A stretch of DNA of 64,000 bases from Sugiyamaella lignohabitans (Eukaryota; Ascomycota; Dipodascomycetes; Dipodascales; Trichomonascaceae): assembly GCF_001640025.1 (NCBI RefSeq), contig NC_031672.1, positions 3,596,001 to 3,660,000 on the forward strand, in the 5' to 3' direction. The translations under genes were made by a program, and so were the position numbers. Under the pieces are notes generated by a model that searched no databases, was not told where the DNA came from, and saw nothing but the letters and a program-made list of their open reading frames with translations. Every line of letters begins with the position of its first letter. Positions within the stretch are counted from its first letter, which is position 1. Shown here one piece after another: positions 1 through 64,000 of the stretch.

Positions 1-303
1 GTCGCCTGCTACCCCCACGGAATTGTTCGAGGCATACAGTTTGTCCAAAAATCCATTGTGCCAAGTAACTACAGAGTTATCCAGAACAGTGTCAACATTT
101 TTCAGCAAACCTTCGATTCCTTGGCCTTCTTCTGGGATAGAAATATTAACAGAGGTTGCTAAAGCCTTAGGATCGGCTGAACTTCCAATAGTCCCTGAAG
201 GCGAATCTGCCACTCTAACGTACTCGACAAATGTTTTAGTTAATGATTCGAGAACGAGCTCTAACTCGTCGGCCCGACTTGAAGGAGAAATCGTAGCTGT
301 CAT
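1..303 (-). CDS. Group II PLP-dependent decarboxylase, N-terminal 101 residues (partial)
   Basis: The frame opens with an ATG at 303-301 on the minus strand and runs 101 codons without a stop into the left edge of the window. The peptide has a variable acidic N-terminus followed by WHNGFLDKLYASNNSVGV near residues 81-98. This is the conserved block near the N-terminus of the glutamate/diaminobutyrate/cysteine-sulfinate decarboxylase family, usually WHPGFMDKLYA followed by a P/S-V-G segment. The catalytic lysine lies further downstream and is not in the window, so the substrate cannot be decided. Family assignment is from motif recognition. The ATG is the only one near the start of the conserved region. 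Confidence 0.7.
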   Translation of the reverse strand, partial: MTATISPSSRADELELVLESLTKTFVEYVRVADSPSGTIGSSADPKALATSVNISIPEEGQGIEGLLKNVDTVLDNSVVTWHNGFLDKLYASNNSVGVAGD

Positions 304-1129
304 TTCCAGAATAATATTTATGACCTTTTGTTTAAAGAGTGACTATAAAATGAAATTAATACTGATTTTCGTAATTTTGACATCATGCATAGTATTTCGA
401 CATCTCTCACAAAATTCGGTAAGACCATGTCGATCATTTCGGCTGGACATTAACGGTCATATATATCAGTTGGACCGTAGCCTGGTAGTTATTTACTATC
501 TGACTCCATTCTATATGAATTATGTCAATATGTTACTTTAAAGCTTTTTTATTCTGAAGAAGTCCAAAAAATAAAAATGGATGGGCCATTTAAATAGAAT
601 GAGAGCGACGTTTAAATGACATATAGAGCTAATTTAGTCAAGCTAGACCAAAGACCAGAAAGTTCCGACCTTCACCCGGTTCAGTTTTTTTCTTTTTTAT
701 TGTAGATTCACAACATCTGGAGTGATTTAGAAAATATAAACCACTACTACACGACATAGTGGAGATTTTCAGTGAGCTAATTTAATTGTGCGGGTTCATT
801 TTGTGGTATAAGTGCGTGGCTTCAAAATTATATCAAAATATCAATCAATCAGTTTCTCCCCCTTATATTAATAATAATATTCTCCCCCTTTTCAATTTAA
901 ATCAATCAATAGTTTTAATTCTATACACAAGTAATAGATCTCAAATAATATTAAGACCTATCATTTATACACCATTAAGAGTACCACGCTCGCATTTACC
1001 TGGCTGCGGGCAGTTTGGCAATTATTTTCCTTTATTCAAAAAAAAAAATTTTTTTTCTTAAACTTAATAATAATAATAATAATTAATCAATATTAAAGTC
1101 CTAACACAATTATACAACAACATTAAAAT
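304..1129. other. AT-rich spacer and possible LINE 3' tail
   Basis: No convincing coding region. The stretch is very AT-rich, with a poly-A/T tract at 1038-1056 and a (TAA)n microsatellite at 1065-1082. Read on the minus strand these lie beyond the LINE 3' UTR, so they could be its 3' tail. I could not find a target-site duplication that fixes the boundary. The part next to 303 must hold the decarboxylase promoter. Confidence 0.5.
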
Positions 1130-1350
1130 ATTACTATACTCTCGTAATGATAGTAGGACTATTCTACTATTGGCCCCCTACAGGCTATACCTTCGTGTTG
1201 GTTTCAACATGTGCGCTAGATAGGCCGGATTCCCCAGAACCTCCCTTTCCGAGCAGTGGAAAACCTGAACACCTTTGAGTAACCTTAGTATTTACTCCAG
1301 TGGTCAGGGGAAACCGCTGCTAGCTAATTCTCCTTAGAGAACGTGCTATC

Positions 1351-4300
1351 TTAGCTTAAAAGTGACGGATTCGCCTTAAGGAAGGAGGCGACCGCTTTGA
1401 GACCCTTTCGGGTATCAAGAAGAGATGGTAGATCCAACTCACGGGATGCTTCGCGGAGGATCTGTCGATGTTCTTCAGTAAGTGGACAGTCGCGGAGGAT
1501 ATGCTCCACCGTTTCTTCAACTCCACATCGGCAATCATATCTACGATTACTGATTCGAAATCTCTGAAAGAACGAGCCCATTGCACCCATACCCGTTCTT
1601 AACTGAACCAACTTGCTTAGTTCTCCTCGCGGACTTTCATAAAGAAAAGGTCGCAGTGCATTCGCGTGCTTTGTAGAGTAGAGCCGGGGAGCTGTGAAGG
1701 ACCGGTAAAAAGCTCCTTTCGGCGACTGAGTGTACTCTATCTCCCATTTTTGGTAGCATTGTGATCTAATTTCCTTGCGTATAGATTTCTTCTGGCTGCT
1801 TGCTTTGGATATGGCTTCACTGTCTCTGGAAGCCCACGGGGGTTTCCAAAGTCTGTACCTGTCCTTTTTGATGTCCGTAGCTTCAACTGTCCTATACAAT
1901 TCATCCAATCGGTCACCCAGTATGGTTCCAGAATATAGCTTTCTAGCTCGAATGCGGTGGGGGTTATACCTATGAAGGTCACGATGGAGTCGTACTAAAT
2001 AATATTGTTCGGTTTCCAGCATTCTATGCTCAACAGGGGGGATTTCCGCGTCTCGGTGGAGGCTGTCAATGGCCGTTGGTTTGTAGGCCCCTAAGATACT
2101 TCGAAGAGCTGCATTTTGGATCCTTTGGATAGCCTCTTTTAATCCTTTGCCGATTCGATTGTACCAAATTGGACTGGCATACTCGAGTATCGGCCTAACA
2201 CAGCTTTTGTAGAGGCATCTCATGGTAGCGCCAGTTACTCCTCGAGTAACTCCTCCCAAGCGACGAATGATATTTAACGCTGACTGGCCTTTGCTGATTA
2301 CTGATTTAGCGTGCTCGTCGAACTTAAGTTGGCGGTCTATAGTGACTCCTAATAACCTTAGGGAGCCAGTTGCCTGAATTCTCTCCCCCGTGGGGAGTAT
2401 GAGCCGCCTACACCCCTTTGGAGTTACACGTTTCGCAATGTGCATGAATCCCAGCTTCTCGCCGTAGTCAATAAACGCATGTGCTGAAGTTGCCCATTCA
2501 TGGCATCGAGCCAAGATATTGCTCAGCTTGGCCGTGTTTTCTGCGTATCTGGTGCTCGATACATAGATGGTGATATCGTCAATGAATCCAATGACTTTGC
2601 CGCCCATGCTTTTGATCAACGGATATAGCGGGCTCGTGTATATCAGGAATAGTAGTGGGGATATGGGCGAGCCCTGAGGAATACCCGTTGCTATTCTACG
2701 CTCTTTGGTACGCTTCCCATCAATCACCAGGCTTGTTCGTCTTCCTCTCATGAATTGGTAAACCCAGTTCTGCACTGCTGTAGGTAGCCCCATTCCCCCC
2801 ATAGTGTCGAGGAGCGTGTCCCGGTGGACGTGATCAAAAGCTCCTTTGATATCTATGGCAAGGACTGAAGTAACCTGACCCCTCTTCATTCGTTTTTCAG
2901 CGTGATGCACAAGCTTGTGGGCTGCTTCCACTGCGGAGGAGCCATGGCGACCACCATACTGATCTACTGGCAGCATTCCACTGGTTAGAGCTGTCAGTCG
3001 ACGTTGCATAATCTTCTCCAGAACTTTGCCTAGTGTACTCAGTAGTGTAATCGGCCGGTAGGACCGCGCCAATGTAGGATCTCGCTTTCGTTTGGGAATA
3101 ACGACAGTGATTCCTTCTCGAAAGCATTTTGGATGATAGCCAACTCTAATGCAGTACTTTAGAAGGCCCTTCAGCAATTTACGGAAGCGTTTCACTACCC
3201 ACGCTCTTTTGATAGCGACGGTTTTGACTCCATCAGGCCCGGGAGCCTTGTGAGGCGCTTGATCGCGTATGGCGTCTTCGATTTCTTGCGTACGTAGGCT
3301 CTTCCATTGGCCGGTTTTGACCACTTTGAGCACTCTTCTCGTCGACGGCGTGACATGCGGAAACAATCCCCGATAAAGTTCGTCTTCCTGCTCTTCAAAT
3401 GTTTGAGCCAATTCGCCGGTTTCCAACCGGAGGGCGGGCATTACCGATTCTTGTTCGCGAGGTTTGATCATCTTATGTGCGTCATAAATTTCGCCTCCAC
3501 GACGTGAGGCGAGGAATGAGTTCCAGGTGGTGTTCTTAGCCTCTAGAATCTTAGAGGCATACTCCTCATTAGCTTGCTGCCGCAGCCTTATATTCTCCTC
3601 AGTGGGCTTACTGCGAGCTCGTCTTCGAGCTCTACCAACGTCGCGCTTGGCCTGTCGTAATTCAGGTGTCCACCACCTCTTGCTCCTAGGAACAATCTTC
3701 AATTTTGGCACCGTCTCATCCAAACAGTTACAGAGCAATCCAATAAGCTTTGAGGCGTATCTGTCTGCGACTTTGTGTGTAGATTTTCCATTGCTGTAGC
3801 CCCGGAGTTCCTTAGGAATGGTTACCATAGCCGCTCGGGAGTTCAAAACCTTCTCGAAATTTTCCCAATCAGCCCGCTTATAATTGTACCTTCCACCATA
3901 GGTTTGAAGCAACTCAATGTCTAATGGATTGGTGTCGATCCTCCATTTCTGAAGGTAATGGTCGGAGCCTACATCTTCACTCTTCTCTGGCGTGATGGTT
4001 ATGTTTGGGGTTGTGAATGTTAAATCAATCGTATTGCCAAAAATATGAGTTGGAACATTCGGCACCGTAGCTAGTAGGAGTCCATTGTCGTTAACCCAGT
4101 CTGCCCAGCTATTTGCCTCTCGGGTGACGTGCTCAGTGCTCTGCCACATGGGATGATGAAGATTAAAATCTCCTGCGATAATAATGAGTTCTGGAATTTG
4201 AGGAAGTAAAGTCTTGTAATATTCCACTGGGTGGATATCTTCGCTTATGCGGTTGTAGATGTTAGTGATATAAAGTTGACCAATTTGGATAGTTACCACA

Positions 4301-4599
4301 TTCTCGGTGGTGAGTTCCCCCACCATTTTCAGTTAAGACTGGCCGTATATTCTCTTGTTGATATAAGTTATTGCGTTGATTCTCCCTGTCTGGGACTGTG
4401 TGTGGACGGCTACCCAAGCACTATGTTGGATCGGGTGCTGTCCCAGGTTGAGACCCGGCTCCTGGAGTAGAAGTAGGTCGAAGTCTGCAAACATGTCCTG
4501 GACATGGTGTGTTACCGATATTTGCTTTTGGCAGTTCAGCTGGGCTACTCGCAAAGGAGCGGTCAGCTTATTGTCGTTCAACTTCGTTCTCTGATTCAT
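1351..4599 (-). pseudogene. LINE ORF2: endonuclease/reverse transcriptase with one in-frame stop
   Basis: The likely start is the ATG at 4599-4597, which overlaps the end of ORF1 by about 30 bases. The frame runs through an APE endonuclease start (LRVAQLNCQ, then LLLLQEPG) to a TAA at 4335-4333. It resumes in the same frame two codons later and stays open for 991 residues. Counted from the ATG at 4326, the endonuclease motifs are GDFN at 52-55 and SDH at 121-123. The reverse transcriptase shows KAPGPDG at 360-366, DIKGAFD at 492-498, IPQGSP at 549-554 and the catalytic FIDD at 581-584. A CRCG...H...C motif closes the protein. No frameshift is needed, so a single substitution is the only visible lesion. 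Readthrough cannot be excluded. Confidence 0.9.
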
Positions 4600-6520
4600 T
4601 AGGCGAAGTGGTGCCTGAAGAAGCGGCACTGAGGGTTTCGACGTGTTGTGAAAGGGCAACCAACGAGGGAAGCGACGTATTGGTGCTGGAAGAAACAGCG
4701 CTCTGAGGTTCGCGAGGCGGAGGGTGGGAATCTGAAGTTGACTCCTCTCCTGACAAAACCGCATTGCGGGATTCAGCCTGTTGTGATGTTACAGTCGGTG
4801 GGGATTGCAATGAAGTGCCGGAAGAAGCAGCACTGTCAGGTTCGCCAGGCGAAGTGGAAGAATCCGAAGTGGGATCTGATACCTTGTTGGAAGAAGCATC
4901 GTTGAGTGATTCAGCGTATTGGGAAGTGGCAGTCAGGGGAGACTGCGATGGAGTGTCGGAAGAAGCGACACGACTTGGTCCTGGGCTGGTGCCAGAAGAA
5001 GCAGCACTGTCAGATTCGCCAGGCGAAGTGGAAGAATCCGAAGTGGGATCTGATACCTTGTTGGAAGAAGTACCGTTGATAGATTCAGCGTGTTGGGAAG
5101 TGGCAGTCAGCGGAGGCTGCGATGGAGTGCCAGAAGAAGCGACACTACTTTGTCCTGGACGTCGGATGAGAGTTACCGGTCGGGTTGGAACGCGTTTGTC
5201 ACTAGCAGCCTGCCACGGGTAGACTCTCCGCTTCATGTCGGCGCACAGGAGGCCGTAACGCTGAAGCTTGTTGCATTCACTCAGTGAAACCAGAGTGAGA
5301 ACTATAGACATAGCCTTCGTCGTGGGGTCGGACATTCTTTTGGGCGTGAGCCACCGGATAGGGCTTGCCAACTTCACATCGTTCGCAAACTCGATTTCTT
5401 CGTGATATTCATCTAAGTTGGTGTCCTTCGGGATTCCATGGACTACACACTTATACCAAGGGGTGTTATCCATGACCTCACCGTACTGTTGAATAGCCTC
5501 TGTAAACTTCTCAGGGATATCGCCTTTGAAATGGACTCGAACATTATTCTTGGGCGTGAGCGTAAGAGCCACGACCGATTTCCCTTCACCCATTTGCTGA
5601 TTAAGTTTACTTACCAGCTCACTGCGTGAAGGTACGTCGGGTCCAAGTTTGACAACCTTGAAATTAGACCGGGCTGGTAGACTAGCAACCTTCTGGGCTG
5701 CTTCAACCGCCTCCTGTTCGCGTATTATTGCTGCTAGATCCACAGATTGAAGTTTATTTGCTACCCATTTCTTGGCATGGGTAACTTCTCGGCGCATGAG
5801 GCCAGCTTTGGCTTGAACACGAGCTTCAGTTGCCGCAGTCTGCTCCGCGAATTTAAATTCACGAGAGTTACTCTCACGCACCATCTTGCCAGCGTAAGTC
5901 GCGAGGCTTTCTTGACTCTTCTCTACCGTTTTAAGGCGTTCTTCTAGGTAGGCAATTTTCTCTTTGTGCTTAGTCTCGATTGCGGCTAAGTATTTACGTA
6001 GAGCTACCAACTCATTGCCTTTGGCTGCGCCGTCCTTTTTAATCCTTTCCATTGCGGTATTATACTTGTTAATAGTGGCGTTGTTCTGTTTAAGTGCTTC
6101 TTCTTGTTGTTTAATGAGTTTACCTTGTTGGTTGTTGGTTTGTTTAAATGCTTCTTCTTGTTGTTTAAGGAGTTTGGCTTGTTGATTGTTGATTGCTTTG
6201 AGCTTCTCAATTTCTGACGCGAGCTCCGCCATAGACGCGGCGTCCTTCGCCAAATTAATTGTTTCAGGCTCAGTAGGAATCGGGGTGGCTTCAAAGTATT
6301 CATCTTCGGCTTCAGAGCAGTCGGTTACTTCATCCCAGGGAAGTGAACGCGTCGACGCGTTTTCCATTGCGTCGTTGCTGGCGCGTTCCTCCGTGGCTTG
6401 AGGCTCCATCACGTCCGGAGACCGCTGAATGCGGGTGCGCTCGGGGTTGTCAAGTAACTGAAATAAAGGTCGGCTTGAATTTCGCGTTGTTCTGGTCTTA
6501 TTCGTGGTGTTTATGACCAT
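4568..6520 (-). CDS. LINE ORF1: gag-like coiled-coil protein, 650 aa
   Basis: An intact frame with ATG at 6520. Residues about 95-205 form a Gln/Glu/Lys-rich coiled coil containing a near-perfect 18-residue internal duplication (NNQQ-K-KQQEEA-KQ starting at 111 and 129). The middle (about 285-450) matches the RRM-like region of Tad-type ORF1 proteins, including a PWYKCVVHGIP segment. The usual C-terminal CCHC zinc knuckles are absent. In their place is a Ser/Thr/Pro-rich tail of about 58-residue repeats. ORF1 proteins of this kind bind element RNA. The overlap with ORF2 suggests that ORF2 is translated by reinitiation. Confidence 0.85.
   Translation of the reverse strand: MVINTTNKTRTTRNSSRPLFQLLDNPERTRIQRSPDVMEPQATEERASNDAMENASTRSLPWDEVTDCSEAEDEYFEATPIPTEPETINLAKDAASMAELASEIEKLKAINNQQAKLLKQQEEAFKQTNNQQGKLIKQQEEALKQNNATINKYNTAMERIKKDGAAKGNELVALRKYLAAIETKHKEKIAYLEERLKTVEKSQESLATYAGKMVRESNSREFKFAEQTAATEARVQAKAGLMRREVTHAKKWVANKLQSVDLAAIIREQEAVEAAQKVASLPARSNFKVVKLGPDVPSRSELVSKLNQQMGEGKSVVALTLTPKNNVRVHFKGDIPEKFTEAIQQYGEVMDNTPWYKCVVHGIPKDTNLDEYHEEIEFANDVKLASPIRWLTPKRMSDPTTKAMSIVLTLVSLSECNKLQRYGLLCADMKRRVYPWQAASDKRVPTRPVTLIRRPGQSSVASSGTPSQPPLTATSQHAESINGTSSNKVSDPTSDSSTSPGESDSAASSGTSPGPSRVASSDTPSQSPLTATSQYAESLNDASSNKVSDPTSDSSTSPGEPDSAASSGTSLQSPPTVTSQQAESRNAVLSGEESTSDSHPPPREPQSAVSSSTNTSLPSLVALSQHVETLSAASSGTTSPNESENEVERQ
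4821..5168. repeat. Tandem 174-bp repeat in LINE ORF1 tail
   Basis: Two adjacent units, 4821-4994 and 4995-5168, are nearly identical and have a period of 174 bases (58 codons), so the reading frame is preserved. More degenerate units continue toward 4612. The encoded tail is rich in Ser, Thr, Pro and Glu. Both the repeat length and the mostly conservative differences indicate in-frame expansion. Confidence 0.85.
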
Positions 6521-6787
6521 TCAATTTTTTTCTCAGTCGCTGTTTTTGACTTTTACTTTTCTTAAACTTTTTATTTTTCATCTATTCCTATTGGATTACA
6601 TACCTTGCCATTTCCTAGAATTTAGAATAGGAAGTTCGGTTATTATTTTGTTGTTATATTGATATTTCAAGGCAAGTTAGACTCCGTTTTCTTGTCTCAT
6701 TCTCAACTCCCAATGGCACTGCATGAAAAATAAATTGCAGATCACTTCTGGCCCTTAAGAAAAAAAAGGCATACATAAATATCTCAG
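6521..6787. other. LINE 5' flank to tRNA
   Basis: AT-rich, with T and A runs and no ORF. It should contain the 5' UTR and 5' end of the minus-strand LINE as well as the upstream flank of the tRNA gene. The junction between element and host could not be placed. Confidence 0.4.
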
Positions 6788-6860
6788 TTCCACGTGGCCT
6801 AATTGGCAAGGCGTCTGACTACGAATCAGGAGATTGCAGGTTCAAGCCCTGTCGTGGAAG
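6788..6860 (+). tRNA. tRNA-Arg (anticodon ACG)
   Basis: Seventy-three bases fold as a complete cloverleaf. The acceptor stem pairs 6788-6794 (TTCCACG) with 6853-6859 (CGTGGAA), with discriminator G at 6860. The anticodon arm TCTGA-CTACGAA-TCAGG puts A-C-G at positions 34-36. An A box (TGGCCTAATTGG) and a B box (GGTTCAAGCCC) are present. A T6 Pol III terminator follows at about 6890. There is no intron and CCA is not encoded, as expected in eukaryotes. Confidence 0.95.
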
Positions 6861-6997
6861 TTAGTTTCAGGTTAAAATCCTGATAATTCTTTTTTCTAGT
6901 ACTTATATACTGAGGCAATCAAGTCAATATCGAATGGCTGTCATTAATTAAATTTTTTAATAAATAGATAAAATAATATAAATAAAAAAAGTGCAGT

Positions 6998-9900
6998 TTA
7001 TGTACGGTCAACCGAACAAAACTCCTCTTTTAATGTCCAAGTAGAATCTGTGCTATTCCAACTAGCGATTTCCCTTAACATTTGACGGATTGTAGCTACT
7101 TCCTGAGTATCATCAAGTCTGACACTAGCTGCTGCCAGAATTGATGCAGATTTACCTTTATGTTCAGGCTGATTGTACAAATATGAAACCATATTCTTGA
7201 GGATTTTGGTCCGAGCAGCCAGATTGCCTCCAGGTAGACCGTCATCAATGCTAGCAATGGTAGCCTTTTCCTTTTCCTCGAGCTCCCGCTTTTGTCGGAT
7301 GTTCTGCAAAATCGACGTTGATGACAATTTATTCGACTCAACTCTGGGGGATGAAGATCTAGATGATCGTGAAGTCGTTCCTGGCGTCGTGGAAGGAGTC
7401 CCCAGTCTTCCTTTTGGTAAAGGACTACTTCTATTTGTAACCCTACCAGCACTTCCGAAACGACCCGTCCAAGTTGGAGTACCAATCTGGGCCTTTCGAG
7501 CAGCATTTCGAGATTCTCGAAGAGCATTAGCAGCTTGTGTTGCAACTCGAGATGCTTCTCTTTCAACCAAAATAGTATCTGGCCTTGAAGCCTCCATAAT
7601 GGAATCATGCTCAAGAGTACTCTGGACTCCTGACTTTGCAAATATACCCTCCAAAACACTGTCTTCATGCTCCAAAGCTGAAGATTTATCTTTGCCATCC
7701 TGGACAACTTCGTTACCAGTTTGAAAATCTTCCAGTCCAGCAACCCCTCCTAGTTTTGAAACTTGATTTAGATCGTCCTCCTCGGCCTTCTTTTGAGTAC
7801 CTGCTTGTGAAAGTGTACGCTCTGTCCCGGAGAACATACCGCCTGTTTCGGTTCCGCCTTCTAGATCTCCAAGCGTAAATAAGTCATGAAGATCGTTCAT
7901 TTTAAAAAATCTACGCTGTTTAGGATCTTTGAGAATCTTATTAGTAAGAAACTGCTTAAAGATCTGACGGTGATAGATCTTTTCCTCGATTGCACCAGCT
8001 GTCATCAGCCTGTAAATTACCACATCTTTCTTCTGTCCTAGCCGCCATGCTCTTTCCCTGGCTTGAACATCAGTTGAAGGATTCCAGTCCGGATCATAGA
8101 TGATCACCCTGTCAGCCCCGGTAAGATTTACTCCCAGCCCACCAACTTTGGTGGTCAATAAAAAAATATCGATTGTGGGATCGCTATTGAATTCATCTAC
8201 TAAACGTTGTCTATTGGCGATTGGTGTAGTTCCATCCATACGAAGAAACCTGAGCCGGTCACCTGTACCAGGAAGCATGAGGTCAAGGATAAACCTTTGA
8301 AGGATATCCAACATCTGACGCGTTTGACAGAAGAGTAAAGTTTTGTGATTTTGAGACTTCCACAATTCCACAAGAGCTTTGACTACCTGCATTTTACCGG
8401 ATTTACTTGGCAAGCCATATTCATAATCCGGAGTCTTCAATAGTACATCTCTATTCACAAGATCTGGATGATTGCAAATCTTTCGCAAGATATCCACTCC
8501 AAATAATACCTGTCGTTTACCAGCAAATATGGATTTCATCTCATCCGACTTTAAAAAATTCTGATATGCATCATTCTGAATTTTAGTCAATTTACAGAAT
8601 AAAACCTTTTCGCTCTTCTTGGGCAAGTCAGCTGCCACATCTACCTTCATTCTTCTCAACATATACGGTGAAATAATATCGCGCAATACTACTGCACATT
8701 TGTATGCTGTCTGGACTTGAACATTAGTCGCATTTGCATACCCGCCAACGTTGATCGGAATAGAGAATTGATTTTGAAATACAGGCAACGTTCCTAGTCG
8801 GCCGGGAAAAACGAAATCAAACAAGCTCCATAATTCCGTTAAATTATTTTGAATGGGCGTACCTGACAAAATGATTCTATTAGCAGTCTTCACTTGTTTG
8901 CATTTGAGGGAGATGTCAGAATCTGGGTTTCTTATCTTGTGACCTTCATCCAAAACGCAATATCCCCACTTCCTTGGCAAAATATACTTTGAATATATTC
9001 GCATTCCAACATAGGTGGTAATGAGTACATGTCCTTTAGACATTACCGAATCAACTAACGACTTTGCTCCAGCACGTTTCTTGATTTCCCCAACCGTCAA
9101 TGGATCATCAGGGTCTAGATCGATTAATGCTTCCTCCATTTGCTGCTCCTTGGTAGGATCCATACCCGAGCCAATGGAATGCAGGATAACTACTCTCAAT
9201 GCTGGCCACCATCGATGAAATTCGTTGACCCATTGTTTCATTACAGTTGCTGGACAAACTACCAATGCCGGCTTGTCCAACTTACCACTATAATGCAGTC
9301 CAGCTAGAAATGAAACTATTTGTATAGTTTTTCCCAATCCCATTTCGTCACCAATGATCCCTCCTGTCTTTTGAGAATACAACTCCCATAGCCACTGAAC
9401 ACCTGTCCGCTGATAATCGAACAGGCTTGTATATATATCACCTGGGACCTTGAACTCATTATCTAGAACAGCATCAGGGTATGTCGGGTGCGGAATTTGC
9501 CATTCTTCTACACCTTCTCCTAAATTCACCACCTCAGTCTGATTGTCTTTAGCTACTTTATTACGGTATGCTTTCCTTTTTGAGATCCATCTAGCTAGTC
9601 GCTCTTTATAAACGGCAATGTTTCCATCATCCAGGCCAGAGATTGCCGACTCTGCTTCCGCCTTGCGTTTACGCTTGACAGATTTTGGTTCTGAATACTC
9701 TTGTTCCTCGTCGTCAATGCTGAAGTCCTCCTGGTCTTCTTCATTTTGATCATGATCTTCAATTTCGATTCCAGCGCCTTCTTCTTCAGAAATAGTTTCA
9801 GGAATGTATTCATCTTCCTCGTCCTCAGATTTAACTACATCCGAGTCAGACTCAGATTGGGAATGTATAAAATCGACCTTGCTGACCTCTTCCAACGTAC

Positions 9901-10835
9901 TCCTTGAGGGCGAACTCTTTACTCTATCTGATTCTTGACCATGAACGGACTCGTCAGGACTGGTTGATCGCCTTTTGGTCAATCTTACCTTTATTTTCAA
10001 AGGCGAAGGCCGATCCTCTTCTTCTTTAACCTTTGATTCGACTGCATTAGCTTTATTTTGCTGTTCCATCTTTCGTTTTTTGCGATGTCGCTCGATAATT
10101 AGTTCTTGTACTTCCTCTTCAGTCTCCTCACCTTCATCTAAATCTTCAAGCTCCATACCGGGAACTATAAGGTTCTGATGTGACTTAGGACGATTATGGG
10201 TTGGAACTTCGTACGAATTACCCTTTGAGAAGGGTGTTATTTTACCTGTGCGCACTAGATAGTCATGTTGTGACTCTCCCTTAGCTCTGCCTACAGATTT
10301 TAAAGAAGATTGTCCAACTGAGGAGCTGGGAATATCATCAGCATCATTCTGCCTCTCCTGCATTCTCTCTTGAATATCTGCCAAATCTTGATTGAGAGTT
10401 TTCAAATGAATTTCACGGATCCTTTGAATCTCGGCCCGGATATCTTCTCTTTGACTTATTTTGGTATTGGGATTTCCCAACCTTTCTTCCAGTCTCGCAA
10501 CTCGGTTCTCAAAATCGGCCTTTGCCTTTTTTGTTTTATCAAGACGCTTCTTGTCTAGTTCATCATCCCGCTTAGCCATAGCTTCTGTGGCCTAATGGCT
10601 GATTAGTAACAAGATCATCGAGTTGTTCCTCTAACCACTTTTTATAAAAACTTACTTTAATAGCTACATCTCTTTCTAAGTCATCTTGATCCATTGACCA
10701 AGCATCCAGTGCTTCAAGCTCCGACAGGGCTTTGGTAGCAAGAGTGCCATTGCCAGTGGCAACTGGATCAAGAGATCCATTTACACCCCCCGTATCTTCC
10801 CCATTTTCTACTTTATTTTCTGAGCCTGTATCCAT
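6998..10835 (-). CDS. RAD26: Rad26/CSB-type SNF2 ATPase (transcription-coupled repair), spliced
   Basis: Two exons: 10656-10835 (60 codons) and 6998-10591, joined in phase 0 across a 64-base intron (10592-10655; donor GTAAGT, branch TTACTAATC, acceptor TTAG). The product is about 1257 aa. The N-terminus has the DQDDLERDV segment matching the Rad26 leader, then a coiled-coil, acidic, Lys-rich region. The SNF2 core begins near residue 470 with GDEMGLGKT, then DEGH (motif II) and SGTPIQNNLTELWSLFDF, and the C-terminal helicase half ends with RAWRLGQ. Rad26/CSB remodels stalled RNA polymerase II during transcription-coupled repair in the nucleus. Calling only the long exon would give a false start at the internal ATG (10579). 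Confidence 0.95.
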
Positions 10836-11516
10836 AGTAAAGAACCCCTATATCTAAGAGATTCTACTTATTACTAGGAGTAATAAATATTCGTTTGCGA
10901 TTTGTTGCCAAATACAAATCTAGTGTGAACATGAACAGATGAAAGTGCTTCGAGATGATTACCCTTTTATGCGCAGTTTACTTCCTCTTATCAGCCTGTA
11001 TATTTATCTGGTAGTCATAGCTCTTTCATCCAGATATAAAAAATGCAATTAAATCACAGATATTGAGACTAACCGCCATTAAGACTCTAGTTGTATGTCC
11101 CAGTTCTCTGTCTTTAAAGAACGAACTATGCTATTGATACTTTGCTAGGTAAGCAATCATAAAGAAGAAGCGCAATGATCTGCAGGGGAAGCTACTAATG
11201 GGTCTCAAAAGAAAAAAAGTTAATCCAGTCCACATTTCTTTTTATTCTTATTTTTTGGTTCAAGTAATGCTAAATAACACAGTTGGTAACTCCAGGTCTC
11301 CTTCTTTCCCAGCGTTTTCCAGAAAATTTGAAATGTGGGCCAAAATACTCATTTTGAGGTTCTAGACTTACGTCAAGTTACCTTCAATCCAAAATTAGAA
11401 TGGATCAAACCACACACACCAATAGTCTTGATTTGGTTTTCGGATTAATTAAAAATTGGATAATAAATCATAAATGCTCTCAACCCCGTCCCCGCACTCG
11501 GAGGTAGGCGGCTAGC

Positions 11517-11532
11517 GGGTAGTCACTTATCC
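11517..11532. promoter_or_regulatory. QUTA/QA-1F-like operator, site 1
   Basis: GGGTAGTCACTTATCC matches the published QA-1F/QUTA consensus GGRTAARYRYTTATCC at 14 of 16 positions. The right half-site is perfect. It lies about 215 bases upstream of the thiolase ATG. Function is inferred from the match and from the Qut-type regulators nearby. Confidence 0.5.
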
Positions 11533-11559
11533 GACAACCCTAAGCCAGTGCATTTCGTG

Positions 11560-11575
11560 GGGTAAGTGCTTACCC
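11560..11575. promoter_or_regulatory. QUTA/QA-1F-like operator, site 2
   Basis: GGGTAAGTGCTTACCC is a near-perfect palindrome (seven-base arms, two-base centre). It matches the QA-1F/QUTA consensus GGRTAARYRYTTATCC at 15 of 16 positions. It lies 171 bases upstream of the thiolase ATG and 43 bases from site 1, about four helical turns, so two dimers could bind the same face. Confidence 0.6.
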
Positions 11576-11746
11576 GCTCAGTTCTCGTGTGGAGAGTAGG
11601 GAATCGAATCGAATAAGTCAGTTCCGTGTGCAATACAAATCATTTACTTGGATATATAACTATTGTGTTCTTTATTTCTCGACGGGGTATTGCTGTTGGA
11701 TCAGTCCCAAGTGTATCATACTCTAACTGAAAGGGGATCATAAATC

Positions 11747-12973
11747 ATGGCCGCCAAATCAGCAGTTCGCTCCATCTTGGAGAAAAGTCCCAGTGATATT
11801 GTTATAGTATCTGCATTAAGAACTCCTATTACTAGGGCTAAAAAGGGTGGACTCAAGGATGTTTACCCAGAAGAATTGCTAAGTAAAGTACTGTCTGCTA
11901 CAGTGAAAAAATCTGGCATAGATAAGAACCTGGTAGATGACGTACTGGTTGGTGCAGTATTACAGACTCTAGGAGGCCACAAGGCCAGTGCCCTCGCTGT
12001 AAAAAGTGTTGGTTTTCCTATTTCTACTACCACAAATACCATTAATAGACAATGTGGTTCATCTGCTCAAGCAATGTCATATATTGCTTCGTCAATTCGT
12101 TCAGGAGATATTGACATTGGTATTGCTGCTGGCGTAGAGTCTATGACTTTTGATTATTTCCCTCATAGAGGAATTCCCACCAGAATATCCGAGTCTCTTA
12201 AAGCATCTGCTTCTGATGAAGCTAAGAATGTTCTCATGCCTATGGGAATTACCTCTGAGAACGTGGCAGAAAAGTATGGCATTACACGTGAAGAGCAGGA
12301 CCATTTCGCATATCTCAGTCATACTCGAGCTGCCAGGGCCACTGAAAGCGGTCATTTTGCAAAGGAGATTGTTCCTGTGGAAGCTAGATTTGTAGATGAA
12401 AACGGCGTTGAGTCGCCCAATACAGTCACTGTTTCTAAAGATGACGGTATTCGAGCCACTATTTCGCTCGATAAATTGGCTACTTTAAAGCCTGTTTTCT
12501 CAGAGACTGGTACCACCACAGCAGGCAATTCATCGCAAATATCCGACGGTGCTTCCGCAGTTCTTCTTATGACGCGAGCTAAAGCACACGAACTTGGTCT
12601 CAGACCGGTAGCAAGATTTATTGCATCCAAGGCAGCTGGTGTTCCCTCTGCTTTAATGGGAATTGGACCAGCAGCTGCTATCCCCAAGCTTCTGGAACGT
12701 GTTGGTCTTGTATCGTCTGATATCGATGTGTGGGAGATCAACGAAGCATTCGCCAGTCAGTCGGTTTACTGTGTAAAGGAGCTTGGCCTTGATTCTGATA
12801 AGGTGAATCCAAATGGTGGTGCCATCGCTCTGGGTCATCCTCTTGGAGCTACTGGTGGACGTTTGGTCGCAACTCTTAATAATGACCTTCACAGCCTTGA
12901 TGGAGAGCTTGGTGTCCTCTCAATGTGCATGTCGACTGGTCAGGGCTATGCTGCTCTCCTGTCCCGTGAATAA
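11747..12973 (+). CDS. 3-ketoacyl-CoA / 3-oxoadipyl-CoA thiolase, 408 aa
   Basis: A full-length type I thiolase. The acyl-accepting Cys103 lies in NRQCGSSAQAM, NEAF is at 332-335, His364 is in GGAIALGHPLGATGG, and the deprotonating Cys394 is in MCMSTGQG. The C-terminal motif resembles peroxisomal POT1/FOX3 thiolases (MCIGTGMG) more than mitochondrial acetoacetyl-CoA thiolases. I see no clear PTS2 at the N-terminus and no PTS1 at the C-terminus (LLSRE). The start MAAKSAVRSILEK could be a weak mitochondrial presequence. Being beside aromatic-ring genes and under Qut-like operators, I infer that it cleaves 3-oxoadipyl-CoA to acetyl-CoA and succinyl-CoA. A general beta-oxidation role is the alternative. 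Confidence 0.85.
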   Translation: MAAKSAVRSILEKSPSDIVIVSALRTPITRAKKGGLKDVYPEELLSKVLSATVKKSGIDKNLVDDVLVGAVLQTLGGHKASALAVKSVGFPISTTTNTINRQCGSSAQAMSYIASSIRSGDIDIGIAAGVESMTFDYFPHRGIPTRISESLKASASDEAKNVLMPMGITSENVAEKYGITREEQDHFAYLSHTRAARATESGHFAKEIVPVEARFVDENGVESPNTVTVSKDDGIRATISLDKLATLKPVFSETGTTTAGNSSQISDGASAVLLMTRAKAHELGLRPVARFIASKAAGVPSALMGIGPAAAIPKLLERVGLVSSDIDVWEINEAFASQSVYCVKELGLDSDKVNPNGGAIALGHPLGATGGRLVATLNNDLHSLDGELGVLSMCMSTGQGYAALLSRE

Positions 12974-13155
12974 ATTTAAAAGATATAACAAATATATACA
13001 TAGCATAGACAATGTGGTCTAACCTTAGAAGTGCATTACTTTAAAATATATGTGGAATTAGACAAGAAGGACCATATCTTTTTGCAGTCTCTCTGCTTTC
13101 GAATACCGCGATATCAAATCTATTAAAATACTACAATAAAAACAGTCTATTAACT

Positions 13156-14121
13156 CTATTTACTAAGGGCCTCCTCAAATTCAGGTTTCTTTGACTCAGA
13201 ATCGAAATCCGGACGAAGCAATTCATACCCACTAGTAGTACGGCCATAGGTAATACCACCCAATCTAGAGACGGATTGGAGCTTAACAGGATCAATGATA
13301 TTACGTTGTTCGTTGATGACATCCTCACGAACGTGGAAATTGACACCTTCAACCAAAACCAAAGTTCCGGAAGGGTTTCCGGTGACCTTAGAAGTCCATT
13401 CATGGGAGTGGATAAGCTTTGCTTCAACAGAAAAGGCAGATTCGGCCACATGCTCAGGCTTGACCTTAGAAGATGCTAATGGAGTTAGGCCCGAAAGCTT
13501 CCACTCATCAACATCAGTTGGGGCATTGGTACTACAGTAGTTGGCAGCTTCAACAAACCATTCAGAGATAATGTTGATTGTGAGCTCTTTAGTTTCCAGA
13601 ATGTTAGCAGCTGTGTCCTTTGGAGCACCGGTTCCCTTGCTGAAACCAAGACAGAAAATTGGAGGGTCATGATTCACCATTGTAAAGTATGAAAATGGAG
13701 CCAGATTGCGCACACCATCTTTAGAAACTGTGGAAACAAAGCCAATCGGTCTTGGAGTGACGGCAGAAATAAGCATCTTGTAGTTGTCTACAGGATTACG
13801 GTCAGGACCATAAGGATCTAACTCAATCTTCTTGTGGGTTTTCCACTCATCGTCCGTTGCTCCGGATCCAACCTTCCAATCGACGTCAACAGTCTGGTGA
13901 TAGTGGAATTGGACATCCTTTTCAAAAGGGGGTCTCTCTCTTTGTACTTTTCCGAAATCTCCATGGGGATTTCTCTTGATTTGAGCTTCAAGACCAAATC
14001 TAGTGGGCTCAGCACCGGGGCCTGGCTTATCAGTACCTGTAGTCATTGTGAAGTGAAAGTATCTAATTTGAGGGCTTCTAGATGATAATATTGGTAATCT
14101 CTTTACTAACCGCAATCTCAT
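13156..14121 (-). CDS. Flavin-reductase-like FMN-binding split-barrel protein, 321 aa
   Basis: Residues about 105-260 match the flavin-reductase-like FMN-binding split barrel (VTPRPIGFVSTVSKDGVRNLAPFSYFTMV, given here only as positions near 122-150, then ELTINIISEWF). The first 25 residues are basic, Ser-rich and without acidic residues, like a mitochondrial presequence. A second Met at 26 (MTTGTDKPG) would give a cytosolic form. The gene is convergent with the thiolase (182 bases apart). Such proteins reduce flavins or use FMN for small-molecule oxidoreduction. The substrate is unknown, and a role in the aromatic pathway is suggested only by position. Confidence 0.8.
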   Translation of the reverse strand: MRLRLVKRLPILSSRSPQIRYFHFTMTTGTDKPGPGAEPTRFGLEAQIKRNPHGDFGKVQRERPPFEKDVQFHYHQTVDVDWKVGSGATDDEWKTHKKIELDPYGPDRNPVDNYKMLISAVTPRPIGFVSTVSKDGVRNLAPFSYFTMVNHDPPIFCLGFSKGTGAPKDTAANILETKELTINIISEWFVEAANYCSTNAPTDVDEWKLSGLTPLASSKVKPEHVAESAFSVEAKLIHSHEWTSKVTGNPSGTLVLVEGVNFHVREDVINEQRNIIDPVKLQSVSRLGGITYGRTTSGYELLRPDFDSESKKPEFEEALSK

Positions 14122-14545
14122 TCACAGTAGATAAAAGGATTATAATTTCACTGTAGAGTAATTCTCAACAGATATAGTATGAATAATAATCAAATCGACT
14201 GTCTTCGGTCGTATTATTATATTGGATGCTCAGGGACAGGGTTGCTGCAGACGGATGAGAGCTTACCATGATCCGCAGCTTAGCCGGGTTTAGCTTAAGC
14301 CAGCATGCAGATGTATGGAACAATCGGCCGCGTGAAAACGTTTAACCGACACCCTGTGCGGAGTACCGGAATTTATCTATCCGTATATTCTATTTCAAAA
14401 CAATTATATATTCCAGTGATCCCAAGTTTCAGGGATTGAAACTTCCCCCTGGCAAGTGGCAGTTTCGTCGCTCTTTTTGGTGTAAGCTATAGAATTGCAT
14501 TATAAATTTATCATTATTATGATGCATCATAAATCATATAAATAA
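14122..14545. other. Spacer between flavin-reductase-like gene and activator gene
   Basis: No ORF. It is the promoter of the minus-strand flavin-reductase-like gene. A small inverted CGG-N4-CCG (14359-14368) is of the type bound by Zn2Cys6 dimers. A weaker QUTA-like half-site (GCTTACC) lies near 14261. Neither is strong alone. Confidence 0.4.
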
Positions 14546-17197
14546 TTAGCCAGATCTATCTAAGAATCCCAAGTTATGCAAGAATTCTGGAACTGACATG
14601 TCTTCCATATTATCGTTGGAGCCATTTTTCTCGCCCAATCTAGAAGTTGTTAGCTCATGTCCATGTAATATATAATATAAGAAATAGATAGTTGGGAAGA
14701 TTACGCCAGGGACATCCACTGTTAAGATATACTTACCGTGAGTTATTTCCAAATAGATCAAGGCTCTTGAGATGCTCCCAGTCCAAATTCCTGTCGTCTG
14801 GAAAGGATGCAGCAGCAGCCATGGCTGACCCAGGCCTTAAGTTAGAGACAGATGACATTGGCTGCTGCTCATTGGGAGCAAAGGCAGATTCGATTTTGGA
14901 CTGCTGATTTTGTTAGTAAAAATGAAACCAATAACTGTAAGGTTCTTACTTACCGGGCCAGTTGTACCTAGACCAGCCTCTAAGCTGGCAGCAGCTGCAA
15001 ATGCTTGTAGCGCATTTGTCAATCCGTGCATGGAACTCTGCGACATTTTCTTATCATAAATGGCAGATTCGTCAAGAATGGCGAATCTCTCCTTTGTGAA
15101 GTACTGCAAGCTGAGAGATGTTACGCCAGGCCAGCTCTCTTCCAAAAACGCTAGAGGAATAATCTTCTGGACCGTACTAGGGGTGCTTCCAGGATATGTA
15201 ACTTGTCGAATCGAGTTTGTCTTGATTGCCAATAGTAAAGGGATAGATGAAAAGTATTCAAAAAATGGAGAAGCATGACTGGGTGGAAATGACATACCAA
15301 AATTTAGTAATAGCTGCGAGCTGATTGTTGGTAGTGTATCCTGAGGAACAAAAAAGTTGGAGCTAGTCGTTGCAAACTCATCTGTTGTGTAGAAAAGAGA
15401 AGCAGTCGCTATAAATGTTAAATAAAGATTGATTTTGTGAGGTGCAATGGGTTCTGATGCTTTCACGCTGAGATCAGCCAGTGAACAATGCTCTGGCAAG
15501 TTTCGACCCCATAGTTGTAGCTTTGCCGTAATATCATTGTAAAACAGAGACCTCTGAACGCGTGGTCTTACAGCGAAAGAGGGCTGGTTGAGCTGGCTAA
15601 TTACATTGTTCAACAACCTTACTAATGGCAACAGTGCATTAAATATCGATAAGCTTCGAGCGGGCGCTGCAGACCAAGATTCATTTCTAGACCGGAAAAT
15701 TGAGTTTGCTGGCTTTCCAGAGTTGGCATCCATACCCATCAAATTTGCAGTCAGCGAAGCGTACGGACTTTGGATTGGCTTCCATAATTCCCATTCTTCC
15801 CAGCCATCTTCTTCGATTGGATCTAATTCGAAATCATTATCTGATGTATGTGGAGGACGTCCCAATCGAGCCGCTATTAAAGTATCTATAATACAACAGG
15901 CATACCAGGTTCTTTTCGAGAACACTGAAGAGGAGGTATTAAACGCATGAAACCCTTGCTCGTAAGCAACTCGTACAGCCAGTCCAATAGTAGTCCAGCT
16001 ACTATCCCAATAGCCTTTAGAGAAAAATATCAATGCTATTAGTAATAATGCCTGTACTCTTTCCAAAGATCCTGGTCCTAGAGCCGATTCAGAGATAAAT
16101 CGCTGTATTTGGATTCTAAAAGGATTCAGATCTCGCGTCTTACGAGAAATATGGGAAGCAAATTCCAGTGTCGCCCATAGCAACATTTCTCTATCAGACC
16201 CTGAAAACGACTCCATGGAATATGCCACTCTAATCAGGTCGACCTTGTTTACCATTGGCAGCCAGGAATGAACATATGAAAAGTAAGTATCTAGCAACGA
16301 GATTCGATCAGTCAATGCCATTGAATCTAGTCCTGATTTCATTAGATTATTCGATCCCATCAGCAATAACGATGAGGCTGACTGAATATAAGGCCGAGCT
16401 CTTAGGATAGGTTTAAAATCCGGAGACATGCCACTACTGGCTCCAAGAAATAGAAAACGACTGCCATCAGAAATGTGCCCGTCTGATACTGCCGAGTTCG
16501 TATCTTGTTTGGGACGAAACATACCCTCTGCGCCAGAACGGTCATCCCCATTATTGCCTAGACCATGATGAACATCGTCTGGAGTATTTTCATTAAGTTT
16601 CCTTTTGGCAGCAGCTCCGGGACTACTATTTGAAGGGGTTTGGACAGCAACACCTCCTGACAAGGCGATTGAACCTGCCTTGCTCTGCGTTATAGAGAGT
16701 CGTCTTCTATGTTCACTTCTGGCAGAATCACCATCGGAGTTTGCTACACTCTCTTTCAAACGCTTACAGACACCTGAATTCTGCCATGCTCGATCCATCT
16801 CGTCCTTGGACCTATTATTCATATCTTCGACTTCAGCCAAACCATCTAATACAGTATATAACTCCTGTTCGCCATGACTATTGCTGATGATATATGCCCC
16901 TAGCATTTGCTCTATTCGCTTGACATACCCTTCTAACTGTTGGAGGTAGCCCGAGGGCAAACCTCTTTTCTTGGATTCACTATATTCACATTTTGTGCCC
17001 GACGTCGCACAAGAACCACACGTGGGTTCTTGTCCATTACATTTTATTTTCCGATTACGACATTGCAAACACGCTCGACTGACTCGATGTCTCTTGGCAG
17101 GCTGAGACTCGGACTCAACCTTAATAACACCTTCATCGCCTAATAAGTCAGCTGATTCGACCATTTTTGCATTCTTCACAAGTCGACTTGCCTCCAA
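14546..17197 (-). CDS. Zn2Cys6 transcription activator (QutA/QA-1F-like), 3 exons, 834 aa
   Basis: Exons are 14954-17197, 14737-14903 and 14546-14639. Introns are 50 bases (14904-14953, branch TACTAAC) and 97 bases (14640-14736, branch GCTAAC), both with GTAAGT donors, and the frame is kept across both. The binuclear zinc cluster uses Cys43, 46, 53, 60, 63 and 70. It is followed by KKRGLPSGYLQQLE, the linker seen in QA-1F/QUTA (KKRG...GY...LE). The middle (about 290-560) is a fungal-specific transcription-factor domain. Exon 3 ends in an acidic, hydrophobic tail (MSVPEFLHNLGF), plausibly an activation segment. The gene is divergent from the QutR-like repressor, as qa-1F is from qa-1S. Confidence 0.85.
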
Positions 17198-18701
17198 TTA
17201 TCACAAATATCCTGGGCAACTGATCTGATTCAACCCAAATACTGACCCGTCGGATGAAGTTTTACACAACACTTGCTTTACAACTGTAAATCGAGATACT
17301 AGATAGTGTACTGCACGGGTAAAGGATTGACCGCAAGGGAATCTATTGGGAATCTATTGACCGAGCTTGATCTCCCTAGAGTTGTAGTTGGTGGGGGGTA
17401 AAATGCCGCCCCGCGGCTACAAAGCCGTTCCGGTGGGGGCGTACGCCTTCGAAAACTCAGTCCCGAACGGTCCAGAAATCTCTTTCTGGTTTCCATTTTA
17501 GTTCAGTCCAGAACCTGAGAAACTTCTTGTGAATTTAAGTCATGAAAAACAGGATTCGGACCAATGTTCCGAGAGCAGGGAGCTAGAAAGATAAAACTGT
17601 GGTTGTAGAGCCGCAGTTCCCCACTTCAACCTATGAAACTGTACGCCGTTCCTGTATGTTCGAGACAACGGTCTCAGTTGGCTGCTGCCTGATAAAAAAG
17701 TGGGCGGAGTAGTGAATATGCAGTGGTTCGGTTTGCCATGCCGAACGGAATTGAATTTTGCGGATTTTCCTTCTTCGATCCGGTGCGTATCGCGTGACAT
17801 ACGGCACGTCTGGTTTCTGATAAAGCGGTCAATCCCTCGGTAACTGTACTTGAAACATACTCGACACCAGTTGATAAGAATAACTCTCTATGGTAATCAG
17901 ATAGGAAGATATAAACAATATCACAGATGTTCGTTACTAGTCTGTATACTAAATTGAATCCATGTTTATAAAAAGGTAAAAATCTAAGGTAATACACTAG
18001 TGGATATTTTTCCGTGGTCCGTGCGCCTGATCTACCCGTACCCTTCACGCATTATGCGGAAGATACTTTTGCCGCGAGGCAGGCTAAGGCTATCAAGCAC
18101 TATGACCTGACCCGTACGATCGCATGTCGGAAATGGATGCCGGAGATCTAGACCAATGACGAAATAGTGGGCCACCCAAAAACATCTCATCTTGCTTCGC
18201 TATAACAGACTCTTATCGATCTGCCAGCATCTGTTATCAATAGTTTGAAGGATACACATTGTCATTCGAAATCACTGGATTCGATACCGTACTTCAAGTG
18301 GTTGTAAATCTTATTTTCTGTTTGTTGTTAGCTGTGAGGTATACCCAGATTTGTGTTTCAAAAATTCGGCGCTGCTTATCACTCACTGTGCACATCGCAC
18401 TCCCATCGCTCTCACGTCACTTTGCACCTCAAATTTGGGTCACATTCTCGCTTATTCGTATGTTAGTTGTTCTTGACTTCCCCACTTCACTTGCACAGAC
18501 TTTACCAAAACTAACTCTTTTAGTAGAATCAGTGACTGTAACCATTAGCCAGGGTTTGTTCAGTATTTGTCTGGCTTACTCTGTTCTTGTTCCATTACGG
18601 CCTGTATTTTGTAGCACTGGTTAGCTCGCCAATCTTTTTATCAGCTGAAAACCTTCGTCAATCAGGGATTGGCCATTCTGCTAGCCAGCAAGTTTCCCAT
18701 C
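17198..18701. other. 1.5-kb divergent control region between activator and repressor genes
   Basis: Open frames here are short, with no recognisable product, and I do not call them genes. A QUTA-like half-site, GGGTAAAGGATTGACC (17317-17332), matches 12 of 16 consensus positions. A CGG-N9-CCG inverted motif lies at 17557-17571. A GC-rich patch sits at 17395-17475. The length is unusual for this compact genome and suits shared regulation. Confidence 0.5.
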
Positions 18702-21510
18702 ATGGCCCAAAATGATTCCAATGACAATCTCTGGTGGTTAAAATCGATGGGATTCACCCTCAATTATTCCAAGGATGCAACGATACTCCTCGTAGGGAGC
18801 CGTGGCGCTGGCAAGTCGACCTTGGCTGTTATAGCTGCTATGGCATTGAAACGGCGATTTGTTGATCTGATAACCACCTTTGAAACTCTGGCAGGTATTT
18901 CTGTGGAAGCGTTTCGTGCTAAATATGGGGCTCAAGAGCTATTCAACAAAGAAGCTGAACTACTCGAGTCTATCTTAGCTCGCAATCCTACCAATTGTGT
19001 CATCGCTACATCCAGTGCTTCGGTGGTGGAGCCTACCCGTACTGTTCTTATGAGACATATCACGCGAATGCCCATTATTTACATCACCAGGAGTTTGGAT
19101 GAGGTGAGCGAGTATCTTAAACCTCATGAAGATCATGATCGTTTACTACGGATGGCTACTGATAATGCTCCTCTATATCGATTGTGTTCTACTTTTGAAT
19201 TTGTTAATCTAGGATTAAGGTACCTCACTATTGATGATATCGATGGAGTCAACAATAGTCGAGTGGCCACTCCGATCTCTGTTACCGCAAGTCCCAAAGA
19301 TGAGCATGCTACTTTATCCAGTGGGTCTACCATGACATCAGCACCCCATGCTCTTGTTCGAGGTTCTCCGTTGATACCTTTGGGCTTGAAAAAGCTTGAA
19401 CGTGACTTCTTGGCCTTTCTTGATCATATATACACCAGTGCCAGTTTGGATTTACATTCTTCAGAGAAGGCATCTGCATCTAGACCGCCCAGTCCAACTT
19501 CTACCTCGCCCTCACTTCCCCATCTTACAACAGCATCCACTTGGAACCCCTTGGTTTCTAAGCGAAATAACTTGCAGGTGTACTCCCGCTCGTTATTATT
19601 ACCTTTTTTCGATATTCCATTTGCACGCATCGATCTAGAAGAAATTTCGATTGGCGTCGATGCTTTGGAAATACGGGTTGATCTAATGGCACTTTCAGCA
19701 TTAACTAAGAAAAACAGCCAAGGTGTTTTGACCTATATAGCAGAACAAGTGGCTTATATCCGGCGACTATCAGAGTTACCAATCGTCTACAACTTCTCCA
19801 AGTCGATATTCACCAGCAAACCGGAATCGCTCGATATCAATACGAACGGCAATCCAGATTTCTGGATTGAGCTATATATCGAGCTGTTGTTTTTTGGACT
19901 GCGACTAAATATCGACTATCTAACAGTATGGCTTGAGCTGCTGCCAGAGCGGGTTATTCAAGCTCTTGTGTCAAAGAAAAAAGTAACAAAACTAATTGGC
20001 TGCGCCACCACCAGTGTATGGGAATCTAATAAGCTCTCCAAACAGCTTTCTCTAGGTTTTAATCTTGGTTGTGATATTATGCGAATTACAAGCTACGCGT
20101 TAACTATAAAGGACAACTTTACCTTACTATCTGCTCTTCAAGAGGTGAGTAGCAACTACAACAAACCTATCATAGCATACAACAATGGGCCACTTGGTAA
20201 GATGTCAAGATGTCTCAATGCCATATTAGCCCCTGTGGAACATCCAGCTCTTTACTCACATCCGGACAGCTTTTACGGCTTGTCCGACAAAAATCCATGG
20301 CTCGGTGAATTTGCCAACAAACAAGGTGATATACTTACATTGCAAGAGGCAAATCGAAGCTTATACAGTTTATTTGTTCTTCCCAAACAAAATTTTTACC
20401 GTCTGGGTCAAGAATTGTTGTCAGCGAAGGTAGACTACACTTATCGAAAAGCAGCGGAACTTATAGGACTACCCCATGAGTATCATACTAGGAAGATTAA
20501 TAGTCTAGAGGAAGTTCCAGAGATATTTTCAGACCCAGAATTTGGTGGAGCCGTTATTGGATGGCCATTCAAGGTGTCCATTATAAACAAGTTGACCACA
20601 GTCTCGACCCATGCCAGGCTTATCGGTGCTTGTAATATTGTGGTTTCCATTCGAGATCCAAATTCGTTCCACCCTATTGCTCTGCACGGTGAAAATACAG
20701 AATGGAAAGGAATGCTTAAATGCATTTTCAAGAATTTGAGTACTAGAAGTGCTATTACTCCTGCGACAACGGCTGTTGTTATTGGGGGAGGAGGAAGTGC
20801 ACGGTCGGCAGTATTTGCACTCACTTGTCTTGGTGTGCGTAATATACTGGTATGCAATCGTACCAGAGCCAATGCTGAGAGATTAGTGGCGCATTTCGAG
20901 GGTCAATACGCCAAATTATCTGCTGATGGGGCTTTGGGAAGCTCTAAAATAGACCTGGCTAGTACAACGGTATGGTCAATGAGATACATAACTCGCAGAG
21001 ACAGTCTTCTGAAACCGGATACAACGCGGCCAAAGAATTTTGGTTCTTTAACTTTTGAAAATGAGTCTGATGGCCCGAATCCTACAACTTCGATGGGAAT
21101 TATTGATGCTTTAACAGATGAGTGGCCTAATGATATAACACCACCTACAATAATCATCAACTGTACTCCTGCTCACAATTATGAACTCCCTGAAAGTTGG
21201 CTTTCAAATCCTAATGGTGGTTTGGGTCTAGAGGTAAGTATTCTTGATGATACGAAACTACTTAGTCGGGCGGGGTTTTATACCTTTGTCCCCTGATAAT
21301 GATAGCTGCTAACACACACAGATCCTCTATCAAACCAAGTCGACTAAATTTATTGAGCAAGTGGAGGCGAGAGTTATGAAGGGGTGGAAAGCAATCCGAG
21401 GTACAGAGGTTCTTACTGAAATGTCGGCAGCGTCTTTTGAGGCATTAACCGGTAAGAAAGCACCCCTTCCCTTTCTACGTCAGGCAGCAGCGACAATTGC
21501 CTCGCCATGA
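18702..21510 (+). CDS. QutR/QA-1S-like pentafunctional-AROM-derived repressor, 906 aa
   Basis: Exons are 18702-21233 and 21322-21510, with an 88-base intron (donor GTAAGT, branch GCTAAC, acceptor ACAG) in phase 0. Three domains follow the order of the AROM C-terminal half. These are a shikimate-kinase-like domain with P-loop GSRGAGKST (32-40), a type I dehydroquinase-like domain (about 310-530), and a shikimate-dehydrogenase-like domain with IGGGGSARSA near 693. Qut repressors arose from this part of AROM and bind the activator rather than catalyse. The Schiff-base lysine of dehydroquinase is replaced by Arg461 (DIMRIT), which supports loss of catalysis. The start is the first ATG of the frame. 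The family predicts an activator-binding, ligand-sensing role. Confidence 0.88.
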
Positions 21511-22287
21511 TTTACATGTCGCTGTCATATTATAAGGCTATAGTGCTTGTATATAATATTTTATTTATTTTTACCATTGAAATAGTCGGTGATCGGAGAC
21601 CACCCATCGCCAACTTAGCTACACTCGCTTGTCCTCGTTGATGCTCCAACGTTTAACTCTAAGATCACAATCTACATCTTAGCCCTTCAGGCCCTTGATT
21701 TTGTAAAAGCAGATTCACAGGCTGGCAAGTGTAAACTTAGGCAGTACGACTATAGACTATAGAGTGGATAAATTCTAGAACTGCTTTTTATTTACCCCAT
21801 TTGAATAAAATAGTTCGCAGGCTAAGAAAAAATTAACTCAAAATACCGCGTTTAAACTTTTATACAGTGAATCAATAAGGAGTCAAATTAAGTCAAATAT
21901 CGGCAGGAGGAAAATCTGGGGAAACGCAGTGATGGACTGCATTGGACCAAAAGTGTGGCCTCTGGAAGTTCGGAAGGAAGATGCGTCTGCCGATCCGACT
22001 TTGTGGATAAATATTCCAGTTGTTGAAGCGATCATGCTAATGCATTGGCCCGGCATATGCCTCCTGTGGGGAACCTGCAGGTAAAGTATTCACCCGAAGT
22101 TGATTCGCACACTAATATTTGTTGATTACACTCTCTTGATAGATCTTCCGGGATGAAGTCTACTTATAAATACGGTTCCAAGACAACTATCAAAAGTTAG
22201 TAATTACAAACCCTTAAGACCAGGAAGCTTTTTGAGTGACGTTTGACAATTTATCAAGAAACCATACAATCAGATATTCCTGCAACC
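21511..22287. other. Promoter region of the dioxygenase gene
   Basis: No ORF. GGATAA half-sites of the QUTA type occur near 21766 and 22003, and GGTAAAGTATTCACCC near 22080, but no full palindrome. The rest is AT-rich. Confidence 0.4.
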
Positions 22288-23274
22288 ATGACAGCCTCTA
22301 AAAAATTACCACCCATCATGAATATGACTGATGAAACTATCACTGAGAATACAAATATCATTAATTCTCAGTCTGGAGATGCCCGTCTCCAATTTTTAAT
22401 GCATCGTCTTGTGACCCATCTTCATGACTTTGCTAGAGAGACGAGACTCACTACAGATGAATGGATGGCAGCAATCATGTTTTTGACTCAGGTTGGCAAG
22501 ATCTGTTCTGATGAGAGACAGGAGTTCATCCTATTGTCAGATATTCTTGGATTATCCGTTCTAGTTGATGGAATCAGCCATCCTAAACCGCCAAATGCCA
22601 CAATTGGTACCCTTCTTGGACCCTTCCACGCACACGCACATGAGTTTGAGAATGGTGCTGCCATTGCCTCTGAAGGAAAGGGTGAGATGTGTGTTTTCGA
22701 GTGCACCTTGAAAGATACTAATGGACGTCCTATTGAAGGTGGATCAATTGATATTTGGGAGACTGATGAGACGGGTCATTATGATACACAATACGAGGAC
22801 CGAGACGGACCAGATTGTCGAGGCATAGTTCACAGTGATAAGAATGGGGATTTCTGGGTTAAGGGAATCCGTCCAGTATCTTATCCAATCCCCCATGATG
22901 GTCCAGTAGGAAAGCTGTTAAAACTACTTAACCGCCACCCTTATAGACCAGCTCACATTCATTTCAAGATTAAGAAAGAAGGATATGATGAATTGATCAC
23001 TGCCCTATACGTTAAGGGAGATGAATATGAAACCAGCGATGCTGTGTTCGGGGTTAAGTCTGAGTTGCTGATTGAGCTTAAGAAAATTGAGGATCCAGAA
23101 TTCGCAGCCAAGTACGGTGTCAAGGTTGGTGATTGGTATATACATAAAGATTTCGTTCTGGTCACCAATGAAGAGGCGAAGGAGCTGTTTGTCAAAAACT
23201 CGAAGAAAGCTTTGGCTAAGATCAATGTCAATGCAACTATTGTAGACGGCCTTCCCGTAGCAGATTTGGATTAG
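22288..23274 (+). CDS. Intradiol ring-cleavage dioxygenase (hydroxyquinol/catechol 1,2-dioxygenase), 328 aa
   Basis: A full-length intradiol dioxygenase with all four iron(III) ligands: Tyr165 (GHYD), Tyr199 (VSYPIPHDGPVG), His223 and His225 (YRPAHIHF). The N-terminal dioxygenase-N helical domain includes LLSDILGLSVLVD (82-94), more like hydroxyquinol 1,2-dioxygenases than classical catechol enzymes. The reaction cleaves a dihydroxylated or trihydroxylated ring between the hydroxyls, giving maleylacetate or muconate. The start is the ATG in ACCATGACAGCC. In-frame codons upstream lack an ATG. It lies in tandem with the downstream FAD monooxygenase, which would supply its substrate. No presequence or peroxisomal signal is seen, so it is probably cytosolic. 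Confidence 0.9.
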   Translation: MTASKKLPPIMNMTDETITENTNIINSQSGDARLQFLMHRLVTHLHDFARETRLTTDEWMAAIMFLTQVGKICSDERQEFILLSDILGLSVLVDGISHPKPPNATIGTLLGPFHAHAHEFENGAAIASEGKGEMCVFECTLKDTNGRPIEGGSIDIWETDETGHYDTQYEDRDGPDCRGIVHSDKNGDFWVKGIRPVSYPIPHDGPVGKLLKLLNRHPYRPAHIHFKIKKEGYDELITALYVKGDEYETSDAVFGVKSELLIELKKIEDPEFAAKYGVKVGDWYIHKDFVLVTNEEAKELFVKNSKKALAKINVNATIVDGLPVADLD

Positions 23275-24187
23275 AGTACATACTATAAACGTAACGTATT
23301 TATTAGAATATAAGATATTTATTCTCAATTCCACGTTCCTTACTATAGATTACGTTCCTTACTACCGACTATTGAGGGCTAGTGAAATTGTCGCATCTCC
23401 TCCCAAATCCATACCCGACGTGATACGACAAATCGAGAAACCGTTTCTCAACTTCAACTTGCTTATCTGACATCAAATTTTGTGATATCCCGGGGCTCAG
23501 CCTGGCAGCTGAGCTCTCCTACGGCTCCGCGGTTGAAAAATATGGCCCCCGCAACCAACCTCCCGAAATGTCGGAACGAGGGGGTTTAGTGCAGAACCTC
23601 AGTCATCGGAAACTATGCCCATGACCGAGAAAATAGCATATCATGGTTTAGAATAGCAACCGGGTCCGTCGTATGGGCATTTGCTTTCCCGCCCATTTCC
23701 CCCGTCCCATTCTTTGCATGGATAAATGATATCTCATTTGAGCTAATCTTTTATCCTAGTTGTAAAGATTTAACCGACAATTTAGGGGAATCGTGAGGCT
23801 GATGCTATAGGATGCACTTTAATCTGTGGGGTAACTGCAAAGATCTTCCCAAAACGGGACAATTATGACCCCCATATGTCCATATCTACACACACAGACC
23901 CCCCCTACCTACTGTTTACACCAATGTTGGAGGACGGGTTAACTTTGGCCGTTATCGTTTCAAAGTTTGGGGGCCGCCAAATGCAGCCCAAACACAGCAT
24001 GTGGTTATGACTTGTCCATTTTGTTTGTTGCCTAGCATGAGAAATTCCCCTGTGAACGGGGTATAACTTTATGCGCGATCCACTTAAACGGCTAATTCCT
24101 CGCCCGAGTCCATGCCAATATATATATGCAGGTCCAGAACGGAATCAGTTTAGAATATGATTTAATCACAACACAAGTTTTGTAGAA
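23275..24187. other. Spacer/promoter upstream of the FAD monooxygenase
   Basis: No ORF. A perfect 7-bp stem (GCTCAGC at 23495-23501 with GCTGAGC at 23508-23514) lies in a short GC-rich patch. Two QUTA-like half-sites (GGATAA near 23719, GGGGTAA near 23828) and a TATATATA-like stretch at about 24119-24128 precede the ATG. Confidence 0.4.
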
Positions 24188-25492
24188 ATGGTACAAACGA
24201 ATACAAGTAACGTAAAGCTTTCGGTTCTTATTGTGGGCGCTGGACTTGGTGGTCTAGCTGCCGCTGTAGGTCTGGCCAAAACTGGACATTCTGTCACAGT
24301 TCTAGAGCAAGCGGAGGTTCTCTCTGAAGTTGGAGCTGGCATTCAAGTTCCACCCAACTCAACTCGTATTTTAATCAAATGGGGTTTACGGGAAGCTATG
24401 GAGCGTGATTCCATGTTACCAGGTGGCATTTTTCTCCGATCATACAAAGATGGCAAAGTTCTATCAACACAGGATTTGAATCCTGCTATGTCTGAGCAAT
24501 ATGGCAGCCCATATTGGCACGCTCATCGTGCCGACTTCCACAGGGTGTTGGTAGATGCATGTAGAGCTGAGAAGGTCACTATTTTATTGGGTGAGCGTGT
24601 TGACAAGGTTGATTTTGCAAATAATGCTGTCAATACAGCCAAAGGCAACGTTTACAAAGCGGATCTTATCCTGGGTGCTGATGGTCTTAGATCTGAGACT
24701 CGAAGCCAGTTTCTGGGTAAAAAAGATCTTGCATACAACACTGGAGATTTGGCTTATCGCATGCTTATTAAAACAGAAGATATGAAAAATGTTCCAGAAC
24801 TCGAGTTCTTGATGCAGCCAAATTTGAATTTCTGGATTGGTCCAGATATGCACTGTGTGGTGTATCTTCTTCATGAGGGCAAGTACTGCAATGTTGTCGT
24901 TTTATCTCCAGATAATTTACCCAAGGATGTCAATATTCAAGCTGCTGATACAAATGAGCTTCGAGAGCTCTTCAAAGGGTGGGATTGGCGTTTCCAGTCG
25001 TTGATTTCTTTGGTTGAGTCGACATCCAAATGGAGATTACAAAACTCGCGCGAGCTAGAGTCGTGGGTTCACAAGACTGCCAACTTTGCTCTGTTAGGAG
25101 ATTCTTGTCACGCTACACTTCCCTATCTTGCTCAAGGTGCTGCACAAGCTGTTGAAGATGCCGCTTGTTTGAGTGAGCTTCTATCACATATGGAACACAA
25201 GTCCCAGCTCCACGACTTACTAGAAGTTTATGAGAATATCCGCAAGTCGAGAACAACAGTCTTTGTTAAGGGTTCAACGCATATGGGAGCCAAGGTATTC
25301 CATCTTCACGATGGACCATTGCAAGAAGAACGAGACCGTCTGTTCAAGGCTGGAGGTGTTGGCAATCCTAACAAATGGGCTGACCCCGAGCAAAGAGATT
25401 ATATGTTTTCCTATGATGCTTTTGAAGAGGGAAGAAAAGGCTGGGAAGCTTACAGGAATGCAAGTATCAAACGACCAGAACACAGGCTCTAA
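24188..25492 (+). CDS. FAD-dependent aromatic monooxygenase (salicylate/4-hydroxybenzoate 1-hydroxylase type), 434 aa
   Basis: A class A flavoprotein monooxygenase of usual length. The Rossmann fingerprint GAGLGGLAAA starts at residue 17, the DG motif is GADGLRSETR (about 161-170), and the GD motif is LLGDSCHATLPYLAQGAAQA (about 301-320). The closest relatives I recognise are salicylate hydroxylases and the yeast Mnx1-type 4-hydroxybenzoate 1-hydroxylase. These replace a carboxyl with a hydroxyl to give catechol, hydroquinone or hydroxyquinol. Lying next to the ring-cleavage dioxygenase, it is likely the upstream step. The exact substrate cannot be read from sequence. There is no targeting signal, so it is probably cytosolic. 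Confidence 0.88.
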   Translation: MVQTNTSNVKLSVLIVGAGLGGLAAAVGLAKTGHSVTVLEQAEVLSEVGAGIQVPPNSTRILIKWGLREAMERDSMLPGGIFLRSYKDGKVLSTQDLNPAMSEQYGSPYWHAHRADFHRVLVDACRAEKVTILLGERVDKVDFANNAVNTAKGNVYKADLILGADGLRSETRSQFLGKKDLAYNTGDLAYRMLIKTEDMKNVPELEFLMQPNLNFWIGPDMHCVVYLLHEGKYCNVVVLSPDNLPKDVNIQAADTNELRELFKGWDWRFQSLISLVESTSKWRLQNSRELESWVHKTANFALLGDSCHATLPYLAQGAAQAVEDAACLSELLSHMEHKSQLHDLLEVYENIRKSRTTVFVKGSTHMGAKVFHLHDGPLQEERDRLFKAGGVGNPNKWADPEQRDYMFSYDAFEEGRKGWEAYRNASIKRPEHRL

Positions 25493-25740
25493 ACGATTGC
25501 TCGTGGCTTTGTAACGTGTACTTAATTTATGTTAACAACTTGTAAAAATAAATAAATCAGAAAAAAAACAAAAAAAACAATATATACTATGGAACTATAC
25601 GTCTGGGTCTGGGATTCTGCCTCAGGTACAGGAGCCATCTCACTTTGCTCGCGAATGGACGCCTGTGCTTGACACGTTATTTCTTAAAGTCTGTACAGCG
25701 GGCACCCCGGTGATTTGACGGCAGTATTGAAGAAAATGCA

Positions 25741-26838
25741 CTATTCTATATCTATTGGGTCACCATCCTTCAGGCTCTCTTGCACTGCAGTGGCTACTTT
25801 CAGCGTCATGACACTTTCTTTACCACTACAATTAGGTTTTTCTTGTCCTCTAAGAACATTGATAAAGTGGTCTAGTTGTAAGTCGTAAGACAGTCCGCTT
25901 TCAACAAGCAAAGTGTCTACTTTCATTTTGCTTGTCCAGCCAATTCCAGAATCTTCAAATGAGTATCGAGCCATTTCAGGGATGCTAAGTGACGCAGTGG
26001 TTCCAAATATATAGTAAGCACTCGAAGCTTCTTCTGTAGATGGTAACTGAGGAGAGTGTGCTGCTAGATGACTAGACCCAAAAGTGCTACTATCACGACT
26101 CGAATCGAAATCAGAAAGCATGAATGTGCCAATTGCGCCACAGTTGAATAATAATGTGACTGATGCCTGCTGGGCAGAACCCGATTGTGCTCCAAATGCA
26201 TTAATTGATGGGAATTTTTGGGCGTAAACCCTGACTATAGGTCCAATTAAATACTGTAGAATATCAATATCGTGAACCAAGTTCAGGTATAATTGTCTAG
26301 ATAGTCTTTTATCATTTTCCCAATCCTCAGATGGAAACACAGAGTCGAGATAATCCATTGGTTTCCGCAACGTCCACGAACCAGAAATTGCCGTAATTAT
26401 TCCGAGCTCACCACTATCAATTGCCTTCTTAGCTGCTACAATAGAGGGATGAAATCGGCGATGATGTCCCATTAATAGCGATACTCCTTTTTTATCGGCC
26501 ACATTTGCAATCTCTTCAGCTGACTTTACTTTTGTACTCAAGGTATTTTCTACTAGCATGTGAACACCCTGTGCTATTAGCTTTCGAGCTATAGAGTCTG
26601 TGACTTGGGTCGGCGAAGCAACTATGGCAGCATCTGGAATGCCTGATTCAAACAATTCAGCTAAAGAAAAATAATGCTTTGTGTGTAATCCAGCCGCCAC
26701 TCTTATTCCAGTTGGCGAGGGCTCTACTAGGCCAGATAGTTCGACATTGGGGTGCTGGGAAATCAGCTTGGCATGTCTAGTTCCAACTATTCCACCGCCA
26801 ATAACGGCTATCTTAATTGTTCTATCCTCGACAGTCAT
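25741..26838 (-). CDS. Gfo/Idh/MocA-family NAD(P)-dependent oxidoreductase, 365 aa
   Basis: The N-terminal Rossmann fold has GGGIVG (14-19), followed by GHHRRFHP and a catalytic-region VHDIDIL typical of the family. The usual EKP motif, whose lysine contacts the substrate, reads E-N-T at 97-99, so the lysine is missing. The enzyme may be altered in activity or use another residue. It lies between the monooxygenase and the CoA-transferase and is convergent with the former (248 bases). Its role in the cluster is unknown. Family members act on sugars, inositol, dihydrodiols and cyclic acids. Confidence 0.8.
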   Translation of the reverse strand: MTVEDRTIKIAVIGGGIVGTRHAKLISQHPNVELSGLVEPSPTGIRVAAGLHTKHYFSLAELFESGIPDAAIVASPTQVTDSIARKLIAQGVHMLVENTLSTKVKSAEEIANVADKKGVSLLMGHHRRFHPSIVAAKKAIDSGELGIITAISGSWTLRKPMDYLDSVFPSEDWENDKRLSRQLYLNLVHDIDILQYLIGPIVRVYAQKFPSINAFGAQSGSAQQASVTLLFNCGAIGTFMLSDFDSSRDSSTFGSSHLAAHSPQLPSTEEASSAYYIFGTTASLSIPEMARYSFEDSGIGWTSKMKVDTLLVESGLSYDLQLDHFINVLRGQEKPNCSGKESVMTLKVATAVQESLKDGDPIDIE

Positions 26839-28845
26839 TATTTGAAATCTGTGGAACTGAACTTATTCGGGTAGAACTCGCCAATAAACCGACAACCAGA
26901 AACAGATTTCCGAATTGTAAACAAACAGCTAAACAATCACAGTAGTTTTATCCAGGCAAGATATTCTGATAAAGAGCCTGTATACTGATAAATTGATCAA
27001 TACAATAAAGATTCACAAACTGATAACACCACCCAAATATATGAATAACTGGCGTGAAAGAAAGGTAAATCGATTGTCCACAGACTACCAAAATACCATG
27101 AACAACAAGTGGAAGTGAGAGTGAAACTTGTGTCAAACAAAACTCAAACAATGGATCCAATACGGAAACCAGAACGGAAAAATGCCAAATATGTTACCCA
27201 GTAAGAGTTACGTGCCCATTAAACTGGTGGTGGTTTCTGCATAATTTGAGCTGCGGATACCTTTGAGTATATGGAAATATTTTGAATCACTTCGGATCAA
27301 TCGAAGTCTAATTCCAGTGATAACCATGCGTTTGATTATCCGATCTGCGTGCTGTATGACGATCTTAGTAGAATTGAATGCGGGGGCCAATTTGTTGAGT
27401 AAGGAATAGCGCCATTTACTGTGGGGTAAACGAGAAATACACAAGTTATCAGATTTATAGTTTATGATTGGCGATTTGTTTGGCTGGCATCAGTTATCGA
27501 ACTTCGAATTTACACTTTCGACACAGGTGCTGTTAAGTTTTTACACTATTGTTGTGACTATTCACGAAACTGGTTGGGGACGTAGAAGTTTTGGGAGACT
27601 AGCTTCCGCATCACCCAATCTAGCGGAGATCCGATGCAAATATCAACGATACTCCTAAAAAAATAAAAAAAACGGATCTACTACTAGCAAACATTTATAT
27701 GGATCTGCTTGTCCTTTGTCACTTTGAATTTAGTATAACGTGACAAGTTTGGTTTCAAGTCTAGGCTGTGAGTGGACATCATACGGGGAACTAAATTATC
27801 GCACTGAGACATAGTTTACATATCAATATGATCTAATCGAATCTGGTTGTTTACAGGCCCAGCTCGCTTGGCTCTGTCGACTGCCCCACTTAACGGGTCG
27901 TTGGGGTGCATTATATCTAACCAGTCCTAAAATTTGAGAAAAGAGTCTCGGTAGACTACTCGGCTTCGGCATTACAGATCCCGTCGAAGTGCTCAGCATA
28001 CCAAGTGCCCGTACTGCACCATTGGGATAGTATTTGGTGATAGTAACTAGACATCAAAAAAAAATATAAGTGGTGAACTATTGAAAATAACCTGTTTGGG
28101 TTTCTTAGAATAATATGCCGGCGGCTGTTTTACTTGTTTCATTAGGTTAAGATTCAACTTTATTGCGCGACACCTGACACGAAGCACTTTCGTAAGGTCC
28201 TACCATAATTTCTCGTTGATAGACATTATCAGTTGAATAAGTTCTCCGGCCGACGGGTAAAACATTAAAAAAATAAAATAAAAATATAAAGGCGGAGATC
28301 TGTCTAGTCTACATTGGTACGTTCACAATCGGATTTGCGTTAGAGGGGCACTTCCCCTGGTTTTACTCAGTCGAGGTGCGGTGCGGGGTTTGCATGCACC
28401 CACAAAGTGCCTCCATATATTCTCACCAAATTTGCATTGATATTCTTGGAGGCTCGCCTCGTTGGTAAGTAGTGGGAGCGAGACTGCCTCCGGCGGCTGG
28501 GGCTCCACCCCAGTCCTCGTGGCTCCTGCTTCGCAGGAGTTCTGGACGGGTTACTCCTGCTCTATAAATCAAAAGGAAAGTACCATGTTGTCGGCATCTG
28601 CCATAAATAATTATTGAAGACAATTCAGATATTCTTTTATGCCCAGAAATTCTAGATTGGAAATATAGCTGGGTAGTCGTTGGTAGCATTTGAACAGGGA
28701 CAGCAAATTGCCAGCAAGATTGTTTTCATTAGCCTGTAGCAGAGTACATTGCTTGATGGGATACGCCTGCTGAAGACTTGCTGAAATTCAATTATGATTT
28801 AATATATGTCGCTACTTCTATTGTAGTATATACAAAACATGCTGT
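26839..28845. other. 2-kb spacer with one GC-rich repeat arm
   Basis: No convincing gene. Short frames on both strands lack conserved motifs. Contains repeat copy A (28485-28539), 307 bases beyond the CoA-transferase stop. This is the first copy of that family when reading from the left. Confidence 0.5.
28485..28539. repeat. GC-rich hairpin repeat, copy A (single arm)
   Basis: Forward arm TGCCTCCGGCGGCTGGGG, with the inner hairpin CTGGGGCTCCACCCCAG and the terminal hairpin CTCCTGCTTCGCAGGAG (7-bp stem, TTC loop). There is no opposite arm. Confidence 0.9.
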
Positions 28846-30435
28846 TTAGGTTTGAACGGTCTTCAAATTGTCACTGACCTTGAATGGAGCCTCGGTCTTT
28901 TGTGTCACTTCTTCTACAGTGATACCGGGGAAGACTTCGATAAGAGTAAGACCCTCAGTGGGATGAGCATCGAAAACAGCCAAGTCGGTAATGATACGTG
29001 AAACACAGCCCTTACCAGTAAGTGGGAAACTGCATTCCTTGACAATCTTCGAGCGACCCTTCTTATCAACATGCTCGGTGACGACAACGACCCTGGTCTT
29101 GGCAGGGTTAGCAACCAAATCCATGGCACCACCCATTCCTTTAACCATACCTGGAAGAGCCCAGTTAGCAAGGTCACCAAATTCTGACACTTGCATAGCT
29201 CCAAGGATGGTAAGGTCGACACGGCCAGATCTGATCATTGCAAACGACTCTTCTGAACCGAACAATGAAGCACCATCAATTAGAGTAACAGTTTCTTTAC
29301 CAGCGTTAATCAAATCAGGATCTTCTTCGCCCTTCAATGGATAGGGACCGAGACCAAGAATACCGTTTTCAGATTGCAAAGTAACATGGAAGCCTTCAGG
29401 CAAGTAACCAGGAGCTAGAGTAGGCATTCCAATTCCCAAATTGGCATAACCGTTACTCTTGAACTCTTGAGCAGCTCTACGAACAATCTTCTCTCTTTTG
29501 GCAGCAGCCTCAGCCTTCCCAGGAGGAAGGTCTGAAGGAGTCGATTCCTTGACTTGATCGGCAGGAACACTGTTCTTGTAAATTTCGATCATCTTGGGAG
29601 TTGTGGATTGAATGACCTTGGAAACATAGATAGCAGGAAGGTGGACGTCTTCAGCGGCGATTTCACCTGGTTGGACAATGTGTTCAGCTTCTACAATAGT
29701 TACCTTACCAGCACGGCCCATGACGGAATTAAAGTTACGAGCTGAACCACGGAAATAACAGTTACCGAATGTATCAGCCTTGTAAGCCTTGACAAAAGCG
29801 ACATCACCAACAATGGCTCTCTCAAGTAAATATTTACGACCGTCTTCAAAAACTCTCGTCTCACGAGGTTCACTGGTTTCAATAACAGATCCATCAGACC
29901 CGTATCTAACAGGCAGTTTGCCCTGTTCAACCCAGGTTCCCACACCAGTAGCAGTATAAAATGCAGGTACACCAGCACCTCCAGCACGACACCTTTCGGC
30001 GATAGTTCCTTGAGGAGTGAGTTCAAGAGAGATCTTACCACTGAGATATAACGACTCAAAGGTTTTATTTCCACCAATATAAGATGCGATCATTTTTGTG
30101 ATTTGTCCGCTTACTAGAAGTTTACTAAGACCCGATCCATCCACACCAGCATTGTTAGAAACAGCTGTGATATTTTGCACTTCCGACTTCTGTTCAAGGG
30201 CATTGATCAGTGTATCAGGCACTCCCGAAAGGCCAAATCCTCCGCAAAGAAGAGTAATATTAGATTTTACATCTTCGAGGGCTTCTTCAGGAGACGCGAC
30301 TACTTTGGTTGGGGTGGAAGATGAATTTCTGAATTGAAATTGGTTACGTAGCGCCAGGGAAAACCTGGGAGACGAAACGATTCTATTCACTGCCGTAGCA
30401 GATGCTACCACTGGTCGTCGAAGTAGAACACCCAT
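28846..30435 (-). CDS. Mitochondrial succinyl-CoA:3-oxoacid CoA-transferase, 529 aa
   Basis: Fused alpha and beta subunits of class I CoA-transferase: the A half at about 45-275 and the B half at about 310-515. The catalytic glutamate is Glu356 in LQSENGILGLGP. Residues 1-40 are rich in Arg, Ser and hydrophobics without acids, a clear mitochondrial presequence. The enzyme moves CoA from succinyl-CoA to a 3-oxoacid. In aromatic degradation it activates 3-oxoadipate (yeast Osc1 type), and in general metabolism acetoacetate. The clustered thiolase, dioxygenase and monooxygenase favour 3-oxoadipate. Saccharomyces cerevisiae lacks a close orthologue. Confidence 0.9.
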   Translation of the reverse strand: MGVLLRRPVVASATAVNRIVSSPRFSLALRNQFQFRNSSSTPTKVVASPEEALEDVKSNITLLCGGFGLSGVPDTLINALEQKSEVQNITAVSNNAGVDGSGLSKLLVSGQITKMIASYIGGNKTFESLYLSGKISLELTPQGTIAERCRAGGAGVPAFYTATGVGTWVEQGKLPVRYGSDGSVIETSEPRETRVFEDGRKYLLERAIVGDVAFVKAYKADTFGNCYFRGSARNFNSVMGRAGKVTIVEAEHIVQPGEIAAEDVHLPAIYVSKVIQSTTPKMIEIYKNSVPADQVKESTPSDLPPGKAEAAAKREKIVRRAAQEFKSNGYANLGIGMPTLAPGYLPEGFHVTLQSENGILGLGPYPLKGEEDPDLINAGKETVTLIDGASLFGSEESFAMIRSGRVDLTILGAMQVSEFGDLANWALPGMVKGMGGAMDLVANPAKTRVVVVTEHVDKKGRSKIVKECSFPLTGKGCVSRIITDLAVFDAHPTEGLTLIEVFPGITVEEVTQKTEAPFKVSDNLKTVQT

Positions 30436-31109
30436 TTGTTCTCACCGTGTATAATGTAGGTGTTTGGATCAATATTTCAAACCAGGGGTACCTTATATTT
30501 TCAACAGATGAGGTCTTAGGCTGGTTAAATATTAGCCCGCTTAGGAACAAATGTGGGGATCGGCTAAACAATTACGTGCATGTGGGGTTCCGCTGTTTTC
30601 CGACTTCGGAGCGGAGCTTTTTCGGCTGGCCGCATGAGCAGGACAGCTATCCGCCAATGAGTAATTTTTAATTTTTGGGTATCAGGTGGATATGAGAGAC
30701 TTGATTTTGCATTTTCTTTAAGCTTTGTCATCTTATGGTCTAAAATTTCTACCATCCAGATGGTGAAGAGGTTGTCTATGATGTGAATATAAAGACTGCA
30801 CGTGAGCCTCAGCTTCTGGATCACCGAGGTAAATTGCCCAGTCTTCCGCACATCTGATGGCGGAATAAAATCATGGAACCAAACCTTGAATCCAGTGGAG
30901 TCGTCGGAATTTTCCGTAGAATGCGCAAACTTCCGTTATTCTGTGAACCGGGTCTTTTGCATTGCACTATTTGATGAGCATAACTAGACAGTGCATAATT
31001 GGCAAGTTGATCGACAGGGTCCAAGATCATGGTGAATAATGAACAGCAATTATGAAGCGAATTATTATATGAGGTGGTCCAAAAGACTCACAGTATGGCA
31101 TTAGGATAA
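30436..31109. other. Divergent promoter, CoA-transferase / orphan ORF
   Basis: AT-rich spacer with no recognisable gene. Overlapping short frames on both strands around 30560-30990 lack motifs. No full QUTA-like palindrome was seen. Confidence 0.4.
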
Positions 31110-31865
31110 ATGTCGAAAGTGACTTTTCAAGACAAAAGAGTCACTCCTCTCACTAGTTTGGCTCACAAAAATGCTCCTGTGCCACATGAGACGGAAAAGA
31201 TCCAGGCATATAATGATGAAGCGACTCTGGAGCAATCACTGCGAGCCAACTTCCGCTCACAAGTTTTGAGTATTTCGGGAAAAAGCAAACAAAAGCTTGA
31301 CAATGCCGCTGATGCCTTTGTTTTTGCTAGCCAACTGAGTGTGTCGATACAAACTAGATTTACGAAATGTTCAATGCCAGCCCGAGCTCCTATGATGATA
31401 TTTTATTTTACGCATATTGTCACATTTTGTAATGAGGTGTCCAGAGTGTCTGAAAAACTGGCATACTACCGGAATAAAATGAAACTACCTGCTACTTTAT
31501 TGTCATATGTAAACAAGTTGGATATAGAAGATTTACAAAGACTTGATCAAGGATTTGCTCTTTCTCAAGCTTTGTACGGGTTCTTGAGTGATAGTAAATT
31601 ATCATACATCTCCAAATGGGAAGATATATACGTTTACTATGGGATTATGAATAGAAGATTGGAATGGGAAAGTGGTGAGTATGTCGACGATACTGAGAGA
31701 GTGAAGAGACGTATGTACGCTTGGAATTATTTCCTGGTTTCAATGCAAACGTTGAAGAGGTGGTTATCCAGGTTTATTGCTAGCAATGAAGTAGGGGTGG
31801 ATAAAAGGACTAGAGCTGGAAAGCCTCAGGTGAGCACTACAATGGGTGAGATGTTTTTAAAGTAG
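31110..31865 (+). CDS. Hypothetical protein, 251 aa
   Basis: A complete ATG-to-stop frame that I do not recognise. The product is soluble in appearance, Lys/Arg-rich, and helical in the second half (repeated Leu/Ser/Tyr segments about 120-225). It has no signal peptide, transmembrane span or zinc motif. Codon use resembles its neighbours. At 251 codons with ordinary composition it is probably a real, lineage-restricted gene. Function unknown. Confidence 0.6.
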   Translation: MSKVTFQDKRVTPLTSLAHKNAPVPHETEKIQAYNDEATLEQSLRANFRSQVLSISGKSKQKLDNAADAFVFASQLSVSIQTRFTKCSMPARAPMMIFYFTHIVTFCNEVSRVSEKLAYYRNKMKLPATLLSYVNKLDIEDLQRLDQGFALSQALYGFLSDSKLSYISKWEDIYVYYGIMNRRLEWESGEYVDDTERVKRRMYAWNYFLVSMQTLKRWLSRFIASNEVGVDKRTRAGKPQVSTTMGEMFLK

Positions 31866-33160
31866 TGGTGAAACCACGTCAAAATAGATCAAGAAAGAAT
31901 GATCGTGTACATGCCTTGGATTGACTTAATTATGAAAGAAATGTTTTATAAAGAGAAACATAATTATAGATTACTATAACAAAGCTGTTTGTGCCTTCTT
32001 AGACTATATGGGATTGGAAGGGACCTGTAAATTGCAAAAGCCTGGATATTGAATAATACCGAGATCTTGTGTCCATATGTCGCAATTCAATTTGCATAAT
32101 TATGATTTTTTAGCTCAGTAAATACGGAGGTCTATTCTGTCAGAATAAGTTATTTTGAGACCATTTAACTGGTAATAAAATTGTTAAGACTAAATGTTTT
32201 TTTAAAAATTCAATTACCAACCATCAACGCGACAGCTGGAAAAACACCTCTGCCCCATATATATTACTCTGCATAAACAATAAAATTGACTTAACGGACT
32301 AGTACCAATACTTCGTGTCAAACAAAATTAACCATCTTTAATCTTAGCTTAATTTAGTTAGGACTCCAAAATAGAGGCTTTACAACGCCCCTCAAATTTG
32401 CCAATTACTTCTTGTACACTCAAGTTGTGAGATTCAGAGTTATCATTGCATGCATGAAACTAGTCTTCAAACTTGCATTGTATGCATCGACATTACATTG
32501 CAATATGAAAAGAAATTCCCACAACTTATTTTCATGTCTCAAACTTTATATCAAGATAATTTTTATCCCAGAGCAAAATAGTTGTGATAAAGAGGATATC
32601 TGGCACTATCCAGCTTGAATTGGACAATATTTCATCTTCAGTATTATTTTCTAGCAAAAAGATTTTAATCCAGCGTCTCAGTAAGACGCTGAGCCGTATT
32701 TTTTTTAAACAAATAGCTAAGTGATATAGAATCAGGCCTTGCTATAAAAATAATAGAAGATCATATGAAACCCATACTCGTGGAGTTGGCTATGTCACAT
32801 ATACAGATATGATTGGTTAAGCGCACCGTCTCATATCTTGCTTAACACTGTCTGCTGCAACCATAGCATTGGTCGCGAACGTCATAACCTGGAATCTGGT
32901 GTGGGCCCGAACTTCGTAGCCTGGTCTTGACTTTTCACTGCATAATCTATAATCTCACTGTGGACTCCCTAGGATGGGAATGTGTCTAGGTAGCTGGATC
33001 ACACCTACGTATGAAATGAAATTTCTAGATTATAAATGATTTTGGAACGTTTGGATTTTGCAAATAATTAGCTATTACTATTAGTCACACAATTTTATAC
33101 TAATAGTAGCGACATACATATATTTAGTTAAAATTATACAGAAACACAAAACAAAGAGGG
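31866..33160. other. 1.3-kb spacer
   Basis: Mostly AT-rich without a convincing gene. A perfect hairpin followed by a T run occurs at 32671-32706 (listed separately). A less AT-rich patch at about 32820-33000 has no identifiable content. Confidence 0.4.
32671..32706 (+). other. Hairpin plus T8 tract (possible Pol III transcript end)
   Basis: CAGCGTCT and AGACGCTG form a perfect 8-bp stem around a 5-base loop (32671-32691). Eight Ts follow at 32699-32706. A stem before a T run is what the 3' end of a short Pol III RNA can look like. I found no upstream A/B box, so this may be chance. Confidence 0.25.
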
Positions 33161-34783
33161 TTACTGATCTTTCTTGATTTTTCCTTTGATCATGGTCCAA
33201 ATCTCTTGGTATGCATCAGGCTCAGGGAGATCGTGTTCTTCAGTATAGATAAATCTTTTCTTATCAAGGTCAATATTTTGTCTGTGAATCCACAATGGAC
33301 CTCTGTAGTAGATCTTGGCCCCAATGTATACAACGATCATAAGAACAACAGAAACATAATTGGCAAAAAAGGTTCTGGCAGTAGACTTAGCTCCAAGTGG
33401 CCAGACAGCAAGGTAAAATTCAACGACGATTAGGATAAGACACCAGAATAGACCCCAGTAGGCAGCGTAAGGCATACTGCTAGATTTCCAGGGCAGTTCC
33501 GAAAGGCTTCTACCGTTGTATTTCCAGGCAATACGCATTCTAAGAGAAGACAAAAAGATCAAACCCCAGACAACCAAAGCACAGAGAGAGGTCAGATTAG
33601 AAAACCAACCGAAAACAGTGGAGCCCTTATTATCAACATTCAAGTAAGCAAGACCACCACCTATGATAGTGGTAAGAATAAAACCAGGCCAGGGTCTACC
33701 CTGACTATCACATTTCTTGAAAAGCTTAGGGGCCATATCGAGTTCAGCCAAACCAAGAAGTAGACGACCAGAACAGTACATGGCAGCATTACCGGAACTC
33801 AAAACAGAGATGAGAATGATAACATTTTGCATTTGAGCCAAGCCAGGAAGACCAGCACTTTTGAAGGCAATAACGAATGGAGAGGCAGAAGAACCAGAGC
33901 CAAACAAGTTTGGATCGTTGGGGTTTGTGGTAATAGTAACCATGAACGAACCCAAAATATAAAAGAAACCAAGACGAAGCCAGATGGATTGAACACTCTT
34001 TGGAATAGAAGCTTTGGGATTTCTAGCCTCGGCAGCAACGACACCAGAAAGTTCAATTCCTGTCAAAGCGAAAATACAGTTGGGCATGACACTCAAGAAA
34101 CCCTTGAAACCATTGATGAAGGGCTTTTCCCTCCAATAATGAAAACCAGTGCTTTTATGAGTTGGACCTCCGCCAGCGGAAATAACAATGGAGCAAACAA
34201 CAACGATAATAATCCAACTGAATTTAAGAAAAGACATAACAGTCTCAGCTTCAGCAAAAACGTTAACTGCGAAAACGTTGATAAGGATCAAAACAACCAA
34301 AAAGACAGAAATCCACACAGCTGGACTGATACTATCATCCCAGTATGCTAGGACAGTGACCAGACCGGCAAGTTCATTAGGAATGGTGATCATATAAGAA
34401 AACCAATAAGTCCAACCCATCATAAAAGCAGCAGCGGGATCAACGAGACCTCTGGTCCATTGTGGGAATGCAGAAGGAACAGGATACAGAACAGCCAACT
34501 CACCAATGGACTGATTTAAAGCCCATCCAATAGAAGCGGCAATCCAGAAACCGATCCAAAGAGACGCGGGACCACCAGAATGAAGAGAACCACCAGAACC
34601 AAGCCAAAGACCCTCACCAATGGCAGAACCAATGGAAATCATCCAGATATGTCTCGAGGTTAATCGACGATCAAGACCATGTGTCAATGGTCCTTCCACC
34701 ATAATGACATCGCCGGTTTCGACGTCCCTCTCAGGGGACACAGACGAGTTCTTTACTTCGAGTTCGGGGTCAGCAACACCCAT
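33161..34783 (-). CDS. Amino-acid permease (APC superfamily, YAT-like), 540 aa
   Basis: About twelve hydrophobic spans between residues 45 and 500 with hydrophilic ends, the layout of fungal amino-acid permeases. The first span carries the family signature SIGSAIGEGLWLGSGG, and GIELSGVVAAEARNPKASIP follows span six, as in yeast Dip5/Gap1 relatives. The N-terminal tail is acidic and the C-terminal tail carries Lys/Glu clusters (KGKIKKDQ), typical of ubiquitin-regulated plasma-membrane transporters. Substrate cannot be assigned. It lies outside the aromatic cluster proper. Confidence 0.88.
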   Translation of the reverse strand: MGVADPELEVKNSSVSPERDVETGDVIMVEGPLTHGLDRRLTSRHIWMISIGSAIGEGLWLGSGGSLHSGGPASLWIGFWIAASIGWALNQSIGELAVLYPVPSAFPQWTRGLVDPAAAFMMGWTYWFSYMITIPNELAGLVTVLAYWDDSISPAVWISVFLVVLILINVFAVNVFAEAETVMSFLKFSWIIIVVVCSIVISAGGGPTHKSTGFHYWREKPFINGFKGFLSVMPNCIFALTGIELSGVVAAEARNPKASIPKSVQSIWLRLGFFYILGSFMVTITTNPNDPNLFGSGSSASPFVIAFKSAGLPGLAQMQNVIILISVLSSGNAAMYCSGRLLLGLAELDMAPKLFKKCDSQGRPWPGFILTTIIGGGLAYLNVDNKGSTVFGWFSNLTSLCALVVWGLIFLSSLRMRIAWKYNGRSLSELPWKSSSMPYAAYWGLFWCLILIVVEFYLAVWPLGAKSTARTFFANYVSVVLMIVVYIGAKIYYRGPLWIHRQNIDLDKKRFIYTEEHDLPEPDAYQEIWTMIKGKIKKDQ

Positions 34784-36337
34784 TATGGAACGGTCGATTT
34801 ATGAGAATAAATGTGGTCGCTGTTTGACTAGCGATTTATTAATTGTCAAAAAAAATTGACACTACAGATTAGGAAGCTATAATATATCAGGAAAAAGGTA
34901 CTTTTATATTTATATTAAGTTTTGGGCAAACTAGAGCATGTATCTCCATCCAATGGAAATAAGCAAATTAGTGTTAAGGAGAGAAAGAAATGATATAGTG
35001 AAGCAGGGTTTAGGGGGCAGGTTTCATGGTGGTGTGGTATGATCACTGATAAGAACCTGGTTGAAAACGGTAGCCATCTTGGTAGATCTTAGCAGGATAT
35101 CGCGTAATATCCTGCCTTGTAAAATACTGACAACACATCAAATTGGATCAATATTAGACAAATAGGGCTCACCAAAAACTCAAATCCGTTACCTTCACTG
35201 GTAAACAGATAATCTGCTTTACGAAAATCTCGATATTAAAAAATATAAAAAGTATCCACGTTTTTTCGTATTGTGGCTATAGAAACAGGTAGCATTGAAT
35301 CGTTATACATTTTAGTTAAGATTTGGAAATAGACTTTTCCTATCTACATAGCGTAAACTCTCGATCTCTTCAGTGTAGAACTAACGGGGGATGCCCGTTG
35401 GCTGTACGTCGCCGAAACTGGCAGTGCCGTGCTTGCCTGCAGCTGATAAGGAAATTAGCTCTGAAATATGGTTCAATCTAGGACCGTTCGATAGACACTT
35501 GTATCGGGCACAACCAGTCAACAAACGACGTATCCTGATCATAGATTGCAAATCAGTGAAAATAGATACAAACAGAATTCCACCATAAAAAAAATGGGGT
35601 TGAAAAATTGAATTAGCGACCGGTAACGGCTTATCAGCAGATCCCATTTTTAAGATTCTAGTCTTATCAGTGCAGGAGCCGGTACTGGCAGTGATGTGCA
35701 GACAATGCGTATACCACTTTATAGTTCCCGGATTTCAAACAAGCAAGAGTCCGAACTGAACAGAAAAAACCCGAATTAGGTTTTACAACATCGCTTACAC
35801 CACCGCCATCATGCGAGAATGTGGGCCATTAAGCAGCGATAGCGTCCACAGTGCATGACAAACGAGCGATACCGGCGTCACCCCTCACGAAACACCCCTC
35901 AATTCCCCTCATCTCGTCCCCCCACCCGCCATCCTAATACCAACTAAAAAAATACCTGCCTAACCGACACCCGACGCCCGACTCGAGCGTAGCGAGAGGA
36001 GCGGTGGGGTCTGGGGCGGAGCCCCAGCCGCCAGACAAAGCCGTGGGGGCACCAGAGACATGCCTCCGGCGGCTGGGGCTGCGCCCCAGACCCCGCTGCT
36101 CCTCTCGCTACGCTCGAGTCGGGCGACGGGTTGGCGTTGGTTTGGGGTGTTTTCAGGGGGTGGTTCAGGTGGTATTAGAGATTGCGGCGGGAGAGGCGTG
36201 CGCGGCTTGTCAACGTGGTTAGGGCTAGGCATGTGTTCGGACAACTATTGGAGAATCGAGGCATTGCAGGCACGACAACGTCGGTTGAATATTAGTAGAG
36301 TCGACAGTCGGTGAGCGGTGGGTCTTGTTTTTTGAGA
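34784..36337. other. 1.5-kb divergent promoter region with repeat copy B
   Basis: No recognisable gene. The left kilobase is AT-rich. The right end holds GC-rich repeat copy B (35971-36130), about 208 bases upstream of the Vps3844 ATG. Confidence 0.5.
35971..36130. repeat. GC-rich hairpin repeat, copy B (arms in inverted order)
   Basis: A reverse arm (35971-36034) is followed by a forward arm (36061-36130), so the TGCC ends face inward and the CTCGAGTCG ends face outward, the opposite of copies C, D, E, J and K. The stems are intact. The inner loops differ from other copies (CTGGGGC-TGC-GCCCCAG). Confidence 0.9.
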
Positions 36338-37720
36338 ATGAAGCTGACCAATTTCTATACTAGTGGACTGGCCTCTGCAGTTGTGATGGCATCGTCTGTA
36401 AAGGGCGATGCTGATTGCAACTCGGGATCGGTGTACATTTTCAATGGTGGCTCAGACAAGGTCCATCATGACCAGCAGAAGCCATTGGTTATGAACATGG
36501 ATCAGACTCAATTGGTTCTGGCAGACTTTGCTGGTGTCGACGATGCCGAAACTATCAAGGATCTTAACGACGCTTACTTGATTGAAAATATTCGATCCAA
36601 GTATCACACTCACCAGGGGCTGCTGTCTAAAGGACAACCTCAACAACCAGTTGTAGTCATGGTCGAGAATTTACCAGAAAACAGAAGAAAAGAATTTCTA
36701 GGTGCATCTCCCGCATTTACTATTGACTGGGAACATGCTCATGATGGCTTTTTCCCGGAATTGGTTGAGAAGTGGGCTAAAGCTGCCGAGGACCTGTATA
36801 ACCAAGCTAAGCATCTGGTGGCTGAGGGATCATATTTCATAACTGGTAGAAAGACTATCGACTGGAATAGAATGCGTTCCGTTCATATTGGCAGAGATGA
36901 GTCTGACGAGCATGTCCGAGCTGTTCAGGATGAAGCTCAGGATCTCCGTTTGGCAGTCAGCAATCTCGTTGACAAAGACGATAGAGCATTCATTCACCTG
37001 ACCTCGTTAGCAAAGGACTGCAAGGACTCTTATGAAGATTCAGTTCAAACAATTGAAGACGCTCTTCACGAACTCATCTCTAATGCGCACGTTGGTTACA
37101 GAGTGGCGGTGATTGTTCCTCCTGGAGCTTCGTGTAGCAGTTCCGACGATAACGAGGACCAGGACCACGAATCGAAGCACCAAGGCAAGAAACATCACGG
37201 TAACAAACACCATGGAAAGAAGCACCATAATAAGGACTCTGACAAGACTGAATACAACAAAAAAAGTCACTCTAAACACCACAACAAAAACAGTAACCAT
37301 ATTGTGTCGGAAGACGACCAAGCCGAGGTGAGACTTCCCCTTGACCGTCGTGACTTGCCCGTCAGTCCTGCTCCTAACAGTAAAGGAGACGTTCGTGCGA
37401 CGTTTGCCGCCAACGGATTCAAGACCCTGGAAAAGTGCGAGCAGTCGACCAACAGCTGTTCGGGCCACGGATCATGCGTGTCAACTAACTACGGCACTTT
37501 TGTGTGTGCCTGTAAACCCAGCTACGACGCTTCGAAGAAGAAGACCACCAACTGGGGCGGCTCTGCGTGCCAAAAGAAAGACGTCAGCATCGAGTTCCAG
37601 CTGTTCTTCTGGACAGGCCTTGGCATTCTCCTGGCGCTCTACTGGGCCATCAGCGTCCTTTTCAGCATCGGTTCCGAGCCCCTGCCTGGCATTCTCGGCG
37701 TCGCTAAGAAATCCGCCTAA
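36338..37720 (+). CDS. Vps3844-like ER/vacuolar-sorting membrane protein, 460 aa
   Basis: An N-terminal signal peptide (about residues 1-22) leads a luminal domain. Then come a His/Lys-rich linker (about 275-330, with repeated KKHH and KHH), a Cys-rich EGF-like stretch (CSGHGSCV...CACKP...GSACQKKD) and a C-terminal transmembrane span (about 420-442, FFWTGLGILLALYWAISVLF). The Cys-rich segment followed by the span and ELPG-like tail is the fungal Vps3844 C-terminal domain, linked to vacuolar sorting. The start is the first ATG, since an earlier in-frame GTG is not used in yeast. The His-rich linker is unusual. Confidence 0.8.
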   Translation: MKLTNFYTSGLASAVVMASSVKGDADCNSGSVYIFNGGSDKVHHDQQKPLVMNMDQTQLVLADFAGVDDAETIKDLNDAYLIENIRSKYHTHQGLLSKGQPQQPVVVMVENLPENRRKEFLGASPAFTIDWEHAHDGFFPELVEKWAKAAEDLYNQAKHLVAEGSYFITGRKTIDWNRMRSVHIGRDESDEHVRAVQDEAQDLRLAVSNLVDKDDRAFIHLTSLAKDCKDSYEDSVQTIEDALHELISNAHVGYRVAVIVPPGASCSSSDDNEDQDHESKHQGKKHHGNKHHGKKHHNKDSDKTEYNKKSHSKHHNKNSNHIVSEDDQAEVRLPLDRRDLPVSPAPNSKGDVRATFAANGFKTLEKCEQSTNSCSGHGSCVSTNYGTFVCACKPSYDASKKKTTNWGGSACQKKDVSIEFQLFFWTGLGILLALYWAISVLFSIGSEPLPGILGVAKKSA

Positions 37721-37778
37721 TCTATTTCTCATTTCTGTACCTAATACACATTTTTAACTCACTTCCTGTGGTGGGACA

Positions 37779-37917
37779 TGCCTCCGGCGGCTGGGGCTCT
37801 GCCCCAGACCCCGTGGCTCCTCTCGCTTCGCTCGAGTCGTTTGCGTCTACGGTCCCGGCCATCTCCTGCGAAGCAGGAGCAACCAGGTCTGGGACGGAGC
37901 CCCAGCCGCCGGAGGCA
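37779..37917. repeat. GC-rich hairpin repeat, copy C (full, both arms)
   Basis: A complete 139-base element: forward arm with the CTCGCTTCGCTCGAG module, a short centre, the CTCCTGCGAAGCAGGAG hairpin, and the reverse arm ending in GGCA. It lies between the convergent stops of Vps3844 (37720) and FRQ1 (37952), 59 and 35 bases away. Confidence 0.95.
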
Positions 37918-37951
37918 GCACCCTCAAAGAAAAAAGAAGCACCCAGTAAAA

Positions 37952-38524
37952 CTAAACTAAACCGTCGTAAAGCTTGAGGGCCGAGGTGATGGTGGGGTCG
38001 AGTTTCGAGCCCTCACAGAACTCGTCGAACGAGATTTTGCCGTTCTTGTCTTTGTCCATGAGCTGGAAGATTTTATCGACCCGCTTTTCAGGCGTGCTTT
38101 CGTCTTCCGGTAGTTTGACCATGGACCCGACCATTTTGTAGATGGCGCTAACTATGGAATGCATTTCATCGTAGCTGATCTCGCCGTCGTTGTCGATATC
38201 GTACAGTTTGAACGCCCATTTCAGTTTGTCCTCGGTGTCGCCTCTTGACGTCACACTCAGTGCTGTGATGAACTCCTTGAAATCAACGTTTCCCGAGTTG
38301 TCTGTGTCAAATACATTGAAAACGTACTCGGAAAACGACGAGGGGTCGCCAAATGGGAAGAATTGCTTGTATATCTTCTCAAACTCGGCTTTATCCAGAA
38401 GTCCCGAGGGGCAGTCTCTGTGAAATCCTTTGTACCATTGCTGGAGTTCCTTACGGTCAAAGTGAGTAGCGTCTTTCAGGGTGCGAAGGTCTTCCGACGA
38501 TAATTTACTGGCTGATTTACCCAT
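37952..38524 (-). CDS. FRQ1: Frequenin/NCS-1 calcium sensor, 190 aa
   Basis: The usual length for yeast Frq1. MGKSASKLS is an N-myristoylation signal. The four EF-hand layout shows three canonical loops: [12 protein letters not shown] (73-84), [12 protein letters not shown] (109-120) and [12 protein letters not shown] (157-168). The first hand is degenerate at the CPSG turn, as in all frequenins. Frq1 binds and activates phosphatidylinositol 4-kinase Pik1 at the Golgi. Identity to the yeast protein is high throughout, including the terminal LYDGL. Confidence 0.97.
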
Positions 38525-39863
38525 TTTAAGGCTGATGTTTATTTATAAGAAGATGAAGACAAAGTGGAATAGTGATCAGAACCGGAACTGAAGGTCAATA
38601 AAATAAATTCGAAGCTACCAAGTGGTGTCCAAATACGACAGTTACAATGGTAGAAAAATGACAATAGTGTGGAAGTGAGAATACGATTGACACTCAATAT
38701 GATTATGAAAATGGAAATGACAACCAGAACAAAAGAAAATTAAAGCCAAGTGAAATAGGTCAGTTAACTATGTCCAGCCTTTTCTTTGTGTTGTTGTAAT
38801 AAAAATAAGAGTGGATGCTAGAGATCAATCTGGGAAACGAACCCGGTGATAGACGGTTGTAACGGGCGAATTTAACAATAATAACTATCGAGACACCGGA
38901 AGTATTGCTAGAAATAAATTATTTCAAAACTACCGGAATTAATAAACCAAATCAAATCAATACCTGTCGATAGAAACAGTTAAAGTAAGATAAATAATCA
39001 AACAGATAACACCAGAGATAAAAGAGATAAAAAATGAAGAAGCTGGGAGATGCTGACTAGGAGAGATGGCCCGCTGTTTCAGGGTGGAGAAGTGATAACC
39101 GCGCGGGTCTGTCGATTGATCTGTACGACTGTCAATCTTGAGTTGGGACTGAGAATCCCGTGGTGCCGTGCCAGTCAACAACAGCAGCAGTAGCAGAAGA
39201 AGTCAGTTAAATTGAAGTATAACCTACAGCAGCAGGGGGTGCGGATGCAAGTGCACAATTAAAATGTTGTGGTCCCTAAATCGAATTAATTCAACGACTG
39301 ACGGGAGAGATGTGATAGGATGATAATCACGCTCGGATTCTCTGGAAATTCAAACGCCCTTGACCCTAATCTGATAACTGCCAGAACCAACTGAAACCAA
39401 TAAATTCGAGAAAAATCAAACAAAAGCAGAATAAAAGCGAATCAAAGAATCGAGATCCCAAGCACGAAATTAAATAAAAAACACACAACACAGCCGAACC
39501 GAAACTCACCTTCACAGGCTCTTCATATGCTGCCAAGCACCGTGGCACGAGGCAGTGCAGCTTCCCAATCCTCTCCCTCACTGCCTTCAACCGTGCCGAG
39601 CCGCATCCTGCACCTCCCCCTGAAGTTGCCGTTCCTGTCACGCTATTTTTTATTTTCCAGGGGTCGTGCCTCCGGCGGCTGGGGCTCCGCCCCAGACCCC
39701 GCTGCTCCTCTCGCTGCGCTCGAGTCGGGCGTGGGGAGTCACCAGCAAATTTTTATTCCACGGGACCGAGACGAAAACGACTCGAGCGCAGCGAGAGGAG
39801 CAGAGGGGTCTGGGGCGGAGCCCCAGCCGCCGGAGGCACACCCCCCAAGGAGAAGAAAAAAAA
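38525..39863. other. 1.3-kb spacer upstream of FRQ1 with repeat copy D
   Basis: No convincing gene, though small frames occur near 39366-39641 and 39527-39880. The latter pair is produced by the GC-rich repeat. AT-rich except for copy D at 39667-39838. It serves as the FRQ1 promoter and the Egt2-like 3' region. Confidence 0.5.
39667..39838. repeat. GC-rich hairpin repeat, copy D (full, both arms)
   Basis: Both arms of 172 bases, with the CTCGAG-type module in each arm and a long AT-containing centre. It ends 25 bases before the stop of the minus-strand Egt2-like gene (39864), within its expected 3' UTR. Confidence 0.95.
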
Positions 39864-41162
39864 CTACAGAGTGGATTTAATATGGTCCAGGGTGTCGGAG
39901 ACGGCTTTGGTAGCGTGTTTGAAGTCGTCGAGGTCGAGGTAGATTTGTGCACTCAGACGTACCCACCAGGCCCCGTTGTAGTAGAACAGTGGCACGAACG
40001 TCTTCCATTTGTTGCAGATATAGGTTGTGTAGGCAGACACGATTTGTGAAGCTTGGGTGGGAGGTGCGGTGAGAGGAACACGGACGTTGATCATAGAGTT
40101 GGAGATGGTGTCTTGTTTGCCGGATAGAATCTCGGTACCAAACTCTTTGAGCATATAATTGGCGGCGTCGATAGCTAGTTTGTAGCAGTAATCGCGAATG
40201 GCCTTCTCGCCGCCACAGATATTGTTACGGAATGCAATGGCATCTTCTACAGATTGGATGTTGGATACGTCTACAGTACCGTTTTCACAGAACTTGTCAG
40301 CAAAAGCAAGTGGCTTTTTGCTACCAGACTTGATTTCTGGTTCTGGCACGTACAATGCAGAGATGGTGACTCCATTGATGATTTCATGATGTGCTTTGTC
40401 CACATACAAAAGAGCCAGAGACACTGGTGTGAAGAACCATTTGTGTAGATTGGACGTGAAAAAGTCAGGACGGGCTTGACGAAGCTTGATTTCTGATAAT
40501 CCTATACCATGAGCACCGTCTACAAGAGACAGAATATCCCGTTTACGACACTCGGCACAGAGGGTTTGCCAGGGCAATTGAGCTGCTGGGACCGACGAGG
40601 TAGTATCAAATAACGCCATTTTGACGTTACTGTGAGAGTCCATGGCTTCTGTATATGCATCAACAATTTCTTGATTACTCATGGGATATTTGATTTGAAC
40701 CTCGATAAGTTCGATGCCCACGCGATCACGCAGATACTTCAGAGCACTTGAGCAGGCCACGAAGCTGGTGTTACAATACACTACAGCTTGTCCTTTCTGG
40801 AACGGATAATTTCGAAGAACACTGTTAATACCTGTAGTATCATTAGTTACAAACACCAGGCTCTCGACATCAGCATCTACTATTTCAGCTACCTTGGCAC
40901 GCACTTGATTGACCTTCTTGTCGACATTGAGTTTAAAATGGTCTTCAGGAAACGCAAACGATTTCGTCAAATACTCGAATTTCGCATTAATGACACATTT
41001 CGGCACTGCTCCATAACTTCCATGGTTGACATTGACCACTCCATCCTCAAACGAGAAGTACTTTTCACGAAACTCTCTACCAAACGGGGTTCTGGGCTCA
41101 TTCGCACCCAAATCCAACGACCCTACGCGTTTTTCAATGCCGTTTGTGTCAACCTGCACCAT
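39864..41162 (-). CDS. Class V aminotransferase-fold PLP lyase, Egt2-like, 432 aa
   Basis: The class V aminotransferase / isopenicillin N epimerase fold is complete. It has NVNHGSYG (45-51), VDGAHG with the ring-nitrogen Asp215, and the Schiff-base Lys241 in NLHKWFF. The length fits fungal hercynylcysteine sulfoxide lyase, which performs the last step of ergothioneine synthesis (Schizosaccharomyces pombe Egt2). Isopenicillin-epimerase-like proteins of other function share the same motifs, so the substrate is inferred. No targeting sequence is seen, so it is probably cytosolic. S. cerevisiae lacks the pathway. The Egt1 partner is not in this window. Confidence 0.75.
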   Translation of the reverse strand: MVQVDTNGIEKRVGSLDLGANEPRTPFGREFREKYFSFEDGVVNVNHGSYGAVPKCVINAKFEYLTKSFAFPEDHFKLNVDKKVNQVRAKVAEIVDADVESLVFVTNDTTGINSVLRNYPFQKGQAVVYCNTSFVACSSALKYLRDRVGIELIEVQIKYPMSNQEIVDAYTEAMDSHSNVKMALFDTTSSVPAAQLPWQTLCAECRKRDILSLVDGAHGIGLSEIKLRQARPDFFTSNLHKWFFTPVSLALLYVDKAHHEIINGVTISALYVPEPEIKSGSKKPLAFADKFCENGTVDVSNIQSVEDAIAFRNNICGGEKAIRDYCYKLAIDAANYMLKEFGTEILSGKQDTISNSMINVRVPLTAPPTQASQIVSAYTTYICNKWKTFVPLFYYNGAWWVRLSAQIYLDLDDFKHATKAVSDTLDHIKSTL

Positions 41163-42035
41163 TTCTCAATTTCTTGCCTCAAAAACAATTCAATTGACCA
41201 CAATCAACAACAAAAAGAACAAGAATAACCACCGGTCATACCTGGACTTATATAGTCCCCTCCCATGAGATAACCACCGTGACTCACAACGCGATAAGAT
41301 AACGTGCATGCAATCAGTCACGCCGATCCCATGCATCCCGGTTATCGGCGGTCGTCTCCTCCTCGCAATCCTACTCCTCACACCCTCCTCTTCTACCCTT
41401 GGAACCTGGGTCCGGGTCCAGGGGGGACGGGGCGTGCCTCCGGCGGCTGGGGCTCCGCCCCAGACCCTGGTTGCTCCTGCTACGCAGGAGATTGACTGGG
41501 ACCGTCGACGCAAACGACTCGAGCGAAGCGAGAGGAGCAGTGGGGTCTGGGGCGGAGCCCCAGCCGCCGGAGGCACACCCACACCCGTAACACCCCCGCC
41601 TGGACCCTGGCTGGATTCAGGGTCCAGGGGGTGTGGACCTAACCCTGACTGTTGGCAGGCTTCACGGTGCAGGGCAAGGGCACATGCCAGTAAGCGGTGT
41701 CGTTTGTTTATGTGGGACCTGCGATCCAAGGAGATTACGGATGAGAGACCGAGGGCGCAGTACAGGACGGGCCATCACTGAACGTTCGAATTGCACTGGA
41801 TTGCACTTGTTTCATGAACTGAGTTGAGCGGGTGTTGATACTGGCTGTTTTAGACGGAAATTGCGTCGACTGAAGATTGATTTGTGGTTTCGAGAAGAGG
41901 ACGAACTGAACTGGAAAGCTGGACCTGGAAGTTCGAAGTGGCCAGTCCGGTTGTCTAGCAAGAGCAAGAGCATATCTATTTTGATTGTCAGGTGCATGTC
42001 AGTGGGCGTACTGTGGCTTAGTATAGAACTGATTA
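41163..42035. other. Divergent promoter, Egt2-like / SEC15, with repeat copy E
   Basis: No gene called. GC-rich repeat copy E (41435-41575) lies in the middle. Short frames around it are products of the repeat. The region just left of SEC15 ends TTTGGCTAATTCCAG, which resembles an acceptor. I found no matching donor and keep the ATG at 42036. Confidence 0.5.
41435..41575. repeat. GC-rich hairpin repeat, copy E (full, opposite orientation)
   Basis: A 141-base element like copy C but inverted: the CTCCTGCTACGCAGGAG hairpin comes first and the CTCGAG module second. Its centre, read on the other strand, shares the GTTTGCGTC-ACGGTCCC core with copy C. It sits in a divergent promoter. Confidence 0.95.
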
Positions 42036-44648
42036 ATGAGTTTGGCTAATTCCAGGCCCGTAGGGTCTACAGATGACCATGTCAGACCGCATGCCAAGAG
42101 CTTGAATGGTGATCTGTCGATATCGTCAACAACGCTGGTTCAAGACGATTCTTTCAAAGATATGAAACTTCAGTTACAGCAGCTTCTTCTGTCTACTGAC
42201 TTTGTCATTCAGTCAAAAGTTTCTGGAGTTGGTGCTGGTCGGAGACGGGTGGTTGGAACCCCGTCTGACGACTACCTCGAACAACTGGCTCCGATTATAA
42301 GAGACTCGATGAAAAAAGGCAATACATCTGAACTAGTAGACACGCTCGAAGGACTGCAGAGACTTAAAGATCGTGAAATAAACCAGATTTGTAGTGGAGA
42401 CCACAATGAATATATGGCATCAGTGGAGCAGCTATCCGAGGTTGCTCGAGACGCGAACTCTATGAAGGAAAAAGTCGCTATGATTGCAAATAATGTGTCA
42501 CAATCAGGAGTGAAACTGGCTCTGGCGAAAAAGAAATATTTAAAAACCCAGCAATGTCATGGCAATATCTCGTCTGCCATCGAGGCTGTAGAAGCGTGTT
42601 TATTAGTGTTGGAACTCACAAATAATGTCCACCAGTTGTTGAAAGAAAAGAGAAAATTCGCTGCTTTAAAGAGTTTGGATGACCTACGGAATATCCATTT
42701 AAAAGAAGTGTCGGATTTCGGATTTGCCCAGTTGGTCGAACGATCTCTTCCAGCACTCACAAAAATGGTCCGTACCAAGACCATAAGCGATACTGATCAA
42801 TGGCTCAGCGAGCTGAGTTCCAAAAGTCCGACTATCGGTAAAGACATATTTGAGCGGGTGTTGCAACAGAAACATGAATGGAAAAAGTATACCCAGAGTG
42901 CACCCCATTATCGCAAGTATAAATTCAATTCACCAGCGGAACTGTCGTTTCGAGAATCTCATGTCAATTATTTAACATCGGATGCTATAGAGATGGATTT
43001 TTCCATTCTGTACGAGTCGGTGCTGGTACATTCAAGTTTAGGGCTGTTGCCTCAATTCCAACGGCATTTCGAAACAGATCGTAAAATCCAGCGTGACTAT
43101 TTAGTACCAAACAGCCTGTCGCCATTTTCTGCTGATAATGCCGAACAGAGTCTGGACGAAGTGGCTAACATTTTCCATGCTGTGGCGGGATTCTGTATTA
43201 TAGACCGAATTATATCTCGCCGACTACCAACACTGAGACTATCACGAGAAGTCGACGATATATGGGAGTCGCTGAGCAACAAAATCGATACCATATTAAC
43301 GTCACATATTACGAAAATTAGGGACCCCGAGCTACTGCGTGGGTATAAGAGACTTCTTGGTACGCTGCTAAACGCGATGCAGACTTTTGGATTTGACACG
43401 TCCAAGGTTGAAGAAATTATTTTGAAATTGTTTAAATGGTATTCTAAAATGCTTGCTGACGATTTCGAAAAGCTATTTCTCCAGAACTTACAACGAGATG
43501 ATTACATGCCCATGGTTGTGGAGTCGCCTGAAATATACGACGAAATATGCCGTGTTGCATGGTATAAACCAGATCCTAATGACCGCAAGCGGCCATTTCC
43601 AAAACCAGTACCATTTTCAGAAATATACCCATTCTGCTGTACCGAAGTGCGTACTTTTGTGAACCACCATCAGTCGTTTCTAGATGAGCTTCAGCATGAT
43701 CCAGTTCAAATTGAAGACGTGTTGCAATCGTCGCTAGATGGTCTGCTGTCGAATGTGGTGTGCAAGACTTTTGAAGAGAGATTACAGTCTACGACGAGAG
43801 AGCAAATCGTTCAAATCCTGATCAATTTAGAATATTTCGAGTCTGCTTCTGTGGAATTAGAAAAGAAACTGGCCGGCGAAAGGATATCGGATAGACGAGG
43901 CAAGATCAGTCTGGAAGCCACGGCTGCATTCGCCAAGGCACGTAAGAAAGCAGAAGGACGTATTTTCGAGCTCCTCAATTCTGTTGTTGATAACTTCCTC
44001 GATCTTGCAGACTACGACTGGGGTACAACCGAGCTTACCGATCGACCGAGCTCGTATCTTGTGGATATGGCCAAGTTCCTCAAGACTATGGTTAACTCAT
44101 CGCTAGTTAACCTGCCCCGGTCCATCAAAAGTTTTGTATATTTTGACGCCTTCGATCATTTATCAAGCTCGCTATTACAGTTTTTGCTAGATTCTGGAGA
44201 GAATATCACTCTGGCTTCGGTTGCTAATTTCGATGTTGATGTCAAGTACCTCGACCAGTTTGTCAACGAGCTAGGAGCCGATGCCAATGATCTGAGTATA
44301 ACCACGACTGTAACCGAGTTACGCCAGAACGTGGATCTGTTGCTCAATGGTAGTATTGAAGACTATGTTGATCCTCTAATTCGTATGAAGAAATACGACA
44401 GAGTCAAACCGGAAAATGCCCAAGCACTATTTGCAAAGATCAGTCATGCCAAACAACAAGAGCAACTGGGTTCGGAAGGTGATAGTAGCACAACCACCAG
44501 CAACGGAAGACTCTCTCAGCTGTCTATCAGAGAATCTTTCTCGTCTGCATCAGCCAGTCTGTCACCAAAATTACCATCGCCATCCTCTTCAAAGCTCATG
44601 AAAATGTACCAAAAGGGCGTGGGCAAACTCAACGACAGAGTCAACTGA
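42036..44648 (+). CDS. SEC15: Exocyst subunit Sec15, 870 aa
   Basis: Aligns with yeast Sec15 over its length. There is an N-terminal coiled coil (about 120-200), then helical repeats containing KYKFNSPAELSFRES, PFSEIYPFCCTEVRTF, STTREQIVQILINLEYF and ATAAFAKARKKAE, each with a close S. cerevisiae counterpart. A Ser-rich tail follows (about 820-855). Sec15 links the vesicle Rab Sec4 to the exocyst at sites of polarised secretion. Single exon, from the ATG at 42036. A short upstream exon cannot be ruled out because an acceptor-like CTAAT...CAG lies just after the ATG. Confidence 0.93.
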   Translation: MSLANSRPVGSTDDHVRPHAKSLNGDLSISSTTLVQDDSFKDMKLQLQQLLLSTDFVIQSKVSGVGAGRRRVVGTPSDDYLEQLAPIIRDSMKKGNTSELVDTLEGLQRLKDREINQICSGDHNEYMASVEQLSEVARDANSMKEKVAMIANNVSQSGVKLALAKKKYLKTQQCHGNISSAIEAVEACLLVLELTNNVHQLLKEKRKFAALKSLDDLRNIHLKEVSDFGFAQLVERSLPALTKMVRTKTISDTDQWLSELSSKSPTIGKDIFERVLQQKHEWKKYTQSAPHYRKYKFNSPAELSFRESHVNYLTSDAIEMDFSILYESVLVHSSLGLLPQFQRHFETDRKIQRDYLVPNSLSPFSADNAEQSLDEVANIFHAVAGFCIIDRIISRRLPTLRLSREVDDIWESLSNKIDTILTSHITKIRDPELLRGYKRLLGTLLNAMQTFGFDTSKVEEIILKLFKWYSKMLADDFEKLFLQNLQRDDYMPMVVESPEIYDEICRVAWYKPDPNDRKRPFPKPVPFSEIYPFCCTEVRTFVNHHQSFLDELQHDPVQIEDVLQSSLDGLLSNVVCKTFEERLQSTTREQIVQILINLEYFESASVELEKKLAGERISDRRGKISLEATAAFAKARKKAEGRIFELLNSVVDNFLDLADYDWGTTELTDRPSSYLVDMAKFLKTMVNSSLVNLPRSIKSFVYFDAFDHLSSSLLQFLLDSGENITLASVANFDVDVKYLDQFVNELGADANDLSITTTVTELRQNVDLLLNGSIEDYVDPLIRMKKYDRVKPENAQALFAKISHAKQQEQLGSEGDSSTTTSNGRLSQLSIRESFSSASASLSPKLPSPSSSKLMKMYQKGVGKLNDRVN

Positions 44649-44747
44649 TATCTACACTCCATGCATCATCCCGTCATTTTTTATATTATATATACTCCGT
44701 TACTTTAACCTATTTACATGACCGTATGTTATTGACCAATCGATCTT

Positions 44748-45272
44748 TTATCCCCAGAACCAGCCCTTTCTTCCAGTCTGTGGCTTGCTCTCGGGTTGAA
44801 GTGCAGTCTCCGAGACGCTCTCATGTTTCTTCTTGAACGCCACAACTGCTTCGTCTAACGAATTCTCCAGATCTGAAACTTGTGCTACAAAGGCTGTTAG
44901 CCACTACTTTTCTTTCCACAATTGCCTCCGGCGGCTGGGGCTCTGCCCCAGACCCCGCTGCTCGCTTTGCTCGTTGCTTCAATCCCCTGGCAGGATTGAA
45001 AATCATGCAACTAGTTATAACGTCTGTAAGAGAGTACCAGCCAGAGGATGCATAAAACGACTAAACGAAGACTTACTTGTGAGTGTGGTTCTCTTCTCTT
45101 CGAGCTCCAGCTTTCGCTTCACAGCTTGTAAGCCGAAATATGTCACAAGAACTGTCAAAAAAACCTTAGAAAGAGGAATACCAAACATATCAAATAGAGA
45201 CGCACGGTGGTTTCTTTGGACAGAATAGCTCCTGGCCCACTTTTGAGCTGGACTTCGCATCGCTCGGAACAT
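44748..45272 (-). CDS. Small predicted mitochondrial membrane protein, 110 aa, spliced
   Basis: Two exons, 45077-45272 and 44748-44884, joined in phase 1 over a 192-base intron (44885-45076; donor GTAAGT, branch GGCTAAC, acceptor GTAG). The start MFRAMRSPAQKWARSYSVQ looks like a mitochondrial presequence. One transmembrane span follows (about 32-51). Then comes a charged coiled-coil segment spanning the splice junction (KRKLELEEKR, then VSDLENSLDEAVVAF), and a WFWG end. I do not recognise the family. The layout resembles small inner-membrane assembly proteins. The intron carries GC-rich repeat copy F. Both splice sites and the reading frame agree, which supports a real gene. Confidence 0.7.
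44923..44974. repeat. GC-rich hairpin repeat, copy F (single arm, intronic)
   Basis: A forward arm with a shortened outer module (CTCGCTTTGCTCG), inside the intron of the small membrane-protein gene and about 38 bases before the acceptor on the transcribed strand. A TTCAATCC/GGATTGAA inverted repeat flanks it on the right. Confidence 0.85.
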
Positions 45273-45605
45273 AGCGACTTATACTCTTTGATGTATATTT
45301 CAAGTATATTTCAATTACAGTCGATCTTGTGAAGTAGATAACATATTCGGGTAAGATCGGCAACTGTGGTTTTATAGTGAAGTATGGGTTTATATCGACC
45401 TCATTAAATTACATTTCCCCATCAGAAAAATTGGATTCCTTTATAGAAGTCTGATCGAACCTGACCGAAGCGTGAGAATGTCCGAGTTGTAATATGAATA
45501 ATAGAGTAATTGATGATATGATTCACTTTTGTTAACAATGTTCAGATGCCGCTCATCACTGTTAGCCTTCGCTAGTCATAGTACATTATATATTAAATAC
45601 AGCTC
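45273..45605. other. Spacer between small membrane-protein gene and BCK1 3' end
   Basis: AT-rich, no gene and no repeat copy seen. Confidence 0.5.
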
Positions 45606-48600
45606 CTAATGCTTAATTCTATCTCGTTTTTTACTATTAAATTTGATCATCTCTCCAAGTTTGGTCTCTTGGAATGAGAAATCGGGGTCTACCATACAGA
45701 AAACATGGTGCAATAGTCGTTGTGCAGTTGGTCTCTTTTCGGCGTCAATGGTGAAACACTGGTCGAGGAAGTCTTTACCCAAAGCACTTACAAACGGTTT
45801 TGTATCCTCTGGAATGGGTGGTGCTTGTCGTGATGTTCCCAATTTGTACATTGCTCCGATGGCTTCATCTGTAGACCATGGTCTTCGTCCAGCAAACATC
45901 TCTAATAGGACGCAGCCCAGAGACCACACATCTACTTTGGCACTATAACCTTGTCTAGCATTGTGAACAACGTTATGAACTACTTCTGGTGCCATCCAAA
46001 ATATAGTTCCTTGCATCGACATTTCCGCATCATTGGCGTATATATCACCTGAAGTGTTAGTAAATTCTAGTCTACAAATGTCCAAGCTTCGTACTTACGA
46101 CTCTTCTTTGAAATTCCAAAATCAGAGATCTTACAAACACCATCTACATCTAATAGGAGGTTATCAGCTTTGAGATCCTAAATGGTTAGTATTTGATAAT
46201 ATCATTGCGCAAGATGTCAAACCATAGAGAATTGCACATGAATCTCACAAATCCCATGGTACTCTTACTTACTCTATGAAGGATGCCTCGTGAGTGAAGG
46301 TATGAAAGTCCATCAAGAACCTGGTGAGTAAGGGATTTGATAATAGGTTCTTCGAACCTGCCATACATTCGCAAGCATCGTCCTACTGATCCACCAGGAA
46401 CATATTCAAGAAATAGGTTGTACACGTCAGGAAGAGCTTCAAACCCAAGATACTGCACAATATTGAGATGGTCCAGGTCTTTAAGAGTCTCAACTTCCGA
46501 GTGAAGCGCCCCAACAACCTCTTTCTGACGCTCGCTATCTTTATCACTTATACTTTGAGGAACTTCGACTTGCTTTACTGCCATCATTTCGCCTGTTGTC
46601 GCATTGAGCGCCAAATATACCTTGCCAAATGTGCCTTTTCCAATAAGCTCACCCTTGACCCATACAAACTGCTTGAATTCGCCCTTTTGATCACGAAGCG
46701 TACTGAGATTTCCATCACGAATCTCATTTGGCTTCATTTCAACCACTTTCTGGCCCCACATTTTGGTGCTCTTTCGACGTAATAGTGCGCCGCTGGTAGG
46801 GAGACCAGAAGCGTTTGCTGACGAGAATCGCTTTCGCGCTTCGCTAGCTTCTCGAGCTACAATACGCAGTGATTTCATTCTAGTTGGAACTCTTAATTTT
46901 GCTGCGGGGAATTTAGAGTTGGTGACAGTCGGGCCATTGTGAGCATCTGAAGTTATAGCCTCTGCCACAGACAGTTTACGTTCTGTATCTTGCTGAGTAG
47001 ATGCTGGTAGCGTGGTGGCAGCAGAAGCAGCAGCAGCAGCGGCAGTTGGTTTGGCTGCTCGTTGCTCTCTTATCTTTACAGGTTGTATCCTCCAAGGTTT
47101 ACTCTGATGAACAGGTGATTCCTTGGGCTCAGTTACTGGTGCAAGTCCGCCAGACGTCGTGAGTGTTGCATTCTCTGTCTCCACTGCTGAACTGGCAATG
47201 GGAGAAAGTGGATCATCATCAATAATTGGCTGATCCAAATCAGTATTTGGAAAGAATCGATCCATGTTATCGTACACAACTTCTGGTGGAGGTCGTACGG
47301 CCCATGAAGTTCCATATTCATCCACAATCCTTACTGGAGATGCTATAGTAGATGACGACTTATAAGGGGTGACTGGAGACAAAGCCGGGTGGCTAACTGG
47401 AGAGCTGGTGGTTTCGACATGAAGCTCTGGTTTAGGTTCAACCAATGTCGGTGGTTTCTTGGCCCACAAACCATCATCATCTGAAGAATCATCATCGTCG
47501 TCATCGTCAAAAGCAGGTGCTCCTTCAAAGGAAATCTCATTTTCCGCAAACTTTTCATCTGGACCCATTGACTTTTCAGTTGATGGGCCAAGAGGACTGG
47601 GACGGCCAAATTCTGGCATCTTAAATATGGGTACCATTGTCCCGTTGTCACTTGAACTGCTATTACTGTTCCCTTCATTGGGTGTTAGCATGGATGTGTT
47701 TACAGAAAGCGTACTAGGTGACCTAGAACCAGTCAGCGAATCAGATCCCTTTCTAACCGGTTTCCTAGCTACAGCGTTTTGCGAGGTATTACCCACATAT
47801 GGCATTGGAATGAGAGTCTCGCTCTGACCAGGACTATAAGTCTTAACAGATGTATTTGGAGGAACGTCCTTCGTATTGAGTGTGACTTTAGTGTTCGGAG
47901 GTGTAGAAGAAGCAGGTTTTGTAGCTGCTGACAAGCTTGATTGCGATGTTGGAGGAGGTGTACCAACACTAGTCTTGGCTTCTTTTGAAAGAGATGAACT
48001 ATTTTTCTTATCTACCGTGCCTTGTCTCTTTAAAGAGGTAACACTCTTTATAGACTGAGAACGAGTCAGACTCTTAATTGATTGCGATCTGCTGACTGGC
48101 GGTGGAGGCGGATCACGAAGTGCAACAAGATTGGACGACGCTTTACGTTCATATGGAGATGGCCTACGGTCGTCGAAATTAATCTCTCTCCTTGCTGGTC
48201 TGATAACCTTAAACGAATCATCAGAAGGTCGATATTGAGTTTTAGGAACACCAGTCTGCTGTTCATTCAAAGCTGTAGTAGTAGCAGTTCCAGTTGCAAC
48301 ACCGCCAGGATTAGTACCACCAGAATCGCCCTCATGAGGCACTAACCTGATAGTTGGAGCATTCGAGTCTGAAGAAACATGGATTTTAACTGGAGATTTG
48401 ACCTTCTCTTGCTGATTCTGTGTATTAATCTTGAAATAATCTGTATTAGCCGAGTTCCCGCCATCGTGTAACATATGCGACGGGGTATTGAGAAATTGGA
48501 AAGGCTCATTCTGAGGCGATAGATCGGATAGTGACAGGCTACTGGATGATTTGTGTGGATCTGAAAGAGAAGAAGATGTCGAGGACACAAACAGTTTTAT

Positions 48601-51564
48601 ACAATCTGACATCTGATGAGAATAAGAAGTATGTAAAACATCATGGAGCATAGAATCCTCAAGTGCCTGGCCCTTTTGACAGCCAAACTCCGTAAGATGG
48701 ACCACAATATTGTGAACATCCAGACCCAGCTCAGTAGCTACGACCGATTTCACCTTGGCAACTGACGACATGTCAGGTATTGATATTGCTGTAAACGTTT
48801 TGTTGTCTATAGTGGCGAGAATGGTCTGTTTTCCGAGCGACGGAACAGCTTCTTTCTGGGGGCGATACTTAGGGTCCAAGAAAATGAACTTATCAACTGC
48901 TTTGAATGGACTTGTCTTCTTCTGGACGGGAATATTGTACAAAGGAGACGTTGGCGAGTCAATACGCAAGTTGTCCCGGCTCTTGCTTCTATCGCGCATC
49001 CGAAACTTCTTGAACAATCCCCGATTCTTCCTATGTTCAGGTGGATCAAGAATATTAACCTTAACATCTCTGTTGATACCACCGTCTTCCGATTCTAACA
49101 GACTGGTGGTGCTGGTCGTTTGAGCCAGCAGGTTAATAAGCGATGACTCAGACGAGTTCGACTTATTATGACGCCGCAAAAAACCCGGTCGAAATGATGG
49201 CGATATTGGAGCCTATATGACTGGTTAGTACGTTCGTGGCTCTGCCTCCGGCGGCTGGGGCTCCGCCCCAGACCCCACTGCTCCTCTCACTCCGCTCGAG
49301 TAGGGCGTCGGCGGTCCCAACTGCGGAATACTTACTCCTTGGAATGTAGTTTTGGACCCACTTTCGAAGGTGGACATCGGTCGCTGCTTTGGCTGGGACA
49401 TTCTTGGGCGTGGCTGTACTGTCTCGTACGAGGCTTTCTGGTCGATAGGGTTCGAGATGATTCTTTCTAATGGAGAGGTCGTTAGAGTGTCTTCAGCTGC
49501 AAGCACAGGTCGTGGCTCGTCCAGTGAGTTCGAGATTCGTGGAAATTCTGTCACTGATGATGGTCGTCCAGTTCGTGGCGACAGTTCCGTTGGGGGTATC
49601 AGGGTATTATTCGTGTAAACATTATTTTCGTTAAAGTTAGTAATATTGTTAGGGTTACTGTCGTTAGAAGTTGTCGAGTTGGTGGATGCTGACTTGTCCA
49701 ATAGTTTTCGCAGGTTATGAATAAACCGCGATGGGCTGGTGTCGTATTCTTCGTTTCTCGTCGAAAAAGGTCCGAGTTCTTTTAGTTTCTGATAATTTAC
49801 AAGGGAAAGGAACTGGGCTCCCTGGATATTACGCGTGCGAAACGTGCTTATCCAGTCAGGGCCAAATTTATTGGCCTCTAACCATTGACAAACTCTTTCG
49901 TTGGTCCAGTCACTGGGCTCGTTTGCTCTCCATGACACAGCGGCTGGACTAACTACTATTGACTGTGATCGAACTTTCGTAGCTGGAGGTGTCTGAACAG
50001 GTATCTCGTTAGAAACAGACCCTATCGTGCTGATACTACCAGTTTCCAGCCTGCTGGCATGTGATGGCAAATAGTTGGGTAGCGCACTCGTAGAACTACC
50101 AGACCCTATGCTACCAACATTGCTATGGCTGGTGACGTCGGTATATGTAGTTAATGGAGCAGCAGGTGTTGGAGAATATGTCGTAATAGGCGATGGAGCA
50201 CCTTGATATCGTGTATACTTCAGTGGAGTCGACATTAGAGGAGAAGAGTTTGCTGAAGACATGATTCTCGAGCCAGGATGCCCACTAAGTGTCGAGCCGG
50301 CACCAGTATTGCCCCCAGTGCCAAACCCGCTGCCACTTCCAACTGGAGGTGAACTCATAGGAAATCCAGGACTGGACTCAAAACCACCACTGGCAGAGAT
50401 ATAATTCGAACTCGGTGAAGCCGTAACATCTGGTGAAGTGTTTGTATTTACTGGCTGGTTACCAGCTGACACTGATCGGGGGGTATATGGCAGATTAGGC
50501 TGTCTTGCTGATGGGTATACAGCTAAGTTGTTTACCATAGAAGAATTAGGATATACGTTTACAGACCCGTTTTTCCAGCCATGGCTACTTTGACGTTGTG
50601 GATATGGCATTGGAGACGAAAAGTTGCCTGGGTCAGACTGATGATGACCTCCACTGCCAACCAATGGTGAGCTATTAGCATTTGAATGGGCTGTATGGTA
50701 CGAAACTGGGCTATCTCCACCAGACAAAAATGACGAGTCTGCATTTGAACTACCATTGGCGTGAGCTTTGGCATAGTAATGAATATTGTTGTAACTGGCA
50801 CTGCTATGTAGAATTGGAGAGTTTCCACTCACAGCAGTCGTATTAGAATACAGATACGGAGATGATGGCAAATGTGCTGTAGCCATTGTTGGCCAACCGT
50901 TGCTGTTGTTACTAGTTGATCCAGGACTGGTACCACCAGAACCGCCAAGAGCTGCACTTCCACTTGTGCTACGAAGTCTGGACCCAACAGGTGGGTGACG
51001 GCTTTCACCATAAACATCTTTATTGCTATTAGCAACACCCGTAGTATTCACATGGTTAACAGAGCCAGTAGAACTAGCAGGAGTCCCAGTGCTATGAAGA
51101 CCAGGACCAATACCAGTAGTACCCGAGCCATTGACACTAGGAACACTTTCTGAACCAGTTGTAGAGTCAATAGGACCATTGCTAACTACAGCTACTGGTT
51201 CTGAGCTTGTGGATTTCTTTCCAACTTCACTGTGTCCTGTATTTGGTCCACTAAATTCACCATTGGCATGACTTCCAGCAGATCCGGTGCCAGATCCGGT
51301 ACCAGCTGTAGTGGCAGCTCCAGTACTGCTACCACCGCTACTGCCGGCACTACCACTTCCACCACCGCTCTTACGATGCGAGCGATGAATTCGAGGACGG
51401 GCCATAGCAGGATATGGGTCGTCAGCAGCCCCTGAGCGTACTGAACTAGTAACAGCTCTGAGATCAAAGTCAAAAGTACCAGTATCTGGGATGCCGAGTG
51501 CGTGACTCAAGTCAGAGGTGGGCACCTCATCTTCCTCGTACTCAGCTCGACTCAATCTCGGCAT
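45606..51564 (-). CDS. BCK1: MAPKKK Bck1 (cell-wall integrity pathway), 4 exons, about 1896 aa
   Basis: Exons are 49336-51564, 46273-49212, 46099-46177 and 45606-46048. All introns have GTAAGT donors and CTAAC-type branches, and all junctions keep frame. Domains: Gly/Ser/Asn-rich N-terminus; SAM-like domain (WTNERVCQWLEANKFG near residue 560); Ras-association/ubiquitin-like region in exon 2; a long Ser/Pro-rich linker; and a C-terminal kinase with GKGTFGKVYL, HRDLKADNLL formed across intron 2, DFGIS, and GTIFWMAPE. The kinase is very close to yeast Bck1 (TLKDLDHLNIVQYLGFE). Bck1 acts between Pkc1 and Mkk1/2. It is longer than the S. cerevisiae protein, mainly in low-complexity linkers. Confidence 0.93.
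49243..49310. repeat. GC-rich hairpin repeat, copy G (single arm, in BCK1 intron 1)
   Basis: A forward arm with a slightly degenerate outer module (CTCACTCCGCTCGAG) that fills about half of the 123-base BCK1 intron 1 (49213-49335), between the donor and the perfect TACTAAC branch site. If the intron is missed, the repeat is translated as a false GSGAEPQPPEA tail. Confidence 0.92.
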
Positions 51565-52270
51565 GATTTCGAGGGTTGTTTCTCAGATAAAAAAGCTACT
51601 CCAGTTATCAGTGAAACACGCTCATTTAACAAATCAATATTCCACTCTGAGACAAAATGTTTCTCGGTATAATTTTCTTTTTTCTTGGGTTCTTTCCCAC
51701 AATTCCTGTTGTATTCTATAGGCTTCTATCGAATCTTATTCAGTATTCAGATCGGTCCCATTCAGAGCACCTTACTCATGTGCATCAGCATGTGAATGCA
51801 CTATAGAACTCAATATTAGACTATGAGTCGTGATCCGATATCAGGCCCGTTTGCGACCGGTTGATTTTTACGCAGCTCAATCAGTCAGACCGATTCGGAT
51901 ACACCGACACACGTTTAAATCCGATGAATTTCGTAAAGACAACCAATTCTTGCTCGGTTGACTGGCTTCTCACGAACCTGATCTCGCGATGGTCCGCTAC
52001 TTCACGAGCAGCATGCGCGCGGCTACATGTTCAGGAAGAGCACTTCTCACTTCCAGCATTCGGCATCACAATTTTGGCCCCAAGGACTCTATTCAGACCT
52101 CATTTTCTATTCTCATAACTAAAACCTGTCCTCTGATACCCCTAGCAACTCCTGCTTCACAGGAGCAACGGGGTCTGGGGCGGAGCCCCAGCCGCCGGAG
52201 GCAAAACTCCCCCCCCCTCCCAGTACCCAGTCCGTCAAGAGCATGTACAATATATTATTTACAGGAAGCG
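51565..52270. other. BCK1 promoter / MRPL49 3' region with repeat copy H
   Basis: No gene. Repeat copy H (52149-52203) lies 67 bases beyond the MRPL49 stop. A poly-C stretch at about 52208-52217 follows it. Confidence 0.5.
52149..52203. repeat. GC-rich hairpin repeat, copy H (single reverse arm)
   Basis: A CTCCTGCTTCACAGGAG hairpin (closing pair lost by a G-to-A change) followed by a reverse arm ending GGAGGCA. It is close to the MRPL49 3' end. Confidence 0.9.
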
Positions 52271-53008
52271 TTAACCTTTAGTTGAGCCGTAGTCCTGGTT
52301 GACCCGGAGCTCAGAGATGCGGATGACAGTGAGCGCATTTTTGGCGACCACGTGGCGGACATGCCTTCTGCGTCGTTTGGATTTGCTGAACACCGAGCGC
52401 TTGACCCGGGTGCTCTCGACAACAACACCTTTGATTGAGAAGACATTCGAATCGATGCGTGGGTTGCCGGTCAATGTGTAGTCGCGAGAGCCAATAACCG
52501 AGACCTGGTCGAAATTCAGCACGTCGCCCACTTTGGCCTCGCTCAGTGATACTGGGAGTAGGATATTATCGCCTTCAGTGACCAGAAATTTCCGGTCGTA
52601 CATGTGAATTGTGGCATATAAAGCTGAGGCCTCTTTCAACGGCGTGATATCTGCTGGCTTGGTGTATCTGAATCGTCTTTTCACAAGCGCTTCTGACGAC
52701 AGCACTAGAGGCGAGATGCCAGTCTCGATTCCGCCTGTCTGTTGTGTAAATTGTTCGAGCTCTTCAGTCGTTTCCTGCTGATTCTCATGCTGTTGTGATT
52801 CCGGCCAGCTAACATTCGAGCCGGCACTCGTCCTAGTACTAGTTCCAAGACCATTCTGAACACCAGCTGATCTGGTGAACAGCGACGCTGGACTCGACGA
52901 AAATGCGAATTTTTGGGCCTTTAACAAACTTCCAGAACTAACCCCCGCAGGCTGTCGCACCAGCAGTGCGTTGGCCGACCCCGCTAATCGCGTCAGTCTC
53001 GAGATCAT
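52271..53008 (-). CDS. MRPL49: Mitochondrial ribosomal protein bL21m, 245 aa
   Basis: The C-terminal 115 residues match bL21/MRPL49: YATIHMYDRKFLVTEGD, VGDVLNFDQVSVIGSRDY and a basic KSKRRRRHVRH segment that contacts rRNA. The N-terminal half is a mitochondrial presequence (MISRLTRLAGSANALLVRQ) plus a Gln/Glu/Ser-rich linker. It is a component of the large subunit of the mitochondrial ribosome. Single exon, ATG at 53008. Confidence 0.93.
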   Translation of the reverse strand: MISRLTRLAGSANALLVRQPAGVSSGSLLKAQKFAFSSSPASLFTRSAGVQNGLGTSTRTSAGSNVSWPESQQHENQQETTEELEQFTQQTGGIETGISPLVLSSEALVKRRFRYTKPADITPLKEASALYATIHMYDRKFLVTEGDNILLPVSLSEAKVGDVLNFDQVSVIGSRDYTLTGNPRIDSNVFSIKGVVVESTRVKRSVFSKSKRRRRHVRHVVAKNALTVIRISELRVNQDYGSTKG

Positions 53009-53469
53009 CTTTTATTTCCGGCAAAGTCTGCTCTGGATCTCACTCTCAAACCACTCGGTTCACGCACTTCCTGAATTTTTCAGTCCCTGAAATTTCACAC
53101 CTGCAGCAGGGTAAATTCATCACGTGACCAGTTGGAGGGGAGGGGGTCACGGGAGGGTGATGGGACTCCGCCACAGGCCTCCGCTGCTCTTCTCGCTTCA
53201 CTCGAGTCGGTTCCAGCGACGGTCCTAGCCATCTCCTGCGAAGCAGGAGCTACGGGGTCTGGGGCGGAGCCCCAGCCCGCCGGAGGCAAGTTCACTTCGG
53301 ACCGGCGGGCCATGGGCCGCATAAGTGGCCGTTTTTGGTTGTGAAGCGGGTGGCTACGGTTAGAAAAAGTAGCGGTCAGGGGAGAGTTGGTTTACGGATT
53401 GATTTTGGTTTGAAACTGGTTTTCTGTTGATTTACCGGATTTTTGGTGAGAAACAAGAAACAGTCGAGA
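53009..53469. other. Divergent promoter MRPL49 / FZO1 with repeat copy I
   Basis: A short divergent promoter, roughly 130 bases of which are occupied by repeat copy I. No gene. Confidence 0.5.
53159..53288. repeat. GC-rich hairpin repeat, copy I (left arm degenerate)
   Basis: The left arm is eroded (GGGACTCCGCCACAGG), but the CTCGAGTCG module, the ACGGTCC centre, the CTCCTGCGAAGCAGGAG hairpin and the right arm are clear. The organisation and centre match copies C and E, so this is an older copy of the same subfamily. Confidence 0.88.
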
Positions 53470-56370
53470 ATGTCGGGCACTTCTGGTGACTGCGGGAGCG
53501 GCAGTGGCAGCGACAGCGGCGCCAGCAGCAGCAGCTCCAGCAGTAGCAATAGCAGCAACAGTAGCGTGACCGGACCTCAGGTGTATGATAAGGGCAAGGC
53601 GAAAGCTCCTGAGATTCGAAGAAATGATTCCAACGAGGATGGTCTTGACACTAATGGCCATAGCGAAAATAATAGACCTGGTCTTGGCTCGGATGGCGTT
53701 GATAGTAACATAGATTTCGGGTTTGACTTACGACCGGATGTCATTTCCAGCAACAGATCACTCAGCGCGGCAGCTGGAAGTAGCAGTAGTGGCTCGGGAA
53801 GTAGCAGTTTTCACAGACGAGCTCCTTCTATTAATACTCAGAGACAGGCTTTCACTCAGATCAATCAGTTGCAGTATAATCAGAACCGGCTGGTTCTGGC
53901 AGGTGCTATTCAACAGGCCACTGACTTGCTCAATGACCTCCAGCAAATGAACAGAGTATGGCCTATTTATTATCCTCGAGAGGCTGTTGAAGGTCCCAGT
54001 AGTGAAAGTGCTAGTACAAATACGAATGATAGTGCAAGTTCGACTGCAAATATGACTGTACTGAATGGTGGTGCAAACTCGAGTACAAATGGTACCGTAA
54101 ATGGCAGCAGCGACAACAGCACCAGTTCACAGAAAGATAGTAAGCATCAAGAAATTTCTGAAAATGGAACTGGTAGAAGCCAGAATGGAAATAGTATCAA
54201 CAGTTCTGATAATCAAGGGCCTCGTCTGGTGGTTCCGTCTGCGTCAAGACAGCTTCAAGTATTCAAGCTGGATCTGAAACTAGGATCTGGGTCTGGATCT
54301 CAAGAATTGCTTAATTCGCTGGAAAAGAACTCGGTTGCTTCGCTACTAGATGCCAAAATTGTTCAGACTCTGAAACATCTGGCGTCGTTGAGAGAGCGTA
54401 TTAATGATACTGCATCTAAAGTGCTTGTCACTGGAGACTTGAATTCGGGTAAATCTACGTTTTGTAACGCTTTGCTGCGAAGACGAATTCTTCCTGAAGA
54501 TCAGCAGCCCTGTACAAACGTATTTTGTGAAGTGCGAGACTGTCGTGAGAATGATGGACTTGAACAGGTGCATGCAGTACTGATTGATCGTGAGTACGAT
54601 CGCAATGACGAAGCTACTTATGAGATACATGGTCTGGATAGTCTAGACGACTTAGTTTATGAGTTCCAGAAATACTCGATTCTCAAGGTGTATGTTGACG
54701 AGAAGCGACCACCTCATGAGTCACTGCTTCGTAATGGAGTGGTGGATATCTCACTTATAGACGCACCAGGGCTGAATATGAGCTCTTTCCAGACCACTAG
54801 AGTGTTTTCCCGCCAAGAGGAAATCGATCTAGTGGTGTTTGTAGTGAGCGCCGAAAATCATTTCACTCTATCAGCCAACGAATTTATTTCTAGTGTGGCT
54901 AACGAAAAATCATTTATATTTATTGTTGTCAATCAGTTTGACAAGATCAAGGACAGATCACGATGCATGAACAGGATTTTGGGCCAAGTCGAAAAGTTGT
55001 CCCCCCAGACTCATAAAGATGCCCGGGACTTTGTGCATTTTGTCAGTTCTAGGGATGTTGGTACCAGTAGTGGTGGTGGAGGTGGTGACGATGGGCCTGA
55101 TGGAGATGATGGAGATGGTGGTAATGGAAGAGATGACGATCTCAGTCCTGATTTTGATCGTTTGGAAGAGTCGTTACGAAACTTTGTGCTGGAAAAACGG
55201 TCATTGTCGAAACTGGCACCTGCAAAGACATATCTTAACAATATCTTGCAGGACATTGAAATCCTGTCAGAGGTGAATATCAAGTTTACAAAGTCAGAGC
55301 GTGATTTAAGACTTCATGAACTGGACGATATGACACCCAAATTCGAGCACGCTCTCAGTGATAGTGTCAAGGTCACCGAGAAGATTGACAAGGATATCGA
55401 GCACTGTGCCGAGAAACTGTATGAGCACACCAAGAAAGAACTCAACAGAGTGCTCATGCAAACCGGCCAGTTGCCATCTGTCAGTTATACATCTATTTTC
55501 GACGCATACAATTATGCCAATAGCATTCGAGCAGCGATTATCCAGCGAATTCAAGACGCTGTATACGACTGCGAAGTCCATGCCAGAAAAGAAACTGCTA
55601 TAGTAGTCAACTCGATCAAGTCATTGGGAATTCTTCATTTAGGAGAGCAACCAGCGTTCTTAAAGATATTCAAAGAAGATGCCATGTTTACTAAAGGACG
55701 ACACAACCTCGCACGATCCATCCAAGCCGAGCTTTCAGTGTCTGATTTCATCACCGCTGCTGCTCCTACATGGGTTAGTGTAATTACCAACCCTTTTAAT
55801 TCACTACTAACTCTTGGCGAGAAGAGCAAGGAACTGACATTGTCAGAGATATCTGAACCCATCAGCCAAGTAGGAACTGTCAACAACGCTCTTACCGTAG
55901 CATCGGTTATTGGCGGTGGTCAGATGATCTTACAATCGAAATGGCTCAACCACGCTCTGAACGCAGTCAGATGGGTCGACTTCCAACTTCTAAAACGATT
56001 ACTAGTTCCTGCCCTGGTAGTTGGTTCTGTCTGCGGAGTGGCATACGTGATCTCCGAAGTTCCCAACTCAGTTCCACGAAACGTATCACGCAAAATCGCC
56101 CGTGAAGTGGTCAGCCTGGGCTATGTCGAAGCCAACGCCAAACGAATCGCTAAAGAAAGCCGCAAAGTGTTAAAATACCCGTCTCAAGACGTTCGCACCG
56201 GGTTCCAACGACTCATCGAAAACACTGCCCATCAACGCGAGGCGTGTGAAAAGTCTGCCAAAGAAGCACAAGCGGGCTACGAGTACTTCGTCAAACTCCA
56301 CACCGACGCGGCGCACCAACGGGCTCTCATCGACCAGTGCAACCTCGAGACGCATCTCGAAGTCGACTAG
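53470..56370 (+). CDS. FZO1: Mitofusin Fzo1 (mitochondrial outer-membrane fusion GTPase), 966 aa
   Basis: Dynamin-family GTPase with G1 GDLNSGKST (322-330), G3 DAPG (431-434) and G4 NQFD (488-491). The heptad-repeat regions flank a double membrane span near 820-865. The N-terminal 250 residues are Ser/Asn/Gly-rich low complexity. An acidic Gly/Asp insert (about 535-560) lies in the GTPase region. Fzo1 tethers and fuses mitochondrial outer membranes. The start is the first ATG (53470). An upstream in-frame TTG is not a yeast start. Single exon. Confidence 0.95.
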   Translation: MSGTSGDCGSGSGSDSGASSSSSSSSNSSNSSVTGPQVYDKGKAKAPEIRRNDSNEDGLDTNGHSENNRPGLGSDGVDSNIDFGFDLRPDVISSNRSLSAAAGSSSSGSGSSSFHRRAPSINTQRQAFTQINQLQYNQNRLVLAGAIQQATDLLNDLQQMNRVWPIYYPREAVEGPSSESASTNTNDSASSTANMTVLNGGANSSTNGTVNGSSDNSTSSQKDSKHQEISENGTGRSQNGNSINSSDNQGPRLVVPSASRQLQVFKLDLKLGSGSGSQELLNSLEKNSVASLLDAKIVQTLKHLASLRERINDTASKVLVTGDLNSGKSTFCNALLRRRILPEDQQPCTNVFCEVRDCRENDGLEQVHAVLIDREYDRNDEATYEIHGLDSLDDLVYEFQKYSILKVYVDEKRPPHESLLRNGVVDISLIDAPGLNMSSFQTTRVFSRQEEIDLVVFVVSAENHFTLSANEFISSVANEKSFIFIVVNQFDKIKDRSRCMNRILGQVEKLSPQTHKDARDFVHFVSSRDVGTSSGGGGGDDGPDGDDGDGGNGRDDDLSPDFDRLEESLRNFVLEKRSLSKLAPAKTYLNNILQDIEILSEVNIKFTKSERDLRLHELDDMTPKFEHALSDSVKVTEKIDKDIEHCAEKLYEHTKKELNRVLMQTGQLPSVSYTSIFDAYNYANSIRAAIIQRIQDAVYDCEVHARKETAIVVNSIKSLGILHLGEQPAFLKIFKEDAMFTKGRHNLARSIQAELSVSDFITAAAPTWVSVITNPFNSLLTLGEKSKELTLSEISEPISQVGTVNNALTVASVIGGGQMILQSKWLNHALNAVRWVDFQLLKRLLVPALVVGSVCGVAYVISEVPNSVPRNVSRKIAREVVSLGYVEANAKRIAKESRKVLKYPSQDVRTGFQRLIENTAHQREACEKSAKEAQAGYEYFVKLHTDAAHQRALIDQCNLETHLEVD

Positions 56371-56433
56371 CATAATTTTTTTGGTCTATAATTTGATATG
56401 TAAATAGCATTATCCTACATCCCACCCGACGTC

Positions 56434-56594
56434 TGCCTCCGGCGGCTGGGGCTTCGCCCAGACCCCGCTGCTCCTCTCGCTTCACTCGAGTCGGGTGTGT
56501 TGGACCCAGCATTTTCTAGGGACCCCGTAGCTACGACTCGAGCGAAGCGAGAGGAGCAGCGGGGTCTGAGGCGCAGCCCCAGCTGCCGGAGGCA
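56434..56594. repeat. GC-rich hairpin repeat, copy J (full, both arms)
   Basis: Both arms, 161 bases, with CTCGAG modules. The left inner hairpin has lost one C, and the right one has a G-T wobble, but both still fold. It lies between the convergent FZO1 and flavin-reductase-like genes and ends 3 bases before the latter's stop codon. Confidence 0.93.
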
Positions 56595-56597
56595 TGT

Positions 56598-57233
56598 CTA
56601 ATCCTCGTACTCCCCTTCCTCATCCAGGTCCTCTTCACCGTCACTGGACGGCTCTTCGTCGTCGTCATCGTCGGAGATGAGCCCGCGCCACTTCACCATT
56701 CGGTTCTGAAGATCTATACGGTCGCCAGCGACAATGAACTTTCCCTGACCGAGGTGGTGGATGGTCCGCTGCTCTTGGCGGTCTTTATCTATCCATGCTC
56801 GCACCACTCTTAATACAAACAGGTCGTATTTGCTCACAAGACTGGTGTTTTCAACCACACATTCGAGATTCGCAAGACACTCGCCAATCAGGGGAGCTTT
56901 GACTTTGGATCCTTGGACTGCTGTCAGGTTATATTCTCGGAACTTATTGACCTCGTCGCCCGAACAATTACCAATATCAACGACAGTCTCGGCCATATCC
57001 ACTGTAGGAACTGCAATAACACACTCTTTGGTTTTTTTAAGAGTGTTGAAGCTGTAATCCCACGGACCCAACGAGCACGCTATCAGCGTCGGATGATGGT
57101 GCTGCAGCATCATATGAAACCCCATGGTCATAACATTAATCGACTCGTCTCGAGCCCGAGTCGTCACCAGCACAATCGGACCCGGTTCTATCAACTGACA
57201 CACTTTCTTGAGCGGAAAACTGTGTAAAACCAT
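56598..57233 (-). CDS. Flavin-reductase-like split-barrel protein, 211 aa
   Basis: Residues about 10-150 match the flavin-reductase-like FMN-binding domain (EPGPIVLVTT, MTMGFHMMLQ, ECVIAVPTVDMAETVV). The C-terminal 25 residues are almost wholly Asp/Glu. The start is the first ATG. It is only distantly like the flavin-reductase-like protein at 13156-14121. The gene is closely bracketed by repeat copies J and K. There is no targeting signal. Substrate unknown. Confidence 0.8.
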   Translation of the reverse strand: MVLHSFPLKKVCQLIEPGPIVLVTTRARDESINVMTMGFHMMLQHHHPTLIACSLGPWDYSFNTLKKTKECVIAVPTVDMAETVVDIGNCSGDEVNKFREYNLTAVQGSKVKAPLIGECLANLECVVENTSLVSKYDLFVLRVVRAWIDKDRQEQRTIHHLGQGKFIVAGDRIDLQNRMVKWRGLISDDDDDEEPSSDGEEDLDEEGEYED

Positions 57234-57352
57234 CCTCGATATCAACCTCTAAGATCTGAAGCAATCTACGATTCTATCTTGGAAATGCAATTATATTGCC
57301 GCTTCGGGTAACCCCCTGTCGATCTCCAACATCGGATCTCGGGGGTCGACCC

Positions 57353-57488
57353 TGCCTCCGGCGGCTGGGGCTCTGCCCCAGACCCCGTAGCTCCTGCTTC
57401 GCAGGAGAGACCGGACTCCCCACGCCCCGACTCGAGCGCAGCGAAAGGAGCAGCGGGGTCTGGGGCTCAGCCCCAGCCGCCGGAGGCA
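57353..57488. repeat. GC-rich hairpin repeat, copy K (full, both arms)
   Basis: 136 bases: forward arm, CTCCTGCTTCGCAGGAG hairpin, a GGGCGTGGGGAGTC-type centre, CTCGAG module (read on the other strand) and reverse arm. It ends 35 bases beyond the TGT stop codon (57524). Confidence 0.95.
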
Positions 57489-57523
57489 GAATTGGGTCCG
57501 TTAAATGCTGTTCTATGTACATT

Positions 57524-58813
57524 TTAGAGGTCTATGTTGACTGTTTTGAGGGCCGTGATGGCCCAGGAGGGGTATTTTTCGCGGTCCCCGTTGTACAGGT
57601 CGTGGAAGAACTGTTTGACGAAGTCGGGATACGAGTCTTGCAGGATGGCACGTCGGGCTCGGCGCATCAGTTCCAGTTGGTAGTACACGTTGTGGAGGGT
57701 GAGAAGATGTGCTCCGGCGGTTTCTTTGGCTGCCAGGTGGAAAATAAAAGATCTTGTGATGCCGAGTCCACCCTCGGATTTCGGTTTACAGATGGGACAA
57801 CCGCATCCTTCTTCGACGGGCGAGAAGTCGTCCATGTACTTTCGGCTTCTCAGGTTGAGATTGCCGAACCGCGTGATGGCGTTTCCAAATCTGGCGGTTC
57901 TGGTAGGATATACACAGTCAAACAGGTCGGCTCCTAACGCTACTGATACCACGAGGTCTTCGGCATATCCTACTCCCATACAGTATCGGGGTTTGTTGGC
58001 AGGCAGAAGATCAGTACAGAGAGACACAACTCTACAGTACGATTCTTTATCTTCTCCTCCGGATAATCCTCCAATAGCAATTCCAGGAGTGTCACGAGCA
58101 GCCATTTCTGCGCAACATTGACGACGTAGGTCGAGATCTAGTCCTCCTTGGATGATGGCGAATAGGTTCTGTGTGTCGGGGTTCTTGTGGGATTTTATAC
58201 ATCTATCGAGCCATCTGATGCTTCTATGCATGGCCTCCTCGACACGAGGTCCTGTAGTCAGAGTAGCTACTACGTCGTCAAGTTGCATCATGATATCTGA
58301 ACCAATACTGTTCTGTAGCGACATGGAATGTTCAGGGGTCAGCAACATGGGCGACCCGTCGTGGGGACTCAGAAAATTCACTCCTTCTTCTGTGATAGTA
58401 GCAAGTTTCAATAACGATACCATTTGGAACCCGCCACTATCGGTGAGGATGTTTCCATTCCATCCTTGGAGTTTATGAGCTCCTCCAACGGTATCCAGAG
58501 TTTCTTGACCTGGTTTCAGTCCCAAGTGATATGTGTTATTTAAACAGATTTTACAGCCCAGATCTTTCAGTTGTTCATAGGTCAACCCTTTTAAAGACGC
58601 TTGAGTGCCTACTGGCATAAACATCGGCGTTTCTACTGTTCCATGGGGTAGTTTCATGGTCGCAGCTCGTGCTTTGGATTTCGAACATTTTCCCACCAGT
58701 TCAAATTTCATAGCTGGTCCTTGGTAGCTGGTAGCTGTCGAGGACACGCTGGAAATGCTTCCTAGAGCTCCTTTCTCCACACTTTTCTGAAGCAGCCCGC
58801 TCATTATCCTCAT
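57524..58813 (-). CDS. tRNA-guanine (queuine) transglycosylase catalytic subunit, 429 aa
   Basis: A full-length TGT of the eukaryotic QTRT1 type. Asp125 in TDSGGFQMVSL and the nucleophile Asp299 in GADLFDCVYPTRTARFGNA (299 is the second Asp) mark the active site. Zinc is held by Cys337, Cys339 and Cys342 (GCGCPIC) and His374. The enzyme swaps guanine-34 for queuine in GUN-anticodon tRNAs, with a QTRT2 partner. A short Ser-rich leader precedes the core, and a second Met at residue 4 is possible. S. cerevisiae and the CTG-clade yeasts I know lack this gene. Confidence 0.93.
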   Translation of the reverse strand: MRIMSGLLQKSVEKGALGSISSVSSTATSYQGPAMKFELVGKCSKSKARAATMKLPHGTVETPMFMPVGTQASLKGLTYEQLKDLGCKICLNNTYHLGLKPGQETLDTVGGAHKLQGWNGNILTDSGGFQMVSLLKLATITEEGVNFLSPHDGSPMLLTPEHSMSLQNSIGSDIMMQLDDVVATLTTGPRVEEAMHRSIRWLDRCIKSHKNPDTQNLFAIIQGGLDLDLRRQCCAEMAARDTPGIAIGGLSGGEDKESYCRVVSLCTDLLPANKPRYCMGVGYAEDLVVSVALGADLFDCVYPTRTARFGNAITRFGNLNLRSRKYMDDFSPVEEGCGCPICKPKSEGGLGITRSFIFHLAAKETAGAHLLTLHNVYYQLELMRRARRAILQDSYPDFVKQFFHDLYNGDREKYPSWAITALKTVNIDL

Positions 58814-59195
58814 AAATATTTTATTTTTGTTCCGAGCTTATCTACCGTCGACGTCGAAAATCAAATTTTTGTTTTTCTGTTATGTAAGGTTAAATACTGC
58901 AGATCGGCAAAAGATAAGCCTCAGGGTCCAGTGCGAATTCGTGAACTAGGGTGTCTTTTTTTTGCCTCCGGCGGCTGGGGCTCCGCCCCAGACCCCGTGG
59001 CTCCTCTCGCTCCGCTTGAGTCGTTATCCACTGGTGCCTTTTTCTTTTTTCTCTGGTTTATCGGCTTGCGAATGGTGCTTCGAGGGGAATCATGAGTCGC
59101 ACGGCTCAAATTTTTTGGCATGTTCGAAATGCAAGTCGATCCAGGTATCTTCACAAGATCTCTCACTGGGTTAATTGAACTTGAAACCATTGTCA
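58814..59195. other. Divergent promoter TGT / ELP4 with repeat copy L
   Basis: No gene; AT-rich except for repeat copy L. Confidence 0.5.
58963..59023. repeat. GC-rich hairpin repeat, copy L (single arm)
   Basis: A forward arm with the module CTCGCTCCGCTTGAG after a T8 tract, upstream of ELP4. There is no opposite arm. Confidence 0.9.
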
Positions 59196-60764
59196 ATGTC
59201 GTTTAAGAAGAAAACTGTCGTAATATCTGGTGGGACTGGGACTGGAGCTGTTGGAAGAACTCCAGCTCAGTCCATGGTTCCAGGACGTGTTCCTGCTGTC
59301 CCAATATCAACATCTGGACCAGCACAAATTAGAGGTGGTCCAGTTGCCAGAGGTCCTGTTCCAGGATCTGGTGCTGGAATTGCTCCGGGATTGAGTACTT
59401 CTAGGGGGCTGGCGTCTGTACGGACGGTAGATGTTACTATTCAGAATCGTGGTTCTTCTTCATCTCAGATATCAACTAGCAACATCATGGAACATGATGG
59501 AGTGAGACCCTCTTTACAGACATCTGCTCCTACAATTTCCCTTGGATCCAGTAGTCTGGATAAGTTATTAAATCATGGTGGTCTGCCATTGGGATCTTTA
59601 TTGGCAGTTGAAGAATCTGGATCAACCGATTTCGCCAGTATCATTCTACGGAGCTTTGCCGCTCAGGGTATTGTTCATGCTCGATTGCTGGATCAAACTA
59701 AAAAAGCAATTGCTCCTACAAGAATTGTCGTCGTTGGGGGTGACGATTCATGGGGCATGGAACTTCCTGGCGTTTATAAAGACAAGAAAGAAGCTGCTCG
59801 TGAAAACCTCAGGAAAGAGCAGTCGAGAATCTCAGTAGGAAACCTTGCTAATAATCCTTCTACGACACGTATAACAACTGGATCCAATAATGAAGAAATC
59901 AACTCCAACTCATCTCCTAGTGTCACTTCCTCTACCGATTCAGCTTCAGCTAATGAGACAAGTACCGCTTCTGGTGACTCTACTACTGCTAATACTACCA
60001 CATCTGGCGAAAGTCGTAGCTCACATGATATGAAGATTGCCTGGAGATATGCGCAGAATTCAGCACCGAAGAGCAATGTTGCTAACGAAACCGTAACCTC
60101 GAAACCTAATTACACAACATTATTCGACTTCACATCACGACTAATACCTAGACCCAGTGTCAATGAGATCAGTTATATCCCAGTGAAAACCAGTTTTGCA
60201 TCGATAATATCACAACTGGAGACGATATCTCAGCAAGCCAGTAGTAAAGGCATGGTTCTCAGGGTGGTAGTTCCATCTCTACTACATCCAGCAATCTACC
60301 CACCACATTTTGCACACCCTAACGAGCTAATTCCATTCCTCCACTCGCTTCGAGGTTTATGTCGCAAGTATCCACAGACTCTCACGGTCATCATATCACT
60401 GCCATTACAACTGTTTCCCCGAGACACTGCTCTAATCCGGTGGTTCGAGCTATTATGTGACGGTGTCCTGCATTTAGAACCGTTTCCAGAAGAAATCATT
60501 AACGAACTTCGAGAAGCCAATTCTAAAGATATTGGCGGGTCCTCATCCTCCAAAACAACGTCGTCGAGCAATGCAAACCAATCACAGGGGCTAGTTCACA
60601 TTTACAAGCTTCCTGTCTTCTCAGAAAAAGGAGTAATGGCTGTCCGCAAAAGTGAGCATGCTTTCCGTGTAGGACGCCGCCAGTTCGAAGTCCAAGAATG
60701 GGGCATTCCTGTCGAAGATGCCCCAGGTCCCGACACCGAAGAATCCAAAAAGCTCGACTACTAA
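59196..60764 (+). CDS. ELP4: Elongator subunit Elp4, 522 aa
   Basis: A RecA-fold PAXNEB domain, with ISLGSSSLDKLLNHGGLPLGS near residue 115 and LLRVVVPSLLHP-type and FSEKGVMAVRKSEHAFRVGR segments typical of Elp4. An acidic Ser/Thr/Asn-rich insert (about 215-285) separates the halves. The N-terminus is Gly/Pro-rich. Elp4 forms the Elp456 ring of Elongator, which modifies wobble uridines of tRNAs. It lies beside TGT, another wobble-base enzyme, though divergent orientation rules out an operon. Start at the first ATG (59196). A Lys-Leu-Asp-Tyr end closes the protein. Confidence 0.93.
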   Translation: MSFKKKTVVISGGTGTGAVGRTPAQSMVPGRVPAVPISTSGPAQIRGGPVARGPVPGSGAGIAPGLSTSRGLASVRTVDVTIQNRGSSSSQISTSNIMEHDGVRPSLQTSAPTISLGSSSLDKLLNHGGLPLGSLLAVEESGSTDFASIILRSFAAQGIVHARLLDQTKKAIAPTRIVVVGGDDSWGMELPGVYKDKKEAARENLRKEQSRISVGNLANNPSTTRITTGSNNEEINSNSSPSVTSSTDSASANETSTASGDSTTANTTTSGESRSSHDMKIAWRYAQNSAPKSNVANETVTSKPNYTTLFDFTSRLIPRPSVNEISYIPVKTSFASIISQLETISQQASSKGMVLRVVVPSLLHPAIYPPHFAHPNELIPFLHSLRGLCRKYPQTLTVIISLPLQLFPRDTALIRWFELLCDGVLHLEPFPEEIINELREANSKDIGGSSSSKTTSSSNANQSQGLVHIYKLPVFSEKGVMAVRKSEHAFRVGRRQFEVQEWGIPVEDAPGPDTEESKKLDY

Positions 60765-60780
60765 CCATCCAAAAACTGGA

Positions 60781-60852
60781 GACCCCACGCCCGACTCGAG
60801 CGCAGCGAGAGGAGCAGCGGGGTCTGGGGCGGAGCCCCAGCCGCCGGAGGCC
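60781..60852. repeat. GC-rich hairpin repeat, copy M (single reverse arm)
   Basis: A reverse arm preceded by a GACCCCACGCCC centre like that of copies D and K. It begins 16 bases after the ELP4 stop codon. Confidence 0.93.
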
Positions 60853-60909
60853 ATCCCCAACCCAAACGAGCACAAATAGACATATTTATACTTTTTTTGT
60901 TCCCCTGCC

Positions 60910-60963
60910 AGCCTCCGGCGGCCGGGGCTCCTCCTCAGATCCCGTGGTACCTGCTTCGCAGGT
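60910..60963. repeat. GC-rich hairpin repeat, copy N (single, degenerate arm)
   Basis: A forward arm with several substitutions (GGCCGGGGCTCCTCCTCAG). Its terminal hairpin reads ACCTGCTTCGCAGGT, where a T-A pair of the consensus stem has become A-T, so pairing is retained. Confidence 0.82.
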
Positions 60964-61229
60964 GGGTTTAGGACTCAGGGGTGGGACCTGCTTTGGACCC
61001 TGCAGATGCGCATCTGCGTAGGGTAAGTATGCAAGATAATAATATGGACTCGCAGCAGAGATCTGATAAGAATCTTTCTGTTGAGTATCGGCGGGACGAC
61101 GGGTCTGCTTCGGACGGTGCACCCTGATTCATGACTGAAACCGTAAAATAGATTGGTTACAAGGTGTAGTTAGGGTCGCGTCGCACAAGACGTTTAGATT
61201 TGTGTCAATCAAGTTTAGATGGAATAATA

Positions 61230-63446
61230 ATGCCTCGAACAAACGGAGTAGAACGATCGCATGGCACTTTTGGACATGGATCCGGGAATGGAGGTGGTTT
61301 GGGACGTGGGAATCTCAGTCCTGAAGAACAGTCGCCTCGGGCATCTCAGGAGTCGGTGGGAATAATATCTTGGCAGAATGGAACTATTCCGAAGATTCGA
61401 ATCCGAATCCCTAGTAATACCCGCCAGAAGCTTGCTAGAGTCATTAATAAGACGCTTCCGGCATTTATTATCAATGGACTTAATGAGGTTAATATCAGTG
61501 GTTTACCTAATGATCATTCTTCTGGCCTTTCAAGTGGGTTTTCTAATGTATTTGATAATGGGCAGGGTCATGGACATGGTCGTGGTAACCACAACAACAA
61601 TCTGGAATCCGACAGAACTTTCAGCACTCAGTCTGCTTCGCATCTTCATACCGGTGGGTTTGCTAACACATCTTCCCGGTCTGTTAATTCGGATCATGTG
61701 ATATTAGAAGGTCTGGCTGTGCCGAGCTCGTCTCATCATTCACTTCATCATGCGAGGTCCACGCTGTCGTTTGAATCGGTTCCGTCGATGATGTCTAGGG
61801 CGTCGCAGCGGTCACAACGATCACAACCGGTGTATGATATCCAAGGGTCTGCTGTCAATGTTAATCCCAGTGGTAATGCCAATGTCAGTGGTAATGTTAA
61901 TAGTTCTATTCATGGTTTTGGTGTTGGAACCAGTGGTAATAATACTGGTTCTGGTAGTGGAAGTGGTAACGGTTCGATGGGTGCTCCTATAACTAGATAC
62001 TATTCATGGACCTCGACTCATTCCGGAATTCCTTCTCCGATACATAACATTACGATAAGAAGCGTTTCTGCTTCGTGTGGAGGTGTACCAAAGCTACAAT
62101 CTGATAGGGATAGTACTAAGAGCACTACTTTTGGAGAAACCGAGTCGGGAATCGCGTTTCTATATGAAGGACAGCAATCTATAGCGTCGTCTCAAGATGA
62201 TGACCGCTATGATCCTGTAAAACATTTGCCGGCGGAAATCGTGGCTCAAGTGTTTCGTAACTTGGATGTAGAATCAATCAACACTTGCCGGCTTCTTTCA
62301 CGAACTTGGAAACATGCTGTTGAATCGGACAGTGTGTGGAGACAGAAATTCTATGCCAATGGTTGGGAAGCTACCAGTGATGTCCTTGAACCTGGGTTAT
62401 ATTGGGAGCAACTATTCCGGACTCGCTATATATTAGAACAACGATGGCTCAAAGGAGCAGTGTCACCAAAGGTACTTGCTGGTCATGCTGATGGAGTGTA
62501 CTGCGTACATATGGACAATGAAAAGATAGTCACCGGATCCCGAGACAGGATGATTAAGATATGGGATCTTGAAACGGGTAAACTGTTGCAGACTCTCGGA
62601 GGTGAGGGTCAAAACAACATTGTAAGACGGACAAGAAGAAGCTTACCTTTGAATGAAGCACAAGATAGAGGAGCTGGTGATCATCCTGCTACAATACAGC
62701 ATACCGGGTCTATTTTGTGTCTTGCTTTAGATGACAGTATTATGGTGTCAGGATCGAGTGACTCGTCTTGTATCATTTGGCAGTTGCCAAAATTTAAACC
62801 TCTGAAACAGGTATACCGTCATTCAGACGGCGTGCTCGACGTGTGTCTAAGCAAGGACTATATTGTTTCATGCTCGAAAGATGCTACCATCTCTATCTGG
62901 GATAGAAACGATCCAAATTACACATTGAAATATAGGTTACACGGCCACCGAGGACCGGTCAATGCAATTGATTTACGTGGTGATTATTTATTCAGTGCAA
63001 GTGGAGACGGATTTATCAAGATGTGGAGCGTGTCAACAGGCACATGGATTCGTGATTTTCAAGCCCATTCGAAAGGACTTGCATGTGTTCAAGCGTCAGA
63101 TGATTGCAAAACCATTGTTAGTGGCGGCACTGACAATGTTATTAGACTGTGGGATGTGGAAACAAGCCAGTGTGTGCGCACCCTGACTGGACATAAAGGG
63201 CTCGTGCGGTCCCTATATATCTTGGGTGACAAAATCATATCAGGATCATATGATCAGTCTATTCATATCTGGGATATTAACACTGGCAAGCTACTCACAA
63301 ATCTGAGTGGTTGGCATGGCAGCTGGATATTTAGTGCCAAAGCTGATTGTAAACGCATTGTATCCACATCATTCGGCACCAAACCGGTCATTTTAGATTT
63401 TTCATACGGGCTCGATAAACGGTATCTAAAGTGCATTCAAAAATAG
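61230..63446 (+). CDS. F-box/WD40-repeat protein, 738 aa
   Basis: A disordered Gly/Ser/His-rich N-terminus (1-320) leads an F-box (KHLPAEIVAQVFRNLDVES near 330), then seven WD40 repeats from about 416 to the end, each closing W-D or an equivalent (IKIWDLETG, ISIWDR, IRLWDVETS, IHIWDINTG). Such proteins are substrate receptors of SCF ubiquitin ligases (Cdc4, Met30, Pop1 class). I could not assign the orthologue. The start is the ATG at 61230. Confidence 0.88.
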   Translation: MPRTNGVERSHGTFGHGSGNGGGLGRGNLSPEEQSPRASQESVGIISWQNGTIPKIRIRIPSNTRQKLARVINKTLPAFIINGLNEVNISGLPNDHSSGLSSGFSNVFDNGQGHGHGRGNHNNNLESDRTFSTQSASHLHTGGFANTSSRSVNSDHVILEGLAVPSSSHHSLHHARSTLSFESVPSMMSRASQRSQRSQPVYDIQGSAVNVNPSGNANVSGNVNSSIHGFGVGTSGNNTGSGSGSGNGSMGAPITRYYSWTSTHSGIPSPIHNITIRSVSASCGGVPKLQSDRDSTKSTTFGETESGIAFLYEGQQSIASSQDDDRYDPVKHLPAEIVAQVFRNLDVESINTCRLLSRTWKHAVESDSVWRQKFYANGWEATSDVLEPGLYWEQLFRTRYILEQRWLKGAVSPKVLAGHADGVYCVHMDNEKIVTGSRDRMIKIWDLETGKLLQTLGGEGQNNIVRRTRRSLPLNEAQDRGAGDHPATIQHTGSILCLALDDSIMVSGSSDSSCIIWQLPKFKPLKQVYRHSDGVLDVCLSKDYIVSCSKDATISIWDRNDPNYTLKYRLHGHRGPVNAIDLRGDYLFSASGDGFIKMWSVSTGTWIRDFQAHSKGLACVQASDDCKTIVSGGTDNVIRLWDVETSQCVRTLTGHKGLVRSLYILGDKIISGSYDQSIHIWDINTGKLLTNLSGWHGSWIFSAKADCKRIVSTSFGTKPVILDFSYGLDKRYLKCIQK

Positions 63447-63661
63447 AGCTGCTGACCATGGTCTAGAGACCCGTCTGGGACTTGGCCTAGGACGCTGGGG
63501 TGAAAGTCCCACTTAATACGAATTAGTATATGACATTATGATTTGTATTTTATTTATTAAACACAATCGGAAGTTGAAGTTTGAAGTTGTAGTAAAATAT
63601 ATTTCAAATATTTGCGAGTCATGAAAAAAGGTATAAAAAAGATGAGAAGAAAATATATGCA

Positions 63662-64000
63662 TTACTTTTGGCCAGTAATAATTGGCTTGCGTCTTCTATT
63701 CATAGTCCTGTTCTTGGTCTCTGAAAGGTATTTCACACCGCTTTGAACAAGGTATGCAGAGGATCCGATGGCTCTAAACAGGGCCAGGCCTGCCACTGAC
63801 CACAGGATGATCTTTAAGTAAACGTTGTTGTTAGTACTATCAAGTCCGAATACCTGGGTCATGATCATTGCAAGTAGTGCGTTGGAAATCATCCAAACGA
63901 GCACAACTCTGGTTCTGACTTCACGGTAGTAATCTTGTTGGACAGTAAGCTGGTTAGCAGGGGCTTCAGGGATTCTCGTACGTTCACGAAGGTTGTGAAG
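63662..64000 (-). CDS. Chitin synthase-like C-terminus (partial, 5' end beyond window)
   Basis: Continuous minus-strand frame from the right edge (first full codon at 64000-63998) to a stop at 63662. It encodes 112 residues. A QQDYYREVRTRVVLVWM segment is followed by two hydrophobic spans (about 34-50 and 64-84) and a basic tail. This fits the C-terminal transmembrane end of class I/II chitin synthases (DYYR-RTRVVL-W), which polymerise chitin at the plasma membrane. The catalytic domain lies outside the window, so the class cannot be stated. Confidence 0.65.
   Translation of the reverse strand, partial: LHNLRERTRIPEAPANQLTVQQDYYREVRTRVVLVWMISNALLAMIMTQVFGLDSTNNNVYLKIILWSVAGLALFRAIGSSAYLVQSGVKYLSETKNRTMNRRRKPIITGQK

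Follow-up and report, generated by a model that had tools for sequence, protein, structure and literature searches.

The double-hairpin arm that is repeated thousands of times in the nuclear genome of the yeast Sugiyamaella lignohabitans is borne, as judged by sequence comparison, almost letter for letter and in the same inverted-pair layout by bacterial chromosomes. This bacterial match was the unexpected result of the analysis, and it suggests that bacteria and a eukaryote may both have been colonized by one kind of small mobile DNA. The reading to which we give about an even chance is that the yeast family is a non-autonomous, REPIN-like mobile hairpin element with bacterial kinship that was amplified in the yeast nuclear genome. 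REPINs and other small mobile hairpins of bacteria are tied to their own RAYT enzyme and lineage (PMC3116915). A nuclear family that shares bacterial arms in thousands of copies, with no RAYT found, makes cross-domain transfer testable. The need for any transposase in such elements becomes testable as well, and yeast genetics is available for this.

Abundance and architecture of the yeast family

The window, i.e., the whole stretch of 64,000 nucleotides that was analyzed, covers positions 3,596,001 to 3,660,000 of the forward strand of contig NC_031672.1 (assembly GCF_001640025.1, which has four contigs of 2.3 to 5.9 Mb each and no organelle contig). A profile search with a cut-off of E <= 1e-3 gave 21 arms at loci A to N (Table 1), the number counted in an earlier note on this DNA. 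The first arm lies at 28,485, in agreement with the arm-free first 28 kb which that note had described. The core TGCCTCCGGCGGCTGGGG was matched 19 times in the window at <=3 mismatches (0.02 expected from shuffling). The inner hairpin was matched 36 times against 0.09 expected, a count in which many sites appear on both strands because the hairpin is near-palindromic. Rfam gave four matches at E <= 1 on positions 28,000 to 61,500, every one below its threshold.

Table 1. Family loci in the window (positions from its first letter).
Locus	Position	Strand	Description	Basis
A	28485..28541	+	Single arm with outer module CTCCTGCTTCGCAGGAG	Core match, profile
B	35979..36121	.	Palindromic pair of back-to-back arms (35979-36035 on minus, 36061-36121 on plus)	Profile
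C	37779..37917	+	Canonical asymmetric element of 139 bp, opening with the long-module arm	Profile, pair analysis
D	39667..39838	.	Inward pair, long outer module on both arms, 172 bp	Profile, pair analysis
E	41435..41575	-	Canonical asymmetric element, 141 bp; long-stem fold, z -13	Pair analysis, folding
F	44923..44973	+	Single arm	Profile
G	49243..49303	+	Single arm within 3' end of 779-aa ORF (49225-51564, minus)	Profile, ORFs
H	52146..52203	-	Single arm adjoining end of L21-type ribosomal protein ORF (52271-53008, minus)	Profile
I	53148..53288	+	Element, left arm decayed, right arm well kept	Profile, pair analysis
J	56434..56594	.	161-bp inward pair flanked by convergent ORFs	Profile, pair analysis
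K	57353..57488	-	Canonical asymmetric element, 136 bp	Profile, pair analysis
L	58963..59024	+	Single arm	Profile
M	60792..60851	-	Single arm	Profile
N	60911..60964	+	Single arm, diverged	Profile

Across the 15.9-Mb yeast genome, the 18-base core occurred 7,084 times (reversed control, 0) and full inverted pairs of 126 to 151 bp occurred 1,019 times (control, 0). The dense nuclear double-hairpin family proposed in the earlier note, which had named a handful of copies as its threshold, is therefore far more abundant than that. The arms alone make up about 2.7% of the genome (7,084 x 61 bases/15.9 Mb). In 284 kb of yeast DNA there were 132 arms, forming 43 inward pairs and leaving 46 arms outside such pairs. 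Of 22 stretches of this genome, 6 had no family arm despite ordinary ORFs, including all four contig starts.

Each arm consists of the tag TGCCTCCGGCGGC, a hairpin and GACC. The canonical element is an asymmetric unit of two inverted arms, about 139 bp long, and accounts for 23 of the 43 inward pairs in the 284 kb; the long outer module was present on both arms in 14 pairs, and 6 were unclassed. Both outer modules of the earlier note exist, but they are not simple alternatives, since 23 of the 43 pairs carry one of each; a third module, GCTCGC-TTC-GCGAGC, was seen as well. Lengths fell between 132 and 148 bp in 27 of the 43 pairs. Loci C, D, E, J and K, the full copies, span the 136 to 172 bases previously given, and their TG...CA ends were recovered as TGCC at the start and GGCA at the finish.

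The element pair folds as one long stem. Its length and stems are conserved, while the sequence of its centre is not: identity between copies was 0.92 to 0.94 in the arms and 0.49 in the centre (shuffled, 0.27), and the variable sites were concentrated in the hairpin loops and the element centre. Among yeast arms with the tag and GAC[C/T], 93 of 99 paired at 5 of 5 stem positions; a clearly different compensated stem was seen in only 2 of those 93. Arms within one element were more alike than arms across elements (0.854 versus 0.821, P = 0.0018, 36 pairs). The inner-loop bases of paired arms were identical in 15 of 29 cases versus 13.5 expected, i.e., without excess agreement.

None of 36 intact inward pairs had direct repeats of 3 to 6 bases at its borders, and 2-base repeats were found at 2 of the 36 (1.9 expected), indicating, as the earlier note had held, that there is no target-site duplication. 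The 12 bases outside each yeast arm are G-rich. Arm conservation was 0.939 in canonical pairs versus 0.908 in single arms (P = 0.15); when all pairs were compared with single arms, the difference was -0.009, the pairs being slightly less alike (P = 0.63).

Bacterial counterparts

The exact 18-mer of the yeast arm had 125 matches, 121 in genome contigs and 4 in IMG/VR contigs, and several bacterial groups were represented. Because the yeast 18-mer served to pick these loci, their match to the tag is selected, and only sequence outside the 18-mer is independent evidence. There, hairpin closure followed by ACCCC was found in 97 of the 125 matches (0.05 expected from base shuffling), and the continuation was missing in 21 of the 125 even under a looser test. 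Close bacterial arm pairs were inward in 47 of 55 cases, with a commonest spacing of 126 to 131, and 38 of the 47 were spaced at 94 to 143. Over 34 bases, one locus of Solidesulfovibrio aerotolerans (L082) matches the yeast consensus at every position but two, both in the loop. Among bacterial or IMG/VR arms with the tag and GAC[C/T], some of them at overlapping loci, 114 of 137 paired at 5 of 5 positions, and several hairpin stem types occurred among tag-bearing arms. The cross-paired controls to the yeast and bacterial stem counts paired in 21 of 68 and 3 of 16 cases. The best match found lay in bacterial chromosomes, with the same arm and pair layout, and not in the organelle elements to which the earlier note had likened the family.

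The 14 bacterial genomes contained 4 to 420 arms each (controls, 0 to 7). In the Alphaproteobacteria, 7 of 289 matched, six with one copy and only the query genome with more; in the phylum of genome G004, 4 of 118 matched, two of these with one copy. No copy of the tag was present in 24 of 60 relatives of genome G002. Between bacterial relatives, the tag was constant and the hairpin was altered with compensation, including a swapped pair at one orthologous site of genomes G303 and G304. At one gene junction, G001 and G009 differed in that only one of them had the element, and two IMG/VR contigs probably also differ by presence and absence at one junction; at another site, a pair in one relative faced a single arm in the other. 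Certain bacterial copies hold their position across species, which is also compatible with a functional element.

IMG/VR, which the outer-module search covered, contained neither the arm of yeast type nor the long outer module. No whole element of yeast or bacterial type was matched among plasmids, nor was the yeast element among phages; only short partial matches turned up.

Proposed mode of spread and alternatives

If the family is REPIN-like, the inverted pair would be the copied unit and single arms its remains. Movement would proceed as a single-stranded hairpin or cruciform, recognized by tag and structure, and the mobilizing enzyme would act in trans. The family may have passed between bacteria and yeast, or both may have received it from a third source, with amplification afterwards. 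A bolder proposal, which we hold only tentatively, is that one hairpin family blooms in bacteria and in a eukaryotic nucleus after horizontal transfer, without a transposase of its own lineage, by way of a universal replication or repair step (cruciform processing with template switching).

REPINs are REP doublets of bacteria that are mobilized by RAYT (PMC3116915). The yeast family resembles them in being high-copy and intergenic, and in its layout, two inverted palindromic arms that enclose a spacer in which length matters more than sequence. It also resembles them in its compensatory changes and the single arms that are likely remains. It differs in that no RAYT was found, in its tag, which is neither GTAG nor CGTC, and in its arm of about 60 bases with two hairpins in a eukaryotic nucleus (PMC3116915). 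The better conservation of doublets than of singlets was likewise not seen in the yeast family. The yeast element is REPIN-like in its working yet not a REPIN by definition, because no Y1/RAYT was found.

The family may possibly have spread, and kept its uniformity, with no dedicated enzyme at all, cruciforms breaking and gene conversion or template switching then copying arms from other copies and mending the stems. Over 22 stretches, arm density rose with the GC3 of local ORFs (rho = 0.93) and with GC content after masking of the arms (rho = 0.94), as it would under biased conversion, but the correlation may instead reflect insertion preference, the 12-base flanks being G-rich. The location of variable sites in loops and centre, the covariation of arms of one element, the lack of target-site duplication and the negative search for a Y1 enzyme in yeast are also consistent with such repair. 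By itself, however, it leaves unexplained the fixed units of about 139 bp at about 1,000 places and the high copy numbers that individual bacterial lineages reach sporadically.

Selection for a function at gene 3' ends, with RNA hairpins ending transcription or protecting mRNA, seems unlikely. Yeast elements were mostly outside ORFs: the midpoint fell inside an ATG-started ORF of >=150 aa in 8 of 74 merged elements (284 kb), where 0.53 of the sequence is coding (p = 2e-14). The earlier statement that none lies in an exon is doubtful for locus G, whose arm codes part of the last residues of the 779-aa ORF (SAM domain). Gap counts used the elements with a gene on either side, which set aside 13 to 25 elements. 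In tandem gaps, 16 of 18 elements were closer to the stop codon of the upstream gene (P = 0.0013, with ORFs >=150 aa). Convergent gaps were enriched at >=120 aa (12 of 48, P = 0.002) and at >=150 aa (10 of 46, P = 0.007), an enrichment not seen at a threshold of 200 aa (10 of 46, P = 0.23). Avoidance of promoters would yield the same pattern without function. In bacteria, the purine lean of the outer flank, which gives the far side a pyrimidine lean such as follows a terminator, and the copies that hold their place while their stems change with compensation agree with a 3'-end role; the gene-end bias was not significant (21 versus 15, P = 0.41; convergent, P = 0.17). The arm-free yeast stretches and the relatives of G002 that lack the tag also argue against it.

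MITEs are short, non-autonomous elements with terminal inverted repeats, and the yeast family shares these features. That it consists of ordinary MITEs, i.e., terminal inverted repeats of a DDE transposon, would fit its inverted ends, TG...CA termini, length of about 139 bp and high copy number, but is very unlikely: none of the 36 pairs has a target-site duplication, free single arms are as frequent as pairs (46 and 43), and the hairpin within the repeat varies with compensation. The earlier note had likewise rejected an ordinary MITE.

An origin from mitochondrial GC clusters copied into the nucleus would fit the similar look remarked on in the earlier note and the nuclear copies of organelle palindromes known in Volvox (PMC2670323), but seems very unlikely: the closest match found is bacterial, and the Volvox copies amount to about 0.06% of nuclear DNA (PMC2670323), versus about 2.7% for the yeast arms alone.

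Related repeats and candidate mobilizers

Other palindromic repeats were compared by description. Bacterial REP-like repeats without GTAG or CGTC lack those terminal motifs, like the yeast family (PMC3733652); the main text of that paper contains neither CCGGAGG, CTCCGG nor GGGGCC and no names with Desulfo or Sphingo. Yeast mitochondrial GC clusters are likewise a mobile, palindromic yeast DNA family, but organellar rather than nuclear, and the likeness is one of description (PMC4478555). In Volvox, palindromic repeats occupy three compartments, and the nuclear copies are taken as inert; these hairpin repeats also occur in nuclear DNA, but are AT-rich or of other motifs and rare there, and CCGGAGG, CTCCGG and GGGGC are absent from the text (PMC2670323). 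In the main texts of three papers on organelle palindromes, CCGGAGG and CTCCGG were absent, and the single GGGGC belonged to a different sort of repeat. The main text of one Trichomonascus genome paper (PMC13130702) has no occurrence of palindrom, hairpin or inverted repeat. Among the matches listed for sequence words and topic in open-licence PMC, the hairpin family was unmentioned; of the 10 papers listed out of 2,918 for one query, none names Sugiyamaella.

The RAYT/Y1 transposase (PF01797) had no match in the yeast genome and was not found in 12 of the 14 bacterial genomes, several of which are MAGs and may be incomplete; it was present in two. RAYT was thus set aside as the mobilizer. Judged from the hits, none of 20 listed copies of another dispersed yeast repeat looked split by an element, and no empty site was thus found. 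The negative RAYT searches in yeast and most of these bacteria, the negative search for a yeast empty site and the pairs that are not better kept than single arms stand against the REPIN-like reading. No homologue of an element-encoded peptide was found. An autonomous bacterial element flanked by arms was also rejected: among 122 loci, three inward pairs lay 400 to 5,000 bp apart (438, 710 and 1,250 bp) and no transposase was enclosed. An ORF lies within two of these wide pairs; one of the ORFs is SnoaL-like, the other has no Pfam match, and the two are unrelated to each other.

Copy number and anatomy in the yeast genome

The window covers positions 3,596,001-3,660,000 of contig C1. The earlier note had counted 21 arms in it, and a profile search returned the same number. 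The 18-mer arm core matched 19 times in the window at up to 3 mismatches, against 0.02 expected, and the proteins encoded there are of yeast type (Sec15, a dynamin-like GTPase, Vps3844 and others). Across the assembly (15.93 Mb in four contigs), the core was found at up to 2 mismatches 3,518 times in the forward and 3,566 times in the reverse orientation; the reversed control gave 0. Full pairs, two inverted arms around a centre, numbered 1,019 (pattern tag-N100..125-tag'; control 0), and among the 100 of these listed the length peaked at 136-141 bp, within the 126-151 bp to which the pattern confines it. A 284-kb sample (the window and 22 ten-kb pieces), searched without a length bound, yielded 43 inward pairs plus 46 arms outside such pairs. 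Of these pairs, 27 were 132-148 bp long.

Twenty-three of the 43 inward pairs aligned as a single asymmetric element, one of them with a decayed left arm. The first arm consists of the tag TGCCTCCGGCGG, an inner hairpin CTGGGGC-loop-GCCCCAG, ACCCC and the long outer module, CTCCTCTCGC-loop-GCTCGAG; it is followed by the centre and by a second arm with the short outer module, CTCCTGC-loop-GCAGGAG. In 14 of the remaining pairs both arms carried the long module; the last 6 were unclassed. A third outer hairpin type, GCTCGC-loop-GCGAGC, was also present, the inner stems CGGGC/GCCCG and TGGGC/GCCCA were single examples each, and additional arms adjoined some pairs, including one nested pair. With the decayed copy left out, identity between copies was 0.92-0.94 in the arms and 0.49 in the centres (0.27 when shuffled). 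All four bases were found at the middle position of the long outer loop, and seven inner-loop forms occurred; the short outer loop was nearly always TTC. The tips vary and the stems persist, indicating that pairing matters. Folded as single strands, element E and one bacterial element gave z scores of -13 and -11, respectively. In 36 pairs, the two arms within one element were more alike than arms across elements (P 0.0018), a likeness not seen in their inner loops. The Rfam family MIR1858 scored 68.5 bits at the palindromic locus B, far under its threshold of 137, and was read as a palindrome artefact.

No target-site duplication was evident to the earlier note, and none was found in 36 yeast pairs. 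About 12 bases outside each arm were G-rich and tended to read GGGGT ahead of TGCC, the two sides being inverted relative to each other. These bases represent either a site preference or a degenerate element end. Beyond composition, the flanks of an element showed weak complementarity to each other (3 bases, 6 seen versus 2.4 expected, P 0.03), which was not significant at other lengths.

Arms shared with bacteria

The exact 18-mer matched at least 120 stretches in prokaryotic genomes. For 125 matches with at least 60 bases remaining (121 prokaryotic and 4 from two IMG/VR contigs), the hairpin closure and A-CCCC followed in 97, against 0.05 expected under base shuffling, and 104 passed a looser continuation test; among the remaining 21 are chance matches to coding sequence, such as those in Streptomyces and Caballeronia. 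The 122 bacterial and IMG/VR loci held 212 arms, and 47 of 55 close arm pairs faced inward, with a spacing peak at 126-131. Fourteen bacterial genomes carried 4 to 420 arms each at up to 2 mismatches (controls 0 to 7); by their record titles they come from Sphingomonadales, Acetobacteraceae, desulfovibrios, Spirochaetaceae, Myxococcota, Ruminococcus and others. Arms occurred in the named strains Polymorphobacter multimanifer DSM 102189, Halodesulfovibrio spirochaetisodalis JC271 and Ruminococcus sp. YE71, indicating that the match is not a MAG artefact alone. Across 34 bases, locus L082 of Solidesulfovibrio aerotolerans was identical to the yeast arm apart from two positions in the loop, and it was the only bacterial locus examined with a hairpin of exactly the yeast size. 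The arms are thus common to yeast and bacteria. We infer horizontal transfer behind this sharing; convergence on a common cellular target may also explain it.

Copy number was patchy among bacteria. In Alphaproteobacteria, 7 of 289 genomes matched at up to 1 mismatch, with more than one copy in the query genome only, and 4 of 118 genomes in the phylum of bacterial genome G004 matched (169, 14, 1 and 1 copies). The 13-base tag was found in 36 of 60 relatives of genome G002, with copy numbers of 1-138 (0-5 in the reversed control), the high counts being confined to a few; a hairpin followed the tag at 9 of the 29 loci listed for these relatives, and the others resemble chance coding matches. The relatives' hairpins change pairwise (TGGGGCC/GGCCCCA, CAGGGCC/GGCCCTG, CAGGGGC/GCCCCTG, AAGGGTC/GACCCTT), and that of locus L205 is imperfect. 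At one orthologous site, genomes G303 and G304 differed by a swapped C-G pair. Two IMG/VR contigs had a full pair versus a single arm at one orthologous site, and a second IMG/VR site looks filled versus empty, with borders not fixable to the base. G001 had a full pair between two genes that nearly abut in G009, where there was none; one convergent gene pair was separated by an element in both G002 and G317. These sites indicate that insertions differ by species and that an element can keep its place as its hairpin evolves.

The half-arm CTGGGGCTNCGCCCCAGACCCC, without the tag, was present in one Microviridae record, one Inoviridae record and 8 IMG/VR contigs (L216-L225; reversed control 0). 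The 8 contigs represent 5 different contexts, four of the contigs being 4.0-4.7 kb long, and in L221, L222 and L225 the half-arm was followed by a second hairpin-GACCCC module. Single-stranded DNA phages use HUH enzymes and hairpins.

Mode of spread

A REPIN-like hairpin element fits the observed structure and pairing, the spacing, the missing duplications and the sporadic blooms. The family was not filed as REPIN, since it does not agree with that class in RAYT transposase, tag or better conservation of doublets. PF01797 (RAYT) was not found in the yeast genome by a search whose control set was positive in 5 of 14 known genomes; it was found in 2 of the 14 bacterial genomes, one of the two being a fragment. 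None of the bacterial and IMG/VR loci examined showed a transposase flanked by arms. The main rival is copying driven by repair, which could be combined with the REPIN-like reading. Searches by topic or sequence found no account of the family among the papers listed from the open-access PMC set.

Placement in the yeast genome

With genes taken as ORF calls without introns, the yeast elements avoided ORFs. In gaps between tandem genes, 16 of 18 elements lay closer to the stop codon of the upstream gene. Whether convergent gaps were enriched depended on the ORF threshold (P 0.002 at 120 aa, 0.007 at 150 aa and 0.23 at 200 aa). Over 22 stretches there were 0-12 arms per 10 kb, a density that tracked GC3 (rho 0.93) as well as arm-masked GC (rho 0.94); six stretches, including all four contig starts, had no arms. 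GC3 was 0.37-0.40 in element-poor or element-free stretches (window 1-28000, L009, L014, L019, L021, L024, L025 and L028) and 0.42-0.53 in most element-rich ones. Full pairs were clumped on contig C1 (gap CV 1.36 versus 0.99, P 0.002, for the 100 pairs listed out of 1,019).

Coordinates of elements and other features
Feature	Sequence	Position	Strand
Element E	window	41435-41575	minus
Locus B, MIR1858 match	window	35960-36145	
Element with decayed left arm		53,148	
SAM-domain ORF, 779 aa	window	49225-51564	minus
Dispersed repeat	window	1065-1400	
Tandem duplication, 170 bp	window	4815-5158	
Common contig-start sequence, ~1 kb	L009, L021, L025, L028	about 1-1100	

An element arm codes for part of the C-terminal end of the SAM-domain ORF. 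The sequence common to all four contig starts showed 84-94% identity, and the tandem duplication 92%. The dispersed repeat, with a TAA-repeat end, had 20 genome-wide matches at 92-100% identity, several of them truncated, and perhaps represents LINE 3' ends.
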